A DNA stretch of 40,166 nt from Syntrophaceae bacterium. Lineage in GTDB: Bacteria > Desulfobacterota > Syntrophia > Syntrophales > PHBD01. Every line of letters starts with the position of its first letter. Position 1 is the first letter of the stretch. The position numbers were made by a program, and so were the translations under genes. Location: contig JABLXX010000014.1 of NCBI GenBank assembly GCA_013177825.1, forward strand, positions 1-40,166, given 5' to 3'. Below, piece by piece: positions 1 through 40,166 of this stretch. Below the pieces are notes generated by a model, which saw nothing but the letters and a program-made list of their open reading frames with translations, did no database searches and was not told the origin of the DNA.

Positions 1-140
1 AGTGCCAGGAAGGAACCAGGCCGCGAAGGCGACATTACCGGAGAGCCGAGGATGACTTTTACCTCGTCCTGATCCGGGAGATTGTCAATCACCGGGTTAC
101 TTCCGGTTACCGGAGAGTGACGGCTCATCTGAATCGGTAG
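1..140 (+). pseudogene. IS3-family transposase (OrfB) fragment
   Basis: The reading frame beginning at base 3 encodes a 45-residue segment ending at a TAG at 138-140. It includes the stretch DDFYLVLIREIVNHR followed by TSGYRRVTAHLNR. This matches the region of IS3-family OrfB proteins just before the DDE catalytic core, where a 'YGYRRV/I-A-LNR' motif is typical. The DDE residues are absent because the frame stops here. The left side is cut by the window edge, so only the 3' truncation is visible. It is probably a dead remnant. Confidence 0.6.
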
Positions 141-313
141 TGTCAAGAATCTTTCGCTTTTATTATGGCAGTGCCTACCGGGGTTTTAGATTGCCTCCAC
201 AAGGTCAATGGCTTGATCCAAGTCCTATTCTCGGAGCAGAGCCATATTGAAGTACAGTCGTGATCCCCCTGCTGAAAATGTGGAAGGGTCATTTACACAA
301 ATTACCTGACACT
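139..313. repeat. Imperfect inverted repeat, possible IS-end remnant
   Basis: AGTGTCA at 139-145 is matched in inverted orientation by TGACACT at 307-313. The 13-mer TCATTTACACAAA occurs at 289-301 and again at 327-339. Ends with TTTACACAA and TGACACT are common in insertion sequences, so this non-coding stretch is likely debris of a second element next to the transposase fragment. No transposase frame is left inside it. The assignment is tentative. Confidence 0.3.
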
Positions 314-326
314 CTCGATGCTACTT

Positions 327-767
327 TCATTTACACAAAGAAACACGCAATTTATCCATCACACTATAAGGAATAATATCAATTGTGGGAATATCGCTTT
401 TGTTATTGTGAAGTAATAATATGTTTTCAAACACATCGAATATTATATATTTTATAGTCCGATAACTTCTTTCTTTGCAATTAATTTCTATCAATGACAT
501 TTTACTATAAGGTTTTCTGTAAGTCCTGTCTATCAATAATGAGTTACCCATGTCTTCACTATACTTTTTGGAATACATCTGAGTTACCCATACACTTACA
601 TTATCTCTCTTTGTAATATGTATTGAATCTTTGTCATAGTATGTTACGCCATCTTCATTAGTCCCAACTATATGTAAATTTTCACAATAGACAAAATCAT
701 TTGTAGCATAGAATACAAATGAAACAACAAAAAATATGATTATATGAAAAGATATCTCATTTTTCAT
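327..767 (-). CDS. Secreted protein, surface-adhesin-E-like
   Basis: This is a 146-residue protein. A hydrophobic stretch at residues 8-25, with a plausible cleavage site soon after, suggests export. The body has the pattern 'G-YYDKDSI ... VWV ... INC--R-YR', which resembles the small beta-rich surface-adhesin E-like domain found alone in many proteobacterial secreted proteins. A purine-rich ribosome binding site (GGGAGAGG) lies just upstream of the ATG at 767 on the minus strand. The gene is AT-rich like its surroundings. Its last bases overlap a repeated 13-mer. Its function is unknown, and the family assignment rests on motif recognition only. Confidence 0.6.
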   Translation of the reverse strand: MKNEISFHIIIFFVVSFVFYATNDFVYCENLHIVGTNEDGVTYYDKDSIHITKRDNVSVWVTQMYSKKYSEDMGNSLLIDRTYRKPYSKMSLIEINCKERSYRTIKYIIFDVFENILLLHNNKSDIPTIDIIPYSVMDKLRVSLCK

Positions 768-1194
768 GATACCTCTCCCTTCAATTAATCCTCATTAATT
801 TCGATATTACGAAGGTGAACTGCTGCGAATAATGTACCACACCCGCGGCAGGATTTCTGCGAATGTCTTTCGCGGAGGACTGCAATGCGCGGAAACATCA
901 CGGAGACAGCATCGGGTTTGTGTACGAACGCCGGGCCCATCAAGAACACCCGCTTCCCGCCATTCTGTCCAGGATGCAGACTCACGGACGACACCATCCT
1001 GTCGCTCTGGCCGATGCCATCCGCCATGACTTGGATTACGCATGTCACCATGCAGGAGTTCTATTGTCGGTAATGGGATAGGTGATGTAATGGACTGTTC
1101 CATTGATCTGATGAAGAAAGGCAGGTCCATTTCTGATCCTGCCTTTCCCTCTCGCGGTATGAACCATAGATATGAAAATCTGCCGAAGCGTTAT
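768..1194. other. Non-coding stretch with a GC-rich patch
   Basis: No convincing gene was found. Between about 830 and 1040 the DNA is clearly more GC-rich than its surroundings, and several overlapping open frames exist on both strands. None has a recognisable motif or a good ribosome binding site. It may be a decayed fragment of a transferred gene. The right end holds the terminator of the PilZ gene. Confidence 0.4.
1117..1146 (-). terminator. Rho-independent terminator of the PilZ gene
   Basis: A perfect 9-bp stem (AAAGGCAGG paired with CCTGCCTTT) encloses a 12-base loop. On the minus strand a pyrimidine-rich tail follows. It lies about 50 bases after the stop codon of the PilZ gene. The loop shares CCATTTCTGA with the terminator at 1944-1970. 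Confidence 0.7.
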
Positions 1195-1707
1195 TTAAAT
1201 CATATACTTTTGCAAAGCCGAATATGCGTGAAAGTCTGGATTTACCAGAGCAGCTCCAACTTGAAACTCCTCAGAGGATTCAATTACCCGTTGAGGTGCG
1301 ATTTCCACGTTGATTGGCCAATAATAGTTAGGTAAGCGGAAGATGATGCTGAACTTTTCGGTGTCGCTATCGCTATTCCTCTGGATTTCCAGTTTCGTCC
1401 CTTTGGGAATGGAGAATCTTATCCCGCCTATGGAGATGTCCATAATGGTGATTGCTTCAAAATCGCTTCGCTGCCACCGGGGATCGCCAATATAAGCCGG
1501 TAGATCAACTTTCTTCCTTTCAAACCGGCGGCGATTCTGTTTGATCCCTTGAAACTCTTTATTTTCCTTAAGATAATGGTCGATGATAAGACCGACAACT
1601 TCGGAGACACTCCGTTTTTCATACTTGGCAATCTTATCCAAGGCATTACTGATTTCTAAAGTGATTTGGAAGCAGACTGTAATGCCTTTCTCCATCTCGA
1701 TCGTCAT
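1195..1707 (-). CDS. Ribbon-helix-helix / PilZ domain protein
   Basis: The protein has 170 residues. Residues 8-50 look like a ribbon-helix-helix fold of the CopG/Arc kind (a short strand, then ISNALDKIAKYEKRSVSEVV). From about residue 58 it becomes a PilZ domain: the R-rich start NRRRFERK supplies the RxxxR signature, and DISIGG supplies the D/NxSxxG signature. Together these two motifs are the known c-di-GMP binding signature. A GGGAGGGA ribosome binding site precedes the ATG. By inference it is a DNA-binding or dimerising protein that senses c-di-GMP. It lies next to a PEP-CTERM surface protein on the same strand but has its own terminator. No target is visible. Confidence 0.7.
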   Translation of the reverse strand: MTIEMEKGITVCFQITLEISNALDKIAKYEKRSVSEVVGLIIDHYLKENKEFQGIKQNRRRFERKKVDLPAYIGDPRWQRSDFEAITIMDISIGGIRFSIPKGTKLEIQRNSDSDTEKFSIIFRLPNYYWPINVEIAPQRVIESSEEFQVGAALVNPDFHAYSALQKYMI

Positions 1708-2011
1708 ATTATCCCTCCCTTCCTAAACCGACCACACTGCATATATGATATCAATGGCATAATCGTCATTTTATTCTTTCTCTCCAGAATAAGTCAATAA
1801 ATATAATATGGTTGCATAATCTTCTGTGAGATAAAGGTCAGTTTGCAGAGGATGTTTTGACGGCCAGGTAGCATAACATCCTGTACTCGTTAAATATATT
1901 TTGCTCAAACAATTCAGGACTTCACTGATAAATCGAGAAAAAAAAGCAGGACCATTTCTGACCCTGCCTTCTCCTTCAATGGTAAGAACCACGTTTATAA
2001 AATCCGTGAGG
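1708..2011. other. Intergenic region between PilZ and PEP-CTERM genes
   Basis: This AT-rich stretch of about 300 bases contains the promoter region of the PilZ gene (no clear -35/-10 pair recognised) and the terminator of the PEP-CTERM gene. An open minus-strand frame at 1771-2022 runs through the terminator and is not believed to be a gene. Confidence 0.5.
1941..1970 (-). terminator. Rho-independent terminator of the PEP-CTERM gene
   Basis: On the minus strand a GC-rich hairpin (GGCAGG with CCTGC, one bulge) is followed at once by a run of eight T. It lies about 40 bases past the stop of the PEP-CTERM gene. It shares its loop sequence with the terminator at 1117-1146. Confidence 0.75.
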
Positions 2012-3043
2012 TTACTTCTCAAAATTCCTCCTCAGTCCTACATATGCCAGTCCAATCAAGCCAAGGCCCAAAAGCAGTAAGGTGGAGGGTTCGGGGACTC
2101 GTGTTACGACATCCCCCAGAATAAAGACTTCTGTGTTGCCTGCCTTGTTATTGGTATCTATTACAGTAAAATCTGTAACAAAGATTAAGTTACTGGGGTA
2201 TTTGCTAAGATCCATCGTCGGTGCATACGCAAGGTAATCGACATGGCCACCACCCGCGAAAGCTATGGCGTCTCCATAGGCAGTTGGATCATAAGTGCCA
2301 TTTTGACTGAATCCAGGCCAATCAGCATCAGCTGAATCTCGTACAGCCCCCCCTTGGGTGTCGATGCCGGTACCTTGGGCGATTGTATCAAATGCCCATA
2401 AGGCCGTCACTCCATTAGCATCCACATATACTTTCCCCGTAGTTGGATCCACAAGATATACTTGACCTGAAAACTGTATAGGGACGCTTCCAGCGTTCTG
2501 TAGATCAAGTCCGAAAACAGGGATGTTCTCGTTGTCGGCATTAGTCGGGTTAATGAAAGTCAAAATTTCACCCACCGTAGCGGCTACGTTATTGGTTGGG
2601 TAAGTAATGGCCATGCTGTTCGTAGTAGTCGGTACAGGGAGCCCGCCTAGTCCCCAAACATCATGAAATTCTGAAATACCTCCCGTCTCCTTCACAGCGT
2701 TTGGCAAAAGCGCACCATTGCTCATTCCATTTTGGTTCTGGACTATTATTCCCAGGGTGCCGGTTCCTGTGACAATATGGTAGCTACCGTATGTAGATAC
2801 AGGAAAATATGTTGACGCATTGTTTTTCTGATTTGCATATATCAGCTGAGCCGAAAATGACCAAAAGTCATCATGTGCCCAAGCGACGTAATTCTGTCCA
2901 AATAAACCTTGAGTACCATCAGGGTAACTCTGAGTTGGGTCAGGTAACGTTATCGTTGCCGCCGAGCTAATTACTGCCATGCCCATCAAAGCAAACAGTG
3001 TTAGGACAATCCCCAGCAAAATTCTTTTTTTGAAACTCTTCAT
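2012..3043 (-). CDS. PEP-CTERM sorting domain protein
   Basis: This is a 343-residue exported protein. Residues 1-29 form a signal peptide (KKR, a long hydrophobic core, then SSA-A). The C-terminus has the full tripartite PEP-CTERM signal: VPEPST at about 316, a hydrophobic membrane segment, and a basic end (LRRNFEK). In known systems this tail is recognised by an exosortase and removed as the protein is moved to the surface, usually alongside exopolysaccharide. No exosortase or polysaccharide genes lie in this window, so the processing machinery must be elsewhere. The central part is rich in G, T, N and aromatic residues and matches no family I recognise. A sigma-54-type promoter lies about 70 bases upstream and a terminator follows. 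Confidence 0.85.
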   Translation of the reverse strand: MKSFKKRILLGIVLTLFALMGMAVISSAATITLPDPTQSYPDGTQGLFGQNYVAWAHDDFWSFSAQLIYANQKNNASTYFPVSTYGSYHIVTGTGTLGIIVQNQNGMSNGALLPNAVKETGGISEFHDVWGLGGLPVPTTTNSMAITYPTNNVAATVGEILTFINPTNADNENIPVFGLDLQNAGSVPIQFSGQVYLVDPTTGKVYVDANGVTALWAFDTIAQGTGIDTQGGAVRDSADADWPGFSQNGTYDPTAYGDAIAFAGGGHVDYLAYAPTMDLSKYPSNLIFVTDFTVIDTNNKAGNTEVFILGDVVTRVPEPSTLLLLGLGLIGLAYVGLRRNFEK

Positions 3044-3110
3044 ATCCTCGACTCAAGTTACATCATGTCAGATGATTTACCAATGTGCACTTCCTCAATA
3101 TGAACAATAT

Positions 3111-3126
3111 GGCAAGTTCCATGCCC
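3111..3126 (-). promoter_or_regulatory. Sigma-54 promoter of the PEP-CTERM gene
   Basis: The minus strand reads GGGCATGGAACTTGCC. This matches the -24/-12 consensus TGGCAC-N5-TTGC, with the GG and GC dinucleotides exactly 10 bases apart. Predicted transcription starts near 3100, giving a leader of roughly 57 bases. PEP-CTERM genes are known to be controlled by sigma-54 with PrsK/PrsR-type regulators in other bacteria, which supports the call. Confidence 0.65.
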
Positions 3127-3319
3127 GGCATGACGCGCATAGGAGGACCGTTAAAATCGTTTGCTGTATCGGGTAGATCTAGCGTCCCTCAATGTGCATG
3201 CACTTCCGATGATTACCGATGCAATCACAAGTGTAAAATATTCCGACGCAGGTAGAAGCAGCCGCCGTGATTCTAACCTGATCAACCCTCCCCAAAGCCA
3301 CTCCTCCCGTCCAATAATC

Positions 3320-3495
3320 TATGGTTATAGATGGTTACCGACTTGCACGGATTTTCTTGATCCCAATACCAACACTTTCCCCAGTGCTGTAATCCGTCCG
3401 TATGCAAAGAAATGCAAAGAATTCTGTCTTTTCCCAGGATAAATCAGCATATCAATATTGAGGAACCGTAGGGATAGACTGAAAGAGAGATTCAT
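3320..3495 (+). pseudogene. Degenerate copy of the gene remnant at 4812-5122
   Basis: This stretch aligns by eye with 4815-4985. Shared blocks include the TTATAGAT start, CGGATTT, GTATG-AAAGAAAT, ATATTGAG and the end GAGATTCATT. Many mismatches and small gaps separate the two copies. No open frame survives across it. It appears to be an older, more decayed paralogue of the second remnant. Confidence 0.45.
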
Positions 3496-3608
3496 TGATA
3501 AACTGTAAAGATTTCCGACAGGCGTTGTTCCACCCTTTCCTTTTGTAATCTTCCCCCTTCATTATCACGCGCTTTTGAGGACTAATAGGTAAAAGGAGGG
3601 CTTATTAT

Positions 3609-3728
3609 ATGCAGAAAACTAACTCTGAATATGGTACATCTTTTTGGAGCAGGTCATACCAAAAAATATTTGCGAAAGTCCACGTGAAGTCTCCCATCGA
3701 GTCACAGCACAGACTACTGAAAAAGTAA
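3609..3728 (+). CDS. Possible 39-residue small protein
   Basis: An ATG at 3609 follows an excellent AAAGGAGGG ribosome binding site with a 9-base spacer. The frame stops at 3728 after 39 codons. The peptide starts MQKTNSEYG and is basic near the end (HRLLKK). It has no signal peptide, membrane segment or family I recognise. The ribosome binding site is the main reason to report it; it may instead be the 5' end of a broken gene. Confidence 0.3.
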   Translation: MQKTNSEYGTSFWSRSYQKIFAKVHVKSPIESQHRLLKK

Positions 3729-3964
3729 TCTGCCCCGGAGTATCGCCATCCGCCATTCATGTGCTCCGCCTAGTAATATGTTACTAAAAAAATTTCTTTA
3801 CATTCTCGTACAAATTTGTTTTTTATGTGAAAAACTTGGTTGGTCTCCCCCCTTCAAAACCGGTGCATTGTTATTGCAGCCAAATGCCAGGAAAAGAAAT
3901 CTTGCTCTAAGTATGATAACTGGTTCTGGGGAAGGTCACCAATTGCAAGGTTGAAGAGGAGTTA

Positions 3965-4258
3965 ATGACAAGAACAGCGAAAAATAATAAAAATATAATT
4001 ACTGTTATTATCGGGATATTCTTTGGATGTCTATTTTTATTGTTATTAATACTGCCCTTTCTTCACCATTGCACAGGGAGCATTTGCTATAATGGGCTAG
4101 AATTCATAGTCAAAGCATTATTCCCAGCAATATTTGAACAATATAATAAATATTTTGATTGGAAATCATTGATATCGGCTTTCATAATTATTTCAATAAT
4201 ATTGAATATTGTATTGTTTGCCGTCGTCTTAATATTTGAAAACATCAAGTGGTGGTAA
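3965..4258 (+). CDS. Small two-helix membrane protein, unknown function
   Basis: The protein has 97 residues. A basic N-terminus (residues 1-9) is followed by a membrane helix at about 11-33, a loop of about 35 residues containing two cysteines (HHCTGSIC), and a second helix at about 68-90, with a short aromatic tail (IKWW). A GAGGAG ribosome binding site sits just before the ATG. Codon use is AT-rich like the neighbours. No family was recognised. It is followed by a broken gene, so it may be part of the same decaying island. Confidence 0.55.
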   Translation: MTRTAKNNKNIITVIIGIFFGCLFLLLLILPFLHHCTGSICYNGLEFIVKALFPAIFEQYNKYFDWKSLISAFIIISIILNIVLFAVVLIFENIKWW

Positions 4259-4323
4259 GCACCCTATTTTAATATTGGATATACCATCCACTGGTCAATC
4301 TTAACGGGTGAAGGGAGGGTCAT

Positions 4324-4770
4324 ATGAGATGTACTATTATCATAGCAGTCTTGATGTTAACCTCTGTATGTGCTACCGGAGATATGACCATTAACAACGA
4401 CGATAAGGGACCGTGACAATCTCAAACGCGCCCATACCAAGATGGCACAGGAAAAAAGCAAAGGTGATCATCCAATATGAAGGCATTACAGACTAAGGCA
4501 TATAGAAACATGAACAGGGAAAAGCAAATATTGGATAAGGTTTGGTGAGGGCGGCACAATCGGTGGCTATAACGGGACAGCAATCTTGCCAGGAAGAGAG
4601 TACTAGCGGTTGATGCAACCACATATGGAAGATTGACGAAGCGTGGATAGCAAGTTGATATCCCCTTCCAGGATTATTTCCCAGAGAATGAGTTAGACTA
4701 CTTTCCTATGGAACTAAGGCACCTATCGAGGGATCACGCCACTTCGGTTTTTGCAAGTCAATCAAAATAA
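4324..4770 (+). pseudogene. Frameshifted secreted-protein gene remnant
   Basis: A good ribosome binding site (GAAGGGAGGG) precedes an ATG at 4324. It opens a signal-peptide-like start (MRCTIIIAVLMLTSVCA) that stops at 4414-4416. Coding-like sequence continues in another frame (GTVTISNAPIPRWHRKKAK, then VIIQYEGITD). Further fragments such as GGYNGTAILPGREY, and DYFPMELRHLSRDHATS near 4710-4755, follow in shifting frames broken by stops. I read this as one exported protein destroyed by several frameshifts. The family was not recognised. Confidence 0.5.
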
Positions 4771-4811
4771 TGATCAATTTTTTCTAAGATATTTTCTGTT
4801 GTTGAAACAAC

Positions 4812-5122
4812 TTAATTATAGATTGTTGCCGATTTACCCGGATTTCCCTGATCATGAGGCCCAAAAAGTTTTTGCCTGAAGATAATCCGCTGGTATGTAA
4901 AGAAATCTGACACAGCCGAAGTATGATGTGAGTGTCGATATTGAGCAATCGTATGGCCAGCCAGAAATAGAGATTCATTATTATGCAGAAAAAAAGGTTC
5001 ATGCCAGACCATTATTTACCATTTCCTCCCGTAATCCGGACCCTTGATTACCAAGCGGTTACTACGGACTCGTGGCTGTAACTGATGTGAAAGTCTTCAT
5101 GATCCGCAAAGAATCGAACTAA
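4812..5122 (+). pseudogene. Second broken gene remnant, related to 3320-3495
   Basis: Coding-like fragments include LPIYPDFPDHEAQKVFA near the start. After three stop codons come KYDVSVDIEQSYGQPEIEIHY and, in the next frame, LPSGYYGLVAVTDVKVFMIRK ending at a TAA at 5120-5122. The protein-like texture of the fragments and their consistent order suggest a real gene that decayed. It may be the 3' half of the remnant at 4324. A degraded copy lies at 3320-3495. No family was recognised. Confidence 0.5.
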
Positions 5123-5291
5123 AGAAGATTACTTCTTGTGATGCTGTTCTTCTAATTTTTCCTCTCAATCAAGCACTTCTGCGGATAAGCAATAATGTTT
5201 GTTGATTTTTTATTTCAAACGAAAAGAGAATGTGTCTGATCGTAGAGAAATCTCTAGATCAAGTTACCTACTACTTCGAATGGAGTAAGAT

Positions 5292-5951
5292 ATGGTAAAT
5301 AAGACTAAATGGCTTCTGGGAGGGATTATTCTCTCTTTATTGTTAGTTGGTCTTCTTCTTTTTTTAATACGAGCGACAATTCTGGATGCATGTGGAATAT
5401 TTATGGCACCCGATGGTAATTATGTTGCTGATGTCGCCATTCTGGAAGGCAGTGAATTCCTTGATAGGGGAGTTGTGCAAAGCGGTATAAAATTAATCTT
5501 ATCGCAAAAAGTCAAACGGATTGTCGTTATCTTGCATTTAATTACCCCCTTCCACAGACCTTTTGGTCTTAACGAAGATTATCCCAATCTCGTCAAAAAA
5601 GAACTGGAAACTTTGGGACTAAAAGAAACTGATATAAAAATCATTGTAAATCATATTCATGACCCAATAACGTTAACATCTGCGAAAGGTGCATTGGAGG
5701 CTCTCTCTCAAGATCATGTGAGAAGTGCTATTCTGCTATCCAAAGGTTTTCATACTCGGCGGAGCTTTCTTGTATACCAACATGTAGGTATTCCATTACA
5801 GATCAAGATCTTTCCTTCTGCTTGCTTCAATGAATATCAACTTGATCATTGGTGGTCGAATGAGAAGGCCGTTCGCGACTTCACTTCTGAAGTTGTAAAA
5901 CTGGCTTATTATTTTATACGAAATTATATTCCCTTAAAATTATCTTACTAG
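5292..5951 (+). CDS. YdcF/SanA-like DUF218 membrane protein
   Basis: The protein has 219 residues. A single membrane helix spans about residues 7-27, and the rest is likely periplasmic. The pattern 'ADVAILEGSEFLDRGVVQSG' followed later by 'SAKGALEAL' and 'AILLSKGFHTRRS' fits the DUF218 family (SanA, YdcF, ElyC), which in known members is linked to envelope and peptidoglycan or polysaccharide homeostasis. Biochemical activity is unknown for most members. Length is normal for the family. A GGAG ribosome binding site precedes the ATG. It is AT-rich and stands alone between a decayed gene and an intron remnant, suggesting recent arrival. Confidence 0.6.
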   Translation: MVNKTKWLLGGIILSLLLVGLLLFLIRATILDACGIFMAPDGNYVADVAILEGSEFLDRGVVQSGIKLILSQKVKRIVVILHLITPFHRPFGLNEDYPNLVKKELETLGLKETDIKIIVNHIHDPITLTSAKGALEALSQDHVRSAILLSKGFHTRRSFLVYQHVGIPLQIKIFPSACFNEYQLDHWWSNEKAVRDFTSEVVKLAYYFIRNYIPLKLSY

Positions 5952-5990
5952 TTGTTTTATCTCTTTCTTCCTGAACGGGAGTAACCACGG

Positions 5991-6179
5991 GCACTGGCTG
6001 GTAACCACTGGCACCGGGGCACGATGTACCGGGAATTAAGGAAGATGGGCGCTTCGGAAGCGTATGCCGGCAAGGTCGCCGTGAATAGCCGGCGCTGGTG
6101 GCGCAACAGCAGCCGAGCGTTGAATCGAGCGATGCCGATCGCCTACTTCGACCGCCTCGGTGTACCCCGGCTCTCATGA
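5991..6179 (+). pseudogene. C-terminal remnant of a group II intron reverse transcriptase/maturase
   Basis: An open frame ending at TGA 6177-6179 encodes a tail that includes TMYRELRKMGAS, VNSRRWWRN and the end MPIAYFDRLGVPRLS. This is the familiar end of LtrA-type intron-encoded proteins (C-terminal maturase/DNA-binding part, with 'YFDRLG-P-L'). The reverse transcriptase domain is entirely missing upstream, so the protein is dead. A short imperfect tandem repeat (GTAACCAC-GGCAC) at about 5982-6016 marks the broken left side. The RNA 3' end of the same intron follows directly. Confidence 0.75.
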
Positions 6180-6191
6180 CCTCAACGACTC

Positions 6192-6268
6192 GAACCACCC
6201 GGCGCAGACCCGCATGCCGGGTGGTGTGGGAGGGGAACGGTCAGGGATCCTGACCGCCCCTATCCCGA
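6192..6268 (+). ncRNA. Group II intron 3' end (domain V/VI-like hairpins)
   Basis: Just after the maturase stop, ACCACCCGGC at 6194-6203 pairs perfectly with GCCGGGTGGT at 6216-6225. A second hairpin pairs CGGTCAGG (6238-6245) with CCTGACCG (6249-6256), flanked by GGGG and CCCC. The sequence closes with CCCCTATCCCGAT, a common 3' end of bacterial group II introns with this type of maturase. With the 5' part missing it cannot splice. Confidence 0.7.
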
Positions 6269-6292
6269 TTGCGACGAATCGTGAACGCGAAT

Positions 6293-6325
6293 AAAAAGAG
6301 GCAGGGTGCGGACACCCTGCCTCTT
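6293..6325 (-). terminator. Strong terminator of the CoA-transferase gene
   Basis: A perfect 13-bp stem (AAGAGGCAGGGTG with its complement) with a 4-base loop is followed on the minus strand by a T-rich run. It lies just downstream of the CoA-transferase stop and isolates that gene from the intron remnant. Confidence 0.9.
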
Positions 6326-6351
6326 GCTCATCCTTGTTCTGTCAATTCAGA

Positions 6352-7899
6352 TCAATCGTTGATCTTGGCGATCTCCCTCGGTTTGACCTCGAGGTCCATG
6401 TACCCGTACTTGTGATCCTTCAGCACGTCCGACGTTGGGAAACGGCGATCCGGCGCGTTCTGGAACATCCAGTGGTTCAGCTTGATGTTCAGCTTTTCCA
6501 CGGCCGCCTTGGCCAGCTCCTCGCGGTCATCCGGGTGGGCGATAGAGATGATCTTCTTTGCCTTCTCGGCGTCCGTGCAGCCCTGGATGTTGACGATGCC
6601 GTACTCCGTGCAGATCCAGGAGACGAGCTGGTCGGGAACAGTCACGACACTTCCGGGATCCAGCATGGGGACGAAGCGTGACCGGCCCTTCGCGTCCCTG
6701 GATGTAGCCGCAATGATGGCCCGGCCGCCCTTGGCCATGGTGGCCCCGAGCGTGAACTGGAACTGGCCGCCCGTCGAGGAGATGGGCCGGCCGCCGACGT
6801 TCCCTGCCGCGTCCTGCCCCCGGAGGTCCATCTGGGCGAAATTGTTGACGGTCACCATGTTGTCCAGCTGGGAGAGCGTCACGACGTTATTCGTATAGCC
6901 GATGTCGAATCCAGCGAAGAGGGGGCTGCGGTGCAGCCACTCGTAGTAGCGGGGCGTGTCGACGGGCATGATGTAAGCCCAACCGCATCTTCCCCTATCG
7001 ATATTCTTCCGGGAGTTGTCGACGACGCCCGCCTCGTAGAGCGTAAAGGCGTACTCGCCGATCATCTCGCTGTGGACGCCGATGTGTCTCAGGTTGGACT
7101 TGGCCAGGCCAATGACGACGGCCGTGGGGAGGGTACCGATGCCCACCTGGATGCAGTCACCATCCCTCATGATCGAAAGGCAGTTGTTGGCGATGGCCGT
7201 CTGGACGTCGTCCGGTTTGATGTTCTTTTCGGCGATGTAGGGCCACTGGTACTTCTCGTTGTCCACGTCCACCTCGACGAAGTAGTCGACCTCGTCAACG
7301 GGGAGGAACATACCCCTTCCCCCCTCGCACCAGGCGTAATCGGAGCGGATTTCGCAGACGAACTTCTTGCAGGACTTGGCGACGATCATGAAGTTGTTCA
7401 CGCCGTAGCTGGCGTTCACATATCCGGCCTCAGGCACGGCGCAGGCCTGGACACCCCAGTCCATGGCACGTTCCGCCCTGTTCTTGCGGTAGAAACGGGC
7501 ATATTCGGCATCCATCCCCAGTGCCCATCCCCAGTGCTTCCAGTCGACGGCTTTGTAACCCTTGTTCATGAGACCGCGGGTGGTGGGAAGAATGAAGGCC
7601 TCGTGAAGGACATGGTACTTCCCCTCCATATCAGCTGCGGCGCAGAAATTGTTGCCGCACATGATCGCCTGGTTCCAGATCTCGATGTTCTTGAGGTCTC
7701 CAGGGCCGTCGCCTAACCGGGCCGCCAGGGCCTCCATCGTCGGAAGCGTGTCCGATCCGGGGCCGCCACGATTGATCCAGTCTCCGGGCTTGACCATGTC
7801 TGCCCACTGTTTCGCGGTAATGGTTTTGTTCTTGATTTTCTGCTGTACCGGGGTTGGCATCCATACTTTCTCTTTGTTCGCGATTTTCTGCTGGGCCAT
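6352..7899 (-). CDS. Acetyl-CoA hydrolase/CoA-transferase family protein
   Basis: This cytoplasmic enzyme of 515 residues belongs to the acetyl-CoA hydrolase / 4-hydroxybutyrate CoA-transferase group (family I CoA-transferases). These move CoA between acyl groups through a glutamyl-CoA intermediate. The likely catalytic glutamate lies in GVHSEMIGE. Further family signatures are the glycine-rich GIGTLPTAV and the C-terminal VVTVPDQLVSWICTEYGI-N-QG. The start at 7899 is preferred over an upstream ATG at 7923 because AAGGAGG lies between the two. Substrates cannot be read from sequence; acetate/acetyl-CoA plus another carboxylate is typical. It is transcribed away from the dehydrogenase cluster, shares a 606-base intergenic region with it, and ends in a strong terminator. 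Confidence 0.85.
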   Translation of the reverse strand: MAQQKIANKEKVWMPTPVQQKIKNKTITAKQWADMVKPGDWINRGGPGSDTLPTMEALAARLGDGPGDLKNIEIWNQAIMCGNNFCAAADMEGKYHVLHEAFILPTTRGLMNKGYKAVDWKHWGWALGMDAEYARFYRKNRAERAMDWGVQACAVPEAGYVNASYGVNNFMIVAKSCKKFVCEIRSDYAWCEGGRGMFLPVDEVDYFVEVDVDNEKYQWPYIAEKNIKPDDVQTAIANNCLSIMRDGDCIQVGIGTLPTAVVIGLAKSNLRHIGVHSEMIGEYAFTLYEAGVVDNSRKNIDRGRCGWAYIMPVDTPRYYEWLHRSPLFAGFDIGYTNNVVTLSQLDNMVTVNNFAQMDLRGQDAAGNVGGRPISSTGGQFQFTLGATMAKGGRAIIAATSRDAKGRSRFVPMLDPGSVVTVPDQLVSWICTEYGIVNIQGCTDAEKAKKIISIAHPDDREELAKAAVEKLNIKLNHWMFQNAPDRRFPTSDVLKDHKYGYMDLEVKPREIAKIND

Positions 7900-8505
7900 A
7901 TTGAAATGTTCCTCCTTTTTCAATGTAGATCAAAAAAGACCCCCGATCTACTGCGTTAAAAAAATGAATGGCCACTCCTGAATGAACAAATTGCAGCACT
8001 TCATTCCCGGCGATCGGATCCCCCCTTTCGTCGTTTGAATTTCTTTGATTTGTATGGAGTTAGAAACTTTTTTGAATCAGGAAAGAGACGGTTAACACTT
8101 AACTTTGTCAACCATGATTGTCAAGGGAAAATTGGTGAAGAACCTATGAATGCTGATTCCATGACATGAATTGGCTGAGAGATGAAACGATTTGACATTC
8201 CAGTGAATCGACGGCTGTGTGGATTCCATGCATATAGCGGGAAAGTGACGATATTCGGCCGGATGTAGGGGCGACACACCGGAAGACCCAGAGCAGCGTA
8301 CCGTCAGACGGATAGGCAAGATAAAGGAAAGGCAGCCTGACCGGTTGTGAACGGTGTCATCGTTCCAGACTCGGTTGCCGAGGAAATAGGATGAATTCTT
8401 TCTGCACGACGGATGAAAAAATCTTGACAGGGACGCAATTGAACGGTATTCAAAATTCGAACGGTGCATAGCCGCAGCATTTCCTTCCACCCATGGAGGT
8501 CAGTC
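7900..8505. other. Divergent intergenic region between CoA-transferase and dehydrogenase cluster
   Basis: No supported gene lies here. In the leader of the CoA-transferase gene GTAGATC (7925-7931) and GATCTAC (7945-7951) form a perfect 7-bp inverted repeat that could fold as a leader hairpin. On the minus strand two TTGACA boxes lie close together near 8105-8125 and could belong to its promoter, but no good -10 follows. The plus-strand promoter of the dehydrogenase cluster is listed separately. Confidence 0.45.
8424..8453 (+). promoter_or_regulatory. Candidate sigma-70 promoter with overlapping inverted repeat
   Basis: A perfect -35 box TTGACA at 8424-8429 is followed after 17 bases by TATTCA at 8447-8452, a weak -10. 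TTGAA (8439-8443) and TTCAA (8449-8453) form an inverted repeat across the -10, and GAACGG is repeated at 8441 and 8459. This would place an operator on the promoter of the dehydrogenase/transporter cluster, about 55 bases before its first start codon. Confidence 0.45.
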
Positions 8506-9342
8506 ATGTATACGGATTTGAAAGACAAAACAGCAATTGTCACCGGTGCAGGAAAAAAGACGGGCATCGGATATGCCATCGCTTCGAAGCTTGCTTCCTG
8601 CGGTGCGAACGTGGTCATCGCCGACCTGGGGAAGCCCGTCCATCCCGATGAACCGCTCAAAACGGCGACGAGCGACGAAATGGAGGCCATCGCCGCCCTG
8701 CTCTCTGAAGCATATGGAGTGAAAACGACAGCCGCGGCCGTGGATGTCATGGATAGTGCATCCATCGCCGCCTTTGTCAAGCACGTGAGCGGAAGCTTCG
8801 ATCACATCGACATCCTCTGCAACAACGCCGGAGCCTCCTTCGGGGTTCCTAACACCGTCCTGAGCTATGACGAAGAAGCCTGGATCCGGACAATCGATGT
8901 CAATCTGTTCTCTGTATTTCGCATGTCCAGGGCCGTCCTTCCCATGATGACGGGAAAACCGGGCTCGATCGTCAATACGGCGTCCCGAGCCGGCAAAGTC
9001 CCACCCCTATTCAACAGCGCCTATGCCGTTGCGAAGGCGGGCGTCATCATGCTGACCAAGACCATGGCCAAGGAACTGGGGGGTCTTGGGATCCGCGTCA
9101 ATGCCATCTGCCCGGGGCAGATCGCTACGGATCTGGAGAAATGGCGTTTCGGTCTGGAAGCAAAGTTCTTTAACACGACGATCGAAGAACGGGAAAAGGA
9201 GATGTGCACAACGATCCCCCTGGGCTTCATCGGCCTTCCGGCCGACGCCGGTGACCTGGTGGCGTACCTGGCCTCGGACGCATCGCGGTATATCACGGGC
9301 CAGGCCATCAATCTCGACGGCGGCCAGTGCATGGAATTATGA
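8506..9342 (+). CDS. Short-chain dehydrogenase/reductase (SDR)
   Basis: This 278-residue NAD(P)-dependent oxidoreductase shows the Rossmann motif TGAGKKTGIG near residue 13 (a TGxxxGIG variant with an insertion), NNAG at about 107, and catalytic Ser with Tyr-x-x-x-Lys (YAVAKAG). The SDR landmark ICPGQI comes late, and the C-terminus ends in the usual 'ITGQAINLDGG'. The start at 8506 is chosen because GGAGG lies 8 bases ahead; an upstream in-frame ATG lacks a site. It probably oxidises a secondary alcohol or reduces the matching ketone. It is the first gene of a cluster with a ThDP enzyme, a transporter and a zinc alcohol dehydrogenase. If the cluster handles sulfonates, sulfolactate or dihydroxypropanesulfonate oxidation is plausible, but the substrate is not shown by sequence. 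Confidence 0.85.
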   Translation: MYTDLKDKTAIVTGAGKKTGIGYAIASKLASCGANVVIADLGKPVHPDEPLKTATSDEMEAIAALLSEAYGVKTTAAAVDVMDSASIAAFVKHVSGSFDHIDILCNNAGASFGVPNTVLSYDEEAWIRTIDVNLFSVFRMSRAVLPMMTGKPGSIVNTASRAGKVPPLFNSAYAVAKAGVIMLTKTMAKELGGLGIRVNAICPGQIATDLEKWRFGLEAKFFNTTIEEREKEMCTTIPLGFIGLPADAGDLVAYLASDASRYITGQAINLDGGQCMEL

Positions 9343-9454
9343 GAACCATCGCCGGCTCAAAAAACAGACAACGGTGCATCCCACGCCTTCTCAGCGTTCA
9401 CGGAGAGACGGCGACCGGAGGATGCATGTTCAATACCTTGATGGAGGACACAGC

Positions 9455-11152
9455 ATGAGTAAAATCATCGGCGGCCAATTGGCGGCGGAGTCGTTGATCG
9501 ACAGGGACGTAGAATACATCTTTTCCCTCAGCGGCGGACACATCACACCCATCTACCAGTACCTGGAAAACTCGAAAATCACCCTCTTCGACACGCGGCA
9601 TGAACAGGCGGCGGTTTTCATGGCCGAGGCATGGGCACGCATGACCCGGAAACCGGCGGTGGCCATGGTAACGGCCGGTCCGGGGTTCACGAACGCCCTT
9701 TCCGGCATAGCCAGCGCCAGGCTTTCCAACGCCCCGGTCATTCTGATTGCCGGTTGCGTCGGCCTCGAGAGCGTCGAGAAGCTGGACCTGCAGGACATGA
9801 GCCAGCTTCCCGTGATCGCACCGATGGTGAAGAAGGCATTCGTCTGCCAGGTTCCCGAACGGATTCCCGAGTTCATCGACATGGCGTTCCGCGCGGCCAT
9901 GAGCGGCCGGCCCGGCCCGGTCTATCTGGAGCTTCCCTGCGACATCCTGAACGCGCAGGTGGATATGGCGAAGGTCAAGAAAGTCAGGACCTCTCTGTCA
10001 TCCGCCCCCGTCGACCGGGAAAATGCGGCGAAAGCGGTCGAGATGCTCAAGGCGGCCAAGAGCCCCGTCATCATTGCCGGAAGCGGCGTCTGGTATGCCG
10101 ATGCGGGGAAGGAGCTGACCGCCTTCGTCGAAAATACGGGGATTCCGGTCTTCACAATGGCGGCAGGGCGGGGCGTCATTCCCGACACCCACCCGCTGTG
10201 TTTCGAGTCCTCCCTGGCCATCCGTCCCGGCGCGGCGATGCTATCCCTGATGAGCACCGACTGCGTGCTCTTCCTGGGCGGCCGGCTCAGCCTCTTTTAC
10301 ATCTTCGGTGAAATCTTCCCGCCCACTGCCAGGTTCATCCAGGTGGACATCGCGCCGGACGAGATCGGGCGCAACCGCTCCGTCGATCTCGGTATTGTCA
10401 GCGATGTCAGGGCCTTCCTGGCGGAGATGAACTCCGTCGTCGAGAACGGGGGAATCGGTGCCGCCCTGCGAGAGCGGAACGCGGCCTGGGTGGAGACCGT
10501 CCGCAAGGCCGACGCGGACGGGAAGGAGCAGGCCCGGTCGATGTGGGAAGCGGAGACCCTTCCGATTCATCCCATGCGCCTGGCCCGGGAAATCAATGCC
10601 TTCATGGACCGCGAAGACGACATCGTGGTCGCCGACGGCGGCGACACATCCACCTGGATGGGCATGACCCGCACCGTCCGCAGGGGCGGAACCTATCTCG
10701 ATTACGGCCTGTACGGATGCCTCGCCGTGGGCATTCCTTTCGGCAATGCGGCCAAGCTTCGAAACCCGGACAAGCGTGTCCTGGTTATCATGGGCGACGG
10801 CTCCGCCGGGTTCAACTTCATGGAGTTCCATACGGCCATCCGAAAGAAGCTGCCCATCGTCGTCGTCATCGGCAACGACCAGGCCTGGGGCATGATCATG
10901 CACAGCCAGCAGCTGCGCATGGGGCACCACATACCCAACGGCACGGAGCTGGGATGGGTCGATTACCACAAGATGGTTGAAGCCCTGGGCGGCTTCGGGA
11001 TCTGCGTCGAGCGGCCCGAAGACATCCGTCCGGCCCTGGAGGCCGCCTTTGCCTCCGGGAAAACGGCCTGCGTGAACGTCAAGGTCGATCCGTCGGTGAT
11101 CAGTCCCGGGAGTGTGGCCCTGGCCAATCTCGGAGGGTACAAGAGCAGTTGA
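9455..11152 (+). CDS. ThDP-dependent enzyme, acetolactate synthase / 2-hydroxyacyl-CoA lyase superfamily
   Basis: The enzyme has 565 residues with the three-domain layout of this superfamily. The PYR domain (about 1-170) has the cofactor-activating glutamate in DTRHEQAA. A central Rossmann-like domain (about 190-330) follows. The PP domain (about 370-545) carries the diphosphate/Mg site starting GDGSAGF and ending in GND. The start at 9455 has GGAGG ahead; the open frame continues upstream but is not coding there. Known members cleave or decarboxylate 2-oxo or 2-hydroxy acids or join aldehydes. It is not the two-subunit sulfopyruvate decarboxylase ComDE, and it differs clearly from Xsc at 28022. 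Sulfopyruvate decarboxylation to sulfoacetaldehyde is an attractive inference from context, but a 2-hydroxyacyl-CoA lyase or acyloin-type role is equally compatible. Confidence 0.8.
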   Translation: MSKIIGGQLAAESLIDRDVEYIFSLSGGHITPIYQYLENSKITLFDTRHEQAAVFMAEAWARMTRKPAVAMVTAGPGFTNALSGIASARLSNAPVILIAGCVGLESVEKLDLQDMSQLPVIAPMVKKAFVCQVPERIPEFIDMAFRAAMSGRPGPVYLELPCDILNAQVDMAKVKKVRTSLSSAPVDRENAAKAVEMLKAAKSPVIIAGSGVWYADAGKELTAFVENTGIPVFTMAAGRGVIPDTHPLCFESSLAIRPGAAMLSLMSTDCVLFLGGRLSLFYIFGEIFPPTARFIQVDIAPDEIGRNRSVDLGIVSDVRAFLAEMNSVVENGGIGAALRERNAAWVETVRKADADGKEQARSMWEAETLPIHPMRLAREINAFMDREDDIVVADGGDTSTWMGMTRTVRRGGTYLDYGLYGCLAVGIPFGNAAKLRNPDKRVLVIMGDGSAGFNFMEFHTAIRKKLPIVVVIGNDQAWGMIMHSQQLRMGHHIPNGTELGWVDYHKMVEALGGFGICVERPEDIRPALEAAFASGKTACVNVKVDPSVISPGSVALANLGGYKSS

Positions 11153-11224
11153 CGATTCTGAATTTGAAAATCGGGGTGAGGGGATGATTCCGGGTCGCCC
11201 GGAAAGAACGGGAGGAAAGCTGCC

Positions 11225-12523
11225 ATGGCGGAAATGACGGGACCAAAGGAATACAAGCTGTCCAAGGGTTACTCGTACTACCTGTTCACCCTGCTGTTCC
11301 TGCTGTATCTTTTCAACTATATCGACCGCGTCATCGTGACGTCCCTTTTCCCCTTTATCCAGAAGGAGTGGGGATTGACGGACACCCAGTGCGGAATGCT
11401 CGTCTCCGTCGTCTTCGGGGCAATCGTGACGCTGACCATTCCCGCCTCCATTCTGGTGGACCGCTGGAGCCGCAAAAAAACCATCGGCATCATGGCGCTT
11501 CTCTGGAGCTTCGCCACAGCGGCCTGCGCCTTCACCAAGAGCTTCCCGGCGCTCCTCATCGCCCGGACAGGCATCGGCATCGGCGAGGCCGGTTTCGCCC
11601 CCGGCGGCACGGCAATGCTGTCGGGGCTTTTCCCTGCCGAGAAGAGGTCCCGCATGGTGGGCATGTGGAATGCCTCCATTCCTCTCGGCAGCGCCATCGG
11701 CATCGGCCTCGGCGGGATCATCGCCGAGACCTGGGGCTGGCGCCATGCCTTCGGCATCGTGGCCATCCCCGGCGCCATCGTGGCCATCCTTTTCTTTTTC
11801 ATCAGGGACTACAAGACAGTCGAACTGGTCAAGACCGTTAAAAAGGGAGGCATCGAAACCGCGAAGGTCACCATGAGCAAAATGGACATCTTCCGGGACT
11901 TCATTCGTACACCTTCCCTGATGCTGACCAACATCGGGTTCTCGGGCGTCATCTTCGCGACGACATCCATCATCACGTGGCTGCCCACGTATTACCATCG
12001 GATCGAAAATATACCCATGAGCCAGGCGGGGATGAAGACGGGCCTCATCATGATGCTGGCCATCATCGGCGGACCCGTCGGCGGCTGGATTGCCGATGTC
12101 TGGTTCAAGAAGAAGGTCAGTGCCCGGCTGCTCTTCCCGGCCATCTCAACGATCCTCACCGCCATCACGCTGTTCATCGCCATCACATTCCTGGAGGGCC
12201 GGGCGCAGTACGCTGCCCTGCTGCTCATGGGCGTGCTCATCGTTGCCTTCGCGCCGGCCGCCATCACGGTGACCCAGGAAGTCATCCACCCGGGGCTCCG
12301 GGCCATATCCTATGCCGTCTGTGTTATCTTCCAGAACGCCCTCGGGGCCTTCACGGCGCCCATGGTCCTGGGAGCGATCTCCGATGCATACGGGATCAAG
12401 GCGGCCATCTCGGTACTTCCGGCCTTCCTCGTTTTTTCCGCCGTCCTGTTTTACCTGGGGTCTCTTTATTACGAGAAGGATCTCGCGAAGGTCGAAAAGG
12501 TCGAACTGGAGATGGAGGGCTGA
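11225..12523 (+). CDS. MFS transporter, organic anion uptake
   Basis: A 432-residue inner-membrane protein with about 12 hydrophobic helices. The MFS signature between helices 2 and 3 is seen as VDRWSRKK. Helices 1 and 4-5 carry YIDRVI and ARTGIGIGEAG, typical of the Spinster-like and anion:cation symporter branches that import sugar acids and related organic anions. GGAGG lies upstream of the ATG. It sits between the ThDP enzyme and the zinc dehydrogenase with short gaps, so it very likely imports the substrate of this cluster. The substrate itself is unknown; a carboxylate or sulfonate is the best guess. Confidence 0.85.
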   Translation: MAEMTGPKEYKLSKGYSYYLFTLLFLLYLFNYIDRVIVTSLFPFIQKEWGLTDTQCGMLVSVVFGAIVTLTIPASILVDRWSRKKTIGIMALLWSFATAACAFTKSFPALLIARTGIGIGEAGFAPGGTAMLSGLFPAEKRSRMVGMWNASIPLGSAIGIGLGGIIAETWGWRHAFGIVAIPGAIVAILFFFIRDYKTVELVKTVKKGGIETAKVTMSKMDIFRDFIRTPSLMLTNIGFSGVIFATTSIITWLPTYYHRIENIPMSQAGMKTGLIMMLAIIGGPVGGWIADVWFKKKVSARLLFPAISTILTAITLFIAITFLEGRAQYAALLLMGVLIVAFAPAAITVTQEVIHPGLRAISYAVCVIFQNALGAFTAPMVLGAISDAYGIKAAISVLPAFLVFSAVLFYLGSLYYEKDLAKVEKVELEMEG

Positions 12524-12570
12524 GGTGCAGGCATGATCCGAACTTTGCCGTGCAGGAGCAGGAGTGATTT

Positions 12571-13593
12571 ATGAAAGCGGTCGTATTTCGTACCGGGAGA
12601 GGTCTGGTTTTAGAGGAGGTTCCGGATTACCGGGTGGCAGACGACGAGGTCCTGGTCCGGGTGGCCAACACCGGGTTCTGCGGATCCGATCATTCCCTCG
12701 TGGCGGGGGGACTTCTCGCCGACGGGTATATCCTGGGCCATGAAATCAGCGGCGTCGTGGTGGAAAAAGGCTCCGCTGCCGAGGGACTTCCCGTCGGAAC
12801 GCGGGTGTGCATCCGTCCCACCTATTGCGGCGCCTGCACCAACTGCCTGAAGGGTAAACAGCAGCTCTGCAGGGTCCACCGCCGGACCACGGGGATCGGC
12901 GATCTCCCGGGCGGCTTTGCCGAGTACGTCAAGGTGTATCCCCAGATGCTGATTCCCGTTCCCGACGGCGTCGATTCCCGCAATGCCGCCCTGGCGGAGG
13001 CGTTTGCCGCGGCCCTTCATGGCATCCGCTGCACGTCGGAGGAGACAGGGGCTGCCCTGGTGATGGGGGGTGGACCCATCGGCCTGTGCGCGGTCCGGCT
13101 CCTCAAGATCCTCGGATACGGCCCCGTGGTCCTCTTCGAGCCGATCGAGGCAAAAAGACGAATCGCATTGGCTTACGGCGCCGATCACGCCCTTGATCCC
13201 GCGGAGAAGGAACTGGACCATCAGGTCATGGATCTGGCGGCGGGCGGGTTCCGGAAGGTGTTCGAATGCTCGGGCGTTCCGTCCAACGTGAGCCGTGCCG
13301 TCGATCTGGCGGCCGACTGCGGCGAAATCTGCATCGTGAGCATGATGTTCCGGCCCTTCGAGATTCCCGGCCCCTACAGGATCAACCTGAGGGAGATCCG
13401 CCTCACGGCGTCCATTTCCAATACCCACGAGGAGAACAGGCAGTGCCTGGAGTGGATGGCCTCGGGCGTTCTGGATGCCAGGCCGCTCATTTCCGATTAC
13501 GAGCCGCTGGAGCGTCTGCCCGAGGTTTACCGGGACCGGATCGACACCGGACTTGCCCTCAAGGTGCTGCTGAAGATCGGGGAGGAATTCTGA
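12571..13593 (+). CDS. Zinc-dependent alcohol dehydrogenase (MDR family)
   Basis: The protein has 340 residues. The catalytic zinc site is marked by CGSDHS at about 31 and the GHEISG motif at about 55. The structural zinc loop has four cysteines (CGACTNCLKGKQQLC), and the nucleotide fold starts with GGGPIG. Length is normal for the sorbitol/threonine dehydrogenase branch. It oxidises a secondary alcohol with NAD(P). Together with the SDR at 8506 it gives two oxidation steps in one cluster, an arrangement reminiscent of dihydroxypropanesulfonate catabolism (HpsO/HpsP pair), though no residue proves this. A short hairpin (GGCTGT/ACAGCC) just after the stop has no T-run and is only a weak terminator candidate. 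Confidence 0.88.
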   Translation: MKAVVFRTGRGLVLEEVPDYRVADDEVLVRVANTGFCGSDHSLVAGGLLADGYILGHEISGVVVEKGSAAEGLPVGTRVCIRPTYCGACTNCLKGKQQLCRVHRRTTGIGDLPGGFAEYVKVYPQMLIPVPDGVDSRNAALAEAFAAALHGIRCTSEETGAALVMGGGPIGLCAVRLLKILGYGPVVLFEPIEAKRRIALAYGADHALDPAEKELDHQVMDLAAGGFRKVFECSGVPSNVSRAVDLAADCGEICIVSMMFRPFEIPGPYRINLREIRLTASISNTHEENRQCLEWMASGVLDARPLISDYEPLERLPEVYRDRIDTGLALKVLLKIGEEF

Positions 13594-13620
13594 CAGGCTG
13601 TTGAAGTACAGCCGTCGGGA

Positions 13621-13857
13621 TCATTCGGAATGAACGAGATAGGAAAACCACGGTTTCTGTCGCTTGAACGGACAGTGGGCGGCGAGGCAGGAGCGGACGG
13701 GATCGCCGGGCGGTATCTTCATGGCGGGCGCTGTCCCGGATTCGTGCTGCCGCACCCAGACCTCGGCCTCCTCCGCCGTATCGACATATCCGGCGGTATA
13801 GCTTGTCCGTCCCCGGCAGTGGACGTATCCGTAAATCAGTTTGAACTGCGTGGGCAT
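13621..13857 (-). CDS. Small hypothetical protein, divergent from tetR
   Basis: The protein has 78 residues and a protein-like texture: FKLIYGYVHCRGRTSYTAGY, an acidic helix, then CLAAHCPFKRQKPW near the end. Three cysteines are present and no membrane segment. A start at the ATG 13857 fits best, although the nearest purine-rich site is rather far (about 18 bases). It lies head-to-head with tetR across about 110 bases holding an inverted repeat. Function is unknown. It may be a small metal- or redox-linked protein; this is only a guess from its cysteines. Confidence 0.5.
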   Translation of the reverse strand: MPTQFKLIYGYVHCRGRTSYTAGYVDTAEEAEVWVRQHESGTAPAMKIPPGDPVRSCLAAHCPFKRQKPWFSYLVHSE

Positions 13858-13895
13858 GACGAAAAGGCGAACCTGCCTCCAAGTATTTTCTATCA

Positions 13896-13923
13896 GGCCG
13901 CCGCGATTATCATGAGGGCGGCC
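13896..13923. promoter_or_regulatory. Inverted repeat, possible TetR operator
   Basis: GGCCGCC at 13896-13902 and GGCGGCC at 13917-13923 are perfect 7-bp arms with centres 21 bases apart, two helical turns. They sit between the divergent starts of the small gene (13857) and tetR (13967). That is where an autoregulating TetR protein normally binds. A clear -35/-10 pair was not recognised nearby. Confidence 0.4.
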
Positions 13924-13966
13924 GGCATGCAACAAATTATGGAAAGGCGAGGGAACTGAATACGCC

Positions 13967-14659
13967 ATGGGAGCGAAGGAAAGACGGGAAAGGGAACGGG
14001 AGCAGCGAAAAAACGACATCCTGGATACGGCCAGGGCGCTGCTCTTCGAAAAGGGTCTCAACGCGACGACGATCAACCAGATCGCCAAGCGGGCGGAGCT
14101 GAGCGTCGGCACCATCTATTTCTACTACGACAGCAAGGAAGACCTCTACGCGACGCTTCAACTCGAGGGCCTGGAAATCCTGACCGGGATGATTCGGGAG
14201 GCCAGCGAGGCAGCGTCCGCAACGGAGGAAAAGATCCGGGCCATCGGTGCAGCCTACCTCCGGTTCAGCAAAGAGCACAGCAACTATTTCGAAATCATCA
14301 ACTACTTCCTGACCTCCCCGGAAACGATCTTTTCCCAGGACCTGAAATCGCGGGTCGACGGTCAGGGGACCCAGAGCATCTCCATCCTGGCCGAGGCCGT
14401 GGAGGAAGGAATACGGGCGGGCCTGTTCCAGGATGTGGATCCGAGACGGCAGGCGATCATTCTGTGGGGTACCCTTCACGGCATGCTTCACTTCAAGAAA
14501 CTGCAGAAAACGATCCTGGCCCATGCCGATCATGAAAGCATTTACATGGAAGCGGTGGAGCGTTTCATCGACGGGCTGCGCCTGCATCCGGCGCCCGTTG
14601 ACAGGATGAGCGACCCCAACCCTTTAGCGTCAAGGAGAAAGAGAAATGGCAAAATCTGA
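13967..14659 (+). CDS. TetR/AcrR-family transcriptional regulator
   Basis: The protein has 230 residues. Residues 1-20 are highly charged. The DNA-binding helix-turn-helix is at about 22-65, with [20 protein letters not shown] and the usual 'SKEDLYA' after it. The C-terminal two-thirds is helical and would hold the ligand pocket. It is the first gene of the sulfite reductase operon: its 3' end overlaps dsrA by 14 bases, so the two are co-transcribed. Known TetR proteins repress until a small ligand binds. A sulfonate, sulfite or acyl-CoA type ligand would make sense here, but nothing in the sequence identifies it. A candidate operator lies at 13896-13923. Confidence 0.88.
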
Positions 14660-15836
14660 AACACCCCTTCTGGATGAACTGGAAAAGGGAAAGTGGCCCA
14701 GTTTCGTCACGGAAATCAAGAAGGCGGCTGAAAAGAGCCCCATGGCGAAGGACCTCCTCCACCAACTGGAGCTTTCCTACAAGGACCGGATCGGTCACTG
14801 GAAACACGGGGGCATTGTCGGTGTCAAGGGCTACGGTTCCGGCGTCATCGGCCGGTATTCGGACCGTCCCGACCTCTTTCCGAACGTCCAGGCCTTTCAT
14901 ACCATCCGGGTGAACCATCCGTCCGGATGGTTCTACAAAACCGACGCCCTGCGCAGCCTGTGCGACATCTGGGACAAGCACGGCAGCGGTCTCACGAACA
15001 TGCATGGCTCCACGGGGGACGCCATCCTGCTGGGAACGACGACCGATCACCTGCAGACCTGTTTTGACGACCTGTCGGAGGCCGGGTTCGACCTGGGCGG
15101 CTCCGGGTCGGCACTCCGGACGCCGAGCTGCTGCGTCGGTCCCGGGCGCTGCGAATGGGCCTGCGTCGACAGCCTGGATCTCTGCCACCACCTGACAATG
15201 AATTTCCAGGACGAGATTCACCGGCCCATGTTCCCCTACAAGTTCAAGATCAAGATCTCCGCCTGTCCCAACGACTGCGTGGCCTCCATCGCCCGGGCCG
15301 ACTTTTCCGTCATCGGCACGTGGAAGGGCGACATCCGGATCGATCCGGCGGAAGTGGAGGCGTACGCCTCGTCGGGCCTCAACATCCAGAGGGAGGTCTG
15401 TGACCTGTGTCCCACGCGCTGCATGGAGTGGGACGGCCGGCAGCTCAAGATTTTCAACGAGGACTGCACGCGGTGCATGCACTGCATCAACCTGATGCCC
15501 AAAGCCCTGCGCCCCGGGGAAGAGCAGGGTGCCACCATCCTCGTCGGCGGCAAGGCCCCCATCGTGGAAGGGGCGCTCCTGTCCTGGGTCCTCGTGCCGT
15601 TCATGAAGCTGGAACCACCCTATGGAGAGATCAAGGACCTGATCCTCCGCATCCAGGACTGGTGGTGCGACAACGGCCGCTCCCGAGAGCGCCTGGGCGA
15701 GCTGATCAAGAGGCTCGGCATGCGGACGTTCCTCCGGGCGATCGACATCCCCGCGGCGCCGCAGATGGTCAAGGCCCCGAGAACGAATCCCTATGTCTTC
15801 TTCTGGCCCGAAGACATTCAGCAGGAGGTGAAGTGA
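14646..15836 (+). CDS. dsrA: Dissimilatory sulfite reductase alpha subunit
   Basis: With DsrB, this subunit forms the siroheme enzyme that reduces sulfite and hands the sulfur to DsrC. The 396-residue protein has both cysteine pairs that hold the siroheme-coupled 4Fe-4S cluster (CVGPGRC at about 160 and CPNDC at about 207). An inserted ferredoxin domain follows (CDLCPTRC, then CTRCMHC at 255-282). Other hallmarks are [27 protein letters not shown] and [11 protein letters not shown]. It is about 40 residues shorter than the Desulfovibrio protein: an N-terminal loop, a loop before the ferredoxin domain and the C-terminal tail are trimmed. The presence of DsrD and the absence of DsrEFH point to the reductive type. 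AAGGAG precedes the ATG. Confidence 0.97.
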
Positions 15837-15837
15837 G

Positions 15838-16896
15838 ATGGCTACCGATATCGGCCCCCCCGACTACAAAACCATGCTTCCTCCCGTCGTTCGGAGGAAC
15901 TACGGGAAATGGCTGTACCACGAAATCCTGAAGCCCGGCGTTCTCATGCACGTCGGAGAATCAGGAGAGGCGCTCTACACGGTCCGCGCCGGTTCGCCGC
16001 GCCTTCTCTCGACGGACACCCTCCGGGAGATCTGTGAAATCGCCGACAGCTACTGCGACGGCTACCTGCGCTTCACAAGCCGCCACAACATCGAGTTCCT
16101 GGTATCCGACCAGACGAAGGTGGAACCGCTCCTCCTGGAGCTCAACCGCATGAATTATTCCGTCGGCGGGACGGGGCACTCCATCTCGAACATCGTTCAC
16201 ACCCAGGGCTGGGTTCACTGCCACACGCCGGCCACGGACGCCTCCGGTCCCGTCAAGGCACTGATGGACGAGATCCACGAGTACTTCGTCACCATGACGC
16301 TGCCCGCCCATGTCCGGATCGCCCTGGCGTGCTGCCTCAACATGTGCGGCGCCGTCCACTGCTCGGACATCGCCATCCTCGGGATTCACCGCACGGTTCC
16401 GAAGCCCGACAATTCCCGGGTCCCCAACGTCTGCGAAATCCCGACAACGGTCGCCTCCTGCCCTACCGGCGCCATCCGCGGGGACATGAAGAACAAGACC
16501 GTCACGATCAACAACGACAAGTGCATGTACTGCGGGAACTGTTACACCGTCTGCCCGGCCATGCCGATCGCCGATCCGGACAACGACGGCATCTCCATCT
16601 GGGTGGGCGGAAAGGTCTCCAACGCCCGAAGCGCTCCCATGTTTTCGAAGCTGGCGATTCCCTACCTCCCCAACAATCCGCCCCGCTGGCCGGAGGTCGT
16701 CGACGCGGTGAAGAACATCATCGAGGTATACGCGGCCGGCGCCCGCAAGCACGAGCGGGTCGGCGAGTGGATCGAGCGCATCGGCTGGGAGCGGTTTTTC
16801 AGCCTGACGGGCATCCCCTTCACGGATAAGCACATCGACGATTTTGACATGGCCACGGAGACGTTCCGGTCGTCGATGCAGTTCAAATGGAGGTAA
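15838..16896 (+). CDS. dsrB: Dissimilatory sulfite reductase beta subunit
   Basis: The 352-residue partner of DsrA carries the catalytic siroheme site. The cluster-binding motif [13 protein letters not shown] occurs at about 161-173. Its ferredoxin domain shows [12 protein letters not shown] at about 222-233, followed by the well-conserved '[12 protein letters not shown]' segment. [16 protein letters not shown] is also typical. It starts one base after the dsrA stop, which implies translational coupling. Like DsrA it is somewhat shorter than the roughly 380 residues seen in Desulfovibrio. All cluster cysteines are present, so it should be active. Confidence 0.97.
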
Positions 16897-16898
16897 CC

Positions 16899-17123
16899 AT
16901 GGCGGAAGATCTGAAAGAGCGGGTCGTGGAGGCGTTCCGCGAGAAATCCAGGGGCGACAAAAAGATGTTCTACATCCGGGACGTGACGAAGTGGTTTCCC
17001 AACGAGGACCGGCACGCCGTCCAGAACGCCGTGAAGGCCCTGATCGAAGAGGACGCCCTGAAGTACTGGTCGAGCGGTTCCACGACCTACATCGTCCTGG
17101 CGGAATTCTTTACGGAAGGGTGA
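16899..17123 (+). CDS. dsrD: DsrD, sulfite reductase accessory protein
   Basis: A 74-residue winged-helix-type protein with the family hallmark LKYWSSGSTTYIVL at the C-terminus. DsrD is found in sulfite/sulfate reducers, is used as a marker of the reductive pathway, and is reported to stimulate DsrAB activity rather than bind DNA. The start at 16899 is preferred because GGAGG, formed by the last codons of dsrB, lies 5 bases ahead; an ATG at 16887 would overlap dsrB and precede that site. It follows dsrB by two bases, the classical dsrABD order. Confidence 0.93.
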   Translation: MAEDLKERVVEAFREKSRGDKKMFYIRDVTKWFPNEDRHAVQNAVKALIEEDALKYWSSGSTTYIVLAEFFTEG

Positions 17124-17133
17124 GCATCCGGCC

Positions 17134-18591
17134 ATGAAACCATCGATTCCGCGGCTGGTCATCGCCGCCCTCCGGGGAGGCGCCGGAAAAACGACACTCT
17201 CCGTGGGCGTCATCGCCGCCCTCTCGAAGCGGGGAGTCCGGGCCGTGCCCTTTAAAAAGGGACCGGACTACATCGATGCGGCATGGCTTTCCTTTGCCGC
17301 CGGCCGGCCCTGCCACAACCTCGATTCCTTTCTCATGGACCGGGAAACGATCCGGCGCTCCTTTTCCCGCCATGCCCTGGAAGGGGACCTGGCCTTCGTG
17401 GAGGGAAACCGGGGCCTCTACGACGGGATGGACGTCCGGGGCAGCCACAGCACGGCGGAACTGGCCAAGCTCCTGGACGCGCCCGTGGTCATGATCATGG
17501 ACTGCAACAAGGTGACCCGCACGGCGGCGGCGATGATCCTGGGCTGCTCCATCCTCGATCCGGACGTGGACATCCGGGGCGTCATCCTGAACCGGGTGGC
17601 TGGGACTCGCCATGAAGACATCCTCCGGCGGACCATCGAGGAGACCTGCCGGCTGCCCGTCCTGGGGGCCGTCCCCCGGATGAAGGATTTTCCCTTTCCG
17701 GAGCGTCATCTCGGGCTGACGCCGCCCCAGGAGCACGAGCGCATCCTGCATGCCCTGGACAGGGCGGCGGACGTGGCGGGCCGGTACATCGACCTGGACG
17801 GCCTGCTGGCTGTGGCACGCCGGGCGTCGTCCGGGACCGCCTCGGTGGGTGCCCGAACCGTCCGGCATCGCAGAGATTGTTCCGTGACCATCGGCGTCGT
17901 CCGGGATTCGGCCTTCCAGTTCTACTATCCGGAGAACCTTGCGGCCCTGGCCGAGAGAGGAGCGAAGGTTATCGAGATCAGCCCGCTCCGGGATGACTCG
18001 CTGCCGGATATCGACCTGCTTTACATTGGCGGGGGTTTCCCCGAGACACATGCGGAGGCCCTGACGGAGAACGAAGGCTTCCGGGCCTCGCTCCGCGAGG
18101 CGGCCGACGCAGGACTCCCCGTTTACGCCGAATGTGGTGGCCTGATGTACCTGGGGGAGAGTCTGGTTCTCGGCGACCGGACGTACCCCATGACGGGCGC
18201 CCTGCCTGTTTCCTTTGCCATGACCGACAAGCCCCAGGGGCACGGGTACACGGTTCTGGAAGTCGTGGAGGAAAATCCCTTCTTCCGGGTGGGAAGCAAC
18301 CTCAAGGGGCACGAGTTCCATCACTCCCGGATCCTTTCGATTGACCTTGAGCGGATCCGCTTTGCCTATCGTGTGAAGCGAGGCACCGGCGTCGACGGCC
18401 TGCGGGACGGCCTGTGCCGGAAGAACATCCTGGCAGGCTACACCCACCTGCATGCCTTGGGGACGAAGGAATGGGCAGTCGCACTGGTCGAGAGGGCGCG
18501 GGTGTGCCGCCAAGGCTGGAGCGATACGGTGCATTACAGAAAACCGATTGACAGCGTTCAGGAGATGCATCTCATCCCTGCACAGGAATAA
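17134..18591 (+). CDS. dsrN: Siroheme amidase / cobyrinate a,c-diamide synthase-like (DsrN)
   Basis: The enzyme has 485 residues and two domains. The N-terminal ATP-binding domain begins GGAGKTTLSVGV and contains KKGPDYID. The C-terminal glutamine amidotransferase domain has GGGFPETHAEAL, the nucleophilic cysteine in YAECGGLMYLG, and a late histidine-rich end (GHEFHHSR, GYTHLHALG). This is the CbiA/CobB fold. In dsr loci the homologue, DsrN, is believed to amidate siroheme to the siroamide cofactor of sulfite reductase. Its position between dsrD and dsrC makes that role much more likely than cobalamin synthesis. No other cobalamin gene is nearby. It begins 10 bases after dsrD. Confidence 0.88.
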   Translation: MKPSIPRLVIAALRGGAGKTTLSVGVIAALSKRGVRAVPFKKGPDYIDAAWLSFAAGRPCHNLDSFLMDRETIRRSFSRHALEGDLAFVEGNRGLYDGMDVRGSHSTAELAKLLDAPVVMIMDCNKVTRTAAAMILGCSILDPDVDIRGVILNRVAGTRHEDILRRTIEETCRLPVLGAVPRMKDFPFPERHLGLTPPQEHERILHALDRAADVAGRYIDLDGLLAVARRASSGTASVGARTVRHRRDCSVTIGVVRDSAFQFYYPENLAALAERGAKVIEISPLRDDSLPDIDLLYIGGGFPETHAEALTENEGFRASLREAADAGLPVYAECGGLMYLGESLVLGDRTYPMTGALPVSFAMTDKPQGHGYTVLEVVEENPFFRVGSNLKGHEFHHSRILSIDLERIRFAYRVKRGTGVDGLRDGLCRKNILAGYTHLHALGTKEWAVALVERARVCRQGWSDTVHYRKPIDSVQEMHLIPAQE

Positions 18592-18615
18592 CAAAATCAT
18601 TGGAGGTGACGGATC

Positions 18616-18936
18616 ATGCCGACCATCGAACTGGCGGGCAAAACCTACGAAGTGGACGAAGACGGGTTCCTTCAGGAACTGGACAAGTGGAGTGAGGAGT
18701 TCGCCCAGGCGTATGCGGGCGCGGAAGATATCGAGGGGACGCTCACGGAAGAGCACTGGAAGCTCATCCATTACCTGCGGAACTACTTTCAGCAGTTCGG
18801 CATCGCCCCGATGATCCGCAAGATGTGCAAGGACAACGGGCTCGACGTGAAGAAGCTCTACGAGCTCTTCCCGACAGGGCCGGCGAAGGGGGCGTGTAAG
18901 TTGGCCGGGCTCTCGAAACCCACCGGCTGCGTGTAG
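18616..18936 (+). CDS. dsrC: DsrC, sulfur-carrier protein of sulfite reduction
   Basis: This 106-residue protein has both essential C-terminal cysteines: C94 in KGACKLAG and C105 in the terminal TGCV, separated by ten residues. This is the diagnostic arm of true DsrC, as opposed to TusE-like proteins with only one. In sulfate/sulfite reducers DsrC takes up sulfur from DsrAB as a trisulfide between these cysteines, which the membrane DsrMK(JOP) complex then reduces. GGAGG sits ahead of the ATG. A 258-base gap with a repeat element follows before the membrane genes. Confidence 0.96.
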   Translation: MPTIELAGKTYEVDEDGFLQELDKWSEEFAQAYAGAEDIEGTLTEEHWKLIHYLRNYFQQFGIAPMIRKMCKDNGLDVKKLYELFPTGPAKGACKLAGLSKPTGCV

Positions 18937-18944
18937 CAGGCCCA

Positions 18945-19064
18945 GGCCGTTGAAAAGGGGCTGCCTGCTGCGTTGCCCTCATCCTGAGCCGCTCGACGTA
19001 CGAAAAAGTACGACTCGCGGCTCCGGATTTCGGGCGCCTTGCATTCAACCCCTTTTGAACGGCC
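18945..19064. repeat. 120-base palindromic extragenic repeat
   Basis: The outer arms GGCCGTTGAAAAGGGG (18945-18960) and CCCCTTTTGAACGGCC (19049-19064) pair at 15 of 16 positions. Inside is a second palindrome around 18984-19024: GAGCCGC with GCGGCTC and GTAC with GTAC around a GAAAAA loop. The structure fits a small non-autonomous mobile or REP/MITE-like element. It lies inside the operon between dsrC and the membrane genes and could form a large RNA hairpin that alters downstream expression. Confidence 0.65.
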
Positions 19065-19073
19065 TTTGACCGG

Positions 19074-19125
19074 GGCCTCGCTTCTCAGGGCTTGCGCGCC
19101 TTGCCTGCGGGCTTTTTGCGAGGCC
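19074..19125. repeat. Second inverted repeat after the palindromic element
   Basis: GGCCTCGC (19074-19081) and GCGAGGCC (19118-19125) are perfect 8-bp arms around 36 bases. It sits directly beside the larger palindrome and just before the ribosome binding region of the next gene. It may be part of the same mobile repeat or a hairpin controlling read-through. There is no T-run after it. Confidence 0.45.
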
Positions 19126-19194
19126 GTCGTCCCGGAGAGGGGCATCGGGGAATGAAGGCGGGCGTCGCTTTACGGTAGAAAGTAAGCGTGATCC

Positions 19195-20124
19195 ATGGGT
19201 TACTACGTTTTATCCTACGTGTGCATGGCCATGTTCGTCCTGGCGTCGGTGCGACTGGTTTACCGGCAGTGGACCCTTCCCCTGCATGTCCGCTGGGAAA
19301 TCTACCCGGTCCGGCACGAAACGACCGCCCGGGTGGCCTATGGCGGCTCCTACATGGAAGAGATCAACTGGTGGAGCCGTAAACGGGAGAGTTCCCTCGT
19401 CAACGAGCTCAAGTACATGGTGCCGGAGATCCTGTTCCTGAGGGGCTTGTGGAAGGCGAACAGAGGCCTCTGGCTGGCTTCCTTTCCCTTTCACTTCGGA
19501 TTGTACCTGATGATTGCAACCTTCGGGGGGCTCACGCTCCATGCGGCGCTCTCCCTGTGGGGGGCGCCGGTATCCGCCGGGGGCGGCCTGCTGCGATCCC
19601 TGCTGGACGGGTTTGTCGTCGCGGCGGGGTGGCTGGGCCTGGTCCTGGGATCCCTGGGCGGGCTGGCGCTCATGACGAAGCGTCTGCTTGACCGGGAGTG
19701 GCGGGATTATTCCTCTCCGGCCGACTTTTTCAACCTCGGATTCGTTCTCGCCTTTTTCCTCTCCGCCCTGGCGGCCGCGCTGGTTGTGGATCCGTGGTTC
19801 ACCGGCGCGAAAGGCTTCGTGTGCGGACTGCTGGCTGGCGGCGATGCGCCGCCCCGGACCGCGCTCGGGGCGCTCACCATCGTCCTGGGGTCGCTCCTGG
19901 TCGCCTGGATTCCGCTTACACACATGTCGCACATGTTCATGAAGTATTTTCTCTACCACCAGGTCAAGTGGGACGAGGCCCCGAACCGGCGCGGGGGAAG
20001 GATCGAAGCGGCCGTCAGGAAGAACCTGGATCTGAAGCCGACCTGGCAGGCGGCACACGTCAGGGCGGACGGATGCACGTCCTGGAAGGACATTGCGTCG
20101 TCCACCCCGGGTGAGACGAAATGA
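19195..20124 (+). CDS. NarI/TmcC-like membrane cytochrome b subunit (DsrM paralogue)
   Basis: The protein has 309 residues. A first helix spans about 3-21, then comes a cytoplasmic loop with PLHVRWEIYPVRHE and YGGSYMEEINWW, then four further hydrophobic helices. Histidines in SFPFHFG and PLTHMSHMFMKYFLYHQ are likely heme b ligands. It belongs to the nitrate reductase gamma / HdrE / TmcC type, not to canonical DsrM, which is the separate gene at 21756. By inference it passes electrons between menaquinone and the Fe-S partner encoded next. The ribosome binding site is weak, and the next gene overlaps it by four bases (ATGA), showing tight coupling. Confidence 0.75.
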   Translation: MGYYVLSYVCMAMFVLASVRLVYRQWTLPLHVRWEIYPVRHETTARVAYGGSYMEEINWWSRKRESSLVNELKYMVPEILFLRGLWKANRGLWLASFPFHFGLYLMIATFGGLTLHAALSLWGAPVSAGGGLLRSLLDGFVVAAGWLGLVLGSLGGLALMTKRLLDREWRDYSSPADFFNLGFVLAFFLSALAAALVVDPWFTGAKGFVCGLLAGGDAPPRTALGALTIVLGSLLVAWIPLTHMSHMFMKYFLYHQVKWDEAPNRRGGRIEAAVRKNLDLKPTWQAAHVRADGCTSWKDIASSTPGETK

Positions 20125-21734
20125 AGGCCGCCCGCAGACCCTCCGACCTGGCGGCGCGATCCGAGCGCCTCTGCCACATCGAGCCGGGAGACATGGTCCC
20201 GCTGCCTCCCCCGTACGAGGACTTCAACCGGGTGACCCTGCCGCTCCTGAAGCCGGAGAGGGTCAAGGGCATCGAGACCTCCCTCGACGACACGGTCGCC
20301 ATCGGCATCCCCAGGCCGGCAAGCCGGGAAGAGGAGGATCTGCTGGTTCGCAAGTTTCTCTCCGGATTGAAGAAACTCTTCGAGAAGAAGAACAACTGGA
20401 CGTTCCTGCAGCCCCTGCTCCTGTCCATGGAGCACTGCGCCCGTTGCCAGACCTGCGCCGACGCCTGTCCCGTGTACGAGATGAGCGGCAGGCAGGAAAT
20501 CTACCGGCCCATCTTCCGGTCGGAGGTGCTGCGCCGGATCTACCGGAAGTACGTGAAACCCGGCGGCAGGATTGCGGCGAAGTGGAACGGCGACATCGAC
20601 CTCAACTGGACGACCGTGGCCCGGCTTGCCGAGCTGTCGTACCGCTGCACCCTTTGCCGCCGCTGTGCCTCCGTCTGCCCGATCGGCGTCGATAACGGCC
20701 TCATCACGCACGAAATCCGCAAGCTGTTTTCGCAGGAGATGGGCATTGCCCCGAAGGAGCTCCACGAGAAGGGGACCGTTCAGCATCTCCGGGTCGGCTC
20801 CTCGACGGGGATGAACCCCCTGGCGGCCAAAGACAATGTCGAGTTCATCCAGGAGGAGATGGAGGAGATCGCCGGCTTCAAGGTCGAGATCCCCTGGGAC
20901 AGGGAAGGGGCGGACATCCTCCTGATTCACAACGCCGGGGAAATGCTGGCCTGGCCGGAGAATGTCGGCGCCTTTGCCATCCTCTTCCAGGCGGCCGGAC
21001 TCTCCTGGACTCTGTCGTCCGAGGCGGTGGGCTACGACGCCGTGAACTACGGGCTCTGGTACGACGACGTGCAGTTTTCCCGCGTTGCGGTGAAGCATGC
21101 CGATATCGCCCGGAGGTTGAACGTCCGGAAGATCGTCATGGGCGAGTGCGGCCACGCCCACAAGGCGCTGACCGTCACGGCCGACCGCCTGCTGACGGGC
21201 GATTTGAACGTTCCACGGGAGTCGGCCATGGTCACCCTGGCGGACATCGTCTCCAGCGGCCGGCTGTCCCTGAACCCCCGGAGGAATCCCTTTCCCGTGA
21301 CCCTGCACGATCCCTGCAACATGGTGCGGTCCATGGGGATCGTCGAGCCCCAGAGGCGCATTCTCCGGGCCGTCGCCCCGCGCTTCCGGGAGATGACGCC
21401 CCACGGCGTGGACAATTACTGCTGCGGCGGCGGTTCGGGCTTTGCCATCATGTCGGGTTACAATTTCGCCGACTGGCGGAATCTGGTCAGCTCCCGCCGG
21501 AAGTTCCTCCAGATCCTGGATGCCTTCGCGGATGAGCCGCCGGAAGCGCCGAAATATGTCTGCGCCCCCTGCTCCAACTGCAAGGGCGCCATCCGGGACA
21601 TGATCGGCTACTACCACGGGGAGGAGCGCAGCGGCCTTTATTACGGCGGGCTGGTGGAGCTGATTGTCAATGCCATGTCGGACATGAAGAAACCCATCAT
21701 TCAGTTCGACGGGAAATCGTCGTGGGAATCATGA
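20121..21734 (+). CDS. HdrD/TmcB-like Fe-S oxidoreductase (DsrK paralogue)
   Basis: The protein has 537 residues. Two 4Fe-4S binding motifs occur at about 110-120 (CARCQTCADACP) and 175-187 (CTLCRRCASVCP). The heterodisulfide-reductase catalytic cysteine region appears as LHDPCN, CCGGGSGF and CAPCSNC, the CCG-type motifs that hold the special catalytic cluster in HdrD, DsrK and TmcB. It differs throughout from the second copy at 22749, which is true DsrK. With the upstream cytochrome it would form a two-subunit quinone/thiol (disulfide or trisulfide) oxidoreductase. Placed right after dsrC, DsrC trisulfide or an alternative heterodisulfide is the obvious candidate substrate, by inference. Confidence 0.8.
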   Translation: MKAARRPSDLAARSERLCHIEPGDMVPLPPPYEDFNRVTLPLLKPERVKGIETSLDDTVAIGIPRPASREEEDLLVRKFLSGLKKLFEKKNNWTFLQPLLLSMEHCARCQTCADACPVYEMSGRQEIYRPIFRSEVLRRIYRKYVKPGGRIAAKWNGDIDLNWTTVARLAELSYRCTLCRRCASVCPIGVDNGLITHEIRKLFSQEMGIAPKELHEKGTVQHLRVGSSTGMNPLAAKDNVEFIQEEMEEIAGFKVEIPWDREGADILLIHNAGEMLAWPENVGAFAILFQAAGLSWTLSSEAVGYDAVNYGLWYDDVQFSRVAVKHADIARRLNVRKIVMGECGHAHKALTVTADRLLTGDLNVPRESAMVTLADIVSSGRLSLNPRRNPFPVTLHDPCNMVRSMGIVEPQRRILRAVAPRFREMTPHGVDNYCCGGGSGFAIMSGYNFADWRNLVSSRRKFLQILDAFADEPPEAPKYVCAPCSNCKGAIRDMIGYYHGEERSGLYYGGLVELIVNAMSDMKKPIIQFDGKSSWES

Positions 21735-21755
21735 GCGCGTGAGGCGGAATTCAAC

Positions 21756-22745
21756 GTGAACCTTATCGGATCGATCATCGCCATTTCCCTGTTGACGCTG
21801 CTGGCCCTGGGGATCAGCGCGAGCCGGGACCTGTCGGGCGTCCTGACCGCTGTCGTTCCGTACGTCGCCTTCGCCGTCTTTCTGTGCGGCTTCGTGTACC
21901 GCATCCTGAAATGGGGAAGCGCCCCCGTCCCCTTCCGCATTCCCACAACCTGCGGGCAGGCGGAATCCCTGCGCTGGATCCGGCGCGAACCGCTGGAAAA
22001 TCCGGCGGGAGCCTGGAGCGCCGCCGGCAGGATGGCCCTGGAGGTGCTCCTGTTCCGGTCCCTATTCCGAAACACCCGCGTGGAGATTGCCGGCGGACGG
22101 CCCGTCTACGGCAGCGCCAAGTGGCTCTGGTTTTTCGCGCTCCTGTTTCACGGGTCCCTGCTGGTTATCGTCCTCCGGCACCTGCGCTTCTTCGTCGAAC
22201 CGATCGTGCCCTGGGTCGACGCCCTGTCGGCATTGGACGGCTTCTTCGAGACGGGCGCCCCGACCCTCTACCTGAGCGATGCCGGTCTTCTCCTGGCGCT
22301 GGCGTTCCTTTTCCTGCGCCGGGTGGTGGTCGCGCGGCTGCGATACCTGTCCCTGTTCACGGATTATTTCGCCCTGCTCCTGATCGCGGGCGTGGCGGTT
22401 ACGGGCCTGGCGATGCGGCACGTCTTCCCCGCCGACCTCAACGCGGTGAAGACCCTCACCCTGGGGTGGGCGACCCTTTCGCCGGCGGCCGCCGGGGAGA
22501 CGGGCATCCTGTTTTCCATGCACCTCTGCTTCGTCTTCACCCTCATGGCCTGGTTCCCCGTCAGCAAGCTCATGCACGCGGGAGGCGTGTTTCTCAGCCC
22601 AACCCGCGGCCAGGCCAACGACAGCCGGAGGCGAAGGCACGTCAATCCCTGGAACGCCCCCGTGAAGGTTCACACCTACGAGGAATACGAGGACGAATTC
22701 CGGGACAAGATGAAGGCGGCGGGCCTTCCCCTGGAAAAGGAGTAG
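21756..22745 (+). CDS. dsrM: DsrM, membrane cytochrome b subunit of DsrMKJOP
   Basis: This 329-residue integral membrane protein has helices at about 4-20, 28-45, 125-150, 175-190, 205-225 and 250-270. It shows the strongly conserved DsrM features PVPFRIPTTCGQ, LLFRSLFRNTR, RHLRFFVEP and the C-terminal block RRRRHVNPWNAPVKVHTYEE with EYEDEFRDKM. Known DsrM binds two hemes b and exchanges electrons with menaquinone. Translation starts at GTG 21756, giving a helix right at the N-terminus. It follows the HdrD-like gene by 21 bases and is the start of a canonical dsrMKJOP run. Confidence 0.93.
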   Translation: MNLIGSIIAISLLTLLALGISASRDLSGVLTAVVPYVAFAVFLCGFVYRILKWGSAPVPFRIPTTCGQAESLRWIRREPLENPAGAWSAAGRMALEVLLFRSLFRNTRVEIAGGRPVYGSAKWLWFFALLFHGSLLVIVLRHLRFFVEPIVPWVDALSALDGFFETGAPTLYLSDAGLLLALAFLFLRRVVVARLRYLSLFTDYFALLLIAGVAVTGLAMRHVFPADLNAVKTLTLGWATLSPAAAGETGILFSMHLCFVFTLMAWFPVSKLMHAGGVFLSPTRGQANDSRRRRHVNPWNAPVKVHTYEEYEDEFRDKMKAAGLPLEKE

Positions 22746-22748
22746 CCT

Positions 22749-24350
22749 GTGTCGTCCCTGAAGATCCCCAAACCGGACGAGCTGATCAAAATCCAATACC
22801 GGCCGCCGAAGACCGCCTGGCAGGACACCCCCGTCGAGTTCCGTCCGGGCACCTGGAGCTATGCCGGCGCGGCGAAGAACCTGACCGCCCTGGGCCTCCC
22901 AAATCCGAGGGCCTGGCAGCCCGCCGACCTCGACTGGAAACTGCCCCCGGACTGGCGGGAGATCATCCTGGAAGGCATGAAGGAGCGTCTCGAAAAGTAC
23001 CGTTCCTTCCGGCTTTTCATGGACCTCTGCGTCCGCTGCGGCGCCTGCGCCGACAAGTGCCATTTCTACATCGGCACCGGCGATCCGAAGAACATGCCCG
23101 TCCTCCGGGCCGAGCTCCTGCGGTCGGTCTACCGCCGCTACTTCACCGAGTCGGGGAAGCGGTTCGGCAGGCTGGTGGGCGCCCGGGACCTGACGGTCGA
23201 TGTCCTGAAGGAGTGGTTCTACTACTTCTACCAGTGCACGGAGTGCCGCCGCTGTTCCGTCTTCTGTCCTTACGGCATCGACCAGGCGGAGATCACCATG
23301 ATGGGGCGCGAGCTGCTCGATCTCGTGGGCTGCAACATCAACTGGGTCGTCGAGCCGGCGGCCAACTGCTTCCGGACCGGAAACCACCTGGGCATCCAGC
23401 CCGGCGGCATCAAGGACATGCTCGAATTTCTCGCCGACGATATCGAGGACCGCACGGGGGTCCGCGTGGATATCCCCCTAAACCGGAAAGGCGCCGAGAT
23501 CCTCTTTGTCGCCCCATCGGGCGATTATTTTGCCGATCCGGGAACCTACACCTGCATGGGCTACCTGATGCTGTTCCACGAGATCGGGCTCGATTACACC
23601 ATGAGCACCTACGCCTCCGAGGGGGGCAATTTCGGTCTCTTCCACTCCCACGAAATGGTGAAGCGCCTGAACGCGAAAATCTATGCCGAGGCGAAGCGGC
23701 TGGGCGTCAAGTGGATCATCGGCGGCGAGTGCGGCCACATGTGGCGCGTCGTTAACCAGTACATGGACACGATGAACGGTCCCGCCGACTTCCTGGAAAT
23801 GCCCGTTTCTCCAATCACCGGCACCCGCTTTGAAAACGCCCGCGCCACGAAGATGGTCCACATCGCGGAGTTCACGGCCGACCTCATCGGAAACGGAAAG
23901 CTCCGGCTGGATCCGCGGCGCAACGATCACCTCCGGGTCACCTTTCACGACTCCTGCAATCCCGCCCGGGCCATGGGGATCCTGGAAGAGCCGCGCCACA
24001 TCATCCGCAGCGCCTGCAATGTCTTCCGGGAGATGGCCGAGGACACCATCCGGGAAAAGACCCTGTGCTGCGGCGCCGGGGCCGGACTGGGAAACGAGGA
24101 GAACTTCGAGATGCGGATGCGGGGCGGAATGCCCAGGGCCATGGCCGTTCGGGACGTGGTGGAAAAATTCGGCGTGAACCGTCTGGCCTGCATGTGCGCC
24201 ATCGACCGGGTCACCCTGACCTCGCTCATGGAGTACTGGGTGCCGCAGGTGAGCGTCATGGGCGTTCACGAACTCCTGGCCAATGCCCTGGTCATGAAAG
24301 GTGAGAAGGAGCGGACCACGGACCTGCGCGGAGACCCCTTGAGCCTATGA
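22749..24350 (+). CDS. dsrK: DsrK, catalytic Fe-S subunit of DsrMKJOP
   Basis: A 533-residue cytoplasmic-side subunit with a GTG start at 22749 preceded by AAGGAG. Ferredoxin-type motifs occur at about 95-105 (CVRCGACADKCH) and 161-172 (CTECRRCSVFCP). Downstream are DSCNPARAMGILEEPR, CCGAGAGLG and CMCAIDRVT, the DsrK version of the heterodisulfide reductase catalytic motif. In the known complex DsrK is thought to reduce the DsrC trisulfide and release sulfide. It starts four bases after dsrM ends and overlaps dsrJ by four bases. All cluster motifs are intact. Confidence 0.94.
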   Translation: MSSLKIPKPDELIKIQYRPPKTAWQDTPVEFRPGTWSYAGAAKNLTALGLPNPRAWQPADLDWKLPPDWREIILEGMKERLEKYRSFRLFMDLCVRCGACADKCHFYIGTGDPKNMPVLRAELLRSVYRRYFTESGKRFGRLVGARDLTVDVLKEWFYYFYQCTECRRCSVFCPYGIDQAEITMMGRELLDLVGCNINWVVEPAANCFRTGNHLGIQPGGIKDMLEFLADDIEDRTGVRVDIPLNRKGAEILFVAPSGDYFADPGTYTCMGYLMLFHEIGLDYTMSTYASEGGNFGLFHSHEMVKRLNAKIYAEAKRLGVKWIIGGECGHMWRVVNQYMDTMNGPADFLEMPVSPITGTRFENARATKMVHIAEFTADLIGNGKLRLDPRRNDHLRVTFHDSCNPARAMGILEEPRHIIRSACNVFREMAEDTIREKTLCCGAGAGLGNEENFEMRMRGGMPRAMAVRDVVEKFGVNRLACMCAIDRVTLTSLMEYWVPQVSVMGVHELLANALVMKGEKERTTDLRGDPLSL

Positions 24351-24751
24351 GACTCCATGGCAAGGCAATCATGTCAGCCGGAATTGCGGCCTTTGTTCTC
24401 CTGGTCACCTTTCCCCTCTGGTACGGCGGGGCGGGGAAGCCCTCTCCCCCGGATCTCCGCCTGGATACGCCGGCGATTCAAGAGCTTGGGGAAAAGCGCT
24501 GCGTGGAGGATACGGCCGTCATGCGCAGCCGCCATGTGCAGCTTCTGACCGCCTGGCGCGACGAAGCGGTCCGGAAAGGGAACCGCACATACACTGCGGC
24601 GGACGGGCGCCGTTTCGAGGCCAGCCTGTCCCGAACCTGTCTCCGGTGCCACAGCAACAAGGAGCAGTTTTGCGACCAATGCCATGATTATGCGGGCGCA
24701 AAGCCCGACTGCTTCCGCTGCCACGTGGCTCCCGGCGAGGTGGGAAAATGA
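24347..24751 (+). CDS. dsrJ: DsrJ, periplasmic triheme cytochrome c
   Basis: The protein has 134 residues. An N-terminal hydrophobic helix at about 7-24 acts as an uncleaved anchor or signal. Three CXXCH heme sites (CLRCH, CDQCH, CFRCH) lie between about residues 97 and 126. The upstream segment EKRCVEDTAVMRSRH holds the cysteine that in characterised DsrJ is an unusual heme iron ligand. DsrJ belongs to the periplasmic face of DsrMKJOP and may link it to soluble cytochromes. It overlaps dsrK and dsrO by four bases each. Confidence 0.93.
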   Translation: MRLHGKAIMSAGIAAFVLLVTFPLWYGGAGKPSPPDLRLDTPAIQELGEKRCVEDTAVMRSRHVQLLTAWRDEAVRKGNRTYTAADGRRFEASLSRTCLRCHSNKEQFCDQCHDYAGAKPDCFRCHVAPGEVGK

Positions 24752-25539
24752 GATCGAATCGCAGAGAATTCCTGAAAATTGCGGGAGTTTCCGCCCTCAC
24801 GCTGCTGGTGCCGGCCGTCCTCCCCCCGGTCCGGGCCGCGGGCAATCCCTCCGCTCCGGTCGCCGCCGCGCGGCAGGCATCGTCTCCCCTGCAGCCCCTG
24901 ACGGCCGGGCGCTGGGCCCTGGCGGTGGACCTGTCGAAATGCAGCGCCGACTGCACGGACTGCACCACCGCCTGCCACCAGGTTCACAATGTCCCCGCAT
25001 TGGGCAACCCTGGGCACGAGGTAAAATGGATCTGGCGGGAGCCGTTCCCCGCCGTTTTCCCCGGCGAGACGCATGCCTGGACCGGGGAATCCCTCCGCCG
25101 GATGCGCCCGCCCGTCCTGTGCAATCACTGCGCAAATCCGCCCTGCGTTCGGGTATGCCCCACCGGCGCCACGTTCCAGCGGCCCGACGGGATCGTCATG
25201 ATGGACTACCACCGCTGCATCGGCTGCAAGATCTGCCTGGCCGCCTGCCCCTACGGGGCGCGGAGCATCAACTTCCGGGATCCGCGGCCCTTCGTTCAGA
25301 AACTCAATCCCGATTATCCCACCCGGACCAAAGGGGTGATCGAAAAATGCAATTTCTGCGAGGAGCGCCTGGCCAGGGGGCTCGAACCTGCCTGCGTCGA
25401 GGCCTGCCGCCAAAAGGCCCTGGTCTTCGGCGACGTGGAGGATCCCCGCTCGGAGATCCGCCTGCTCCTCGAAAAGCGCGTTGCCCTGCGGCGCCGGGCG
25501 AGCCTGGGTACGCTGCCGCAGGTTTATTACCTTCTGTGA
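24748..25539 (+). CDS. dsrO: DsrO, periplasmic ferredoxin-like subunit
   Basis: The protein has 263 residues. A twin-arginine signal (NRREFLKIAG, then a hydrophobic stretch and a cut near VRAAG) shows export by Tat after folding. The mature part has four 4Fe-4S cluster motifs, including CSADCTDCTTACHQ, CNHCANPPCVRVCP, CIGCKICLAACP and CNFCEERLARG--PAC. This is the NrfC/DmsB-like type. In DsrMKJOP it transfers electrons between DsrJ and the membrane subunit DsrP. It lies in the conserved order J-O-P. Confidence 0.93.
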   Translation: MRSNRREFLKIAGVSALTLLVPAVLPPVRAAGNPSAPVAAARQASSPLQPLTAGRWALAVDLSKCSADCTDCTTACHQVHNVPALGNPGHEVKWIWREPFPAVFPGETHAWTGESLRRMRPPVLCNHCANPPCVRVCPTGATFQRPDGIVMMDYHRCIGCKICLAACPYGARSINFRDPRPFVQKLNPDYPTRTKGVIEKCNFCEERLARGLEPACVEACRQKALVFGDVEDPRSEIRLLLEKRVALRRRASLGTLPQVYYLL

Positions 25540-25546
25540 GGAAGCG

Positions 25547-26740
25547 ATGCTGGAGAAAGCCCTGACAGGCGGTCCCGGATACCGGGCATGGATGGCCTTC
25601 CTGCTGGCCGTATTCGCGACGGGCCTGTTTTTCTACCTGCGTCAGCTGGAACTCGGGCTGGGCGTCACGGGAATGAGCCGCGACGTGTCCTGGGGGCTCT
25701 ACATCGCCCAGTTCACGTTCCTGGTGGGCATCGCCGCGTCGGCCGTCATGCTGGTCCTGCCCTATTACCTGCACGACTACCAGGCCTTCGGAAAGATCAC
25801 CGTGCTGGGCGAGTTCCTGGCCGTCGCATCCGTCATCATGTGCGGGCTCTTCATTTTCGTCAACCTGGGGCAATCTCCCCGGGTTCTCTTCGTCATCCTG
25901 CACGCCCAGCCGAAATCGGTCCTCTTCTGGGACATGTTCGTCCTGAACGTTTACCTCGTTCTGAATATCATCACCGGGTGGACGGTCCTGGGCTGTGACC
26001 GGAAGGGCGTTCCCCCGCCCCGGTGGGTCAGGCCGCTGATCTATCTCTCCATTCCTTGGGCGATCAGCATCCACACCATGACGGCCTTCATCTACGCCGG
26101 TCTTCCCGGCCGGAGCTTCTGGCTGACGGCGCTCATGGCCCCGCGGTTTCTCGCCGCCGCCTTCGCCTCCGGCCCGGCGCTCCTGATCCTGATCTGCCTG
26201 GTCCTGAAGAAGTGGGCGGACTTCGATGCCGGGGAGAAGGCGATCCAGGCACTGGCCAGGATCGTCGCCTACGCCCTGGCCGTGAGTATTTTTTTCGTGC
26301 TGGTGGAGCTGTTCACCGTCTTCTATAGCGGCATTCCGGAGCACCAGGAGCACTTCCGCTATCTTTACGCCGGGATCGACGGGCACGGCAACCTGGTCCC
26401 CTGGATGTGGATGTCGGCCGTCCTGGCCGTGGGCGCGCTGGCGGCGCTGATCCATCCTCGCGCGCGGAAGAACGAACGCGTCCTGGCGGCGGCCTGTGCA
26501 GCCGTTTTTGCCGCCTTCTGGATCGAAAAGGGACTGGGGCTGGTCGTGACGGGCTTCGTCCCCTCGCCGCTCGGGTCCGTGACCGAATACGCGCCGACGG
26601 GGCCTGAGATCGCCGTCGCGCTCGGCGTCTGGGCCGCCGGATTCCTGGTCCTGAGCGTGCTGTACCGGGTTTTTGTCGCGGTTCGCCGGGAGGCCGGGTC
26701 CGTTGAACCGTCCGCTGAAGGTTTAAGGAACGGCCCATGA
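25547..26740 (+). CDS. dsrP: DsrP, NrfD-family membrane subunit
   Basis: A 397-residue integral membrane protein with about ten helices. It belongs to the NrfD/PsrC family, which exchanges electrons with menaquinol. Typical features are WGLYIAQFTFLVGIAASAVM near helix 2 and LGQSPRVLFVILHAQPKS. The ATG at 25547 is used (GAGGAAG before it) rather than an upstream ATG within dsrO. Its stop overlaps the ackA start codon (ATGA), so respiration and acetate kinase genes are directly coupled. With DsrM it gives the complex two quinone-reactive membrane subunits. Confidence 0.93.
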   Translation: MLEKALTGGPGYRAWMAFLLAVFATGLFFYLRQLELGLGVTGMSRDVSWGLYIAQFTFLVGIAASAVMLVLPYYLHDYQAFGKITVLGEFLAVASVIMCGLFIFVNLGQSPRVLFVILHAQPKSVLFWDMFVLNVYLVLNIITGWTVLGCDRKGVPPPRWVRPLIYLSIPWAISIHTMTAFIYAGLPGRSFWLTALMAPRFLAAAFASGPALLILICLVLKKWADFDAGEKAIQALARIVAYALAVSIFFVLVELFTVFYSGIPEHQEHFRYLYAGIDGHGNLVPWMWMSAVLAVGALAALIHPRARKNERVLAAACAAVFAAFWIEKGLGLVVTGFVPSPLGSVTEYAPTGPEIAVALGVWAAGFLVLSVLYRVFVAVRREAGSVEPSAEGLRNGP

Positions 26741-27990
26741 AGATCCTCGTCCTCAACTGCGGCAGCTCCTCCATCAAGTACAAGCTCTTCGACATGCCCG
26801 GGGAGCGGGTTCTCGCCCGCGGGCAGGCCGAGCGCGTGGGACGGGCCGATTCGGTCATCCGCCATGAAGTGGCGGGAAGGGATCCCTTCACGCGGGAACA
26901 GAGCCTGTCGGGTCACCGCGAGGCGGTCGATGTGCTGCTGAAGCATCTGATCGCGCCGGAAGGCGGCGTGCTGGCGGGCATTCGCGACATCGCCGGCGTG
27001 GGGCACCGCTTCGTTCACGGGGGGGAGTTCTTCCGCTCCTCCGTAGCGATCGATCCCGGGGTCCGGGAGACCCTGGAGGCCTGCCGGAACCTGGCGCCCC
27101 TCCACAATCCCCACAACCTGACGGGCATCGACGCCTGCATGGAGCTCATTCCCCATGCGCCGCAGGCGGCCGTCTTCGACACGGCCTTTCACCAGACCAT
27201 ACCGGACTATGCTTTCACCTGCGCCATTCCCTACCGGTTCTACGAGGAGAACCGCATCCGGAAATACGGATTTCACGGAACCTCCCACCGCTACGTCTCC
27301 TCCCGGGCGTCGGAGATTGTCGGAAAGGGGAGGGAAGGGCTGCGGATCGTCACCTGCCATCTCGGTAACGGGTCCAGCCTCTGTGCCGTCCGCGACGGGA
27401 AGTCGTGCGACACGACCATGGGGTTTACACCCCTGTCGGGCGTCGTCATGGGAACACGGTGCGGAGACATGGACCCGGCCTTGCCGGCCCATCTTGTCGA
27501 AACCCTGAATATCCCCCTGGCGGAGGTGATGTCGATCCTGAACCACGAAAGCGGCGTTCTCGGCATCTCCGGCCTTTCACCCGATTTCCGGGACCTGGAA
27601 TCGGCGGCTGACGGGGGGCATGCCCGGGCCCGGCTGGCTCTCACGGTCTACGCCTACAGCGTCGCCCGCGGGGTCGCCTCCCTAGTCCCGGCCATCGGCG
27701 GCCTCGACGCCCTTGTCTTTACGGCGGGCATCGGGGAGAATTCCCCGAGGATGCGAGAGCGGATCTGCGCGTATCTTGAGTGGCTGGGCGTGGCGCTGGA
27801 TGCGGAAAAGAACGAGCGGGGCGTTTCGGAGGCCGACGTGTCCCGGTCCGGGTCCCCGGTCCGGATTCTCGTCATCCCCACGGACGAGGAGCGGCTGATC
27901 GCCCGGGATACCGTGTCGGTCCTCGGGTTGGGCGAGGAAGCTCAGATTGGGAAACGGCAGCGGCTGCCCATGGAAGCCGTTGAAAAATAG
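26737..27990 (+). CDS. ackA: Acetate kinase
   Basis: This 417-residue cytoplasmic enzyme makes ATP and acetate from acetyl phosphate and ADP. Diagnostic segments are the N-terminal [14 protein letters not shown], the arginine in [18 protein letters not shown], the catalytic-histidine region [30 protein letters not shown] and the late [12 protein letters not shown]. Length is normal (about 400). It overlaps dsrP by four bases and precedes xsc by 31. No phosphate acetyltransferase is present here, so its acetyl phosphate most likely comes from Xsc next door. The arrangement implies substrate-level phosphorylation during sulfonate cleavage. Confidence 0.96.
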
Positions 27991-28021
27991 AAACAAAACC
28001 ACGCGAAACGGAGGTTTGGCG

Positions 28022-29761
28022 ATGAAAAAGGTAAAAATGACACCCAGCGAGGCGATCGTCGAGACGCTGCTGGCGGAAGGGGTGGACCACGTCTGCGGGA
28101 TCGTGGGATCGGCCTTCATGGACATGCTGGATCTTTTCCCGTCGGCGGGGATCCGGTTCATCCCCGTCCGGCACGAACAGAGCGCGGGCCACATGGAAGA
28201 CGCCTATGCGCGGATCACCGGCCGGGCCGGGGTCATCACCGGGCAGAACGGGCCCGGCATCACGAACATGGTGACGTCCGTGGCCGCGGCCAACATGGGC
28301 CACACGCCCCTGATCGTCATCTCCCCCTCGGCGGGGACGCCGACAATCGGCTGGGACGGCTTCCAGGAGTGCGACCAGGTGTCGGTCTTCAAGGCCATCA
28401 CCAAGGCGACGGTCCGGGTGCCCCATCCGAAACGGGCGGCGGACTGCCTGCGGACGGCCTTCCGGATCGCCTACGCCGAGCGGGGTGCCGTGCTGTACGA
28501 CATCCCCCGGGACTACTTCTACGGCGAGATCGAGGAGACCATCCTCAAGCCTTCCCAGTACCGCGTGGACGCCCGGGGATGCGGCTCCATGGAGAGCCTC
28601 GACCGGGCGGCGGCGCTCCTTGCCAAAGCGAAGAACCCCGTCATCGTCTCCGGCCGGGGGGTCGTCGACGCCGACGCCCTGGACGTCATCAAGGAAATCG
28701 CCGAGCACCTGACGGCGCCCGTGGCGGTCACCTACCTCCACAACGATGCCTTCTACGGCAATCACCCGCTCTCCGTCGGCCCAATCGGCTACATGGGATC
28801 GAAGGCGGCCATGAAGATCCTCTCGAAGGCGGACGTGGTCCTCGCCGTGGGGACGCGGCTCTCCGTGTTCGGCACGCTGCCCCAGTACGACATCAACTAC
28901 TTCCCCGACAAGGCGAAGATCATCCAGATCGACATCAACCCCAAGCATATCGCCCGCACCCATCCCATCGAGGTGGGCATCATCGGGGACGCCCGGGAGG
29001 CAACCGTCGAAATCCTGAAGCGCCTCAAGGGCACTGACAAAAACCGCAAGCCGGACTCGCGCCGCCTCGCCGCCGTGAAGAAGGAGAGGGACGCCTGGGA
29101 GAAGGAGATCGTAAAGGCCGCCATGGTCAAGGGGAATCCCGTCAACCCCCGGCGTGTCCTCCTGGAGATCTCGCGGGCCCTGCCGGACGACGCCATCGTC
29201 GCGACGGACATCGGGAACGTCTCCTCCACGGCGAACAGCTACCTGAAGTTCAACGGCGGCCGCCGGCACATCGCGGCCCTCACCTTCGGGAACACGGGAT
29301 TCGCCTATCCCGCCGCCCTGGGGGCGCAGCTGGCCCGTCCGAAGTCGCCGGTCATCGCCATTGTCGGCGACGGCGCCTGGGGGATGAGCCTCCACGAGGT
29401 CAGCACGGCCGTCGAGCACAACCTCCCCGTCGTGGCCTGCGTGTTCCGGAACATGTGGTGGGGCGCCGAGGCGAAGAACCAGATCGACTTCTACAACAAC
29501 CGCTTCTGCGGCGTGGACATCCCCAACCCGGAGAGCTTCGTCCCCGTGGCGAAGGCCATGGGCGCCGAGGGCATCCGCGTGGACCGGGTCGAGGACATCC
29601 GGGACGCCTTCGAGACGTGCATCAAAAGCCGGAAGCCCACCGTCCTGGAGTTTGTCGTGGACGGCACGCAGCTGGCGCCGCCGTTCCGGAAGGACGCCCT
29701 GGCCCTGCCGACGCGATTCCTCAAGAAGTACGATCACCTGGACTACCGGAACTGGGATTGA
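28022..29761 (+). CDS. xsc: Sulfoacetaldehyde acetyltransferase (Xsc)
   Basis: This ThDP and Mg enzyme of 579 residues converts sulfoacetaldehyde and phosphate to acetyl phosphate and sulfite, breaking the C-S bond. It closely follows the known Xsc pattern: [19 protein letters not shown] near the start, [17 protein letters not shown] with the cofactor glutamate, [57 protein letters not shown] and the Xsc-specific [16 protein letters not shown]. The start at 28022 has GGAGG ahead; the longer frame would overlap ackA. Its two products are exactly what AckA and DsrAB use. The other ThDP enzyme in the window lacks these Xsc features. Confidence 0.93.
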
Positions 29762-29788
29762 TGCCCCGCTTCGGCCTGCTATCGAACA

Positions 29789-29823
29789 GGGAAGCCACGC
29801 GCCCCGCCGGCGCGGGGCTTCCC
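29789..29823 (+). terminator. Strong GC-rich hairpin between xsc and the osmC-like gene
   Basis: GGGAAGCC (29789-29796) pairs with GGCTTCCC (29816-29823), and inner bases CGCGCC pair with GGCGCG, giving a two-part stem around a 5-base loop. There is no T-run, so it may be an attenuator or an RNA-stability element rather than a full terminator. It would lower expression of the osmC-like gene relative to xsc. Confidence 0.55.
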
Positions 29824-29863
29824 GTTCGGGATCCCGGCACCGGCATCGGAAAGGGTTTGATCC

Positions 29864-30355
29864 ATGGAAGAACAGCAGAATAACGATGTGAAGGCGCCCC
29901 TGGAGGGATACAAGAATTTTGCCCCGCCGCCCGTAAAAACGTCCCTGGTCTGGAACAGGGAGCTCCAGTTCACCGGTTCGACACCCCAGGGATACGATAT
30001 CGAGTTCGACTCCGACGGCCAGTGGGGCTGCAAGCCGACGGAGGCACTGCTCCTGAGCCTGGCCGGGTGCATGGCCATCGACGTCGTCATGATCCTGAAG
30101 AAGATGCGGGTGCGCCTTGCGGGGTTCCGGATGGAACTGACGGCGGAGAGGAACCCCACCCCGCCGCAGTATTTCCGGGCCGTGGCGATGGTACTCCATA
30201 TCGCCGGCCGGGACATCGATCCCCGCAAGGTCGACCGGGCCGTCGCCCTGTCGCATTCCACCTATTGCTCCGTTTACAATTCCCTCCGGAAGGACATGAC
30301 CGTCACGGTCCGCACCGTGATCGAGGACCGGGACGTCGAGGGCGAAGCTCCCTGA
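29864..30355 (+). CDS. OsmC-family protein
   Basis: This 163-residue protein has the OsmC/Ohr fold signatures: a first cysteine in LLSLAGCMAIDV at about 67 and a second in SHSTYCSVYNSL at about 136, the pair that forms the thiol peroxidase site in known members. It belongs to the YhfA-like branch rather than Ohr. Members reduce hydroperoxides or handle reactive thiol/sulfur species. It is the last plus-strand gene after xsc and lies 102 bases behind it with a hairpin between, so partial co-transcription is likely. In this setting a role with persulfides or sulfite-linked stress is possible, but unproven. Confidence 0.8.
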   Translation: MEEQQNNDVKAPLEGYKNFAPPPVKTSLVWNRELQFTGSTPQGYDIEFDSDGQWGCKPTEALLLSLAGCMAIDVVMILKKMRVRLAGFRMELTAERNPTPPQYFRAVAMVLHIAGRDIDPRKVDRAVALSHSTYCSVYNSLRKDMTVTVRTVIEDRDVEGEAP

Positions 30356-30389
30356 AGATCTGGAGCCGGCCTGCGAAACGCCCCTTTTT

Positions 30390-31238
30390 TCATTCCGTTG
30401 CAACCCCGGGATTCCGGAGTGGCAGCTCGGAGACCCCTCGAATCCAGCGGACCAGGTTCCCGTAGAGAACCTCCTCGTTCGCAAGCGTGAGCGCGGCGGC
30501 TCCGTTCGGGCACACCTCGACGCAGCGGCCGCAGCCGGCGCAGGCGCCGCCGATTTCCGCCTTGCCGTCACGGAGACGGATGTCCGCCAGGAAGCATTTC
30601 TCGACGCACTCCCCGCACCCCAGGCACAGATCCCGATCGATGGAAACCGAGAGCCCCGGAAGCCGCTGGTAGGCGCCGGCCAGCGTGGGTCCCCGGTGCT
30701 TCATGTGTGTCCGGTACAGGCAATGTGTGTCGTCGCACAGGCAGATGAAGATGAGGTCGCGGAAGCGCGTGCCAAAGGCGACCGGGTCGATCCAGACGTG
30801 GGCGATGTTGGCGATCAATCCCGCCCGGGCGGCGCGGTCCACGTGCCGCTTCGCTTCTTCGGTCGAGGTCGTCCTTCCGTGGCTTGGATGGATCCGGCGG
30901 ATCGCGGGCCCCAGGGCGATGCACCCGATGGTCCGCGGAGGCGAGTCCGCCTGGTAATGGGCGCGGCAGATGCACTCGTCCAGGATGAAGATATCGTCCA
31001 CGTCCTCCAGAAGCCTGTCCACGATGCGGCGCGGTAGAACGACGCTGCCCGGAGCCTCCACGGCCGCATGGATGGGGATGGTCGTAATTTCGTTATAAGG
31101 CCGCATGAAAAACGGCCGGATCAGCCATTTGAGAACGGGGACGTTGCTGAGGCGCTTCCCCGCGGTGATGACCGGCCACAGAAGATCCGTCGACATTTTG
31201 ACCCAGGCCTTGCCCGGGCCGTGATGGATTAACTGCAT
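30390..31238 (-). CDS. 4Fe-4S ferredoxin-domain protein, paralogue 1
   Basis: The protein has 282 residues. The C-terminal part has a two-cluster ferredoxin domain: CLGCGECVEKC at about 206 and CAGCGRCVEVCP at about 234. A central region has further cysteines (LDECICRAHYQ, then ICLCDDTHC). The N-terminal 90 residues contain short hydrophobic segments (PVLKWLIRPFF) and a proline-rich stretch, perhaps peripheral to the membrane. AAGGAGAGGG precedes the ATG. It shares layout with the neighbouring gene, 13 bases away. It is convergent with the osmC-like gene. Function is unknown; an electron carrier for the sulfite or acyl-CoA pathways is a fair guess. Confidence 0.8.
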   Translation of the reverse strand: MQLIHHGPGKAWVKMSTDLLWPVITAGKRLSNVPVLKWLIRPFFMRPYNEITTIPIHAAVEAPGSVVLPRRIVDRLLEDVDDIFILDECICRAHYQADSPPRTIGCIALGPAIRRIHPSHGRTTSTEEAKRHVDRAARAGLIANIAHVWIDPVAFGTRFRDLIFICLCDDTHCLYRTHMKHRGPTLAGAYQRLPGLSVSIDRDLCLGCGECVEKCFLADIRLRDGKAEIGGACAGCGRCVEVCPNGAAALTLANEEVLYGNLVRWIRGVSELPLRNPGVATE

Positions 31239-31251
31239 CTTTCCCTCTCCT

Positions 31252-32088
31252 TCAGGAACCCGGCTCTCCGAAGTCGACCCGCTGCCGGACCCGTCCCCTC
31301 AATTCCTCGACGGCGGCCTCGACGCTGTCCAGGACCATTGTCACGGCGCCACTCGGACAGACCGTCTGGCATTTGCCGCATCCTTTGCATCGGTTTTCAT
31401 CACGCGTGACGGCATCTCCCTGAAGGCAGAGCGCCTTCATGAAGCAGGCTTCGACGCACGCTCCGCACCGGGTGCAGAGGTCCGGATCCAAGTGCAGGGA
31501 GAGCCCCTTGAGACGGACGATGGAATCCGCCGCGGCCGGCGGGAAAAAGCGGGCCGAGTTGAGCACGGTGCAGCAGCAGGTACAGCAGAAGCAGACCGTG
31601 AGCAGCCTCCCGGTGTTCGGCGACCCGTAGAAGTAGTGGTCCACGCGCACCCGGCCCATCATGGGAATGAGCCCCCGCGAGAGCTGGCGGTCCATCAGGG
31701 CGATGGCCTCTTCCACCGTCAGATGGTCGGCGATGCGGGGATCCAGATGCCGGGTGTCGTCGCCCATCTGCAGGCAGGCCTCCGTGTACGGGAAGTGTCG
31801 GCATTGCCTCAATTCCCGGCATGTGCACCGCTTGATCATGACTCGATGGGGGGATCGCCGGATGAACTCCTCGATGACGAGCCTCGGGATTACGACGCTT
31901 TCAGCCCCTCTGATTCCCTCATTCACGGGAAGATAGCTGACGTTGAAATTCCTGCCCGAAAACAGCGGGACGAAGGTCAGGGAAAAGAGTTTCCCGACGA
32001 GCGGCAGGCGCGTCAGCTTGGGGGACAGGTAAGTCAGCGGCCAGAGATGCTTCAGGAGGGTCAGCGTCCATTCGGGCCTTTTCGACAT
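31252..32088 (-). CDS. 4Fe-4S ferredoxin-domain protein, paralogue 2 with cysteine cluster
   Basis: The protein has 278 residues and is the first gene of a two-gene unit with paralogue 1. The ferredoxin domain has CTRCGACVEACF at about 206 and CKGCGKCQTVCP at about 233. In the middle, CTCRELRQC and an unusually dense cysteine run (VCFCCTCCCTVLN, six cysteines in eight residues) occur where paralogue 1 has only ICLCDDTHC. Such CC-rich runs are known in a few anaerobe Fe-S proteins and should bind an extra cluster. The N-terminus has the same 'PLVGKLF...' hydrophobic start as its paralogue. AAGGAG precedes the ATG. Function is not known. Confidence 0.8.
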   Translation of the reverse strand: MSKRPEWTLTLLKHLWPLTYLSPKLTRLPLVGKLFSLTFVPLFSGRNFNVSYLPVNEGIRGAESVVIPRLVIEEFIRRSPHRVMIKRCTCRELRQCRHFPYTEACLQMGDDTRHLDPRIADHLTVEEAIALMDRQLSRGLIPMMGRVRVDHYFYGSPNTGRLLTVCFCCTCCCTVLNSARFFPPAAADSIVRLKGLSLHLDPDLCTRCGACVEACFMKALCLQGDAVTRDENRCKGCGKCQTVCPSGAVTMVLDSVEAAVEELRGRVRQRVDFGEPGS

Positions 32089-32303
32089 GTTCCGGCTCCT
32101 TCCTTCCCGCGGACTGTGAAAGCGAAAATATTGATAATCGATTTTATCGCTCTTTGCAATGACCGGGAAAACGTCATTCGGAAGGCCCCCGGTCCCGCGC
32201 GCCCGGGATCAGGATGAAGAATCGCTCATCCTTGCCTTCCGCCGTCACGCCTGCCGGATCGGAAATGTCCCCACCATGTCAACGGATTGACGATTAACCC
32301 GAA

Positions 32304-32384
32304 GAATTCGGATGGTTGGCGATTCTTTGACGGCCGGGTTGGCCTCTGACACCGCAGACCTCCGAATTCTCAAACGCTCGCCAA
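32304..32384. repeat. Two crossing inverted repeats
   Basis: GAATTCGGA (32304-32312) is the exact complement of TCCGAATTC (32361-32369), and TTGGCGA (32316-32322) is the exact complement of TCGCCAA (32378-32384). The order is A, B, A', B', so the arms interleave: an RNA could fold as a pseudoknot, or the sites could be two binding sites of one protein. They lie about 85-160 bases upstream of the sigma-54 promoter, the normal place for enhancer sites. Confidence 0.5.
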
Positions 32385-32465
32385 ATCAACAGGGACAAGG
32401 GTCTGGAAAGGCATCCTTTCGGAGCGAACGCGACGGGGGACCCACTTCACGGAGTATGCCTTTAA

Positions 32466-32481
32466 AGGCACAATCCTTGCA
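32466..32481 (+). promoter_or_regulatory. Sigma-54 promoter of the PAS sensor kinase
   Basis: AGGCACAATCCTTGCA matches the consensus TGGCAC-N5-TTGCA at all key positions, with GG (32467-68) and GC (32479-80) ten bases apart. Transcription would start near 32492, about 100 bases before the kinase ATG. It is the best sigma-54 site seen in this window. Confidence 0.8.
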
Positions 32482-32590
32482 AAAATTAGCGTCGATCCAT
32501 TGTTTTCAGGCGGAATGAAGTGCATCGCCCGGTTGATCGGTATCTTTTCTCTCGGAGGTAGAACACAGCTCCAGCAAGGAGAATCAAGGG

Positions 32591-35326
32591 ATGGTCGTGA
32601 ATCGAGTCATGTTGGGTATTCTGGAGAAGATCGCCGGCACGACAGACGCCATTGTCCTGATTTTTGACGATGCCGTGGAATTGGTCTGGATGAACGGCGC
32701 GTTCGAACGACGTCTCGGATACCGTCTCGACGATCTCAAAGGGCGTGCCCGCTGGCCTTTTCTGTCCATCGATCATGAAGAGCAGTTCACGTTCATCATC
32801 CACCAGGCCCTGCTTGGAAACCAGCCGGATTCATTCGATATCCCAATATCCCTTTCGGATGGCACACGGAGGAACGTCCGCTGGAACGCAATGCCCGTCA
32901 TGTCTGAAGACGAACCACGCATAAACGCCGTTGTTGTCTTCGGGATGGAGGCCGGTGACTGCGAACAGACGAAATCGGATCTGGAAGCGGCGGAAGAGCG
33001 CTATCGGCTCCTCTTCGAAAATACGGGCATCGCCATGATGTTCATTACGGAGGATACGACCGTCGCCCTCGTCAACAAGGAGTTCGAGAAACTGACGGGG
33101 TATTCGAAAGCCGGAGTGGAAGGGAAACTGAGCTGGACGGATCTGATTGCCCATGAGGCGGACCTGGAGCGCATGAGGATGTTCCACCGTCTCCGCAGGA
33201 TCGACCCGGATCTGGCACCGGGTGTCTACGATACGAAGATCAGAAACCGGGACGGCGAGCTGCGGGATGTCATGATCCGTGTGACCATGATTCCGGGGAC
33301 GGCCTACAGCCTGGCCTCGCTCCTGGACATGACGGAAACGAGGCAGGCGGAGAGAGCGACCCGCGAGAGCGAACAGAAATACCGGGCTCTCGTGGAAAAC
33401 ATGCAGGACACGCTGTACCGATGCGATCTGAAGGGGCATCTGACGTTTCTCAGTCCCTCCGGGGCAAGCCTTCTGGATTATGATTCCCTGGAGGAACTGA
33501 TCGGGAAAAACATTGCCACGGATCTGTACGAAAGTCCCGATGAAAGGGACCGATTATTACAGGAACTGCAAAAAAACGGCAGGGTGGTGAATTATGAAGT
33601 TACGCTGAAGAGGAGGGATGGCAGCCTCGTGACGGTTTCGACCAACAGTCATTTCTTCCACGACGAGGACGGAAACATCCTGGGTGTCGAGGGAATCTTC
33701 AGCAACATCACCCAACGGAAGCAGGCGGAAGAGAAGTCCCGCCAGTCGGAGGAGAAATTCTCGACCGTCTTCATGACGGCGCCGGACTGCATTGCCATCA
33801 CGAGGATGCGGGACGGGCGAATCATCGACGTGAACCTCGGCTTTGAAGAGATAACAGGATGGAAGCGGAGCGAAGCCATTGGAAGAACCTCGCTCGACAT
33901 CCGTTTCTGGGCCGATCCGGCGGCGCGGGAATTCATGGTGGAAGAGCTGAAAGCGGGCCGGGACGTCGTGCAGCGGGAATTCCACTTCGGGCGCAAAGAC
34001 GGATCCGTGCGAAACGGTATCTATTCCGCCCGTCCCATCAACCTGTCGGGTGAATCCTGCCTGATCTTCGTTCTGCAGGATATTACCCATTGGAGAACCC
34101 TGGAAGAGGAGCGCCGGAAGCTGGAGAAGCAGTTGTTCCAGGCGCAGAAAATGGATGCCATCGGCCAGCTGGCCGGCGGGGTGGCGCATGACTTCAACAA
34201 CATCCTCATGGGGATCCAGGGGAACATATCCCTGCTGCAGATGGAGCACGATCCCGCTCATCCCCATTGCCGGCGTCTGAGCCGCATCGAGGAGCACGTG
34301 AAACGGGGGGCGAATCTGACGAGGCAGCTCCTGGGGTTCGCAAGGGAGGGAAAGTACGAGGTCCGGACACTGTCGGTCAACGACCTGGTCCAAAAGAGCG
34401 CCCAGTTCTTCATCGAGACGAGGAGGGAGATCGAGGCCGATTTCTGGCTGCAGGAGGATGTGGATCCGGTGGAGGCGGACGCGGGGCAGATCGAGCAGGT
34501 GCTGCTCAATCTGTTCATCAACGCGGGACACGCCATGCCGCGGGGGGGGTATCTGCACATCCAGACAAGCAACATGGTCTTGCGGGAGGAGGACGCCCGG
34601 CTCCTGGAGACGAAGCCGGGGAACTACGTCCGGATATCCATATCGGACACGGGGGTGGGGATGGACCGGGAGACCCTGAAGCGGGTCTTCGAGCCTTTTT
34701 TCACAACGCGGGCGCAGGAAGGGGGAAGCGGCCTGGGGCTGGCTTCGGCATACGGGATCATCCGGAACCATGGCGGGCTGATCAATGCCTACAGCGAACC
34801 TGGGCGGGGCTCGACATTCAATATTTATCTCCCGTCTTCAGGGGAAAAGGCGGAGGAGAAGCGGCAGAGCCCGTCGGGGGAGCTTCTTGCCGGGAGCGGA
34901 GGCATTCTGCTGGTGGACGACGAGCCCATGATCCTGGAACCGGCTGCCCGGATGCTCGAGACGCTCGGCTACACCGTGTATCAGACGGCCTGCGGGCAGG
35001 ATGCGGTATCGTTCTATTTCGAGAACAGGAACCGGGTCGACCTGGTCATCCTGGACATGATCCTGCCCGGGATCAGCGGTTCCCAGGTGCTGGAGATGCT
35101 CAAGGACATCAATCCCGAGGTCCGGGTGATTCTCTCCAGCGGTTACGGTCTACAGGGGGAAGTGCAGAAGGTCATGGAGGCGGGTTGCTGCGGTTTTATT
35201 CAGAAGCCTTATAATTATAGTGATTTATCAGTAATGATTCAAAAGGCCCTTGGCCCGCCTGCGGATCCGTTTGGGGGGGTGGACGGGAAATGGCCCGCCT
35301 GCGATTCCGGGACCGGTGCGGCCTGA
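32591..35326 (+). CDS. PAS-rich hybrid histidine kinase
   Basis: This 911-residue soluble protein has no membrane helix in the visible sequence. Four PAS domains run at about 10-115, 134-250, 262-380 and 390-505. A HisKA domain follows with phospho-acceptor His533 (GGVAHDFNNIL), then an HATPase domain (DTGVGMD, GSGLGLA) to about 755. A C-terminal receiver domain (about 775-890) has its acceptor at Asp822 (LVILDMILPG). It would sense an internal signal such as redox, oxygen or a metabolite and pass phosphate to its own receiver, then probably to a separate partner. It is transcribed from a sigma-54 promoter and is convergent, 30 bases apart, with the giant sigma-54 activator, which lacks a receiver domain. 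Confidence 0.9.
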   Translation: MVVNRVMLGILEKIAGTTDAIVLIFDDAVELVWMNGAFERRLGYRLDDLKGRARWPFLSIDHEEQFTFIIHQALLGNQPDSFDIPISLSDGTRRNVRWNAMPVMSEDEPRINAVVVFGMEAGDCEQTKSDLEAAEERYRLLFENTGIAMMFITEDTTVALVNKEFEKLTGYSKAGVEGKLSWTDLIAHEADLERMRMFHRLRRIDPDLAPGVYDTKIRNRDGELRDVMIRVTMIPGTAYSLASLLDMTETRQAERATRESEQKYRALVENMQDTLYRCDLKGHLTFLSPSGASLLDYDSLEELIGKNIATDLYESPDERDRLLQELQKNGRVVNYEVTLKRRDGSLVTVSTNSHFFHDEDGNILGVEGIFSNITQRKQAEEKSRQSEEKFSTVFMTAPDCIAITRMRDGRIIDVNLGFEEITGWKRSEAIGRTSLDIRFWADPAAREFMVEELKAGRDVVQREFHFGRKDGSVRNGIYSARPINLSGESCLIFVLQDITHWRTLEEERRKLEKQLFQAQKMDAIGQLAGGVAHDFNNILMGIQGNISLLQMEHDPAHPHCRRLSRIEEHVKRGANLTRQLLGFAREGKYEVRTLSVNDLVQKSAQFFIETRREIEADFWLQEDVDPVEADAGQIEQVLLNLFINAGHAMPRGGYLHIQTSNMVLREEDARLLETKPGNYVRISISDTGVGMDRETLKRVFEPFFTTRAQEGGSGLGLASAYGIIRNHGGLINAYSEPGRGSTFNIYLPSSGEKAEEKRQSPSGELLAGSGGILLVDDEPMILEPAARMLETLGYTVYQTACGQDAVSFYFENRNRVDLVILDMILPGISGSQVLEMLKDINPEVRVILSSGYGLQGEVQKVMEAGCCGFIQKPYNYSDLSVMIQKALGPPADPFGGVDGKWPACDSGTGAA

Positions 35327-35356
35327 GGCAGAGCCCGGGCCTCACACTCAAACGGG

Positions 35357-38300
35357 TTATGCCTGTACGGCCTCATCCAGGACCGTCTGGTGCCTGGCCA
35401 CCTTGATGCCCAGCTTTTTCATGCGATACAGAAGGGTTGTTCGGTTCAGCCCCAGGCGCTCCGCAGCGCCTTCCGCCCCGCCGATCCGGCCGTTTGCTTC
35501 CTCCAGCGCTTTCAGGATGTGCGCTCTTTCCATATCCCGGAGCTTCACGTCCTGATTCCCCGCCGACGGCTTCACTTTTCTTCCTTCCAGCTCCGGGAAG
35601 CGGATGGTCGCGCCCCCCAGGATGACGGCCCGCTCGATCATGTTGGACAGTTCCCGGATGTTGCCGGGCCATGAATAGGACTGCAGTCTCTTCATCTCCG
35701 ATTCCGCGATGCCCGAATATTCCTTGTTGGACTGGGAACCGTACAAGTTGAGGAAGTGAATGGCCAGGTGCGGGATGTCTTCGGTTCTTTCACGCAGGGG
35801 CGGAACGAAGATCGGGAAGACGTTCAGCCGGAAGAAGAGGTCCGCACGGAATCTTCCGTCCGCCACTTCCCGGTTCAGATCCTTGTTGGTGGCGGTGATG
35901 AGCCGGAAATCGGACCGCAGGGTTTTCGTTCCTCCGACCCGCTGAAACTCCTTTTCCTGAAGGATCCGGAGGAGCCGGCTCTGCGTGGAAAGAGGGAGTT
36001 CCGATACCTCGTCCAGAAATATGGTTCCCTGATTGGCCAGCTCGAAGCGGCCCTCCTTCATCTTCATCGCCCCGGTGAAGGCCCCTTTTTCATAGCCGAA
36101 CAGTTCGCTGTCGATCAGGGTCTCCGGCAGGGCGGCGCAATTCACGCGGATGAACGGACCGTCTTTCCGGACGCTCTCGCGGTGAATCGCCCGGGCGACC
36201 AGTTCCTTGCCGACGCCCGTCTCACCATGGATCAGTACGGTCGACTGGGTGGGGGCGACCTTCCGGATCAGATTCTGCACGAGGCGGATCTCGTTGCTGA
36301 TTCCGATAATCTCGCCGAAAGGACGAATTTCCTCGATCTCTTCCAGGTAGTAGAGGTTCTCCTGGATGAGCTTCCGGTTCAGCTGTGCGATTTCCTCGTA
36401 AGCCTGGGCGCGGTCGATGGAAACGGCGATCTGGGAGGCAAAGGCTGAAAGCAGCTTGATATTGTCCGGCCCGACGTCAAAGGAGAAAAAACGGCTGTCC
36501 TGGTACAGGACGCCGATGGTCTGTTTTCCAAGCCGGAGGGGGGCGATGATGACTCGACGGGAGTCCGAGAGGCCGTCCCCGCTGATTTCGTGCCTTACGA
36601 TGTTCCCGTCGCCGGCGTCGGCAACGGTATGGATCGCCGCCATCATCTCCCGGAACGAATCTTCCTGCATTTCCTCCGGAAGCAGATTGCGCGAGGCGAC
36701 CATGCGCAGATCGCAGAGATGCCGGTCGCGGATGAAGAGAGCCGCGCGCTCCGATCCCATCAGGCGGGAGATGGAGGTGATGATGTTGGTAAGGAGCCGT
36801 TCGATGTTCTCCTGCTTGGTCAGGGCCTCGCCCATCTCGACAATCAGGTTGAACAGGCGGAGATCCTTCTCCTGTTTCTCCCTGGGAACCAGATGCTTTA
36901 CATCGGGAGGGAACGAGTCGGCGGCGATGGGCCTGAAAAAATCCCAGGCCATCTTGGCATAGCCTTCCGCCTGTTCGGGATCCTGGATCTGATCGTAGAG
37001 CCTGGCCAGTTCGATCCGTATTTTGGCCAGTTCGAAGGTGGCGCCCAACCGCTTGAGGGTCGTCTCCAGTTCGAGAAGCGATGCGATCTTTTCGGCAGGG
37101 GTCATCCGGTTCTCCGGCAACCCGAGCCGCAGGCGCCCGATGATCCCGTACATCAGGGGGTTCAGGTCGGCTTTTCGGATCTGTTTGAGGAAATCGAAGA
37201 AAGGCTGCAGCTCGATCGGGGAGACGCCCTTCCGGTGAAGGATGAAGGGGGTTTCGAAAATGGGGAAAAAATTGAGAATGTGGTACCAGCTCGATTTCTT
37301 GATTCTCCAGATCACGTTGAAATGCTCGCCCGCCTGACGGAAGTTGCCGTTCTGGCACTCTACGTCCGAAAGGCTGATTCCCGCCAGGACCTCCACCATG
37401 GGAATCTTTTCCTGCCTGGCCAGCTCAAGGGCCCTCACCAGGTATGCCTTGCTCTTGTCCCGTTGTCCGATTTCCAGTAGAATCATTCCCGCCGTAACCA
37501 GGCTGAACGACAGCAGGGGGAAGTTGGCGGTTTTCTGGCACTGGTTCTGGATGGCCTCCGTGATCCCGAGGCCGCGCTGCGGCATGCCGACTTCGGAATA
37601 GCAGAGGGCCAGGTTCAGCGCCGCCAGCATGAAAAAATCGTTGTTGTCCGCCGACTCCAGCTCGCCCAGCGATTCTTCGTATACTTCGATGGCCTTGCAG
37701 AACTGGCCCTTGATGAGATACACCAGTCCCTGAACCTTGAGTCCCCTCTTGTACAACGCTTCATCCTCGAGCTGCTGAATGATCTCCCATCCCCGGTTGA
37801 AGTGCTCAACAGCCTTCTCGTGCTGGAAATACATCCAGTGATTCTGCCCGATGAGGAGTTCCATGGAGGCGTGCGCCTTCCGGTCGCCCAGGCGCTGGGC
37901 GGTGCCGAGAGCGGCCAGGAGCAGGCGGGTAATCGTCTTCAAACTCGGATGGAAGAGAGAAAGGGAGGCCCGGCGTTCGACGGCCCGGATGAAGGTGCAC
38001 CAGGCGTTGTCCGACAGGGTCCGGTCTTCCCGGCCGATGAACCGTTCCATGTAGGCCAGGATGGAATCGTACAGCTCGATCGCTGAGGATACCTTGTGTT
38101 TTTTCTCTTCGACGACGGCCGCCTTGAAGATGGAGTCGAGATCTTCCTCCTGAACGCCCGCCAACAGGCACTGGCGGGCGATCGTGAGAAGCGTTGCGTC
38201 GTCCGGGGCGACGTTTTTCATGAGAATGTAGATGGCGCTACGGTAACACCTCGAAAGTTCTTCCGGATTCATCGAATCCGTGATTTCCTGTCTCGGGAAA

Positions 38301-38509
38301 TCGACAGACCAGGCATAGCATCCCGCTTCCCCGGATCTTTCAAGAATCCAGCCCTCCTTTTCCAGCGACCGGATGACGGACATCAGCTGTGATGGCGGAA
38401 AGACGGAAAACCAGTCCACACAGAACGAATCGGGGAAGGAAATGAAATTGCACAGAACGCGGATTTCTTCTTCCGTCAGACCCGTCAGATACGTTTTCCC
38501 GTTTGACAT
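35357..38509 (-). CDS. Sigma-54-dependent activator with TPR and GAF domains
   Basis: This 1050-residue regulator begins with a winged-helix-like part (about 1-100). A long helical region of TPR-type repeats follows (about 150-560) and then a GAF sensor domain (about 590-740). The AAA+ sigma-54 interaction domain has Walker A GETGVGKE near 763, GAFTGA near 810 and LDEVSEL soon after. A Fis-type helix-turn-helix occupies the last 60 residues (RLGLNRTTLLYRMKKLGI). The start at 38509 is chosen because AAAGGAG lies just ahead; the longer frame has no site. GAFTGA is intact, so it can activate sigma-54. No receiver domain is present, so control is by ligand or protein contact. It is divergent from the thiolase gene and convergent with the kinase. 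Confidence 0.9.
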   Translation of the reverse strand: MSNGKTYLTGLTEEEIRVLCNFISFPDSFCVDWFSVFPPSQLMSVIRSLEKEGWILERSGEAGCYAWSVDFPRQEITDSMNPEELSRCYRSAIYILMKNVAPDDATLLTIARQCLLAGVQEEDLDSIFKAAVVEEKKHKVSSAIELYDSILAYMERFIGREDRTLSDNAWCTFIRAVERRASLSLFHPSLKTITRLLLAALGTAQRLGDRKAHASMELLIGQNHWMYFQHEKAVEHFNRGWEIIQQLEDEALYKRGLKVQGLVYLIKGQFCKAIEVYEESLGELESADNNDFFMLAALNLALCYSEVGMPQRGLGITEAIQNQCQKTANFPLLSFSLVTAGMILLEIGQRDKSKAYLVRALELARQEKIPMVEVLAGISLSDVECQNGNFRQAGEHFNVIWRIKKSSWYHILNFFPIFETPFILHRKGVSPIELQPFFDFLKQIRKADLNPLMYGIIGRLRLGLPENRMTPAEKIASLLELETTLKRLGATFELAKIRIELARLYDQIQDPEQAEGYAKMAWDFFRPIAADSFPPDVKHLVPREKQEKDLRLFNLIVEMGEALTKQENIERLLTNIITSISRLMGSERAALFIRDRHLCDLRMVASRNLLPEEMQEDSFREMMAAIHTVADAGDGNIVRHEISGDGLSDSRRVIIAPLRLGKQTIGVLYQDSRFFSFDVGPDNIKLLSAFASQIAVSIDRAQAYEEIAQLNRKLIQENLYYLEEIEEIRPFGEIIGISNEIRLVQNLIRKVAPTQSTVLIHGETGVGKELVARAIHRESVRKDGPFIRVNCAALPETLIDSELFGYEKGAFTGAMKMKEGRFELANQGTIFLDEVSELPLSTQSRLLRILQEKEFQRVGGTKTLRSDFRLITATNKDLNREVADGRFRADLFFRLNVFPIFVPPLRERTEDIPHLAIHFLNLYGSQSNKEYSGIAESEMKRLQSYSWPGNIRELSNMIERAVILGGATIRFPELEGRKVKPSAGNQDVKLRDMERAHILKALEEANGRIGGAEGAAERLGLNRTTLLYRMKKLGIKVARHQTVLDEAVQA

Positions 38510-38573
38510 GGTAACGCTCCTTTCCACGAAACCGGAATAACACGGTGTCAGTCCTTCGCACAGCAAGGCCGTT

Positions 38574-38601
38574 CTGTCAACATCTGTCCAATAACTGACA
38601 G
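38574..38601. promoter_or_regulatory. Inverted repeat, possible activator binding site
   Basis: CTGTCA at 38574-38579 is matched by TGACAG at 38596-38601 with 16 bases between, and related TGTCA/CTGTCC words lie nearby. It is about 85 bases upstream of the sigma-54-like site of the thiolase gene and just upstream of the activator gene, where an enhancer or autoregulatory site is expected. Confidence 0.35.
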
Positions 38602-38685
38602 CAGTCAAGCCGATACGTTTTGACGTCCCGTTTTGCCTTCCTTGTAACACGATGAAATTATTCCTGTATATTTCATCCTAGTGCA

Positions 38686-38702
38686 TGGCATGACTTTTGT
38701 TT
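38686..38702 (+). promoter_or_regulatory. Sigma-54-like promoter of the thiolase gene
   Basis: TGGCATGACTTTTGTTT has the -24 element TGGCA and a -12 TTGT at the right spacing (GG and GT ten bases apart). The usual GC at -12 is GT here, so the match is good but not perfect. The start codon is about 45 bases downstream. The neighbouring divergent gene encodes a sigma-54 activator, which supports it. Confidence 0.45.
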
Positions 38703-38743
38703 GGTTTGCAGCGATAACCAATAAAGGATGATGAGGTACCTGC

Positions 38744-39967
38744 ATGAAAAGGGAAAACGATGTCGTGATTGTCAGTGCCGTTCGAACGCCTTTCGGCCGG
38801 TTCGACGGCGTTCTGAAAACCGTGCTCAGCATGGACCTGGGGGTTCTGGCCCTGAAGGAGGCCGTCCGCCGCATCGGGCTCGATCCGGCCCAGGTGGACG
38901 AGGTGTATTACGGCACCTGCATCCCCGCCGAGTACGCGATCTACACGAATGTTCCGGCTCGGCAGATCACGCTCCTGGCCGGATTTCCGGAGAGCAACAT
39001 CTCCCTGACCATCGACCGGGCCTGCTGCTCCTCCATGACGGCCATGCGCCTTGGCTACCGGGCCATCAAGTCCGGTGACGCCGAGATCGTCATCGCCTCG
39101 GGAGCCGAAAACATGGGGAACGTCCCCCTGATCGCCAGTGCAGCCAAAGCCCGCTGGGGAAGCCGCCTGGGGCACATCGAACTGGAAGACGTCCTCTTCG
39201 AACTCGGGTACGGCCGGAAGGGTTTTGCCCCCGTCGCCACGGATGCGGGCCATGTGGCCGTCGAGTACGGTGTCAGCAGGGAGATGCAGGATGAATGGGC
39301 CGTGGGGAGCCATCAGAAGTACTTCCGCGCCTTCAAGGAGGGCAAGTTCCAGGTGGGCGATGAGCTCATGCGGATCGAAATCCCCCAGAAGAAGGCCCCC
39401 ATCGTTCTCGAAGCCGACGAGTCCCCCCGGGAGAGTCTCAGCCTCGAGAAGATGGCCTCCCTGAAAACGGTTTACGGCAGCCCGACGGTTACGGCCGGGA
39501 ACGCTCCGGGGCTTAATTCGGGGGCCTCGGCGGTGGTTCTCATGAGCAGGAAAAAGGCGGATGCCCTGGGCTTGAAGGCCATGGCACGGATCGTCGCGTG
39601 CGAAAGCGGAGCGGGGACACCGAAGTACATGGCCTGCGTGCCCGCCCAGACCATCGACAAGATGTTTGCCAGGACCGGCGACACCATCGACGGGATGAAC
39701 CTGATCGAGATCAACGAGGCCTTTGCGGCGGTCACCCTGGTATCCCTGAAAATGCTGGCCAAGGACGATCCGGCGAAATGGAAGGCCCTGATGGGCAGGG
39801 CGAACGTCAACGGCGGGGCCATCGCGATCGGTCATCCCGTCGGCGCCAGCGGCGCCCGGATCACCATGACCATGATGTATGAACTCATGCGCAGGGGTGG
39901 AGGCCGGGGCGTGGCGGCCATCTGCGGAGGTCTGTCCCAGGGAGAGGCGATCCTGATCGAAGTGTAA
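38744..39967 (+). CDS. Acetyl-CoA acetyltransferase (thiolase)
   Basis: The thiolase has 407 residues. The acyl-accepting cysteine lies in DRACCSSM near residue 93, the middle motif in NVNGGAIAIGHPVGASGAR near 360, and the C-terminal catalytic cysteine in AICGGLSQGEA near 393 (a variant of the usual CIGGGQG). EINEAFA is intact. Thiolases either join two acetyl-CoA or cleave 3-ketoacyl-CoA. A partial DUF35 Zn-ribbon gene follows, a common pairing in anaerobic thiolase and hydroxymethylglutaryl-CoA-type loci. Whether it works in synthesis or degradation cannot be told. Expression is probably under the divergent sigma-54 activator. Confidence 0.92.
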   Translation: MKRENDVVIVSAVRTPFGRFDGVLKTVLSMDLGVLALKEAVRRIGLDPAQVDEVYYGTCIPAEYAIYTNVPARQITLLAGFPESNISLTIDRACCSSMTAMRLGYRAIKSGDAEIVIASGAENMGNVPLIASAAKARWGSRLGHIELEDVLFELGYGRKGFAPVATDAGHVAVEYGVSREMQDEWAVGSHQKYFRAFKEGKFQVGDELMRIEIPQKKAPIVLEADESPRESLSLEKMASLKTVYGSPTVTAGNAPGLNSGASAVVLMSRKKADALGLKAMARIVACESGAGTPKYMACVPAQTIDKMFARTGDTIDGMNLIEINEAFAAVTLVSLKMLAKDDPAKWKALMGRANVNGGAIAIGHPVGASGARITMTMMYELMRRGGGRGVAAICGGLSQGEAILIEV

Positions 39968-40001
39968 ACACGGAAAGGAAGGACCATGATGGAGGAAAGC
40001 C

Positions 40002-40166
40002 ATGTCTGAATGGATCAAGGAAGTGGAGCCGCTGACCCAGAAGGGTCAGATCTCGGTCCCGTACACGTGGTGGGCCGGGGAGACGGCGGGCCGTTTTCTC
40101 TCGTCGCTGCGGGACGAGCGGAAGATACTCGGGACCCGTTGCAGCGGGTGCGGGAAGGTGTACGTT
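40002..40166 (+). CDS. Zn-ribbon/OB-fold (DUF35) protein, 5' part
   Basis: Only the first 55 codons are in the window. The start MSEWIKEVEPLTQKGQISV is followed by a helix region and GTRCSGCGKVYV, the first half of the rubredoxin-like zinc ribbon of DUF35 proteins. These small proteins bind acyl-CoA and act as partners of thiolases and HMG-CoA synthases. GGAGGAAAG precedes the ATG 34 bases after the thiolase stop, so the two form one operon. The rest is cut off by the window edge. Confidence 0.85.
   Translation, partial: MSEWIKEVEPLTQKGQISVPYTWWAGETAGRFLSSLRDERKILGTRCSGCGKVYV

Follow-up and report, generated by a model that had tools for sequence, protein, structure and literature searches.

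We describe a dsr gene row from the Syntrophales that also holds the genes for acetate kinase (ackA) and sulfoacetaldehyde acetyltransferase (xsc). The window is the entire contig JABLXX010000014.1 (40,166 nt) of Syntrophaceae bacterium, assembly GCA_013177825.1. Judging from the sequence, it probably carries a sulfonate-respiration locus with Xsc, AckA and Dsr as its core. Xsc would convert sulfoacetaldehyde and phosphate into acetyl phosphate and sulfite, AckA would turn acetyl phosphate into acetate and ATP, and DsrAB together with DsrD, DsrC and DsrMKJOP would use electrons of the quinone pool to convert the released sulfite into sulfide. The reactions, their directions and the substrates are all deduced from what was observed directly, namely gene identities, gene order, conservation and the genes not found. 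The first-pass annotation named no described locus of this kind. We found no description of xsc and ackA merged into a dsr row in the literature searched either; the Xsc-AckA-DsrAB route itself has already been described for taurine in Taurinivorans muris (available part of PMC10507020), so the novelty is smaller than first claimed.

Organization of the locus

Gene calls are based on NCBIfam scores compared with curated cut-offs, and Pfam was used for the remaining genes (Table 1). The layout proposed in the first-pass annotation was reproduced: ackA and xsc lie downstream of dsrABDNC and of the membrane genes (two DsrMK-type sets), all on one strand, dsrP (stop 26740) and ackA (start 26737) overlap by 4 bp, and ackA (stop 27990) is separated from xsc (start 28022) by 31 bp. 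One of the membrane sets (19195-21734) is a second, divergent DsrM/DsrK-like pair, M2 and K2, beside dsrMKJOP; a Pfam search with M2 gave no match. The interval originally delimited, 13967-30355, does contain the dsr-ackA-xsc genes, but its edges need revision: 13967 is the start of a TetR-family regulator, dsrA beginning only at 14646, and positions 29864-30355 encode an OsmC-like protein, whose gene is retained in a same-genus genome. Directly upstream of this interval sits a candidate module for sulfoacetaldehyde supply. For its SDR gene, the ATG at 8506 is a likelier start than 8464, and its MFS protein reached no NCBIfam cut-off among the 25 matches listed. A CoA-transferase gene (6352-7923) was rejected as a conserved part, as it was not seen next to Xsc in 113 loci scanned.

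Table 1. Features of the locus; paired values are score/cut-off
Feature	Position	Strand	Evidence and remarks
SDR dehydrogenase (PF13561)	8464..9342	+	PF13561 191 bits; homologue adjoins ThDP lyase in relatives; proposed sulfonate dehydrogenase
ThDP enzyme, benzaldehyde lyase/HACL group	9458..11152	+	nearest structures, residues; proposed release of sulfoacetaldehyde and C1 unit
MFS transporter, proposed sulfonate uptake	11225..12523	+	PF07690 190 bits
Zn-dependent alcohol dehydrogenase (PF08240+PF00107)	12571..13593	+	Pfam; homologue adjoins MFS in relatives
TetR-family regulator	13967..14659	+	PF00440 59 bits; 14 bp shared with dsrA start
dsrA	14646..15836	+	TIGR02064 566/393 bits
dsrB	15838..16896	+	TIGR02066 524/342 bits
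dsrD	16899..17123	+	PF08679 62/24 bits (Pfam)
dsrN (CobB-type a,c-diamide synthase)	17134..18591	+	TIGR00379 470/261 bits
dsrC (DsrC/TusE)	18616..18936	+	TIGR03342 112/53.5 bits; two C-terminal cysteines
long hairpin in dsrC/membrane-gene gap	18938..19080	+	-79.6 kcal/mol, z -7.4; possible transcription boundary
M2, DsrM/TmcC-like membrane subunit	19195..20124	+	weak: NCBIfam hits below cut-off; homologue precedes K2 in relatives
K2, second DsrK-like protein	20121..21734	+	NF045796 342 bits, under cut-off 400
dsrM	21756..22745	+	NF038037 434/300 bits
dsrK	22749..24350	+	NF045796 726/400 bits
dsrJ	24347..24751	+	NF038038 147/100 bits
dsrO	24748..25539	+	NF045797 293/200 bits
dsrP	25547..26740	+	NF045798 457/350 bits; match begins at residue 23 of longer ORF 25481-26740
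ackA, acetate kinase	26737..27990	+	TIGR00016 450/293 bits (AckA family); PF00871 443 bits
xsc, sulfoacetaldehyde acetyltransferase	28022..29761	+	TIGR03457 848/676 bits; tree
OsmC-like protein, membership in system unsure	29864..30355	+	NF008009 73 bits, under cut-off 138

The gap between dsrC and the membrane genes is 258 bp long and contains a very stable hairpin, the sequence of which is nearly identical in same-genus genome L138 and has no match in Rfam. Such a gap with a strong hairpin makes two transcription units possible, so that what had been taken for one continuous operon may be split between dsrC and M2. Promoter and terminator scans gave counts close to those of shuffled sequences and were left out of the argument.

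Predicted direction of Dsr and search for sulfate-activation genes

The components expected of a reductive Dsr system, DsrABCDN and DsrMKJOP, are all present with scores over their curated cut-offs, and the C-terminus of DsrC, ACKLAGLSKPTGCV, provides the two C-terminal cysteines. The lack of sat and apr, noted earlier for the window, extends to the genome: ATP sulfurylase (PF01747) has no match across it, and AprA has none over the cut-off, with two matches far below it among the matches listed. By these two enzymes the genome does not qualify as that of a sulfate reducer and, since the activating enzymes were not found in it, sulfate is presumably not used. Pta/Ptb-like genes are present elsewhere in the genome, outside the window. 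Taking DsrD as a proxy for the tree branch, we predict that Dsr is reductive. That it might instead run in the oxidative direction or serve sulfite detoxification only is very improbable: most of the subunits are common to oxidative systems, but DsrD is linked to reductive ones (both from the available part of PMC10591310), and both the presence of DsrMKJOP with a two-cysteine DsrC in the cluster and the genome-wide result for ATP sulfurylase and AprA also argue against it.

Conservation of the linkage between Xsc and Dsr

Both a profile score over the cut-off and phylogeny identify the 28022 protein as Xsc, as the first-pass annotation had it. In a tree of 74 Xsc rows chosen from fetched loci and 3 outgroup rows, it is placed among Xsc proteins, inside a set of 25 rows (support 100/99) made up of Syntrophales rows and one row from outside the order. 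Two loci from Firmicutes form the sister of this set; in both, L023 and L024, the genes for Ald, Tpa and Xsc follow one another (names assigned partly by eye). Long branches were flagged (L077, L082 and others), none of which adjoin the window protein. Neighbouring dsr genes are also seen in Syntrophomonadaceae, whose Xsc proteins form a clade of their own.

The search of other genomes proposed at the outset found the Xsc, AckA and Dsr genes linked in many relatives. Xsc is over the cut-off in 20 of 149 genomes of the order, and DsrA is present in 17 of these 20 versus 21 of the 129 others (Fisher p 2e-9, with genomes treated as independent despite their kinship; the 20 belong to 6 genera, 5 of which have both genes). 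The two genes are on one contig and strand, 12.1-15.2 kb apart, in 13 of the 17. G229 is among the four genomes that have them on different contigs, and its xsc contig (L015) begins inside dsrN. The linkage also occurs in a genome outside the order. Some observations count against our explanation: the three Xsc genomes in which DsrA is missing (all of one genus), genome G514, where dsr-ackA-SDR-lyase is kept and xsc is on another contig, and three Smithella drafts reported to be without dsr (available part of PMC4208337). G348 (L137) also counts against it, having dsr-ackA-xsc without the ThDP enzyme in the 19.9 kb read, 2.2 kb of it past xsc. AprA is over the cut-off in a single genome of the 149, one without Xsc.

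A phylum-level scan (Xsc over the cut-off in 30 of 395 genomes) was used mainly as a source of loci. All members of an 80-locus set have Xsc by construction; in the stretch available, the ThDP enzyme is found in 25 and dsr genes in 17, and thus most loci, above all those of Bacillaceae, have neither. Dsr genes accompany xsc in 14 of the 20 Syntrophales loci (L004-L022, L028); three of the remainder end less than 1 kb upstream of xsc, and three have no dsr on 3.2, 8 and 10 kb upstream. Since the locus set and the 149-genome set share genomes (L004=G397, L015=G229, L016=G030, L019=G514, L022=G399, L028=G250), they are not two independent surveys.

Possible origin of sulfoacetaldehyde

On sequence grounds we give an even chance to the idea that the upstream module (8464-13593) converts a C3 sulfonate into sulfoacetaldehyde and a C1 unit by means of a ThDP lyase. 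The MFS protein would import the sulfonate, the SDR and the Zn-dehydrogenase would oxidise it, and the lyase would remove one carbon as formaldehyde or formyl-CoA, leaving C2 sulfoacetaldehyde for Xsc. Our favoured substrate, though a rather doubtful one, is 2,3-dihydroxypropanesulfonate (DHPS), the conversion of which to acetate, CO2, H2S and H2O would be balanced without an outside electron donor.

By both sequence and predicted fold, the solved structures nearest to the ThDP enzyme are HACL, benzaldehyde lyase and formolase, with oxalyl-CoA decarboxylases close behind. All 26 chosen ThDP rows keep the residues that correspond to His29, Glu50 and Gln113 in benzaldehyde lyase (40 loci were named, and 25 had a hit that was free of stops, at least 450 residues long and at least 33% identical); His29 we take to have a role in catalysis. 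The residue set and the nearest structures both place the enzyme in the benzaldehyde lyase/HACL group, the Gln-bearing loop (about 104-112) having pLDDT <50 in the model. It resembles benzaldehyde lyase, formolase and 2-hydroxyacyl-CoA lyase in fold, ThDP domains and the His-Glu-Gln residues but shares only about 25-34% identity with them, and the available parts of the literature searched name no sulfonate substrate for these three.

The distribution of this enzyme bears on whether the module has anything to do with sulfonates. It might only adjoin the sulfonate genes and serve a catabolism unconnected with them, such as that of a hydroxyketone or hydroxyacid free of sulfur. The ThDP enzyme does occur, at no less than 66% identity, in 31 of the 129 sampled members of the order that have no Xsc over the cut-off (4 of the 31 have an incomplete Xsc); it is therefore not specific to the sulfonate pathway, and we rejected it as a marker of that pathway. 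In addition, the 12 Xsc-less sites read have no labelled xsc and show other transporters (DASS-like and SBF-like, by eye). Nevertheless, the enzyme is found at 77% identity or more in all 20 Xsc genomes of the order, less than 3 kb from xsc in 15, at 16-17 kb in three (including the window) and on another contig in two, that is, within 18 kb in 18 of the 20. More distant homologues (34-39% identity) lie beside xsc in ten Firmicutes loci, less than 200 bp away in nine and 6 kb away in the tenth, and G514 retains the enzyme after dsrP-ackA. An unrelated module seems rather unlikely, if worth keeping in mind.

A further alternative retains the same core and regards the ThDP enzyme as a single-chain sulfopyruvate decarboxylase, with the SDR and ADH oxidising both sulfolactate enantiomers to sulfopyruvate, which would yield sulfoacetaldehyde. 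This would follow the known logic SlcD or SlcC/ComC - ComDE - Xsc (available part of PMC11382572) in a genome without a ComE-type protein over the cut-off (best 45 versus 221.5 bits), and the 3-hydroxyacyl-CoA-dehydrogenase-type partner in Firmicutes could, by its likely function, act on sulfolactate. However, the nearest solved relatives are lyases, albeit with oxalyl-CoA decarboxylases not far behind, Gln occupies the position at which most 2-oxoacid decarboxylases have His (five of six in the available part of a table in PMC13327070), and the aldehyde oxidoreductase near some loci would lack a role. This option is improbable.

Returning to the lyase, its Firmicutes homologues lie near dsr genes in L045, L048 and L070 and near asrABC or asrB in L058, L067 and L076; an aldehyde:ferredoxin oxidoreductase is close by in L048 (Pfam) and L024 (below the cut-off). 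A new anaerobic C3-sulfonate route may be envisaged in Syntrophales and several Firmicutes, in which dehydrogenases acting on DHPS or a close relative of it and a benzaldehyde-lyase/HACL-type lyase that takes off one carbon deliver sulfoacetaldehyde to Xsc, AckA and Dsr (AsrABC in some Clostridia), although we lean somewhat against it. If it is true, HpsN, ComDE, an aminotransferase and a glycyl radical enzyme would all be unneeded, and the products would be acetate, ATP and sulfide.

Most candidates from the established sulfonate routes were rejected. The sole PF00815 gene, a potential HpsN, is HisD by profile (TIGR00069 508/244 bits). The SDR and ADH share the Pfam families of HpsO and HpsP and 30-35% identity with two plasmid-borne sets, the HpsOP status of which is itself a reading of gene order; such identity is insufficient to show orthology. 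Best identities in plasmid searches were 41% for the SDR, 34% for the ADH and 37% for the ThDP enzyme. The one PFL-like gene in the genome falls short of the glycyl-radical sulfonate enzymes HpfG (543/1000 bits) and HpsG (464/1000 bits); it is nearest to glycerol/diol dehydratases (best PDB match glycerol dehydratase with 550 bits, IslA 322), and there is no IslA model among its listed matches. Taurine, processed by an aminotransferase encoded elsewhere in the genome, is a quite unlikely substrate. Sister Xsc sequences do sit in Ald-Tpa-Xsc rows, a taurine-Xsc-AckA-Dsr pathway is described in T. muris (available part of PMC10507020), and the genome has six class III aminotransferase-like hits. 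Yet the best of the six scores 356 bits against a cut-off of 488 for NF005812, a broad subfamily that holds the Firmicutes Tpa (549 in L023, 538 in L025), and the cluster has no aminotransferase. With no genome match over the NF005812 cut-off, Tpa was discarded as the supplier of sulfoacetaldehyde.

Implications and relation to known systems

Syntrophales are known chiefly as syntrophs in methanogenic settings. In our sample of 149 genomes, 37 of the 38 with DsrA over the cut-off have no AprA over the cut-off, which makes the source of their sulfite a real question. For 17 of the 38 the locus would offer a concrete answer, sulfonates. It would also place sulfonate respiration among syntrophs where sulfate is scarce and suggest a testable source of sulfide there; the lyase arm, if right, would be a new means of feeding Xsc. 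DsrAB of 'uncultured family-level lineage 6' have been assigned to Syntrophales (available part of PMC10591310).

Three known systems, each compared through the available parts of the papers cited, come close. The aerobic DHPS pathway HpsNOP-SlcD-ComDE-Xsc (PMC11382572) has Xsc and the same families of SDR, Zn-dehydrogenase and MFS proteins (HpsO, HpsP and HpsU, the last being MFS), whereas here HpsN is missing, ComE is below the cut-off and a ThDP lyase-type enzyme stands in their place. T. muris (PMC10507020) has the same core, in which Xsc splits sulfoacetaldehyde, AckA gives ATP and Dsr respires sulfite. There, however, sulfoacetaldehyde comes from taurine via Tpa (Tpa-Ald-Xsc, AckA, DsrAB-DsrC), and in that part of the paper we found no mention of a dsr row containing xsc and ackA. 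In the present genome Tpa is not found over the cut-off, and an SDR/ThDP-enzyme/ADH/MFS module is present instead. Isethionate respiration in Bilophila and Desulfovibrio (PMC6453916, PMC10507020) likewise passes sulfite from an organosulfonate to Dsr without sulfate activation, but the C-S bond is cleaved there by the glycyl radical enzyme IslA (= IseG).

Gene row and its conservation

The first-pass annotation had joined the dsr genes, ackA and xsc in one sulfonate-respiration operon, and we confirmed this gene row on one strand: DsrABCDNMKJOP, AckA and Xsc pass the curated family cut-offs, and the junctions are exact, with dsrP and ackA overlapping by 4 bp and ackA and xsc separated by 31 bp. 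The window spans the full length of contig C14 (40,166 bp); the genome totals 4.24 Mb and is rated 100% complete and 4.3% contaminated. Sulfate-activation genes, said in that annotation to be missing from the window, were not found genome-wide: ATP sulfurylase had no match, and AprA none over cut-off, with two weak matches. The acetate-kinase family has three matches in this genome. The best match, from contig C7, belongs to an ORF also matching a PduL-type phosphotransacylase; the weakest is butyrate-kinase-sized. Pta/Ptb-like genes are present outside the window.

Features of the window (M2/K2, second, divergent DsrM/DsrK-like pair)
Feature	Start or range	Strand	Family or cut-off
PEP-CTERM sorting-domain protein	2012-3043	-	TIGR02595, 24 bits (cut-off 16)
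SDR	8464	+	PF13561
ThDP enzyme	9458	+	
MFS	11225	+	
Zn-dehydrogenase (ADH)	12571	+	PF08240+PF00107
TetR	13967	+	
dsrA	14646	+	over cut-off
dsrB	15838	+	over cut-off
dsrD	16899	+	over cut-off
dsrN	17134	+	over cut-off
dsrC	18616	+	over cut-off; 258-bp gap follows
Hairpin	18938-19080		
M2	19195	+	
K2	20121	+	
dsrM	21756	+	over cut-off
dsrK	22749	+	over cut-off
dsrJ	24347	+	over cut-off
dsrO	24748	+	over cut-off
dsrP	25547	+	over cut-off
ackA	26737	+	over cut-off
xsc	28022	+	over cut-off
osmC-like gene	29864	+	
Two adjoining 4Fe-4S proteins	30390-32088	-	

A scan of one-per-species genomes for Xsc relatives, with the best 80 of 136 loci kept, gave 20 loci classed as Syntrophales-type by their names (Syntrophaceae, Smithellaceae, Smithella or deltaproteobacteria; L004-L022, L028); on this basis the window genome's order was taken as Syntrophales, to which Smithellaceae belongs. 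The retrieved stretch carries dsr genes in 14 of the 20 and ends <1 kb upstream of xsc in three; L017, L019 and L028 have no dsr genes upstream of xsc in the 3.2, 8 and 10 kb covered. The same-genus genome G397 (loci L004 and L138) has the window's order, SDR-ThDP-MFS-ADH-TetR-dsrABDNC-M2-K2-dsrMKJOP-ackA-xsc-osmC, with the same 4-bp overlap, and dsrABDNC-M2-K2-dsrMKJOP-ackA-xsc recurs outside the order in G348, whose DsrA is 86% identical. By matched ends, ackA follows dsrP within 20 bp in L015 and L016; in L007 xsc comes after dsrP with no ackA between, and L005, L006, L009 and L013 carry an inserted FAD/rhodanese oxidoreductase gene. Among loci reaching far enough, SDR-ThDP-MFS-ADH lies mostly downstream of xsc, and its window-like place before dsrA was seen in G397 and G399 (the latter without an ADH label).

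Profile searches of 149 genomes of the order, drawn evenly from a larger group, found DsrA over cut-off in 38, Xsc in 20 and AprA in a single genome without Xsc. Xsc and DsrA occur together in 17 (Fisher p 2e-9, genomes being treated as independent despite kinship); they lie 12.1-15.2 kb apart on the same contig and strand in 13 and on separate contigs in four (G229, G504, G509, G514). The three Xsc genomes without DsrA belong to one genus, and at least five more (G067, G452, G474, G492, G497) have an incomplete Xsc below cut-off.

A tree of 77 rows placed the window's Xsc in a 25-row set (support 100/99) of Syntrophales rows plus L091 (G348). The sister group of this set is L023/L024, two loci from Firmicutes with an Ald-Tpa-Xsc row (Tpa named by profile in L023, the others by eye). 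Loci L045, L048 and L070 have dsr genes within 10 kb of xsc, and their Xsc belongs to a separate set (100/100) that also holds Xsc of Clostridia with AsrABC neighbours. AsrA, B and C are over cut-off near xsc in L058, as is AsrB, the only Asr subunit scored, in L067 and L076. Since linkage to dsr or asr appears in separate Xsc sets, it either arose repeatedly or travelled.

Several further features were observed. The dsrC hairpin (~140 nt, -79.6 kcal/mol, z -7.4), located before the membrane genes, had no Rfam match; it is near-identical in L138 (from 11171), the stretch behind it differing, and two exact patterns from it, searched in 164 loci, were matched in L004 and L138 alone. Syntrophales loci have an M2/K2-like pair ahead of dsrMKJOP, and L045 and L048 have one ahead of dsrAB (33% and 55% identity); in L138 the pair ahead of dsrMKJOP is divergent (25% and 32%). 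After dsrP, six relatives, not the window, have a rhodanese-domain, FAD-dependent disulfide oxidoreductase (L005, 6930-8627, by profile; L006, L009, L011, L012 and L013 by likeness). In L016 (16756-17004) and nine more loci, the Zn-dehydrogenase and TetR genes flank a gene for a conserved protein of ~82-90 residues without a Pfam match. In G514 (L144, L145, L146 and L019) the cluster reads dsr-ackA-SDR-ThDP-MFS-ADH without xsc; an xsc (85%) is on another contig, where genes for a class III aminotransferase and for an MFS protein are nearby. The two 4Fe-4S proteins of the window carry this domain at the C-terminus and weakly resemble EFR1 ferredoxins; identity within the genus is 93% for the protein at 31252.

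The ThDP module

In a single-sequence search the ThDP enzyme scored best with benzaldehyde lyase and formolase (274 bits), ahead of HACL (264); a 25-row profile scored best with HACL (405), followed by benzaldehyde lyase (369). Its predicted fold (pLDDT 83, pTM 0.87; pLDDT <50 at residues 104-112, containing the Gln) matches, at TM about 0.83, HACL, benzaldehyde lyase and formolase, with oxalyl-CoA decarboxylase lower down. Equivalents of benzaldehyde lyase His29, Glu50 and Gln113 are conserved in 26/26 rows, and Ile occupies the Thr481 position in all 26. His29 is linked to catalysis in benzaldehyde lyase. Gln113 is covered in PMC13327070; among six 2-oxoacid decarboxylases considered from its table, five have His and one Leu at this position.

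We propose that the module supplies Xsc, because a C3 substrate minus one carbon is the C2 compound that Xsc needs. The ThDP enzyme occurs at ≥77% identity in all 20 Xsc genomes; against such a role, it is also present, at ≥66%, in 31 of the 129 genomes that lack an Xsc over cut-off. At 12 ThDP places read in the latter, none had an xsc label, the SDR adjoined the enzyme in 10, and four (L149, L150, L152, L158, by eye) had an aldehyde oxidoreductase-like gene. In these four the SDR-ThDP pair stands with DASS-, SBF- or TauE-like transporters (by eye). Such partners suggest that the module has another use in Xsc-free genomes. The ThDP homologue beside xsc in Firmicutes has a 3-hydroxyacyl-CoA-dehydrogenase-type protein as its partner (by profile in L048, L058, L024) and, in L048 and L024, an aldehyde:ferredoxin oxidoreductase as well. 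Genes for Xsc, the ThDP homologue and a dehydrogenase-type protein form a row in L058, L067, L076 and L074; all of these loci but L074, a short contig, have asr genes within ~5 kb.

Proposed pathway

The core reactions are established chemistry of the named families and are predicted for the window proteins: Xsc would convert sulfoacetaldehyde and Pi to acetyl phosphate and sulfite, AckA would form acetate and ATP from acetyl phosphate and ADP, and Dsr would reduce sulfite with 6[H] to sulfide. We infer a preceding arm in which DHPS (2,3-dihydroxypropanesulfonate) might be oxidized to a ketone or aldehyde plus 2[H], the lyase might release sulfoacetaldehyde and formaldehyde (formyl-CoA instead if a CoA ester is cleaved), and the C1 unit might yield CO2 and 4[H]; the resulting 6[H] would equal the amount Dsr requires.

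Comparison with known systems

The SDR and Zn-dehydrogenase belong to the same Pfam families as HpsO and HpsP, HpsU being an MFS protein (PMC11382572). Identities of the window SDR and ADH are 32-33% and 30% to the Leisingera plasmid hisD-SDR-ADH-comDE set, and 35% and 30% to the Klebsiella plasmid set; despite common families, 30-35% identity does not establish orthology to HpsO/HpsP. The window genome has one histidinol-dehydrogenase gene, no ComE or Tpa-family protein over cut-off, and one glycyl radical enzyme, closest to glycerol/diol dehydratases. Published work covers DsrD and Syntrophales lineage 6 (PMC10591310), three Smithella drafts reported without dsr (PMC4208337) and a set of Acidobacteria without xsc (PMC6018796). 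Among the matches listed and passages covered, drawn from open-access articles and including PMC6453916 and PMC12740246, neither xsc and ackA inside a dsr row nor a comparable ThDP lyase linked to Xsc is described. The predicted sulfonate-respiration locus is real and conserved. The core of the pathway is of a known type, T. muris having Tpa-Ald-Xsc, AckA and DsrAB-DsrC (PMC10507020); what sets this locus apart is the joining of that core to the dsr row and the ThDP module linked to it.
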